Source: an uncultured Candidatus Saccharibacteria bacterium | GTDB taxonomy: Bacteria > Patescibacteria > Saccharimonadia > Saccharimonadales > CAMLKC01 | Direction: 5' to 3' | Length of the DNA: 25,134 nucleotides | Assembly: GCA_946480595.1 (NCBI GenBank) | Contig: CAMLKC010000010.1 | Coordinates: 1-25,134, forward strand | Part shown: positions 1 to 25,134 of the stretch, one piece after another | Layout: every line of letters begins with the position of its first letter | Position numbering within the stretch: position 1 is the stretch's first letter | Translations under genes and position numbers: made by a program | The notes under the pieces: model-generated | Databases searched by the model: none | What the model saw: the letters and a program-made list of their open reading frames with translations, nothing else | What the model was told of the DNA's origin: nothing

Positions 1-70
1 TTGCGGCCTGCTGGCTGAGTTCGACGTGACAACCCTCCCCTGTGCGGCCAGATCCGAGCAGTGCTGCCAT
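1..70 (-). other. GC-rich partial ORF or sequence junction at window edge
   Basis: The first ~70 nt are visibly GC-richer than the adjacent 240-nt stretch. On the reverse strand an ATG overlaps the stop codon of the neighbouring small ORF (TAATG) and opens a frame that runs off the window; its visible residues include RTGEGCHVELS. That string resembles an internal motif of family III (CaiB/BaiF) CoA-transferases, so an ORF starting there would be odd. It could be a foreign gene fragment, a recombination junction or an assembly misjoin. No Shine-Dalgarno sequence precedes the ATG. Only 23 codons are visible. Confidence 0.25.
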
Positions 71-240
71 TATTCGGCGGCGTTACGCAACTGTTCGTAC
101 GCAAATGTCAGTGCGCGACCCGCCCCTGTTACATGGACTTTTTGCGCGTGACTGTTAGCAACGGCTGTCTTGTCGGTTTGGACAGCTGCAGCGTAAAGTG
201 CGTCGGTAAATCGCCGGCCTATGTCATTGAGAGGATTCAT
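70..240 (-). CDS. Small hypothetical protein, 56 aa, possibly a truncated N-terminus
   Basis: A reverse-strand ATG at 240 opens a 56-residue frame starting MNPLNDIGRRF and ending LRNAAE before TAA. It is mostly helical in character, with no signal peptide or membrane segment. The sequence reads like the start of a longer conserved protein: it ends abruptly where base composition changes, and a shift or a different junction at the final GAATA would keep it open. A -10-like TATGCT lies 9 nt before the ATG at 250-255 (reverse strand), with no SD, matching the leaderless pattern of many genes here. I do not recognise a function. It could be a real small protein, a broken gene, or the intact N-terminus of a gene cut by a misjoin. 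Confidence 0.5.
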   Translation of the reverse strand: MNPLNDIGRRFTDALYAAAVQTDKTAVANSHAQKVHVTGAGRALTFAYEQLRNAAE

Positions 241-305
241 AAATTACTTAGCATACTATAGTTGATAGCTGTCAAAATGTAAACGCCCCACCCCTTAATT
301 TTACT

Positions 306-341
306 ACTAAAAAATACCCCGAATGACATCGGAGTATTTTA
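306..341 (-). terminator. Intrinsic terminator after tRNA-Arg(TCG)
   Basis: An inverted repeat at 311-340 pairs AAAATAC-TCCGA with TCGG-GGTATTTT around a short loop (one G-T wobble). On the reverse strand a T-run follows. It sits just downstream of the reverse-strand tRNA and is symmetrical enough to work in both directions. Confidence 0.75.
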
Positions 342-352
342 TGATTTTCACT

Positions 353-429
353 TGGTACACCCGGCAGGATTCGAACCTGCGACACCTGGTTCCGAAGACC
401 AGTGCTCTAATCCACTGAGCTACGGGTGC
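353..429 (-). tRNA. tRNA-Arg (anticodon TCG)
   Basis: The reverse strand folds as a full cloverleaf: acceptor GCACCCG with CGGGTGT (G1-T72 wobble), D-arm GCTC/GAGC, anticodon stem CTGGT/ACCAG around loop CTTCGGA, T-arm GCAGG/CCTGC with TTCGAAT, and an encoded CCA end. Anticodon TCG decodes CGA. A TATAAT box at 444-449 (reverse strand) is a plausible promoter, and a terminator follows at 306-341. Confidence 0.97.
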
Positions 430-486
430 AAATAACTTTGCTTATTATACCAGATTTATACCAAGCGTACCTCTATTTTGACAATG

Positions 487-1221
487 TTACTCCAGAGGGA
501 CAATTCCGCCAGACGTTTTCAGATACGGCCTAAAGGCAGTACCGTCCTCCCGGTACCATCTCGGAGGAGTCTCTGTAAACGTCGGCGTGCCCACGAGCGT
601 TCCGTTAAGACTGTTCGGACCTAGGTCACGGGCATCATAGTCCAACGGCCAGTACGCCGCAAAGTCAGCAAAATCACTCACCTGCGCCGTCGCACCCGTA
701 AGCGCCGCAGCAGCCGCATTTTCAGCCGCTTGGTTGCCAAAATGCGCGCCCGTCCACACCGCTACGTTCGCCATCTGCCCCTGGTACCACCTTTGGTCGC
801 CAGCCCAGTTGCGATACCCAAGCGTTGTTTCCCCATTCGCTACCACATACGGCGACGGAATAGAGAAGAAAACTTCGCTTACCTGCGCCCCGTCCAGATA
901 ACAAAACCGCCTGCCAGATTGCTGCGACCATGCGATAAACAGCCTGTGCAGCGATCCGTTTTTTATGGAATTAGTCGCTTGTGACGATAGCGTCCCGCCG
1001 CCGGAGTCGATAAGCACCTGAAACGTCTGGCCGCCAGCAATTCCTGCGATTTCTACCGACCGCATGGAATCCGAACGCATGTTGAGGCCTAAATAAGTTT
1101 CATCTACCGACCGTGAAGGAATAATTTCCATATACGTAAAAATCGAGCCGGCCGAGCTCAATATAGCCGCAGATAACCCACAGTTGATACCTTGGTTCGT
1201 ACCGTTAAAAACAACTGCCAT
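487..1221 (-). CDS. LamG/concanavalin-like surface protein
   Basis: This 244-residue protein begins MAVVFNGTNQGINCGLS, the usual opening of a LamG/concanavalin A-like jelly roll in phage tail and surface proteins. Other typical pieces are RLFIAWSQQSG...CYLDGAQV (about 92-113), the strand GYRNWAGDQRWYQGQMANVAVW (about 136-157) and YWPLDYDARDLGPNSLNGTL (about 190-209). Its ATG follows the stop of the upstream spike gene with no gap (TAAATG), and a good SD (AGAGGTG) lies inside that upstream gene, so the two are translationally coupled. There is no signal peptide. Because the upstream partner has a tail-fibre-like sequence, this is likely the distal binding (lectin-like) subunit of the same surface structure. 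The fold is recognised by pattern only; the ligand is unknown. Confidence 0.75.
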   Translation of the reverse strand: MAVVFNGTNQGINCGLSAAILSSAGSIFTYMEIIPSRSVDETYLGLNMRSDSMRSVEIAGIAGGQTFQVLIDSGGGTLSSQATNSIKNGSLHRLFIAWSQQSGRRFCYLDGAQVSEVFFSIPSPYVVANGETTLGYRNWAGDQRWYQGQMANVAVWTGAHFGNQAAENAAAAALTGATAQVSDFADFAAYWPLDYDARDLGPNSLNGTLVGTPTFTETPPRWYREDGTAFRPYLKTSGGIVPLE

Positions 1222-1731
1222 TTACACCTCTTTCAGCCAAATATCACCCGTCGCCATGTTGACAGGCTGCACCGTCCCGCCAATCCACAGTACGCGCACG
1301 GCGCCACTGGGACGGGTCGTGTTCTGGTCGACGACATCCACCCACACCAGCCGCGCGTCAAACGCAGTCTGCTGCGCTGTCGAAACAGGTTTGTCTGCGT
1401 CAGCCGTATCATTTACGCTTCCTAAGCCGACATCGGCCGCCGTTACCGCCACATTGGCACTGAGTGCATGACCGTTAACCGTCGTCGTTTTAGGTACCAA
1501 GCCCGAAAGGTCTTGGTCGCCTGTATTCGTACCCGACGTATCGGCAAGCCGCGTAATATCGGCGCTCGTGGTGAATTTATTTGCCGTGGTCGCATCATCG
1601 ATATCGTCCGCGTCGAGTATTACTGCACCGTCCTTTACCGTCCCGTCACCATTATGAGATACCTCAAGAAAGTCGTTTAAGACCGACCCCCAAGTATCTT
1701 CATCTCCTCCTGGTTGCGGCAAGCGTGCCAT
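1222..1731 (-). CDS. Spike-family protein with phage tail-fibre-like repeats
   Basis: This 169-residue protein opens with the block MARLPQPGGD, TWG, LNDFL, HNGDGT that recurs at the start of two other genes in this window (15197 and 21534). Residues about 65-125 match phage tail-fibre sequence: TSGTNTGDQDLSG, then TVNGHALSANV, then VTAADVGLGSVNDT and DADKPVSTAQQ. The C-terminus (VLWIGG...NMATGDIWLKEV) is another segment familiar from tail fibres. There is no signal peptide or transmembrane helix. It is translated directly into the LamG protein downstream. A weak purine-rich SD (AGAGAAAG) precedes the start, with a TATGCT -10 box further upstream. Likely role, inferred: stalk of an adhesive surface fibre. 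Confidence 0.75.
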   Translation of the reverse strand: MARLPQPGGDEDTWGSVLNDFLEVSHNGDGTVKDGAVILDADDIDDATTANKFTTSADITRLADTSGTNTGDQDLSGLVPKTTTVNGHALSANVAVTAADVGLGSVNDTADADKPVSTAQQTAFDARLVWVDVVDQNTTRPSGAVRVLWIGGTVQPVNMATGDIWLKEV

Positions 1732-1814
1732 TTCGTCTATTTCTACTTTCTCTAGTTGTTACTATTAAGCATACCAAACTGCTTATGGTGAGTAAACCGC
1801 CAGGGCCACCCCCG

Positions 1815-1843
1815 TTGCTATTGATGTATAACAGGTGTATAAT
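1815..1843 (+). promoter_or_regulatory. Sigma70-type promoter of the PfkB kinase gene
   Basis: A -35 TTGCTA at 1815-1820 and an extended -10 TGTATAAT (TATAAT at 1838-1843) are separated by exactly 17 nt. The predicted transcript has a ~20-nt leader containing the SD GAAGGAG. Confidence 0.7.
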
Positions 1844-1871
1844 TGCAGGCTGAAAAGTATGAAGGAGCTGT

Positions 1872-2846
1872 ATGCCTAAAGGTATCGAGATTATCGGCTT
1901 TGGCGCTGGTGCGCATGATTACTTTCGACCAATCGGAGAAGTCGATGATGATCACGTTCCCGGAGCTAAAACATCCGTCTGGACCGACCGCGAAGACCGG
2001 CTTCTTCAAGCACTCGCTGAAGCAGGCTGCGAAACGCACGTTGGCGGCAATGTCCTCAATACCCTTACTCGTCTAGCCTGCAGCGACACGCTCAGCTCTA
2101 ATGTCAGGTTCGTCAGTGCGCTCGGCCATGACGGAGCAAGCGACGCGATACGCGGCGAACTCCAGCGGTTTGGCATTCATCAAGAGACCAACACTTCGGC
2201 AGATTACCTCCCTAGCGTCAGTGTCGTTGAGCGCAGGGAGGTCGGCGGTGACCGTATGGTCAAAGGCCGTCCCCGCACACCGCTCGATACTTATGTCAGC
2301 AACGCACAAATCAGTCAAGCCACTGCTGGCGCCGATGTCGTTATTGCCGCCTCATTAAAAAGCATTGAGCTAACAGACAGGGTCTTTGCACAGACCCTCG
2401 AAGACACCTTCGTGTCGTACAACCCGGGCAGCTCAGAGTTCAATGACCCGGAAGCCCTGCGTGCACTCATGCTTGAACACCAACCCGACCTTCTCGCACT
2501 TAACGACGAAGAACTCATCCAGCTTCTTAGCGCCGGTCAAGACGCCGATCCTTCTGAACTTGCTGCCGAGGCAAACCGCTTTGCCAAGAATGTCCTCTGT
2601 ACACTTGGTAAGAATGGCCTCTTGCTTGCAACCGACCACAAAGTAATTCACCGCCCAGCATTTGCGTTGCCCGATCATGCGGTAGTAGATACGCTAGGAG
2701 CGGGCGACCGCGCCCACGCCATCACACTTGAGGGACTCCTGCTTAAGAAGCAACGCCATGATATCCTCCGAGACGTTGCCCATGGCACCGCCTCCGTCAT
2801 TCAGCATGTTGGCGCGCATGGCGACCTGCGCTCATCCCAAAATTAA
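1872..2846 (+). CDS. PfkB-family carbohydrate kinase
   Basis: This 324-residue cytoplasmic protein has the ribokinase/PfkB layout: an N-terminal strand (IEIIGFGAGAHDYF), the substrate-side glycine motif VGGNVLNTLTRLA (about 57-69), the motif LALNDEE (about 208-214), and the C-terminal nucleotide/anion-hole signature DTLGAGD (273-279), whose last Asp is the expected catalytic base. It should phosphorylate a sugar or nucleoside with ATP; the exact substrate cannot be told. The residue after GAGD is Arg rather than the usual Ala/Ser-Phe, a minor oddity. The start is well supported by the SD GAAGGAG seven nt upstream and a strong promoter. A PfkB enzyme would fit a salvage-based metabolism. Single gene, followed by a reverse-strand tRNA. 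Confidence 0.85.
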   Translation: MPKGIEIIGFGAGAHDYFRPIGEVDDDHVPGAKTSVWTDREDRLLQALAEAGCETHVGGNVLNTLTRLACSDTLSSNVRFVSALGHDGASDAIRGELQRFGIHQETNTSADYLPSVSVVERREVGGDRMVKGRPRTPLDTYVSNAQISQATAGADVVIAASLKSIELTDRVFAQTLEDTFVSYNPGSSEFNDPEALRALMLEHQPDLLALNDEELIQLLSAGQDADPSELAAEANRFAKNVLCTLGKNGLLLATDHKVIHRPAFALPDHAVVDTLGAGDRAHAITLEGLLLKKQRHDILRDVAHGTASVIQHVGAHGDLRSSQN

Positions 2847-2905
2847 GGGTGAGGCACATCGCCAATCGCTCTCTCATACCAAAAAATAATCTTAAAATAC
2901 AAAAA

Positions 2906-2982
2906 TGGTACGCCCGAAGGGATTCGAACCCCCGGCCTTTGGTACCGGAAACCAACGCTCTATCCAGCTGAGCTACGGGCGC
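2906..2982 (-). tRNA. tRNA-Arg (anticodon CCG)
   Basis: Complete reverse-strand cloverleaf: acceptor GCGCCCG/CGGGCGT, D-arm GCTC/GAGC, anticodon stem TTGGT/ACCAA with loop TTCCGGT, T-loop TTCGAAT, encoded CCA. Anticodon CCG decodes CGG. No strong hairpin terminator follows; the downstream reverse-strand sequence is only T-rich. Confidence 0.97.
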
Positions 2983-3073
2983 ATATATTCTAAGCCTAAC
3001 AGAAGCGCCGGGTTTCTTCCATATGCCGCTCGTGATACTATAGAATGTATAGCAAATACAGGAGGACCATTCT

Positions 3074-4012
3074 ATGCGAGCAGCACAACTCACTCATTAC
3101 GGCGGCGAAGAAGCGGTAACGGTTGCACCGGACACGCCACAACCTAAAGCCGGTTCGGGTCAGGTACTAGTAAAGATCGAGGCCGCCAGTATCAACGCAA
3201 TCGACTGGAAAATCCGCGAGGGTATGATGCAGCAGATGGCGCCAGTCACCTTTCCTGCGACCATGGGCGGCGATCTTGCTGGAACAATTACAGAAATTGG
3301 TGAAAATGTCGAAGGATTTGAGATTGGCCAAGCGGTTTACGGTCAGACCAATCCTTTTAGCGGCGTGGGTTCGTTTGCTGAGTTTGCACCGATCTCCGCC
3401 ACGAACATTGCAGCCAAACCCCAGACCACCGACTTTATACAAACAGCCGCACTACCACTAACAGCAGTCAGTGCGTACCAGGCGCTTGCCGAAACACTGC
3501 ATCTGCAGGCCGGACAAAAAATCCTCATCCACGGCGGGGCGGGCGGCATCGGCAGCATTGCTATTCAACTGGCAAAGCACCTTGGCGCATACGTTGCCGC
3601 AACGGCCGCAGCCGATGATATTGGCCTTGTAAAAGAAATGGGTGCCGACGAGGCCATTGATTACACGTCGCAGAAGTTCGAGGAGCTGCTAAAAGATTAC
3701 GACGCCGTATTCGACACCGTTGGCGGCGAGACGGCTATCAAGTCATACGCGGTATTGAAGACTGGCGGCCAACTTGTTTCGATGGCCGCCGCCCCAGACG
3801 AAGCCCTGGCAGCAGAACGCGGCATTAGTGCGAGCGCGCAACAAACCCGAGTCACGACCGAGCGCCTCCAAAAAGTCGCCGAACTAGTTGACCAGGGCGT
3901 CCTGAAGCCAGCCGTCGATAGAGTATTCCCGCTCGAGCAAACCGCCGAGGCGCTCGAATACATGCGCCGTGGTCACCACCGCGGAAAAGTCGTCATAAAA
4001 GTGACCGACTAG
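3074..4012 (+). CDS. Zinc-independent medium-chain dehydrogenase (quinone oxidoreductase type)
   Basis: This 312-residue protein starts MRAAQLTHYGG and has the N-terminal GroES-like catalytic domain (GQVLVKIEAASINAIDWKIR at about 29-48, then MGGDLAG). The Rossmann domain carries the nucleotide-binding motif HGGAGGIGSIAIQLAK (about 154-169), whose AxxGxxG-like glycines are typical of the QOR/zeta-crystallin branch. It lacks the cysteine cluster of the structural-zinc loop and the GHE zinc motif, so it is the zinc-less NADPH-dependent type. Likely role: reduction of quinones or reactive enones/aldehydes in the cytoplasm. The SD CAGGAGG sits 8-10 nt before the ATG. murB follows after 17 nt but has its own -10 box, so co-transcription is uncertain. 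Confidence 0.88.
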   Translation: MRAAQLTHYGGEEAVTVAPDTPQPKAGSGQVLVKIEAASINAIDWKIREGMMQQMAPVTFPATMGGDLAGTITEIGENVEGFEIGQAVYGQTNPFSGVGSFAEFAPISATNIAAKPQTTDFIQTAALPLTAVSAYQALAETLHLQAGQKILIHGGAGGIGSIAIQLAKHLGAYVAATAAADDIGLVKEMGADEAIDYTSQKFEELLKDYDAVFDTVGGETAIKSYAVLKTGGQLVSMAAAPDEALAAERGISASAQQTRVTTERLQKVAELVDQGVLKPAVDRVFPLEQTAEALEYMRRGHHRGKVVIKVTD

Positions 4013-4029
4013 CGTATAATCATAACCAA

Positions 4030-5049
4030 ATGGACATTCATACCAATATCCCTCTCAAGAACTACACGACAATGAAGCTTGGCGGCAACGCCCGTTTTAT
4101 GACTGAAGTACGCACCCCCGAAGAGGTACAGGAAGTCTGCCGTAATGCCGCCTCACAAAACCTGCCTATCTTTATTTTGGGTGGCGGCAGCAACGTGATT
4201 GTCCGCGATGAAGGATATAGTGGCATTGTTGTACGCAACCGGATTCCGGGCTTTACAGTAGTTGCCGACGAACCCGGCACGACAACGCTTAAGGTCGGCG
4301 CCGGCGAAAACTGGGACAGCGTCGTTAAGCGCTGTGTCGACCTCAATCTGAGCGGTATCGAGGCCATGTCGGCTATTCCCGGCACGGCTGGCGCAGCGCC
4401 AGTGCAAAATGTCGGCGCCTATGGGCAAGAAATCGCCGACAGCCTCGTGTCACTCGAAGCCTATGACCGCCAGACCGACCGCTTTGTCATGCTCGAAAGC
4501 AGTGACTGCGGTTTTTCGTACCGCAACAGCATCTTTCGCAGCACCGAGGCTGGCCGATACGTCATTTTAAGCATCACTTTGCAACTTACCAAAACAGCGC
4601 CGGCACCTCCTTTTTATGCCGCAGTGCAAACCTATTTCGACGAACACAACATCACCCTCTACACGCCGCAAATTGTCCGCGACGCAGTGGTAGAAATCCG
4701 CAAGAGCAAACTGCCCGACCCAGAAGTAACGCCCAACACCGGCTCGTTCTTTAAAAACGCCATCGTAGAAGATTGGCAGCTAACCGACCTTAAGAAAGAC
4801 TACCCCGACATTCCTACGTACGATATGTCGGATGGACGCTTTAAAGTTCCGACCGGTTGGCTGATTGAACAGGCTGGCTACAAGGGTAAAACCCTGCATG
4901 GCATGCATGTCCACGACAAGAACGCACTAGTGCTCATTAACGAATCGGCCACCAGCTATGCCGACCTCGCCGCCGCACGGAACGAAATCATGGGCGCTGT
5001 CCGTGACAAATTCCGCATCTTGATAGAACAAGAACCACTCGAAATATAA
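4030..5049 (+). CDS. murB: UDP-N-acetylenolpyruvoylglucosamine reductase MurB
   Basis: This enzyme reduces the enolpyruvyl group made by MurA, using NADPH and FAD, to give UDP-MurNAc for peptidoglycan. At 339 aa it matches type I MurB (E. coli protein about 342). Visible motifs: N-terminal NIPLKNYTTMKLGG; FAD-binding ILGGGSNV (49-56); GIEAMSAIPGTAGAAPVQNVGAYG (109-132); SYRNSIF (163-169) with the conserved substrate Arg; NTGSFFKN (236-243) with the proton-donor Ser239; and GWLIEQAGYKG near the C-terminus. A perfect TATAAT at 4015-4020 ends 9 nt before the ATG and there is no SD, so the mRNA is probably leaderless. MurA is encoded separately at 10033. Confidence 0.97.
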   Translation: MDIHTNIPLKNYTTMKLGGNARFMTEVRTPEEVQEVCRNAASQNLPIFILGGGSNVIVRDEGYSGIVVRNRIPGFTVVADEPGTTTLKVGAGENWDSVVKRCVDLNLSGIEAMSAIPGTAGAAPVQNVGAYGQEIADSLVSLEAYDRQTDRFVMLESSDCGFSYRNSIFRSTEAGRYVILSITLQLTKTAPAPPFYAAVQTYFDEHNITLYTPQIVRDAVVEIRKSKLPDPEVTPNTGSFFKNAIVEDWQLTDLKKDYPDIPTYDMSDGRFKVPTGWLIEQAGYKGKTLHGMHVHDKNALVLINESATSYADLAAARNEIMGAVRDKFRILIEQEPLEI

Positions 5050-5052
5050 CAC

Positions 5053-5082
5053 TTGCACCCCGCGTCCAAACCTCTTATGCTA
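5053..5082 (+). promoter_or_regulatory. Promoter of the minor pilin operon
   Basis: -35 TTGCAC (5053-5058) and -10 TATGCT (5077-5082) with an 18-nt spacer. The -10 ends 5 nt before the pilin ATG at 5088 and no SD is present, so the transcript should start at or next to the start codon. Confidence 0.6.
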
Positions 5083-5087
5083 TAAGA

Positions 5088-5594
5088 ATGAAACGTAACG
5101 CTGGCTTTACGCTCGTGGAGCTTCTAATCACGATGGCAATCATGACCATCCTCTTGGTGCTGGCTGTTGTCAATTTACGCTCAAACGAAGCTACCGCGCG
5201 TGACGAAGAGCGCAAAACCGATATCTCGGTAATTGCGCAGCAACTTGAAAACTACTACGAGGCCGGCACCGACACCAACGACCCTGGCGTTTACCCCGCA
5301 ACAACAGATATAGACTCCGAATCAGAGATAAAAGCGATCCTCCCCGATCTCAACCCCAGAGCGCTTCGCGCCCCCGACGTTGCTGATAGCAGCTCCATGA
5401 GCTTTGCTGCCGCCACGACCGCAGCCGCACAGACCCCTGGAGTAAACAGTTATATTTACCAGCCGCTCAAACCCGACGGTACACTCTGCACAAGCTATGG
5501 CTTTGGTGCGGCGAACGAATGCCAGCGGTTCATTCTTTATTACACCCTTGAGACTGTCGCAGGAACACAAACCATAAAGAGTAAACATCAATGA
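5088..5594 (+). CDS. Type IV pilin-like (pseudopilin) protein, 168 aa
   Basis: The N-terminus MKRNAGFTLVELLITMAIM is a class III/type IV prepilin signal: a short positive leader, the G/F cleavage site used by prepilin peptidase, Glu at +5 of the mature protein, and a hydrophobic helix of about 20 residues (LLITMAIMTILLVLAVVNL). The rest is a soluble head with two cysteines (LCTSYGFGAANEC), which may form a disulphide outside the membrane. It should be inserted in the membrane and polymerised into, or initiate, a pilus or pseudopilus. It is the first gene of an operon in which the next ATG overlaps its stop (ATGA). Assembly ATPase, platform protein and peptidase genes are not in this window. 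Confidence 0.88.
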   Translation: MKRNAGFTLVELLITMAIMTILLVLAVVNLRSNEATARDEERKTDISVIAQQLENYYEAGTDTNDPGVYPATTDIDSESEIKAILPDLNPRALRAPDVADSSSMSFAAATTAAAQTPGVNSYIYQPLKPDGTLCTSYGFGAANECQRFILYYTLETVAGTQTIKSKHQ

Positions 5595-5980
5595 GCCGAG
5601 TGCGACTTTATCAGTCGGGATTTTCAGCAGTCGAACTGCTGATCACTCTGTTTATCGCATCTGCGTTCGTAGCCACCGGCTATCAGTTGTATTCCGTTGT
5701 CATCCAAAACGGCGAAAGCGCCCGTGAAAAAGCAAAGGCAAGTAATATTGCCTACGACAACCTGCGCCGCTATTCACCCCAAGCCACCAACCCCTGCAGC
5801 ACCGTCACCGCTTCGCCCACTCCTAGCATCCCATCCGGGAGTAACCTTCCAAACGCATCCGTCGCTGTCGCTATCAGCTGCCCACTCGGAACATCTGCCG
5901 GTATTTCAAAAGTAACCGCCACCGTAACATACGGTAACCCGCAGGAGAGTGTCGTCCATGTCCTTTTCGTCAATGATTAG
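5591..5980 (+). CDS. Minor prepilin-like protein, 129 aa
   Basis: It starts MSRVRLYQSGFSAVELLITLF. The sequence SGFSAVELL is a recognisable prepilin cleavage site (after Gly, mature Phe1, Glu5) followed by a hydrophobic helix. The mature head is short (about 90 residues), with a Pro/Ser/Thr-rich middle (SPTPSIPSGSN) and two Cys (NPCSTV and ISCPLG) that could be disulphide-linked. Its ATG overlaps the upstream stop by 4 nt and its own 3' end overlaps the next gene, so the three are translationally coupled and probably form a minor-pilin tip complex like GspH/I/J or PilV/W/X. The exact subunit identity cannot be assigned by eye. Confidence 0.82.
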   Translation: MSRVRLYQSGFSAVELLITLFIASAFVATGYQLYSVVIQNGESAREKAKASNIAYDNLRRYSPQATNPCSTVTASPTPSIPSGSNLPNASVAVAISCPLGTSAGISKVTATVTYGNPQESVVHVLFVND

Positions 5981-7994
5981 TCACGCCCGTAAGCAAAAGG
6001 GTGCCGGATTTACACTCATCGAGCTGTTAATTATCGCGCCAATCGTCATCATTGCCATCAGCGGCTTCATTGCCCTGATGATTTCTGTCGTGGGTAAAGT
6101 ACTGCTAACCCGCGACCAAGGAGTCCTCACATACTCCACACAAAACGCGCTCAACCGCATAGAAGAAGACGTCCGCCTGAGCGCCAAGTTCCTCTCAACG
6201 ACTGGCGCCCTGCCATCACCACAAGGCAGCAACAGCAACTTTACAGGCACCTCTGCCTTCACTAATACGTCTAATACGCTGATCCTAAACGCCCTTGCAA
6301 CCGACAGCAACCCCCGATCTTCTGACCGCTGGCTGATGTACTACGACAACCAGCCTAATCCCTGTGGCGAAACCGAAACCGCCAACCGCGTCTTTTCTGT
6401 CCGCATCATTTACTTCATTAAAGACAACTCCCTTTGGCGACGAACATACGTCCCCGACTGGAACCTCAACACTAGCAGTCCCGACTCAAACACTATCTGT
6501 ACTTACAGCGAAGATTATTACCCATGGCAAAAGAACAGCTGTAGCCCAGGATATACTGCATCGCGCTGTAAGGCCGAGGACGAGCGTGTCATGGACAACA
6601 TCAGCTCACTTTCAGTGCAGTATTTCAGCAGCCCCACCAGTACGACCGATATAGGAGCTGCAAATGCTGAATCTGCCGCCGCCATCAGTGTCGCTATAAA
6701 TGGCTCCAAAAATACAGCAGGCAACACCTTTACGACCAGTTCCTCGTTGCGCGTCGCAAAGCTCAACAGCATCAACACCGATGCTTCCCCGCTTACTGCG
6801 CCCGTCGTATCGCACTCATTCCCTGCTTCCGATACAGTCTTGTTTAGCTGGGCCGGTATTGCATCGGCGACCAACTATCTCGTTTCCTACAATATTAATG
6901 GAGGTAGCTGGACAAACACGACAGCCAGCGGCGCAACCACCAGCTACGCCGTGACGGCAAACCGGGGCGACACTATATCGTTCAAAGTCGCCGCAACCAA
7001 CGGGACGTATACCTCTAGCTACACCTCAGACGCTGCCACGCTACCGCTTTGGGTTGATGCCGATCTGCAAAGTACTTGGGTTGATTACAGCTCTACGTTC
7101 GCCCACGCCTCTTACACGCGCACTAAAGATAATGTCGTTGTGCTAGAAGGCCTCATCAAGAACGGCCCTGCCACCTGGGACACAACCATATTCACACTGC
7201 CAGTTGGCTACCGCCCGGAGTACCGCCTTATCTTCTATGTCGGCTCATACAACGCAGGAAGCGGCTTCGGTCGAGTCGACGTCCTGACAAACGGCGATGT
7301 CCGGTTTATGCAGGGTACTGCAACCTGGATATCCCTCGATGCCATTAAGTTTCTTGTCGGAGGTTCATGGACTAACCTCACTATGCAAAACAGCTGGATA
7401 AACTACGACGCGGGTTATCCTCCGCTTGCAGTTGCCACCGATGCCAGCGGCCGCACGCATGTCCGCGGATTAGTCAGAAACGGACCTACCACTCCTACTC
7501 ACGTCATCATCGGCGGCCCTATTCCTACTGCAAAACAGCCGCCAAAACAAGGACTATACACGGGTGTTACCTCAGGTACGGGCTTTGCTAGCTTCGATAT
7601 CAAGCCTACCGATGTCGTCACCCGGTCGGCAGTGACTTCATACATATCCACTAACGCTATATACTATCCCACTTCATACAATGGGTGGACCAACCTATCG
7701 CTCCAGAACAGCTGGGTTACCTACAGTAGTACATTCAACACTCCGCAGTACACAAAATCCGCCGACGGTATTGTCACCGTCAAGGGGCTCATAAAGAGCG
7801 GGGCAACGGCCAATGGTACTATTATCGCTAACCTGCCGGTTGGCTACCGCCCAGACAAAAAGCTCATTCTTTCCAGCAATGCTAACTCGCATCACGCCCG
7901 CATTGATGTTGCACCGAACGGTAACATCACCATAGAAGGTACCGGCGACGCAGCGTTTATGAGCCTCGATGAAATTACCTTCCTCGCTCAGTAG
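5958..7994 (+). CDS. Large pilin-like adhesin with FN3-like and phage-tail-type repeats, 678 aa
   Basis: I chose ATG 5958, 10 nt after an AGGAG; an in-frame GTG at 5949 is almost on top of that SD. The N-terminus carries a prepilin signal (KGAGFTLIELL) and one hydrophobic helix. Residues up to about 250 form a pilin-like head resembling PilW/GspJ, with several Cys. Residues about 275-362 look like a fibronectin type III domain (VLFSWAGIASATNYLVSYNI, then YAVTANRGDTISFKVAA). From about 369 to the end are three ~105-residue repeats, each starting LQ/MQ-(S/N)-(T/S)W-(V/I)-Y and ending near SLD-I-F; copies 1 and 3 share PVGYRP, a phrase familiar from phage tail and collagen-like fibre C-termini. 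Likely a pilus-tip adhesin. Pilins of this size and design are unusual. Confidence 0.85.
   Translation: MSFSSMISHARKQKGAGFTLIELLIIAPIVIIAISGFIALMISVVGKVLLTRDQGVLTYSTQNALNRIEEDVRLSAKFLSTTGALPSPQGSNSNFTGTSAFTNTSNTLILNALATDSNPRSSDRWLMYYDNQPNPCGETETANRVFSVRIIYFIKDNSLWRRTYVPDWNLNTSSPDSNTICTYSEDYYPWQKNSCSPGYTASRCKAEDERVMDNISSLSVQYFSSPTSTTDIGAANAESAAAISVAINGSKNTAGNTFTTSSSLRVAKLNSINTDASPLTAPVVSHSFPASDTVLFSWAGIASATNYLVSYNINGGSWTNTTASGATTSYAVTANRGDTISFKVAATNGTYTSSYTSDAATLPLWVDADLQSTWVDYSSTFAHASYTRTKDNVVVLEGLIKNGPATWDTTIFTLPVGYRPEYRLIFYVGSYNAGSGFGRVDVLTNGDVRFMQGTATWISLDAIKFLVGGSWTNLTMQNSWINYDAGYPPLAVATDASGRTHVRGLVRNGPTTPTHVIIGGPIPTAKQPPKQGLYTGVTSGTGFASFDIKPTDVVTRSAVTSYISTNAIYYPTSYNGWTNLSLQNSWVTYSSTFNTPQYTKSADGIVTVKGLIKSGATANGTIIANLPVGYRPDKKLILSSNANSHHARIDVAPNGNITIEGTGDAAFMSLDEITFLAQ
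7064..7991 (+). repeat. Three tandem ~105-codon tail-fibre-type domain repeats within the pilin gene
   Basis: Copy 1 starts near 7064 (LQSTWVDYSSTF), copy 2 near 7378 (MQNSWINYDAGY) and copy 3 near 7691 (LQNSWVTYSSTF). Copies 1 and 3 are closest and share GLIK-G, (T/N)LPVGYRP and R(V/I)DV--NG(D/N). Copy 2 is more diverged and lacks GYRP. The repeats are diverged at the DNA level, so they are old rather than a recent tandem duplication. Confidence 0.8.
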
Positions 7995-8015
7995 TACAAC
8001 CGATGAAGAAAACGC

Positions 8016-8044
8016 TTGCGCTTATGTGGCGACAATAGTATCAT
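8016..8044 (+). promoter_or_regulatory. Promoter of the major pilin gene
   Basis: -35 TTGCGC (8016-8021) and -10 TATCAT (8039-8044) with an exact 17-nt spacer. The resulting leader (about 33 nt) contains the SD AGGGGG. A second AT-rich TATA-containing stretch (8051-8064) could be an alternative -10. Confidence 0.6.
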
Positions 8045-8083
8045 ACGGATATAAAGTTTATATAATTAGGGGGCAAATATAGA

Positions 8084-8527
8084 ATGACCTTTAGCAAATT
8101 AAAAACCATGAAAAAGGATCGCGGTTTCACCATCGTTGAGCTCTTGATCGTGATTGTGATCATCGCCATCTTGGCTGCCATCGTGATCGTTGCCTACAAC
8201 GGTATTACTAACCGTGCAAAGACCTCTAAAGCTCTTTCTGCAGCACAAGCCGTTCAGCAAAAAGCCGGAGCATACAACGCCGAAGTTGGATACTATCCTG
8301 ACGCAGGCGCTGACCTTACTGGTGCAGCAAGTAGCCTAAGCTATAACCTAACAGGTGTTACATTTGCAGGTGCAGACATAGTCGCTGCTCCAGCAGACGA
8401 AAATACTGTTTACATAACAACCTGCCCAGCCTCTTCTACGGCATCAGCGGTTAAGGGTATAAATATTAAATACTGGGACTATAACACTCCTGGTGCAGTA
8501 ACGATTACTTCTGGCGTCTGTCCATAG
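8084..8527 (+). CDS. Type IV major pilin-like protein, 147 aa
   Basis: The N-terminus (MKKDRGFTIVELLIVIVIIAILAAIVIVAYNG) is a textbook type IV prepilin: leader ending in Gly, mature Phe1, Glu5, and a long hydrophobic helix with the IVIIAILAAI core. The head contains a Cys pair (ITTCPAS and the C-terminal SGVCP), matching the D-loop disulphide of type IVa pilins. Size, a strong SD (AGGGGG) and separate promoter and terminator suggest high, independent expression, as expected for the major subunit. An internal ATG at codon 9 (MKKDRGF) is an alternative start, but the SD favours the first. The minor pilins lie directly upstream. In Saccharibacteria, type IV pili are known to take part in motility and host attachment. 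Confidence 0.88.
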   Translation: MTFSKLKTMKKDRGFTIVELLIVIVIIAILAAIVIVAYNGITNRAKTSKALSAAQAVQQKAGAYNAEVGYYPDAGADLTGAASSLSYNLTGVTFAGADIVAAPADENTVYITTCPASSTASAVKGINIKYWDYNTPGAVTITSGVCP

Positions 8528-8548
8528 CTCCAATCCTATGTAGATTAC

Positions 8549-8576
8549 AAAATAACCACCTACGGGTGGTTATTTT
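8549..8576 (+). terminator. Bidirectional terminator between pilin gene and glyA
   Basis: A near-perfect hairpin AAATAACCACC-TACG-GGTGGTTATTT followed by T's on the forward strand and, by symmetry, on the reverse strand. It lies between two convergent genes. Confidence 0.88.
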
Positions 8577-8594
8577 GATTAGGCGGATTCAGTC

Positions 8595-9878
8595 TCAATT
8601 TATCCTATCGCTCGGCAATGGGAACTGCTCTACAAACACCCGCACTTCTTCGCGCAGCGTTGCGAGCATCGCTTCGTCCTCGCGTGCGTCAATCGCCTGC
8701 TTCATCCAGTCGGCAATCTGCTCCATATGCTCTTCCTTCAGGCCGCGGGTGGTGATTGCTGGTGTACCCAGACGAATACCACTTGGCTTAAACGGCGGCA
8801 ACGGGTCATCCGCAACCGAGTTAGCGTTGAGTGTCAGCCCCATTTTATCCAGTGCTACTTCGGCAACTTTACCGTCTATGCCAAAGCTCTTGTAGACATC
8901 GGCCAAAATAAGGTGATTACTCGTTCCGCCAGTCACCAGCTGAAAGCCGCGCTTTTGCAACTCGTCGGCCAGTACTGCCGCGTTTTTCACGATCTGCGCA
9001 GCGTAATCCTTAAACTCGGGCTTTAGCGCTTCGCCAAATGCCACGGCCTTGGCTGCAATAACGTGCATATGCGGGCCGCCCTGTGTCCCCGGAAAGATCG
9101 AACGGTCAATAAGGGTTGGAATGTTTTCGAGCGTTTTCTCGGGCTTTTTTAGCGGGTTGCCTACCGTGCCGCGCGATAGAATCAAGCCGCCACGGGGACC
9201 GCGAAGTGTTTTGTGTGTGGTCGTCGTAATAACATGAAAGCCGTAGTCAAATGGGTTTTTGGCCACACCGCCAACTATTAGCCCTGCAACGTGCGCCATG
9301 TCCGCCATAAGTAGCGCACCGACTTCATTGCCAATCTCGGCAAACTTAGCGTAGTCAAGCTCACGCGGGTATGCGCTGTAGCCTGCCAGGATAATTTTTG
9401 GCTTGTGTTCCTGGGCAAGACGCCGCAGCTCGTCGTAGTCTATCTCACCCGTTGCTGGGTCTTTCATTTTGTAGCGCACAAAGTTATAGAGCTGCGCGCT
9501 GCGAGTCACTGGCGCACCGTGCGTCAGGTGGCCGCCATGCGAAAGGTCCATCGCAAGCACCGTATCACCCGGCTCGAGCCAGGCGTTGTAGACAGCCTCG
9601 TTTGCCGGAGCACCCGAGTGCGGTTGCACATTGGCGTGGTCGGCCTTAAAAAGCTGTTTGGCGCGGTCAATCGCCAGCTGTTCTACCTGGTCGGTAAACT
9701 CCTGGCCGCCGTAATAGCGCCGCCCGGGGTAGCCCTCGGAATATTTATTAGTAAAAATACTACCGAGTGCCGTCAGCACGTCGCGCGAGACATAGTTTTC
9801 GCTTGGAATAAGCTCTAGTCCGTCGCGTTCGCGCTGCTCTTCGCCTTCAATAAGTTTAGCCACGATTTGGTCGTTCAT
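8595..9878 (-). CDS. glyA: Serine hydroxymethyltransferase
   Basis: This PLP enzyme interconverts serine and glycine while charging tetrahydrofolate with a one-carbon unit. The 427-residue length is that of bacterial GlyA. Conserved elements: ELIPSENY (22-29), NKYSEGYPGRRYYGG (44-58), PHSGAPANEAVY (86-97), LSHGGHLTHG (112-121), MADMAHVAGL (191-200) with PLP-contacting Asp193 and His196, TTTTHKTLRGPRGG (218-231) with the Schiff-base Lys223, and FPGTQGGPH. The ATG is preceded by GAAAGGAA. SHMT is among the few amino-acid-linked enzymes commonly kept in reduced CPR genomes, where it probably feeds glycine and one-carbon units. Single gene with its own terminator. Confidence 0.98.
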   Translation of the reverse strand: MNDQIVAKLIEGEEQRERDGLELIPSENYVSRDVLTALGSIFTNKYSEGYPGRRYYGGQEFTDQVEQLAIDRAKQLFKADHANVQPHSGAPANEAVYNAWLEPGDTVLAMDLSHGGHLTHGAPVTRSAQLYNFVRYKMKDPATGEIDYDELRRLAQEHKPKIILAGYSAYPRELDYAKFAEIGNEVGALLMADMAHVAGLIVGGVAKNPFDYGFHVITTTTHKTLRGPRGGLILSRGTVGNPLKKPEKTLENIPTLIDRSIFPGTQGGPHMHVIAAKAVAFGEALKPEFKDYAAQIVKNAAVLADELQKRGFQLVTGGTSNHLILADVYKSFGIDGKVAEVALDKMGLTLNANSVADDPLPPFKPSGIRLGTPAITTRGLKEEHMEQIADWMKQAIDAREDEAMLATLREEVRVFVEQFPLPSDRIN

Positions 9879-9998
9879 GAAAATTCCTTTCGTTAAGTGG
9901 TTAGAGGGTGGCGAAGAAAAGTAATTAAATCATGTCTCTACTATATAAGAAAACGGGGTATAATACTATTCAGGTTAGCAGATTCTTGATAAAAAGTG

Positions 9999-10025
9999 TT
10001 TACATTATATCGTATGTGATATAAT
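9999..10025 (+). promoter_or_regulatory. Promoter of HTH-murA
   Basis: TATAAT at 10020-10025 with a -35-like TTTACA at 9999-10004 (15-nt spacer). The -10 ends 7 nt before the chosen ATG at 10033, so the transcript should start at or one base before the codon. An additional TATAAT at 9959-9964 may be a second upstream promoter. Confidence 0.6.
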
Positions 10026-10026
10026 G
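10003..10026 (+). promoter_or_regulatory. Perfect 9-bp palindrome over the murA -10 box, candidate operator
   Basis: CATTATATC and GATATAATG are exact inverted repeats separated by the 6 nt GTATGT. The right arm contains the -10 hexamer of the murA promoter. Protein binding here would block RNA polymerase. The gene it controls encodes its own XRE-type HTH domain, so autorepression is the natural inference. Confidence 0.6.
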
Positions 10027-10032
10027 ATTGGC

Positions 10033-11568
10033 ATGAGCAATGATGATTACAAGATAAAAATCGGCACACTTATTCAGGAAGCGCGCACTAATCGCGGCTT
10101 TACACAGGCGCAATTAGCGAAAGAACTCGGCACTAGCCAGTCAGCGATTAACCGTATTGAAAAGGGCGGTCAAAATATCAGCCTTGAGATGATCGCCCGC
10201 ATTAGTGACGTACTTTCAAGCAATATCGTCACCCTTAACCACACCGGTAAAATCAATTTCCGTATTCATGGCGGTAAAGAACTCTCTGGTAGCATTGAGG
10301 TAAAAACCAGCAAGAACGCGGCTGTTGGTTTGCTATGTGCCGCCCTGCTTAACAAAGGTAAGACTACGCTTCGCCGCGTGGCCCGCATTGAAGAAGTTAA
10401 CCGTATTATTGAGGTGCTCCAGAGCATTGGTGTCAAAACCCGTTGGATCGGCGATAACGGTGATCTTGAAATCATCCCACCAAAACGTCTTGAGCTCGAA
10501 AAAATGGACATTGCCGCTGCCAAACGAACCCGCACCGTCATTATGTTTCTCGGGCCGCTCCTGCATCAGTACGACGACTTTAGATTACCGTTTGCCGGCG
10601 GCTGCAACCTTGGTACTCGCACCGTCGAGCCGCATCTTGTCGGGCTCGCCCCTTTTGGTATGGACGTCGAAGCCAAACCTAACACCGATTATTATCACGC
10701 GACCGTCAAAGAAACGAAGGTCGGTAAGACTATTCTCCTCACCGAACGCGGCGACACAGTTACCGAAAACGTCATCATGGCCGCGGCTCTGTATGAAGGA
10801 ACGGTCACTATTCGAAACGCCAGCCCAAACTACATGGTGCAAGATGTTTGTTTCTTTCTGAAAAAGCTCGGCGTCGACATTAAAGGTATCGGCACGACCA
10901 CACTTACTATCACGGGCAAGAAAAAGATCAACCAGGACATTGAATATTTCCCAAGCGAAGATCCTATTGAAGCCATGAGCCTGATCGCTGCCGGTATCGT
11001 GACCGATTCTGAAATCACCATTACCCGTGCGCCGATTGAATTTATCGAGCTGGAGCTGGCCATTCTCACCGGCATGGGTCTGCAGTATGACATCACCGAA
11101 GAATATAAAGCGCGTAACGGCCACACCCGCCTGGTAGATATCTCTCTCAAGCATTCCAAACTGCACGCCCCCAAAGACAAGCTGCACAGCATGCCGTTTC
11201 CCGGCGTTAATATGGACAACCTCCCCTTCCTCGGCCTTATTGCTACCGTCGCGCACGGCCGCACGCTCGTCCACGACTGGAGCTACGAAAACCGCGCCAT
11301 TTACTTTACCGAGCTCACCAAACTTAACGCCAGCATCGAGCTGGTTGACCCGCACCGCGTATATATTACCGGACCTACCAAGTGGAAAGCCGCTGATGTC
11401 GTAGCGCCGCCTGCGCTTCGCCCTTCGGTAGTCATCCTTCTTGCTATGCTAGCAACGCCCGGTATATCTGTTTTGCGTGATATTTATTCGATTAACCGCG
11501 GGTACGAAGATCTTGCGGCCCGCCTCAACACGCTTGGCGCCGAAATAGAGACCATCCGCGAAATTTAG
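10033..11568 (+). CDS. murA: MurA with an N-terminal XRE-type HTH domain
   Basis: UDP-GlcNAc 1-carboxyvinyltransferase catalyses the first committed step of peptidoglycan synthesis. The protein is 511 aa from ATG 10033; an upstream in-frame ATG at 10024 overlaps the -10 box and is unlikely. Residues about 7-62 are a Cro/XRE helix-turn-helix (GFTQAQLAKELGTSQSAINRIEKG). MurA spans about 76-511, with KTSKNAAV (Lys94-Asn95, the KN substrate pair), AGGCNLGTR with the phosphoenolpyruvate-binding Cys191 (fosfomycin target), and the C-terminal INRGYEDL. The loop FPGVNMDN replaces FPTDMQAQ of E. coli, moving or losing the usual Asp305, so catalysis there may differ. Normal MurA is about 420 aa; the extra length is the HTH. 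A palindrome over the promoter suggests self-regulation. Confidence 0.95.
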   Translation: MSNDDYKIKIGTLIQEARTNRGFTQAQLAKELGTSQSAINRIEKGGQNISLEMIARISDVLSSNIVTLNHTGKINFRIHGGKELSGSIEVKTSKNAAVGLLCAALLNKGKTTLRRVARIEEVNRIIEVLQSIGVKTRWIGDNGDLEIIPPKRLELEKMDIAAAKRTRTVIMFLGPLLHQYDDFRLPFAGGCNLGTRTVEPHLVGLAPFGMDVEAKPNTDYYHATVKETKVGKTILLTERGDTVTENVIMAAALYEGTVTIRNASPNYMVQDVCFFLKKLGVDIKGIGTTTLTITGKKKINQDIEYFPSEDPIEAMSLIAAGIVTDSEITITRAPIEFIELELAILTGMGLQYDITEEYKARNGHTRLVDISLKHSKLHAPKDKLHSMPFPGVNMDNLPFLGLIATVAHGRTLVHDWSYENRAIYFTELTKLNASIELVDPHRVYITGPTKWKAADVVAPPALRPSVVILLAMLATPGISVLRDIYSINRGYEDLAARLNTLGAEIETIREI

Positions 11569-11572
11569 TCGC

Positions 11573-11601
11573 TCGACAATTCTTCAATTTCGTTGTATAA
11601 T
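11573..11601 (+). promoter_or_regulatory. Promoter of the ROK kinase gene
   Basis: -35-like TCGACA (11573-11578) and TATAAT (11596-11601) with an exact 17-nt spacer. The region is AT-rich and like other promoters here, in contrast with the GC-rich gene it drives. Confidence 0.65.
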
Positions 11602-11610
11602 TACCTACAA

Positions 11611-11632
11611 GCTAACCCTATCATGGGTTGGC
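11611..11632 (+). promoter_or_regulatory. 5' leader hairpin of the ROK gene
   Basis: GCTAACCC and GGGTTGGC form an 8-bp stem (one T-G pair) around TATCAT. It starts a few bases after the predicted transcription start and ends before the SD AGGGGTGA, so it would lie at the very 5' end of the mRNA. It could stabilise the transcript or act as a weak attenuator or binding site. Confidence 0.45.
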
Positions 11633-11654
11633 ACTATCTGAGGGGTGATTTGGC

Positions 11655-12500
11655 ATGGACGTTATCGCTGCTGCCGACGTAGGCGGCACGAGTACGCGTG
11701 TGCTGATCAATACAACCAACGGCACCGAGGTCGCGCGTCGGGTCCTCCCGACGAGCCCGGACAACTACACCCAGGCGCTCCGCGACATCACCGCCGCTAC
11801 CCGCTGTCTGAGCGAGGGTCACCGAATCCTCGCCGTCGGCGCCGGTGTGGCGGGAGCGATCGAGCAGGGTGTCGTCACCGGGTCGGGCAACCTGCCCGGA
11901 TGGATCGGCCAGAACATTCAGGCCGACCTCGAAGGGGCGTTCGACGCTCCCTCGACCGTCCTCAACGACGCACAAGCCGCCGGACTCGGAGAGTTCGCGG
12001 TACTGGGCAAGTCCATCGTGTACGTGATCTGGGGGACCGGCGTCGGGGCGTGCATCGTCATCTTCGACAACGGCCACCTCATCGCACTGCCCACCGAACT
12101 CGGCCACATCATCATCGACCGCAGCAGCAAGCTCCGGTGCGGATGTGGGGGCTACGGCCACCTGGAGGCGCACGTCTCCGGCGGCAACATCCCCAAGCGG
12201 GAGTTCGACGGACAGAACGGCATCAAGGCCGAGCACCTAACAGATCACCAGTGGGCCGAGGTGCTGCACGACATGGCCGTCGGCCTGCGGAGCATCTCCG
12301 CCGGCGCGCTGGGTCTGCCGATCGTTCTGGGCGGTGGCGTCGCCACCAAGCAGAGTCACCGGCTACCGGTTCTCCGCCAGATGGTCGGGCAGCTCCAGTC
12401 GAGCTGCCCCGTCCCCGAGCTGCTCCTCGCTAAGCATGGTGAGGACAGTGGGCTCGTGGGTGCGGCCTACGCCGCGCAGCAACTCGCTGCGGTGGCGTAA
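11655..12500 (+). CDS. ROK-family sugar kinase, GC-rich
   Basis: This 281-residue ATP-dependent sugar kinase of the ROK family (glucokinase or N-acetylhexosamine kinase type) has the phosphate-1 loop AADVGGTSTRV (about 6-16), catalytic LNDAQAAG with Asp105, the phosphate-2 motif WGTGVGA (126-132), ELGHIII (148-154), the zinc-type motif CGCGGYGHLEAH (162-173) with His where many ROK proteins have Cys, and the adenosine motif LGGGVATK. It lacks the N-terminal HTH of ROK repressors. The SD AGGGGTGA supports the start. Third codon positions are almost all G or C, unlike murA upstream and the EEP gene downstream, which suggests acquisition from a high-GC (for example actinobacterial) donor. Substrate not determinable. 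Confidence 0.9.
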   Translation: MDVIAAADVGGTSTRVLINTTNGTEVARRVLPTSPDNYTQALRDITAATRCLSEGHRILAVGAGVAGAIEQGVVTGSGNLPGWIGQNIQADLEGAFDAPSTVLNDAQAAGLGEFAVLGKSIVYVIWGTGVGACIVIFDNGHLIALPTELGHIIIDRSSKLRCGCGGYGHLEAHVSGGNIPKREFDGQNGIKAEHLTDHQWAEVLHDMAVGLRSISAGALGLPIVLGGGVATKQSHRLPVLRQMVGQLQSSCPVPELLLAKHGEDSGLVGAAYAAQQLAAVA

Positions 12501-12517
12501 GCCGCCAAGGTCTTTTG

Positions 12518-12548
12518 CGGTTTTTCCCTTGTAAAAAAAGAAAAACCG
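12518..12548 (+). terminator. Terminator hairpin between ROK and EEP genes
   Basis: CGGTTTTTC and GAAAAACCG are a perfect 9-bp inverted repeat. A smaller stem (CCGC...GCGG followed by TTTTT, 12502-12525) overlaps it and is a more classical forward terminator. The two convergent genes probably share it. Confidence 0.65.
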
Positions 12549-12575
12549 TGCACCACCCTGAAAATTATTTACAGC

Positions 12576-13337
12576 TTAAGTTGCAAACTCAGCAACGCAC
12601 AAATAATGGTCGGCACGTACCGGCTGCACACGAGAATCAACAAGCGTCAGACCGTCCGAATACAGGATATGATCTGGCGTTTTCTTTTGGTTCTCTTTGT
12701 TTGGCCTCGTTAGCTCGTCAGGGAGCGCCTCTCGAAGCCGCAGCTGGTCGTACAACCTGGGGTAAATAGTATGAGGCGTATCGAAGTTAAAGTCGCCGCC
12801 AAATATAAGCGGCGCTTTGAGGCTCTCTACTAGCGCACTATCAATCTTACCCGCCAAGACATTCCCTTCGCCTTGGTCGTACCTGGCGCCAAACACCGGC
12901 AACGGCAGCATTTGCGTATTCACGATCATAATATCCCCCATCATAAGCCGCTGCGCACCCTTATGATGCACGCTCGCCGGCCGACCATCAGAGAAAAACA
13001 ACGGAAAATGCGGGTATGTATACTCCAGAGTATCAAGTGGCTCTAGGGGGTCTTTTGACAGCACCGCCATACCAAGCTGATAATTTTCATCGATATGCGA
13101 CGGGCTTATAGGCTGCTCATACACATTCTCATAACCTAGCAGCGCTGCCAAATCACGGGCGACTGACCTGTCTTCACCAAAATGCACCTCTTGTAGCAGC
13201 ACCACGTCGGGGTCTGCCGCCTGCAGGATACCAGCAAAATAACCAAGATCTTCTTTTTCATAGTCAAAATGATCAAGCGAGCGCATTGTGCGGCCACCAG
13301 CAATATTCCAAGACGCAACCGTCAATTTTTTACTCAT
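12576..13337 (-). CDS. Endonuclease/exonuclease/phosphatase-family enzyme
   Basis: This 253-residue protein has the complete metal-dependent EEP active site: SWNIAGG with Asn11, LLQEVHF with the metal-binding Glu50, VNTQM (139-143), GGDFNFD with Asp182 and Asn184, DHIL with Asp222-His223, and the C-terminal ADHYLC with Asp243-His244. The fold covers DNA-repair nucleases, sphingomyelinase-like and inositol-phosphatase-like enzymes; the substrate cannot be chosen from sequence. There is no signal peptide, so it is probably intracellular. Start ATG 13337 has only weak SD-like sequence. It is convergent with the ROK gene and shares codon use with the typical genes of the window. Confidence 0.85.
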   Translation of the reverse strand: MSKKLTVASWNIAGGRTMRSLDHFDYEKEDLGYFAGILQAADPDVVLLQEVHFGEDRSVARDLAALLGYENVYEQPISPSHIDENYQLGMAVLSKDPLEPLDTLEYTYPHFPLFFSDGRPASVHHKGAQRLMMGDIMIVNTQMLPLPVFGARYDQGEGNVLAGKIDSALVESLKAPLIFGGDFNFDTPHTIYPRLYDQLRLREALPDELTRPNKENQKKTPDHILYSDGLTLVDSRVQPVRADHYLCVAEFAT

Positions 13338-13410
13338 ATATTCTGTATTTTACCACGTCCGGCAGAGTCTTTTTTTGCGGCTTCAACTGTGGTACAATTG
13401 CATAGTATTT

Positions 13411-13488
13411 GGCGAATGTAGCTCATTTGGTTAGAGCGTCGGGTTGTGGTTCCGAAGGTAGTGGGTTCAATCCCCATCATTCGCCCCA
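13411..13488 (+). tRNA. tRNA-His (anticodon GTG)
   Basis: Full cloverleaf with an encoded extra G at -1 opposite C73, the identity pair of bacterial tRNA-His. Acceptor GCGAATG/CATTCGC, D-arm GCTC/GAGC, anticodon stem TCGGG/TCCGA with loop TTGTGGT, T-loop TTCAATC, encoded CCA. TACAAT at 13393-13398 is the likely -10. Confidence 0.97.
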
Positions 13489-13498
13489 AGACATTATA

Positions 13499-13528
13499 AA
13501 AAGACTCCTTTTCAGGGGTCTTTTGCTT
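13499..13528 (+). terminator. Terminator after tRNA-His
   Basis: AAAAGACTCC and GGGGTCTTTT form a strong hairpin (one T-G pair) with an internal T-run and a further T-run downstream. Confidence 0.85.
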
Positions 13529-13551
13529 TTTTATATAAAATATGATATAAT
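13523..13551 (+). promoter_or_regulatory. Promoter of the GC-rich small ORF
   Basis: TTGCTT (13523-13528) and TATAAT (13546-13551) with an exact 17-nt spacer, immediately after the tRNA-His terminator. The leader carries SD GAGGAG (13576-13581). Confidence 0.65.
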
Positions 13552-13587
13552 AGAATAGTTCAGACGAGATCACGTGAGGAGAAGCCC

Positions 13588-13869
13588 ATGCGAGGACTTC
13601 GCATTCGTATCTGTCGGCCCCCTGCCGAGAACCCGCGCGACAAGCTCGTGCGACTCTCGACGGCGATCGACAACCACTTCGACGAGGAGAACGCCAGCGA
13701 GACGCAGCGGATCGACCTGACCAACCTCATCATCGCCATGCAGGCGGTCAAGGAGGCGCAGGACGCCGAGCGCCCGAAGGTGGTCATCCTCACGAAGGTA
13801 GGTCTGGCCACGGGACTCTGCGAGGCGTACATCCGCCTCTACCAGGTGCCCGTCCCCGACCCGGCCTGA
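13588..13869 (+). CDS. Hypothetical protein, 93 aa, GC-rich
   Basis: I do not recognise a family. The 93-residue frame starts MRGLRIRICRPP, has a charged amphipathic middle (about 15-65), and ends in a Pro-rich tail (VPVPDPA). There is no signal peptide or membrane helix. It is supported by a strong SD (GAGGAG, 6 nt before ATG), a well-spaced promoter, and very strong codon bias: nearly every third position is G or C, as in the ROK gene and unlike all other neighbours. The reverse-strand frame over the same DNA (13570-13977) is a by-product of that bias. Three hairpins follow it. Likely transferred from a high-GC organism. Confidence 0.65.
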   Translation: MRGLRIRICRPPAENPRDKLVRLSTAIDNHFDEENASETQRIDLTNLIIAMQAVKEAQDAERPKVVILTKVGLATGLCEAYIRLYQVPVPDPA

Positions 13870-13891
13870 ACCGCCCAAGCCCCTGAGGCCA

Positions 13892-13968
13892 CTCGCTCTG
13901 CGAGCATTGCCCGGGACGACCTTGGGCAATGAACTAACGCTATATTGCCTATATACCGTTAGTTCATT
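13892..13968. repeat. Three consecutive inverted repeats between two genes
   Basis: CTCGC-TCT-GCGAG (13892-13904), CATTGCCC...GGGCAATG (13905-13931) and AATGAACTAACG...CGTTAGTTCATT (13928-13968, 12-bp perfect arms, 17-nt loop) follow one another. The second and third share AATG at 13928-13931, so they cannot both form fully. No clear T-run follows. The third lies just before the -10 box of the next gene and could be an operator; the others may end transcription of the GC-rich ORF. Confidence 0.6.
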
Positions 13969-13984
13969 TGCTATCATAAGTAGT

Positions 13985-14593
13985 ATGAACTTAGAAGATT
14001 ACTGCAAAACCGTGTTTCAGGATGCTATTCCCGAAACGCACAACGCGCCTTGGGATATCATCCAGAATCTTGAATCAACCGTATGGGAGTTGCTGGATAA
14101 CCTGCCAGAAGAGTACGACATATCCGGCGGCGTCGCCATTCATGCAACCGCGATCGTCGACCCCAGCACTATCATCAAAGAGCCGGCAATCATCGGCAAA
14201 GATTGTTTCATCGGGCCGCACGGGCTTATCCGCGGCGGGGTCATTATGGCAGAAAAGTCCTCCATTGGCGCCAACTGCGAGGTAAAACGCACCATTCTTG
14301 GCGCCAAGAGCCACCTTGGTCACTTTAATTTCATTGGCGATTCGATCGTCGGCACGAGCGTCAACGTCGAAGCCGGAGCAGTCATCGCCAATCACTTCAA
14401 TGAGCGACGGCCAAAAGACCAGAACGTTCGCGTCCGCATAGACAACCAAATCATCGAAACCGGCACGACACGTTTTGGTTCGGTTATTGGCGACCACGCC
14501 AAAATTGGCGCCAACGCCGTTTTGACACCCGGGACCATTCTAAAGCCCGCGACTATTGTTCCCCGGCTTGGTCTTATCGATCAAATGGCGTAG
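13985..14593 (+). CDS. Hexapeptide-repeat (left-handed beta-helix) transferase
   Basis: Residues about 55-200 of this 202-residue protein show repeating [I/V]-G-x-x motifs (ATAIVDPSTIIKEPAIIGKD, then CFIGPHGLIRGGVIMAE, SSIGANCEVKRTILGAKS, FNFIGDSIVGTSVNVEAGAVI, SVIGDHAKIGANAVLTPGTIL), the left-handed beta-helix of acyl/acetyltransferases. It resembles the C-terminal part of GlmU-like and sugar-phosphate nucleotidyltransferase-linked proteins; the segment ANHFNE is reminiscent of their acetyl-CoA/UDP-sugar region. The N-terminal ~50 residues are a helical cap, with no nucleotidyltransferase domain. I chose ATG 13985, because a -10 TATCAT (13972-13977) ends 7 nt before it; the longer frame from 13907 would be read across that promoter. 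Likely cell-wall or surface-sugar acetylation. Confidence 0.82.
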   Translation: MNLEDYCKTVFQDAIPETHNAPWDIIQNLESTVWELLDNLPEEYDISGGVAIHATAIVDPSTIIKEPAIIGKDCFIGPHGLIRGGVIMAEKSSIGANCEVKRTILGAKSHLGHFNFIGDSIVGTSVNVEAGAVIANHFNERRPKDQNVRVRIDNQIIETGTTRFGSVIGDHAKIGANAVLTPGTILKPATIVPRLGLIDQMA

Positions 14594-14992
14594 CTAACTG
14601 TAAGGATTGTATTTCCGCGTCGGCGGCTCTGAAAAGTTACGCTTTGGCACCTGCACTGGCCTAGCGGCCGACTTACCTGGTAAGTTGCTCGCACTCGAGA
14701 CTCCCCCAGCGTTAAAACTTTGACGGGTGAGTCGGTGTTTGTGCTTGTTATGGCTCTGGTCGACTCCGCTATCGATCCGCTTGTTAATCTCGTCGCGCAG
14801 GTGTTCGCCACTGCTTGCCACAAAAGATTCGCTGTACCGCCGCACCATCTGACGATTCTTGTCGATCTGAGAGCGTTGGTTGAACGACTGCGCGTTGGTC
14901 GATCCCATCGACTCGCCGCTCGCAGCATCGGCAAAAGTATGCGAGTGGAATGGTTTGTTGGCGTCATTGCCCGAAAACTTATTTATCGTCAT
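14594..14992 (-). CDS. Hypothetical protein, 132 aa, low complexity
   Basis: No family recognised. It starts MTINKFSGNDANKPF, is rich in Ser, Asn, Arg and Gln, has one predicted helix (about 43-75, IDKNRQMVRRYSESFV...LRDEINKRI), and ends in a basic, Pro-containing disordered tail (PPTRKYNPYS). There is no membrane helix or signal. The stop abuts the convergent hexapeptide gene with no gap. A reverse-strand TATAAT (15006-15011) 13 nt before the ATG would give a leader of only about 6 nt, without SD. Its head-to-head arrangement with the tRNA-Gly promoter supports a real gene. Possibly a nucleic-acid-associated or scaffold protein, but that is a guess. Confidence 0.65.
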   Translation of the reverse strand: MTINKFSGNDANKPFHSHTFADAASGESMGSTNAQSFNQRSQIDKNRQMVRRYSESFVASSGEHLRDEINKRIDSGVDQSHNKHKHRLTRQSFNAGGVSSASNLPGKSAARPVQVPKRNFSEPPTRKYNPYS

Positions 14993-15005
14993 GGTTATGG
15001 TTTAT

Positions 15006-15030
15006 ATTATACGCCAAAACCTGTTATAAT
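15006..15030. promoter_or_regulatory. Divergent -10 boxes for the 132-aa gene and tRNA-Gly
   Basis: TATAAT on the reverse strand at 15006-15011 serves the leftward gene. TATAAT on the forward strand at 15025-15030 lies 10 nt before tRNA-Gly. The two promoters overlap, so they may compete. Confidence 0.6.
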
Positions 15031-15040
15031 TTGAAAACGC

Positions 15041-15115
15041 GCGGGCGTCGTATAATGGCTAATATACGTGCCTTCCAAGCATGTGATGCGAGTTCGATTC
15101 TCGCCGCCCGCACCA
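15041..15115 (+). tRNA. tRNA-Gly (anticodon TCC)
   Basis: Cloverleaf with acceptor GCGGGCG/CGCCCGC, anticodon stem CGTGC/GCATG with loop CTTCCAA, T-arm GCGAG/CTCGC with TTCGATT, and encoded CCA. Anticodon TCC decodes GGA (and GGG by wobble). Its 3' CACCA is also the outer left arm of the palindromic terminator that follows. Confidence 0.97.
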
Positions 15116-15158
15116 AAGTAAAAAGACATCTAAATTCGGATGTCTTTTTACTTTGGTG
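15111..15158 (+). terminator. 48-nt palindromic terminator that includes the tRNA-Gly CCA end
   Basis: Perfect 20-bp inverted repeat: left arm 15111-15130 (CACCAAAGT then AAAAAGACATC), 8-nt loop, right arm 15139-15158. The core AGACATC/GATGTCT plus T5 is a normal terminator; the outer 9 bp of each arm duplicate, in inverted orientation, the tRNA 3' end and the next bases. Pairing can extend outward by a G-T and a C-G pair. Confidence 0.85.
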
Positions 15159-15196
15159 TGCATTATACTAACCATAAGAATAATAGAAGGAATACC

Positions 15197-16360
15197 GTGG
15201 CACGATTACCGCAACCCGGCAGTGACGAAGGAACATGGGGCGACGTCCTCAATGACTTTTTGTCACAATCACACGACACCTCGGGCAACCTTAAAAGCGG
15301 AGTTGTCGGCGCTACTCAGCTTGCTAACAACTCAGTTTCTACAGCCAAACTCCAAGACGGTGCGATCACCAGCGCCAAGATTGCCGATGGGGCTATTAGC
15401 AGCACCAAAATAACCGTTAACCCAAGTAGTGAAGCGGGGATACGATCCCTGCTTGTGTTATATTCTCCGCCTAACATCATTAACACCAAATACAGCGACG
15501 ACTACGCCGCAGGGATTCTTTGCCGCTATGACGATGTCGTTCTTGGCAGTGGGCTGGAGGATTCTGGCAACGCTTATCACGCGAGCACTCAGGCAATCAT
15601 TCAAAAAGTCGCCAACATCTCTCCATCGACTGTCACTTGGGGATATATCGACGCCGGCGTTACCACCGGCAACCTCCCGCTCGCTACCATTCAATCGAAA
15701 ATCGACGCATGGATTGCAATGGGTGTTGGCGGAATATTCCTAGATACGTTCGGATACGACTACCACACCCCGCGCTCCCGGCAGAACAGCATTCTTAGCT
15801 ATGTCCACAGCAAAGGCGTCGGCGCGATAATAAACGTCTGGAACCCCGACGACGCGCTGAGTTCTACCGTCGATGCTACATACAACCCTTCTGGTGCCGC
15901 TACCGTTGCCGGAGCCAATGACGTGCTACTGCTAGAGTCATGGGTATGCAATAGCGACAGCTACGCCTCGCCTTACTACGCCACGATGTCCGACATCAAA
16001 ACACGGGGCGACAAAGCCGTCGCGTATCGTACCAGTCTGGGACTCCGAATCTTCAGCCTCAATATCATGCTCCACACCGGTACAGATGAGGCAACACTCG
16101 CAGAGTACCGCGGCGTCAGCGAAGGGCTCGCCCGTGCTTGGCGACTCGATGGTGCTGGTCTGGCCTGCTCTAACTACGCATCTACAGGCGCCGACCTTGC
16201 TGTGGCTGAGCCGCGCTTTTCTCCTTACCGCAATATTCCGCTGCGAACGGCTGCACCTTATATTCTCAATGGATTCTGGACCGAAGTACAAGCGCCCGAC
16301 CTTGGAATCACCATTACTTACGATGCAGGCACCTCAACCTATAGCTGGCAGCAACTCTAA
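15197..16360 (+). CDS. Spike-family protein with spherulin-4/GH114-like TIM barrel
   Basis: Start chosen at GTG 15197 with SD GAAGG, because the protein then begins MARLPQPGSD, TWG, LNDFL exactly like the other two spike-family proteins (387 aa). Residues about 42-73 hold a repeated stalk-like motif (QLANNSVSTAKLQDGAITSA, then KIADGAISSTKI) common in phage fibres and trimeric stalks. Residues about 80-340 resemble a TIM-barrel glycosidase of the spherulation-specific family 4 / endo-alpha-1,4-polygalactosaminidase (GH114/GH135) kind: TWGYIDAG, then GVGGIFLDTFGYDY with candidate acidic Asp183, then AIINVWNPDD and DVLLLESW. A C-terminal strand region (about 350-387) follows. No signal peptide. 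Likely a surface glycan-binding or -cleaving protein. Confidence 0.72.
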   Translation: MARLPQPGSDEGTWGDVLNDFLSQSHDTSGNLKSGVVGATQLANNSVSTAKLQDGAITSAKIADGAISSTKITVNPSSEAGIRSLLVLYSPPNIINTKYSDDYAAGILCRYDDVVLGSGLEDSGNAYHASTQAIIQKVANISPSTVTWGYIDAGVTTGNLPLATIQSKIDAWIAMGVGGIFLDTFGYDYHTPRSRQNSILSYVHSKGVGAIINVWNPDDALSSTVDATYNPSGAATVAGANDVLLLESWVCNSDSYASPYYATMSDIKTRGDKAVAYRTSLGLRIFSLNIMLHTGTDEATLAEYRGVSEGLARAWRLDGAGLACSNYASTGADLAVAEPRFSPYRNIPLRTAAPYILNGFWTEVQAPDLGITITYDAGTSTYSWQQL

Positions 16361-16398
16361 AACTACCTAAAACATAGGCATCTTGATATACTTAACTC

Positions 16399-16779
16399 AT
16401 GCAAAGTAAACTCATGAAACGTGTCGTTGGCACCGAATACCTCGTCGCAGCTATTTTAGTCGCTGTCTTTTATATCACCGTCGGTAATTTTGCCTGGTAC
16501 TGGCTGCCTATTCTTTTTATCGTCTTTGATCTTAGCGCTGTCGGATATGTCATAAACCCGCGCATCGGTGCCCTTGTGTACAACCTCGGTCATAGTCTCA
16601 TTGGACCCACTCTACTGGTTGCGCTATATATCGCCACTACCAACCAAGGCGTACTGTTCGTTGCACTTATCTGGCTATTTCACATTTTTGTTGATCGTGC
16701 GCTTGGCTACGGCCTCAAGCATACCAAAGGGTTTGAGCACACGCACCTTGGCCCAATTGGCAAAGCTAAAAAGAAGTAG
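16399..16779 (+). CDS. DUF4260-family membrane protein
   Basis: This 126-residue inner-membrane protein has about four hydrophobic segments (about 14-30, 32-52, 57-78 and 85-97), which then lead into the signature DRALGYGLKHTKGFEHTHLG (about 99-118), characteristic of DUF4260, and a Lys-rich tail (GKAKKK). The function of the family is unknown. -10 TATACT (16387-16392) ends 6 nt before the ATG and no SD exists, so the mRNA is likely leaderless. Confidence 0.85.
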   Translation: MQSKLMKRVVGTEYLVAAILVAVFYITVGNFAWYWLPILFIVFDLSAVGYVINPRIGALVYNLGHSLIGPTLLVALYIATTNQGVLFVALIWLFHIFVDRALGYGLKHTKGFEHTHLGPIGKAKKK

Positions 16780-16858
16780 CGACGAGTTCGCTAGGCGTTC
16801 ATTTGGTTATCGCCTACTCTTTCCAACTCAAGCTGGAAATAAGGTATAATAGCCCCAT

Positions 16859-16935
16859 GCCCCGATAGCTCAGTAGGATAGAGCAGAGGACTTCTAAGCC
16901 TAAGGTCGCTGGTTCGAGCCCAGCTCGGGGTACCA
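16859..16935 (+). tRNA. tRNA-Arg (anticodon TCT) with mispaired anticodon stem
   Basis: Acceptor GCCCCGA/TCGGGGT, D-arm GCTC/GAGC, T-arm GCTGG/CCAGC with TTCGAGC, and encoded CCA are intact. The anticodon loop is CTTCTAA (TCT, reads AGA/AGG). The anticodon stem is GAGGA/GCCTA, so position 27-43 is G-A and 31-39 is A-G; only three of five pairs are standard. TATAAT lies at 16845-16850. Confidence 0.92.
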
Positions 16936-16972
16936 TTTCTAGATAACCAGATACAACTTAGTTCGAACCAGA

Positions 16973-17010
16973 AAGAGCGATTTTACGCTCTTATCTGTTA
17001 TTTAGTTCTA
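16973..17010 (+). terminator. Hairpin terminator after tRNA-Arg(TCT)
   Basis: AAGAGCG-ATTTTA-CGCTCTT (16973-16992) forms a clean stem followed by a T-rich stretch. Flanking AGATAACCAGATA (16941 on) and TATCTGTTAT can extend it imperfectly. It also lies downstream of the convergent membrane-protein gene. Confidence 0.6.
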
Positions 17011-17022
17011 ACGATCTTCTAT

Positions 17023-17697
17023 TTAAAAATTTGTGATATGAAAAAGTGCAGCTAAAATATAGCACATAAATAATATGGCCGATGAGCAAATGTTTAACAG
17101 ACTAAAAATAAGGGCCATTACCTTCTTTCCCCTTACTCTAATAAAAACAACTGTCGAGATGGCGATAGTAAAAGTAAAAAAGACTGGGTAGAATACAGAT
17201 AACGACCCGCCCTCAACAAATTTAACAAAGAAAAAAAGATTAACTATCGTAGCATCGATCCACAACCCTCCGGCAATAGCACCGTAATTCATTTGGGTGT
17301 CTATGACTTTTCCTTTTAGCTTGGCTTCGATCTCTCTCGTTTCTTCTGGAGTCATAGGTATAAAAAACGAGCCCCATCTACCTACGTAAAGCACCGATTG
17401 AAGCGCAATTCGTCGGCTACATTGAATGGAGTGACCGGCCTTCAGCATCTCTTTCTTATTTCCGAAATATTCAAAGGGTAACCACGCAAGTAGCAATCCG
17501 AATAGAGCTACGAGCATAAACTTAGAGCCTAGATCACCCTGCGACACGAGGATGTTAACCAAAATAAAAAACACGCCTACAAAGAGGGCCACATCAATGT
17601 AGGGATTAGACCTTAATCCTAACTGGACAACAGATTTCCTGTCGCAATAGCATATCTGTTGTCGCTGCGACTTGTCACCTATCCAGCTGTCATTCAT
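17023..17697 (-). CDS. Hypothetical integral membrane protein, 224 aa
   Basis: No family recognised. Five hydrophobic segments are visible: about 33-52, 58-76, 139-160, 168-187 and 193-215. Between the second and third lies a hydrophilic loop of about 60 residues containing MTPEETREIEAKLKGK. A Cys- and charge-containing N-terminus (QRQQICYCDRKS) precedes the first helix. The gene is more AT-rich than most neighbours. A reverse-strand extended -10 (TGATATGAT, 17704-17709) ends 6 nt before the ATG with no SD, indicating a leaderless transcript. It is separated from the next forward gene by a 367-nt gap and may be an accessory gene. Confidence 0.7.
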   Translation of the reverse strand: MNDSWIGDKSQRQQICYCDRKSVVQLGLRSNPYIDVALFVGVFFILVNILVSQGDLGSKFMLVALFGLLLAWLPFEYFGNKKEMLKAGHSIQCSRRIALQSVLYVGRWGSFFIPMTPEETREIEAKLKGKVIDTQMNYGAIAGGLWIDATIVNLFFFVKFVEGGSLSVFYPVFFTFTIAISTVVFIRVRGKKVMALIFSLLNICSSAILFMCYILAALFHITNF

Positions 17698-18064
17698 GCA
17701 CTGATCATATCACGGGAGTCACTAATTCGGTTCTAATTTCATACAACACGCTGTACCATTTCTGTGGTGCGTAGATATCATAATTTTATTTTCTATCGTT
17801 AGTATAAAAAATTTCAAAAAAACCATTGAAAGATACAATATCGAAATTGTACCTAGATTGCTGTTTTATATCTGTTAATTTTAGCCGACTTTCTCTTCTC
17901 TTAATATATAGATATAGGACGAGAATAGATTCTTGATAAAAACACAGTCAACCATCCTGCTGAACAATACTTAATTAAAATACTTTGACTAACCTGATTC
18001 TAATTCATACAACACGACACACCTCTCTGCGGGTATATAGAATTATTCTGCTATAGTTAGCCAC
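17698..18064. other. AT-rich intergenic region with no credible gene
   Basis: No ORF with a plausible start is visible on either strand in these 367 nt. It holds divergent promoters at its ends, an imperfect direct repeat (17731-17797 and 17998-18060), small hairpins (TTTCAA...TTGAAA near 17811; ACAAT...ATTGT near 17836), and a 16-nt string at 17927-17942 also found at 9980-9995 upstream of murA. A small RNA or decayed gene is possible. Confidence 0.7.
17731..18060 (+). repeat. Imperfect direct repeat of a promoter-like segment
   Basis: TTCTAATTTCATACAACACG (17731-17750) recurs as the same string minus one T at 17998-18016. Weaker similarity continues for about 65 nt to CGTTAG / AGTTAG. The second copy ends in the -10 box TATAGT of the gene at 18065; the first copy precedes no gene. 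Confidence 0.6.
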
Positions 18065-18298
18065 ATGAAACACAATGACATTGTCGGATGGTTCGGCGTA
18101 CTATTGATCTTATTTGCGTTCGCTCTCACAACATTCGAAATCATCGACGCCAAGAACATAGCATATGGTTTATTAAACTTTGTTGGCGCACTCGGCATTA
18201 TGACATCTTCTTATGCCAAGAAAGATTTCCAGCCTGTCATTCTAAACATCGTCTGGCTACTCGTCGCGACGATAGGCATTATACGGAGCTTGATGTAG
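18065..18298 (+). CDS. CBU_0592-like small membrane protein, 77 aa
   Basis: A short inner-membrane protein with about three helices (8-25, 32-47, 56-75). The pattern WFGVLLILFAFAL, NFVGALGIMTSSYAKKDFQPVILN and WLLVATIGIIRSL fits the CBU_0592 family, whose function is unknown. -10 TATAGT (18052-18057) lies 7 nt before the ATG, without SD. It is the first of a run of small forward genes. Confidence 0.72.
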   Translation: MKHNDIVGWFGVLLILFAFALTTFEIIDAKNIAYGLLNFVGALGIMTSSYAKKDFQPVILNIVWLLVATIGIIRSLM

Positions 18299-18365
18299 CT
18301 CTCATTAGATAGAGATGGCCTACTCACCTGGGAGCACTGTGAGCGTAATGGTTTATACTAAAGCT

Positions 18366-18692
18366 ATGCCTGAAACTGAGCTTGTCAATCAAATTCGCAC
18401 AGATCTACTAAAAGCCCGCAAAGCACGGGACCAGCTCACAACAACTACACTACAAGCTATCCTATCTGCCATTGATAATGCAGGTACTATTCCTGTTCCG
18501 GACAATATCAATACAATCGGTACGGGCTCAACTGAAGTACCGCGTCGAGAATTGTCCATACGGGACATGCATGAATTAGTAGCGCAAGAAATAACCGAGA
18601 TACAGCATACTATTAAGGAACTTGGCGATAAACAAAAATCGTACGTAGATGAGCTGCGTAAGAGAATCGTCATACTAGAAAATTACTTATAA
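18366..18692 (+). CDS. YqeY/GatB-like small protein, 108 aa
   Basis: The start MPETELVNQIRTDLLKARKA, then TTTTLQAILSAIDNAGTIPV, resembles the N-terminal helical domain of YqeY (LK..I..DLK.AMKAKD...LS.LR...SAI.NAEI). The second half (LSIRDMHELVAQEITEIQHTI, then LRKRIVILENYL) matches its helix pair. It is shorter than typical YqeY (about 150 aa) and lacks the C-terminal GatB tail domain. YqeY is thought to relate to amidotransferase/tRNA metabolism, but its role is uncertain. I chose ATG 18366: the -10 TATACT (18354-18359) ends 6 nt before it, and codons from 18315 to 18365 span the promoter and lack family similarity. Confidence 0.7.
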   Translation: MPETELVNQIRTDLLKARKARDQLTTTTLQAILSAIDNAGTIPVPDNINTIGTGSTEVPRRELSIRDMHELVAQEITEIQHTIKELGDKQKSYVDELRKRIVILENYL

Positions 18693-18723
18693 GCAAATTT
18701 ACACAATTTGCTATGATGATGAC

Positions 18724-19125
18724 ATGAAGACAATAATCTTTCGCTTGAAACCGGGCGCTGATCTTAAAAGCTCGATCGAAGAAATGATTCGACAACAGGA
18801 TATTAAAGCGGGATTTATCGTCACCTGTGTCGGCGGGCTCGAGCAAGCCGTCGTACGTATGGCCGGAGCAAAGCCAGATGCACAAGATATTAGAACGTTC
18901 AAAGATGACTTTGAAATTGTTTCACTCGTCGGCACCGTTTCTACAAATGGCATACATCTGCATATGTCATTTTCTAATAAAGAAGGCATCGTACATGGAG
19001 GCCATTTAAAAGAAGGAACGATTATTCACCCGACGGCTGAGATAGTTATCGGCATCAATGAAGAGGTAGAGATGAAGCGCGAAATGGATGAGGAAACTGG
19101 CTTTACTGAGCTGGTTGTCGTTTAG
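18724..19125 (+). CDS. PPC/DUF296 domain protein, 133 aa
   Basis: The whole protein is one PPC domain: opening MKTIIFRLKPGADLKSSI, central GFIVTCVGGLEQAVVRMAG, then the signature GIHLHMSFS (His78, His80), GHL (His94) and TAEIVIG. The three His probably bind a metal. In bacteria it stands alone; in plants it is linked to AT-hook DNA-binding proteins. The bacterial function is unknown. -10 TATGAT (18712-18717) ends 6 nt before ATG, so it is probably leaderless. The kinase gene follows after 5 nt and is likely co-transcribed. Confidence 0.88.
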   Translation: MKTIIFRLKPGADLKSSIEEMIRQQDIKAGFIVTCVGGLEQAVVRMAGAKPDAQDIRTFKDDFEIVSLVGTVSTNGIHLHMSFSNKEGIVHGGHLKEGTIIHPTAEIVIGINEEVEMKREMDEETGFTELVVV

Positions 19126-19130
19126 TTCTT

Positions 19131-19679
19131 ATGAAGTTACTCGTTCTTTTTGGCCCGCCAGCTGTTGGCAAAACCACCATAGGAAAACAGCTTGAGTCTA
19201 TAACGGATTTTAAGCTATTCCATAACCACATGGTAATGGATGGTATTATGCATATATTTGGCGTTGGCACACCGTCAGAAGATCGTCTCAGCAAGATCGT
19301 CAGGACTGCCATTATCGAAGAGGCCGCATCCCAAGGCATTGACCTTATATTTACTTACGTGTGGAATTTTGGCAAAGAAAAAGGCAAAACCAACATAGAC
19401 GCATACAAGAAAATCTACGAGTCACACGGAGGCGAAGTCCTTTTTGTCGAGCTCGTTGCACCACTCGAAGTTCGTATTGAAAGAGCGGGTTCTCATGACC
19501 GCAAGCAAACGAAAGCTCATGCTCCAGGACCGGAGAGAGTAGCTTATCTTGAAGAGAATCTGAATCTAACAAGCCCTTCTCCCTTCTTTTATCCGGAAGC
19601 ATACAAAAAGATCGATACGACAAACAAAACCACTACGCAAGTTGCCAAAGAAATTGCCGCTTTACTCTGGTTTCATTAA
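19131..19679 (+). CDS. P-loop kinase-like protein (shikimate/adenylate kinase-type fold)
   Basis: The 182-residue protein starts MKLLVLFGPPAVGKTTIGK, a Walker A (GPPAVGKTT, residues 8-16). A DLIFTYVWNFG segment and VLFVELVAPLEVRIERAGS (an SPLEVRxxR-like lid region) follow, as in small nucleoside/sugar/antibiotic kinases. No Walker B DE pair is obvious. The substrate is unknown; similar proteins are usually annotated as shikimate kinase-like or AAA ATPases. No SD precedes the ATG, which lies 5 nt after the upstream stop, so translation is probably coupled. Confidence 0.8.
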   Translation: MKLLVLFGPPAVGKTTIGKQLESITDFKLFHNHMVMDGIMHIFGVGTPSEDRLSKIVRTAIIEEAASQGIDLIFTYVWNFGKEKGKTNIDAYKKIYESHGGEVLFVELVAPLEVRIERAGSHDRKQTKAHAPGPERVAYLEENLNLTSPSPFFYPEAYKKIDTTNKTTTQVAKEIAALLWFH

Positions 19680-19730
19680 TTTTCACTTCACGGCACATCG
19701 TACTACCTCCATTACTGCTATGATTAAGGT

Positions 19731-20165
19731 ATGATACGCGACTTCGTCCACACACTAGACGCTTCATCTATCAAGCAAACGCTGACGCAGTTTAAGCTGC
19801 GCCTCCCTGAAACGACCGCTGGTATCGCGTTGCTTGAATTTAAGGTTCTGACGCCCGATTCTTTTGTATGGAGATTTCTCATTAACGACAATATATACTA
19901 CCTCTACGCAGAGGACTTCGTTGAAGGTATCGAGGAGGTTACTAATAAATTACAGCGCATCTACAAGGGCGCTAACCTCATGCCTGTCGAGGCTAAGAAC
20001 CGTGTGGGATTTGAGAATGCAAGTCCTGTTAGAACGGCGGCTATTTACAAAAGACCCAAAAACAAAGAAGAAACGATGAAGTTCGCCGTAGAATCGGGCT
20101 ACGACTTTGTTTTCCTGTACAAATCCGGCGAAGATAGCAACAACGCCTACTTTAACAAAGATTAA
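19731..20165 (+). CDS. Hypothetical protein, 144 aa
   Basis: Not recognised. It is a compact soluble protein with alternating strands and helices (IALLEFKVLTPDSFVWRFLI, then NIYYLYAEDFVEGIEEV, EETMKFAVESGYDFVFLYKSG). There is no signal, membrane helix or cysteine. -10 TATGAT (19719-19724) ends 6 nt before ATG, no SD. It may be co-regulated with the surrounding small genes. Confidence 0.7.
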   Translation: MIRDFVHTLDASSIKQTLTQFKLRLPETTAGIALLEFKVLTPDSFVWRFLINDNIYYLYAEDFVEGIEEVTNKLQRIYKGANLMPVEAKNRVGFENASPVRTAAIYKRPKNKEETMKFAVESGYDFVFLYKSGEDSNNAYFNKD

Positions 20166-20198
20166 TATTCATTTATTACTTAAGAATAAGGAGTGCTC

Positions 20199-20474
20199 AT
20201 GTGCCGCAATATTAAAACTCTATTCAACTTTGACCCACCAGCCACAGACGAAGAAATTCGGGCCGCTTCACTACAGTTCGTACGCAAGCTGACTGGTTTT
20301 CACCACCCCTCCCAGGTAAACGAGGCCGCTTTTAACCGTGCCGTCGATGAAGTGTCGGTCGTCGCACGTAGCTTGTTTGAGGGCTTGGTAACTAATGCAG
20401 AGCCTCACGACCGCGAGGAAGAAGCCGCCAAAGCACACGCACGTGCCGTAAAACGCTTTGGTATCAAGCCCTAG
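20199..20474 (+). CDS. DUF2277-family protein, 91 aa
   Basis: The sequence MCRNIKTLFNFDPPATDEEI, then AASLQFVRKLTGF and the C-terminal DREEEAAKAHARAVKRFG, is the conserved DUF2277 pattern (MCRNI start is diagnostic). The function is unknown; the family is widespread in bacteria. The SD AAGGAG (20188-20193) is 5 nt before ATG 20199; the in-frame GTG at 20193 overlaps the SD and is not the start. Confidence 0.92.
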   Translation: MCRNIKTLFNFDPPATDEEIRAASLQFVRKLTGFHHPSQVNEAAFNRAVDEVSVVARSLFEGLVTNAEPHDREEEAAKAHARAVKRFGIKP

Positions 20475-20477
20475 CCC

Positions 20478-20506
20478 TTGGCTTATGTAAGCATTATTGG
20501 TATTAT
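20478..20506 (+). promoter_or_regulatory. Promoter of the anchored secreted protein
   Basis: -35 TTGGCT (20478-20483), exact 17-nt spacer, -10 TATTAT (20501-20506). The -10 ends 7 nt before ATG 20514, so this fixes the start codon and predicts a leaderless mRNA. Confidence 0.65.
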
Positions 20507-20513
20507 TTTCATA

Positions 20514-20915
20514 ATGATATTGAAAGCAAAAAAGAGCCGTAAAAAGCTAATCATCGGTGTATCACTTGCCGTTGTCGTAAGTGCGGGGCTCGCTTTTTAT
20601 ATGCTTGGCGGCGTTGAAAAGGTGCGAGCGGCCTTCCAGCCCAAGGCTCAGAACCATTCAATCGAATTAAAGGGCAAGCTGGTTTGCCTGCCTCGGCAAG
20701 ATGGCGGTGAAACATCGGCGCTTTCGTGTGCCTTCGGCATGCAGGCGGAGGATGGCAAGTACTACGGCCTCAGCGGGTCTAAAGATACCGCTCTCTCAGA
20801 TGCCGCCGGCACCAGCAAGAGTATCGAACTTTCAGGTGAGCTGCGCTCACCTACCGACGCCACTTACAAGATGGAAGGCGTCATAGCCGTCGACAGCTTC
20901 AAGTTAAGCGATTAA
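20514..20915 (+). CDS. Membrane-anchored extracytoplasmic protein, 133 aa
   Basis: From ATG 20514 (MILKAKKSRKKLIIGVSLAV): a Lys-rich start, one hydrophobic helix (about 12-31), then a hydrophilic domain outside the membrane. The domain (about 45-133) is strand-rich (IELKGKLVCLPRQ, ALSCAFGMQAEDGKYYGLSG, KSIELSGELRSPT, YKMEGVIAVDSFKLSD) and reads like a small beta-barrel/OB-like fold; two Cys could pair. The longer frame beginning 20478 would cover the promoter and is rejected. The Nudix gene follows after 1 nt, so the two form a transcription unit. Family not recognised. Confidence 0.7.
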   Translation: MILKAKKSRKKLIIGVSLAVVVSAGLAFYMLGGVEKVRAAFQPKAQNHSIELKGKLVCLPRQDGGETSALSCAFGMQAEDGKYYGLSGSKDTALSDAAGTSKSIELSGELRSPTDATYKMEGVIAVDSFKLSD

Positions 20916-20916
20916 C

Positions 20917-21492
20917 ATGCTTGTTCCAATCGACATCGTCACAAAGTATAACCGTCCGACGGGTGAAAAAAGCAACCCGGAAGACGCAACAAACCAGGGA
21001 CTGTGGCACCGCGGCGCCCACGTCTTTCTTTTAACCCCTAGTGGCCGCTCTCTCGTGCAAAAAAGAAGTGCTAACGCGATACAACGCCCTTCTCTTATCG
21101 ATATAGGGGTTGGCGGATTCGTTGACAGCGGAGAACTGCCTGAAGAGGCGGCAGTCCGTGAGGTATACGAAGAAACCGGTCTGAAGATCACCACCGGTGA
21201 TCTTATCTTCATGGGCGTTACCAGGCATAATCACCGCTGGAAATTTGGCAAACAGCAAAAGATCACCCGCGCTATTATTTACAATTACGCCGCTCGCCTG
21301 CCGCATGAGCACAACCAAGTCATTCCAGAAGATGGCGAAGTCGCGTGGATAGGTTTTATTCCGCCAAAAAGTATTCTTTGGCTGATTAAAAACGGTTCGT
21401 CACGCCGCATTGGCCGGCTTTCACCTCTGTATGGCTATTACCGTAAGATGGTGCGTCAGGCATATCGCATCCTAGACGAACGCTTCTACTAA
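20917..21492 (+). CDS. Nudix hydrolase (IDI/YfcD-like)
   Basis: The 191-residue protein contains a perfect Nudix box, G-x5-E-x7-REVYEETGL (about residues 67-89), which binds Mg2+. The sequence before it (WHRGAHVFLLTPSG, LVQKRSANAIQRPSLIDIGVGG) resembles isopentenyl-diphosphate isomerase-like/YfcD Nudix enzymes. It should hydrolyse a nucleoside or prenyl diphosphate-type substrate in the cytoplasm; the substrate is not known. It lies 1 nt after the preceding gene, so it is translated from the same mRNA. No SD of its own is evident. Confidence 0.92.
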   Translation: MLVPIDIVTKYNRPTGEKSNPEDATNQGLWHRGAHVFLLTPSGRSLVQKRSANAIQRPSLIDIGVGGFVDSGELPEEAAVREVYEETGLKITTGDLIFMGVTRHNHRWKFGKQQKITRAIIYNYAARLPHEHNQVIPEDGEVAWIGFIPPKSILWLIKNGSSRRIGRLSPLYGYYRKMVRQAYRILDERFY

Positions 21493-21533
21493 ACATATTC
21501 TCAGCATAAGCAATTTGCCGTATACTAAGTGCA

Positions 21534-23129
21534 ATGGCGCGATTACCTATACCTGGCGACGACACCGGTACCTGGGGCACTATCCTCAATGACTTTCTGG
21601 ACGTCGAACACAATACCGACGGCACTCTTCGCCGCGGAGGTGACATTGATGCCGCGCTTTCAACGGCAAGTTCGGCCCAAACCGCCGCAGCAGGTAAAAT
21701 TGACAAATCTACCGCCACCACAAAGGGCGACCTTCTTGTAAGCAGCGGCGCATCAACTATTAGCCGGCTTGGTGCGGGTGCTGACGGCCAATACCTTGCC
21801 GCCGATTCGTCCAAGACAGTGGGTGTTGCATGGAAAAATACGCGCTGGCTTCTTGCCTCCGATTTTGGTGCGACGTTTGACGGTACGACCGATGATTCCA
21901 GCGCATTGCAAGCAGCCATCGACGAAGCAATCTCTTCAGGAAAACCCCTGGCTTTAGACGCCGGAACCGCAATTATTGGGACGACATTATCTATTAATGA
22001 CAGCTTGACGTTAATAGGCGCTGGCCGAGAAGCCACCACGCTCAAAGCAGCGAACGGCCTTAACGATTACGTCATCACATTTACTGGCGGCGCGGCAGGA
22101 GTCGGCATAATTGGTGCTTTGTTAAGCGACTTTACCATCGATGGCCACAACTCAGCTCAGACGGCGGGTGGAGGTATCCTTGGTAACGGCGCCGTGCAGT
22201 GCAGTTTTGAAAGGCTTCACCTCACTAGCTGTTATGACTGGGGTCTAAAACTCGGACCAATGACCGGCGGAGCGTTTGGACACCACAACCGGGTCACTAA
22301 CTGTCTTTTTGACCAAGGTGGTGGCAGTGCTGGTTTTGGTGGTGGCGCGTGGCTTACCTCCAGTGACGAAAACTGGTTTACGGGTACTGACTTCGAGTAC
22401 TTAGGCGGCAGTGCCGTGCCAGTCGGCTCGACGCCAGTCATGCTTTACGACCAAGCAGGTTTACAGCATATTATTGGCTGCAACTTTGTACAGGGTAGCA
22501 ATAACTGTATAGGCATTCGGGTGCAAAACGCGTTCGACTCAAAAATTATCGGATCAACATTCGATGGCCTGGCCGGAGATTGCATCTTTCTGGTCGCTAA
22601 TAAATGTGTCGTTTCAAGCAACCTTATCACTGGCCCCGGTGACGCCGGGACGCAACCTGCATCCGGCATCCACCTGGAGTTCAACACGCATTTTAATGTC
22701 ATCTCGGGCAACTCCCTTGAAACCTCGAACACTGTTGCAGGCCGCGTTCGCAGCCTTATCCGCGAAGAATCGACTGGCGGAGCGGGCGACAACCTTATCG
22801 AAGGCAACAGCGTCACTTGGGGGACATACGGCCCCACTGTCGGTCTGATCGAATCTGCCGGTGCGAACACTATCGTTCGCAACAATATCGGCTGGAAAAC
22901 CGAAAACGGTGGAACCGCCACAGTAGCAAATGGTACCACAAGCATTGCAGTGCCGCATGGCGTCGACACAGCACCCAACCTGGGCAATATTGCCGTCACA
23001 CCAACCAACAGTCTTGGAAATGCAGCAAAGTTTTGGATCAGCGGTGTCACTAATACGCAGTTTACTATTAATGTCGATGTCGATCCTGGCGCGACAACCG
23101 CGACCTTTTCCTGGCTCGTTAGGCTGTAG
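21534..23129 (+). CDS. Spike-family protein with right-handed beta-helix (tailspike-like)
   Basis: This 531-residue protein begins with the shared block MARLPIPGDD, TWG, LNDFL, HNTDGTL. Residues about 55-105 are a phage-type linker (STATTKGDLLVSSGASTISR, then LGAGADGQYLAADSS). Residues about 104-440 open like the pectate-lyase superfamily (FGATFDGTTDDSSALQAAID) and continue as a parallel beta-helix with repeated N-x-[VI]-x-[GN]-N turns. The C-terminal ~75 residues (TIAVPHG-like, TPTN, GNAAKFWISG, TFTINV-like, FSWLVRL) match a common tail-fibre end domain. No signal peptide. -10 TATACT (21521-21526) ends 7 nt before ATG. The 3' end overlaps the convergent Clp gene by 11 nt. Likely a glycan-binding or -depolymerising surface spike. 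Confidence 0.8.
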   Translation: MARLPIPGDDTGTWGTILNDFLDVEHNTDGTLRRGGDIDAALSTASSAQTAAAGKIDKSTATTKGDLLVSSGASTISRLGAGADGQYLAADSSKTVGVAWKNTRWLLASDFGATFDGTTDDSSALQAAIDEAISSGKPLALDAGTAIIGTTLSINDSLTLIGAGREATTLKAANGLNDYVITFTGGAAGVGIIGALLSDFTIDGHNSAQTAGGGILGNGAVQCSFERLHLTSCYDWGLKLGPMTGGAFGHHNRVTNCLFDQGGGSAGFGGGAWLTSSDENWFTGTDFEYLGGSAVPVGSTPVMLYDQAGLQHIIGCNFVQGSNNCIGIRVQNAFDSKIIGSTFDGLAGDCIFLVANKCVVSSNLITGPGDAGTQPASGIHLEFNTHFNVISGNSLETSNTVAGRVRSLIREESTGGAGDNLIEGNSVTWGTYGPTVGLIESAGANTIVRNNIGWKTENGGTATVANGTTSIAVPHGVDTAPNLGNIAVTPTNSLGNAAKFWISGVTNTQFTINVDVDPGATTATFSWLVRL

Positions 23130-25134
23130 GAGCCGTCGGACCGCCTGCTACAATCTGGTTTGCCTGTTCTGCCGTATCCAGCATTTGCCGAACTTGCTCT
23201 AGAGTAATCATTACCTTACTGCCAGGCGTTACGGTCCCTGCTAACATTTGCTTGGCAATCGTATTTTCTACCGCACGCTGGACAACACGCCGCATGGGCC
23301 GTGCACCAAGGCGAGGGTCGTAGCCTTTTTCTACCAAGTACAGCTTGGCATCCTGTGCCACCTCAACGCTCACCTTTTGCACCGCCAGCGTTTTATTAAT
23401 GCCTGCTAAAATAAGGTCGATTACCTGCACCAGCTCTTCTTTCGCCAGTGGTCGGAATGTGACAATCTCGTCAAAACGGTTTAAGAACTCTGGCCGGAAC
23501 TGGTTGCTGTTGATCAACTCGTCAATAAACTGCTGCTCGAATTGCTCAACCTGATACCCCCGCTCAATATACTCGCGGATCCTATCAGCGCCGGCATTAC
23601 TGGTAGCAATCACAATGGTATCGCGGAAACTGATTTCACGGTTTTTAATATCGCGCAGAATACCTTCGTCGAGCAGCTGCAGCAGCGTGGTCAGCACATT
23701 CGGGTGCGCTTTTTCAATCTCATCCAGCAGCACCACGCTAAACGGCTGCTTCATGGCCTGAGCGGTAAGGCTGGTTGGGTCATTCGCACCGTCGGCAATC
23801 AAACGGGCGACGTCTTCACTACGCACATATTCGTTCAGGTCTAGCCGGATCAAGCGGTCTTCACCGCCAAAATAAACGTCCGCCAGCGCCTTGGCAAGCT
23901 CGGTCTTTCCCACGCCGGTCGGCCCAAGGAAAAGGAAGGTCCCGATAGGTCGGTTTTCATTACGCACACCGGCACGCGCGCGCCGCAGCGCGTCACTCAC
24001 GACATTTACTGCGCGCACCTGATTGATCATTCTCTTGTGGATAAGCTCTTCCAGATTGAGTAGCTTCTGGCGCTCGTCTTCACCGTTTGCTACGCCTACC
24101 TTTATGTCCATCGTCTGCTCTATTGCTTTTTGCACCGAGTTCATCGTTACCAGGCCACCCTCAGCATACCCTGCTGCGGTTTCCATGAGTTTAATAGCAC
24201 GACCAGGCATAGAAAGATCGTGCACATAGCGCTGGCTCAAGCGGTACGCCTCTTCCAGCGCTTGGTACATGTAAGTTACCTTGCGCTGGTATTCGGTTCG
24301 AATAAGCTGGTCTTGCATAGCAGCAAGCGTCTCCTCTTCGCTAGCTTCGCCAACGACAATCCTGTTCAGCGCGTTAACCAGCCCTGGGTTGCGCTGGCCA
24401 ATTTTCAGGAAGCGCTGCTCGTCCATAGTCAAGATTATCCGTAGCCGCCCTGCCTCAAGAATTGGCAAAAGTACATTCGTAAGGTCGACTGATCCGACCC
24501 CTTCTTCGAAAAAGAGCTGTGCATTATCAAGACAAATAATGATATTTTTTGCCGAATACGCTTCGTTGAGAACTTGCATAACAAGATTCTCAAGCTCGCC
24601 ACGACCTGGCGCACTGGCAATCAGTGCTGAGGAGTCGAGAATGAATACTTGGCGGAATTTCAGTGCTTCTGGCAACTTGGATGATGCGTCAAGAAGCCGC
24701 TCGGCAAAGGCGTGCACGATAGTGGTTTTACCGACACCCTCTCCCCCCACCAGAGCCACGTTCTGGCGGCCGGCATTGCCAAAGGTTTCAATCATCTGCT
24801 CAAGCGCCTGTGTGTGTGCCTCCAGATCTGCCGAAAGCATCCCGCCACGAGAGATTTGATCGCTGATGTTCTGGCCAAAGCGTGTTAGTAACGGAATATA
24901 GCCAAATGACCAGTCGCGGGCAATCCCCCCTGTACGACGCGGGCGGGAATGGGACATAATTAAGCTTTGTAGGTGCTGCTGCCAGCGAATTGCATGCATC
25001 AAATCATCGTCGTCTAGTTTCATATGGGCAATCAAGCTTTGGTAATCAGGAAACGCATGGATAAGCGCCACGGCAAGCATACCGCCAGTAATATGTTCCA
25101 TGCCTGTCTGCTCTTTGATTGTAAGCGCTTCTTT
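23119..25134 (-). CDS. ClpC/ClpB-type AAA+ ATPase, 5' end outside the window
   Basis: The frame is open to the window edge (11 codons before the first ATG at 25101 read KEALTIKEQTG, typical of a Clp N-domain), so the true start lies beyond. Visible: a partial Clp_N repeat; AAA1 with Walker A GGEGVGKT (about 130-137 of the visible protein) but Walker B ending CLDNAQ, where a catalytic Glu is normally present after Asp; AAA2 with Walker A LGPTGVGKT and intact Walker B VVLLDEIEKAHP; and a C-terminal D2-small domain (LGARPMRRVVQR). There is no long coiled-coil middle domain as in ClpB, and no obvious ClpP-binding VGF loop. It should unfold proteins for proteolysis or refolding. AAA1 may not hydrolyse ATP. 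Confidence 0.92.
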   Translation of the reverse strand, partial: KEALTIKEQTGMEHITGGMLAVALIHAFPDYQSLIAHMKLDDDDLMHAIRWQQHLQSLIMSHSRPRRTGGIARDWSFGYIPLLTRFGQNISDQISRGGMLSADLEAHTQALEQMIETFGNAGRQNVALVGGEGVGKTTIVHAFAERLLDASSKLPEALKFRQVFILDSSALIASAPGRGELENLVMQVLNEAYSAKNIIICLDNAQLFFEEGVGSVDLTNVLLPILEAGRLRIILTMDEQRFLKIGQRNPGLVNALNRIVVGEASEEETLAAMQDQLIRTEYQRKVTYMYQALEEAYRLSQRYVHDLSMPGRAIKLMETAAGYAEGGLVTMNSVQKAIEQTMDIKVGVANGEDERQKLLNLEELIHKRMINQVRAVNVVSDALRRARAGVRNENRPIGTFLFLGPTGVGKTELAKALADVYFGGEDRLIRLDLNEYVRSEDVARLIADGANDPTSLTAQAMKQPFSVVLLDEIEKAHPNVLTTLLQLLDEGILRDIKNREISFRDTIVIATSNAGADRIREYIERGYQVEQFEQQFIDELINSNQFRPEFLNRFDEIVTFRPLAKEELVQVIDLILAGINKTLAVQKVSVEVAQDAKLYLVEKGYDPRLGARPMRRVVQRAVENTIAKQMLAGTVTPGSKVMITLEQVRQMLDTAEQANQIVAGGPTAPTA

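Follow-up and report, generated by a model that had tools for sequence, protein, structure and literature searches.

Three genes in the stretch of Saccharibacteria DNA analysed here (the window, 25,134 nucleotides) begin with nearly the same block of residues and continue differently, which raises the question of what a constant head with exchangeable tails does in such a genome. The genes, A, B and C, were verified as open reading frames at the coordinates in Table 1, and the common N-terminal head recognised by a sequence-only reading holds up: in the first 35 residues, C shares 66% identity with A and 63% with B, and each head matches, at E 2.5e-21 to 7.2e-21, a head profile whose own alignment includes the three. 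The likeness is not due to chance, because all 65 candidates from a database search with the head of B reach E <= 0.01 and carry the head at the protein start, five residues in in one case.

Table 1. Features of the window. The E-values refer to the head profile, whose own alignment includes the heads of A, B and C.
Feature	Position	Strand	Description
Gene A, 169 aa	1222..1731	-	Head, tail-fibre repeats, short C-terminal segment with GDIWLKEV end
Head (docking block) of A	1627..1731	-	MARLPQPGGDEDTWGSVLNDFLEVSHNGDGTVKDG; E 2.5e-21
Gene B, 387 aa, GTG start	15197..16360	+	Head, tail-fibre repeats, alpha/beta barrel-like tail
Head of B	15197..15301	+	(M)ARLPQPGSDEGTWGDVLNDFLSQSHDTSGNLKSG; E 4.3e-21
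Gene C, 531 aa	21534..23129	+	Head, linker, right-handed beta-helix tailspike-like body
Head of C	21534..21638	+	MARLPIPGDDTGTWGTILNDFLDVEHNTDGTLRRG; E 7.2e-21
LamG/pentraxin-like partner of A	487..1221	-	Directly behind A; start codon abuts A's stop

Most of the tail types first proposed are borne out. Residues 34-152 of A match PHROG tail fibre/structural families and residues 32-73 of B a PHROG tail fibre, while C matches PF12708 (E 1e-9), PDB tailspikes (E 2e-4) and, over residues 1-453 with the head included, gp34 of Streptomyces phage GiJojo (42.5% identity). The partner of A has no Pfam match of its own at E <= 0.1; its LamG assignment comes from homologues, 8 of 21 others carrying a precomputed PF13385, and from a predicted structure (model m8bda8d94023d, pLDDT 66) that resembles pentraxin and LamG structures (E 4e-7 to 1e-5). 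The spherulin-4/GH114-like barrel of B is weakly backed: B has no Pfam match above cut-off, and its predicted model, a hint only at pLDDT 41, matches TIM barrels including the PelA hydrolase. By reading the sequences, we saw no signal peptide in A, B or C.

Searched across genomes with its profile, as the sequence-only reading had suggested, the head was found in 78 of the 294 class genomes sampled, in 1-20 copies each, and one 1.2 Mb genome holds 20 copies with open frames. Taken from residue 91 onward, some being clipped by contig ends, 92 genomic tails form 70 clusters, 56 of them singletons, consistent with the proposed constant head and variable tail. W14 and N19 are among the conserved positions of the head. 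A search for its PDB relatives gave one match, at chance level.

The viral relatives point to what the head may bind. In five of them (L006, L007, L008, L017 and L022) the head gene lies within a virion structural gene cluster, and virion proteins of head-bearing phages carry a period-5 YG tag; in GiJojo, YG segments occur in gp80 and gp92. The YG motif is present in 12 of 21 viral head loci, with 13 matches against 0.2 expected from shuffles, the L017 tag in these counts being a match inside the tape-measure ORF; every listed viral match lies on the strand of the head. Among 19 IMG/VR loci, 6 have it no further than 110 bp from the head gene, L017 included, whose looser motif was added to the regular expression by hand. 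Seven of the 19 have no tag; three of these stop at the head and two are excerpts of BRock type, but neither applies to L005 and L018. At first sight, head genes of the window and of BRock-type phages (BRock: PMC7453282) appeared to be tRNA-linked. In the reverse test, 51 of 119 viral contigs chosen by the tag alone had, within 3 kb and on the tag's strand, a broad WGxxLN head, versus 0 of 107 controls, the sample being the first 120 contigs of each scan and many tagged contigs being related; counted by family, the result is 9 of 33 versus 0 of 46 (p 2e-4). The pattern used for this test was framed after earlier data had been looked at. With the HMM built earlier, the family counts were 7 of 33 versus 0 of 46 when E was relaxed to 10, and 2 of 33 when it was set to 1. 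No convincing natural fusion of head and tag was found, the seven ORFs with both letter patterns looking coincidental. The proposal that the head docks through its conserved end therefore gains support from these structural gene clusters, with the YG tag as candidate partner.

In Saccharibacteria, the head is tied to a different set of genes. TatC is the most frequent Pfam family (seven cases) among 146 genes directly adjacent to genomic heads and coding for 110 aa or more; one tail fibre PHROG matched two of the 146, and capsid, portal and terminase are absent from the 25 families shown per library (118 Pfam and 97 PHROG families in all). The window genes lie outside any virion structural module, and so, judged from the families listed, do these genomic neighbours; confinement of the head to full prophages, which would have refuted the sequence-only reading, was not what the neighbourhoods revealed. 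Insertion linked to tRNA genes was rejected, 8 of 105 genomic heads lying <300 bp from a tRNA versus 9.3% for random placements.

Across the 294 genomes, 75 have both head and TatC, 3 the head only, 4 TatC only and 212 neither (Fisher 6e-61), and TatC, found in 79 genomes of this sample, accompanies the head in 75 of 78 head genomes. The phylum sample agrees, with TatC in 14 of 14 head genomes versus 24 of 286 overall. Among 12 supported independent TatC contrasts in a tree-aware analysis, the head is concordant in 10.1 on average and opposite in 0 (median p 0.002). Among the exceptions, G156, G259 and G296 have a head without TatC or the carrier described below, G211 and G233 have TatC without either, G071 has TatC and carrier without a head, and G058 and G087 have head and TatC with no carrier at E 1e-6. 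The head is also absent from the fetched stretch in 38 of 80 tatC regions. For comparison with this larger sample, PMC6031116 names T. rhizospherense as the one Saccharibacterium of its own set whose twin-arginine system (tatBC) is complete, with four TAT-motif genes, two of them without known function, and PMC9166423 records TatA and TatC in Microgenomatia, Paceibacteria and Saccharimonadia.

What could connect a signal-less spike with TatC? In 64 of the 80 tatC regions we found a small protein, the carrier, which bears an R-K-x-F-L Tat motif and, at its C-terminus, a tag of the GYGSSAYGG type; it usually lies right after tatC and sometimes right before the head gene. The remaining 16 regions gave no carrier match. 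Of 66 carriers in tatC regions, 64 have a motif of the YG/FG/YS type in the last 25 residues, 49 an R-x-x-F Tat-type motif (first-match regular expression), and 38 start at most 200 bp downstream of tatC on the same strand, while over all fetched loci, some regions being counted twice, a head starts at most 150 bp downstream of 26 of 85 carriers. The Levyibacteriota locus L034 has the order tatA-tatC-carrier-head, and its carrier stop overlaps the head start. The twin position is mostly R-K, not R-R, and among five carriers the NCBIfam Tat signal is above cut-off in L049 alone (18.3 versus 16.7 bits), the other four being below it or unlisted. On the chromosome of G002 (minus 40 kb), a loose scan returned 51 Tat-like candidates, 25 once overlapped ORFs were removed, and [STDN]R[RKQ]xF[LIM] fits only the carrier among these 25. 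Carrier and TatC occur together in 75 of the 294 genomes, with 0 carrier only, 4 TatC only and 215 neither, and the carrier is concordant in 11.2 of the 12 TatC contrasts, opposite in 0 (p 0.001). It had no match in 50,697 phage records. Plasmid spread was set aside after one carrier and one head, used as queries, gave no match in 72,556 plasmid records. Two mycobacterial contigs hold carrier-head cassettes, the carrier directly before the head, and tatC was not found in the stretches of them that were read. In the window, we found the three spikes and no YG tag; a tatAC and a carrier are predicted for the rest of its genome.

The carrier resembles an NCBIfam family, NF038009 TatB_1, which matches L133 at 138.8 bits (cut-off 100) and L142, L037, L049 and L134 at 48-70 bits, under the cut-off, with E of 8e-13 to 2e-19. 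Given that name, the carrier may therefore be part of the translocase: the mini-protein would be a TatB-like subunit, the spikes one of several Tat clients and the tag unrelated to the head, in keeping with G204, which has TatC without a head and in which two ORFs, of 427 and 429 aa, bear Tat-like signals. However, head and tag subtypes vary together; the tag subtypes include GYGSS and GFGxK. In 24 distinct adjacent pairs, an F-type tag accompanies an EHY head in 8, another tag a canonical head in 13, and 3 are mixed (Fisher 5e-4, with subtypes defined post hoc and common descent left in the test). Moreover, in a Woesearchaeota contig (L090) head and tag lie in adjacent genes, each after a signal-like stretch, the Sec-like signal ahead of this head being an exception to clients without a signal of their own. 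Co-variation, the recurrence of this kind of tag both in the archaeal partner and in phage virion proteins close to heads, and the mycobacterial carriers placed right before heads with tatC not found nearby all speak for a tag that belongs to the head, and we consider the TatB-like reading unlikely.

A second alternative is that TatC reads the head directly, as a non-canonical Tat signal, the tagged mini-protein being a separate Tat component. Such a signal would account for the near-perfect co-occurrence of head and TatC and for the position of the head, which in all listed proteins except L090 lies at the N-terminus or a few residues behind it. Yet the aligned heads, inspected by eye, contain neither a twin arginine nor a hydrophobic stretch, the archaeal head follows a Sec-like signal, heads occur in phage structural clusters, and head subtype tracks the tag subtype of the adjacent carrier; a direct signal is thus quite improbable. 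That the head genes are ordinary prophage remnants or morons, i.e., tail fibres of integrated phages, would suit their homologues among phage structural genes and tails matching tail-fibre and tailspike families, but is very hard to credit for genes with neighbours as described above, 20 open-frame copies in a single genome of 1.2 Mb, gains or losses repeatedly shared with TatC and carrier, and a carrier unmatched in the phage records searched.

A second tagged protein may matter after export. A short membrane-anchored protein encoded near tatA also bears the period-5 YG tag; it lies upstream in 39 of 80 tatC regions, 28 of these with an xTG motif, and was not found in the other 41. By reading, and uncounted, many of these proteins seem to have neither an N-terminal signal peptide nor a globular domain. 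A sortase gene lies nearby in 12 of the 80 regions, with PF04203 in the three tested, and the other 68 gave none with a three-sequence profile; sortase as an obligate partner was accordingly rejected.

The sequence evidence covers heads, tags, gene order, co-occurrence and co-variation. Built on it, the reading we favour is that the head plugs into the YG tag as its socket, a pair of phage origin that is probably reused to export folded spikes via Tat and to hold them at the cell surface. In tailed phages, a nearby gene would encode a virion protein with a short period-5 tag (YGxGxYGxGxY), and the fibre would be mounted through binding of its N-terminal head to that tag. Saccharibacteria would have taken this pair over from phages: the spike would fold in the cytoplasm, probably as a trimer, its head would dock on the C-terminal GYGSSxYGG tag of the small R-K-x-F-L carrier, and TatAC would translocate the folded spike-carrier complex as in hitchhiker export. 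Outside, the spike may remain on its carrier or be handed over to the YG tag of the short surface protein encoded near tatA, with its LxNTG-like motif and C-terminal membrane segment. A single carrier could thus serve many interchangeable spikes, giving an epibiont surface adhesins and glycan-active enzymes, and the earlier idea that the spikes bind or cut host glycans may be correct. Of the earlier alternative of a docking or export module, docking is supported, and export is favoured indirectly, through TatC and a separate tagged carrier and through the signal-like stretch before one archaeal head.

Mycobacteria are relatives of known Saccharibacteria hosts. We lean somewhat towards a broader version, in which WGxxLN head and YGxGxYG tag are a general fibre-mounting plug and socket of many tailed phages, co-opted as an export code: any headed folded protein would ride a universal tagged Tat carrier, Saccharibacteria, as host-dependent cells, would export and display many interchangeable phage-type spikes, and the cassette would have moved into mycobacteria and, with Sec-like signals, an archaeon. 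Such a system bears on how ultrasmall epibionts place adhesins and enzymes on their surface, offering a concrete export and display route with named parts (TatAC, tagged carrier, tagged membrane protein and headed spikes) and a reason for TatC retention in the 79 TatC genomes. Phage biologists would have a rule, readable from sequence, that assigns each fibre to the virion protein carrying it, and biotechnology would gain a small pair of tag and head with which to export folded proteins.

Tat hitchhiker (piggyback) export is known, e.g., for hydrogenase subunits, in which a signal-less protein exits folded, bound to a signal-bearing partner. The spikes would likewise leave through Tat on a partner with a putative signal, but here the carrier is a generic mini-protein without evident enzyme and the clients are a multi-gene family with a common docking head. 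Phage fibres and tailspikes with an N-terminal virion-docking domain, such as GiJojo gp34 (annotated hypothetical), share the constant N-terminus and swappable tail, whereas the window genes have ordinary neighbours on a bacterial chromosome and are linked to Tat. NF038009, a 'twin-arginine translocation system-associated protein', is probably the same family as the carrier; the description shown gives the name alone, and the YG tag, the link to spike heads and the mycobacterial occurrence are not in its description. Like sortase-anchored (LPXTG-type) proteins, the YG membrane protein is short and can show an LxNTG-like motif, followed by a membrane segment at the C-terminus and a basic tail, yet it is mainly a YG tag. 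Taken singly, the principles (hitchhiker export, fibre docking and sortase display) have precedents; the plug-socket-Tat combination and the tag-head code did not appear among the open-licence PubMed Central papers listed by the searches.

The window genes A, B and C share a 35-residue N-terminal block, hereafter the head, with A and B being 66% and 63% identical to C, so that this part of the sequence-only reading is confirmed; each is matched by a head profile (E 2.5e-21 to 7.2e-21) whose alignment takes in A, B and C themselves. The same reading assigned them unrelated tails, of which the fibre repeats of A with a separate LamG/pentraxin-like gene and the beta-helix of C stood up, while the barrel of B is tentative. 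Its idea of one head with varied tails was borne out across genomes, with 92 tails forming 70 clusters. Using the head of B as query, 65 proteins were retrieved that carry the head at or near their start, their precomputed domains including GDSL, pectate-lyase-like, beta-helix, collagen and others. A species-wide scan (one genome per species, 84,980 species) turned up 153 matches, of which 131 were confirmed; the best 80 of these 131, representing 78 loci, were kept for study. The kept loci are mostly from Saccharibacteria, with a minority from Mycobacterium/Mycolicibacterium, Gordonia, Levyibacteriota, WWE3, Woesearchaeota, Chloroflexi, Verrucomicrobiales and unplaced records. Up to 20 heads occur in one genome (1.2 Mb).

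Locations of head genes, carriers and other features in the window and in further records
Feature	Location	Description
A	window 1222-1731 (-)	tail-fibre repeats, then separate LamG/pentraxin-like gene
LamG/pentraxin-like partner of A	window 487-1221 (-)	
B	window 15197-16360 (+)	barrel-like tail; basis weak
C	window 21534-23129 (+)	beta-helix tail (PF12708, E 1e-9)
Prepilin-like protein	window 5949-7994 (+)	681 aa, N-terminal GFTLIELLII
Further prepilin-like ORFs	window 5088-5594, 5591-5980, 8084-8527	
XRE/MurA-like ORF	window 10024-11568 (+)	
Two carrier types, locus L097	6185-8126; 14316-16510	tags GYGGSAYGG and GFGSSKFGV, matching head type after each
Two carrier types, locus L139	2513-2722; 7574-7810	tags GYGASAYGG and GFGTRKFGV
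ORFs with carrier-like Tat signal	G204 C2:495217, C2:9913; G106 C3:110048; G243 C72:43355	

Saccharibacterial heads are linked to Tat. tatC is the commonest clustered neighbour of the 78 head loci (12 loci; Pfam-confirmed in 4/4 tested), including WWE3 and Levyibacteriota records; phrog_36238 (unknown function) matches 7 of 146 head neighbours, and TatC likewise matches 7 of these 146. In a class sample of 294 genomes (the class of G001, titled Candidatus Saccharibacteria, here called Saccharimonadia), heads are found in 78 genomes, TatC in 79 and both in 75. On a ClpC tree covering 60 of these genomes, there are 18 changes for the head and 19 for TatC, and across 12 independent supported pairs differing in TatC the head differs in the same direction in 10.1 (average) and in the opposite direction in 0. 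Phylum-wide (286 genomes sampled), TatC is present in 14/14 head genomes and, without a head, in 10 others. By its ClpC, the window belongs with head genomes: the closest row, G265 (86%), possesses the head, TatC and the carrier, a small Tat-motif protein with a C-terminal YG-type tag, and the seven-row clade is made up of the window, five genomes that have both head and TatC, and one that has the head only.

All 80 tatC matches in the 79 genomes were read together with their flanks; the carrier is present in 64 of the 80 regions, mostly with 60-100 residues and the consensus LLxKEMDRKEFLKHVGIG...GYGSSAYGG; its family bears the NCBIfam name TatB_1. Of the 66 carriers in these regions, 64 have a YG/FG/YS-type motif in their last 25 residues, and the start of 38 lies less than 200 bp downstream of tatC. 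The carrier occurs in 75/294 class-sample genomes, every one with TatC, and in 4/4 of the head genomes that the phylum sample adds (G307, G328, G498 and G558). In L034 the gene order is tatA-tatC-carrier-head, the head start overlapping the carrier stop. The carrier also directly precedes the head on contigs of Mycobacterium sp. PO1 (57-67% G+C in 2-kb steps) and Mycolicibacterium agri (59-64%), with a YG-bearing ORF alongside on the opposite strand and no tatC profile match in the stretches read; in Gordonia aichiensis the head is present and the carrier was not found. Carrier-like Tat signals also occur in ORFs of 337-434 aa that match only the first part of the carrier model; these are perhaps other Tat clients, which may be why G204 has TatC without heads.

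Head and tag subtypes co-vary. The 24 distinct adjacent carrier-head pairs comprise 8 of F-type tag with EHY-type head, 13 of the remaining tags with canonical head, and 3 mixed (p 5e-4, with subtypes set after being seen and common descent not removed); the tag is incomplete in 2 of the 13 carriers paired with canonical heads (L029, L138). Even so, L097 has one pair of each kind, the second being 225 bp apart and outside the 200-bp adjacency limit. With two carrier types per locus, L097 and L139 look as if two insulated export lines coexisted. The parts, their linkage and this co-variation are what the sequences provide.

The tag itself is enriched in both settings: the period-5 motif YGxxxY[GNDSQ]xxxY has 27 occurrences in the 80 tatC regions, where shuffles predict 0.8, and 13 in 21 viral head loci, where they predict 0.2. 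A short YG-marked protein with a C-terminal membrane segment is found in 39/80 tatC regions (35 divergent). In phages, a head-adjoining gene has the YG motif near its N- or C-terminus in L006, L012, L020, L021 and L022, and likewise in L017, but with a looser motif. When viral contigs were picked by YGxGxYGxGxY, blind to heads, a broad WGxxLN head, by a regex written after sight of the GiJojo YG motifs, lay at most 3 kb away on the tag's strand in 51/119 and on the opposite strand in 0/119, versus 0/107 control contigs, all among the matches listed. Counted by family, again among the matches listed, the result was 9/33 versus 0/46; an earlier-built HMM in place of the regex gave 7/33 versus 0/46 at E up to 10, and 2/33 tag-picked families at E up to 1.

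The phage copies of the head sit in structural regions. The head was found in 6 of 50,697 GenBank phage records, five being Streptomyces phages, and in 19 IMG/VR loci, BRock itself among them. In L008, L017 and L006 the gene immediately upstream of the head gene has tape-measure matches, its best match in L006 being to an endolysin family; L022 has the same order with one gene in between. In L007, portal and major head genes precede the head gene, and a virion structural gene comes after it. BRock has 52.3% G+C (PMC7453282). tRNA-Lys lies 82-85 bp ahead of the head gene in L004/L002 (BRock), L001 (GiJojo) and L014, in BRock and GiJojo as part of a large tRNA array. For a Streptomyces phage, the 52.3% G+C of BRock seems low. 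In GiJojo (locus L365), a loose regex has seven matches in all, among them GYGDGSYGGGTYGG and GYGVDIYGTVLYG, the YG motifs inside the tail sheath gp80 and on the minor tail protein gp92.

Elsewhere in the window, residues ~558-680 of the 681-aa prepilin-like protein match phage PHROGs, including minor tail protein, making a pilin-tip adhesin with phage-type repeats possible, and a single ORF reads as an XRE-type helix-turn-helix domain ahead of a MurA-like protein.

In a Woesearchaeota record (L090, possibly misbinned), a signal-peptide-like stretch ending ..ALA directly precedes ARLPIVGEDAGQWGSILNDFL; the gene after it likewise carries a signal-like stretch, then QQAYGKGSYGVSGYS, with cleavage sites placed by eye. 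This arrangement speaks for a joint role of head and tag on the outside of the cell and against the head acting as the export signal.

The simplest account is that a phage plug-and-socket was reused for hitchhiker Tat export and display of folded spikes. The head and tag would have been taken from phages, folded spikes would hitchhike out through Tat, and the exported spikes would be displayed by the same plug-and-socket; binding, export, hand-over and targets are what we infer. On the phage side, the match of GiJojo gp34 to C spans 85% of C and takes in the head, and the YG motifs of gp80 and gp92 are candidate mounting sites for gp34.
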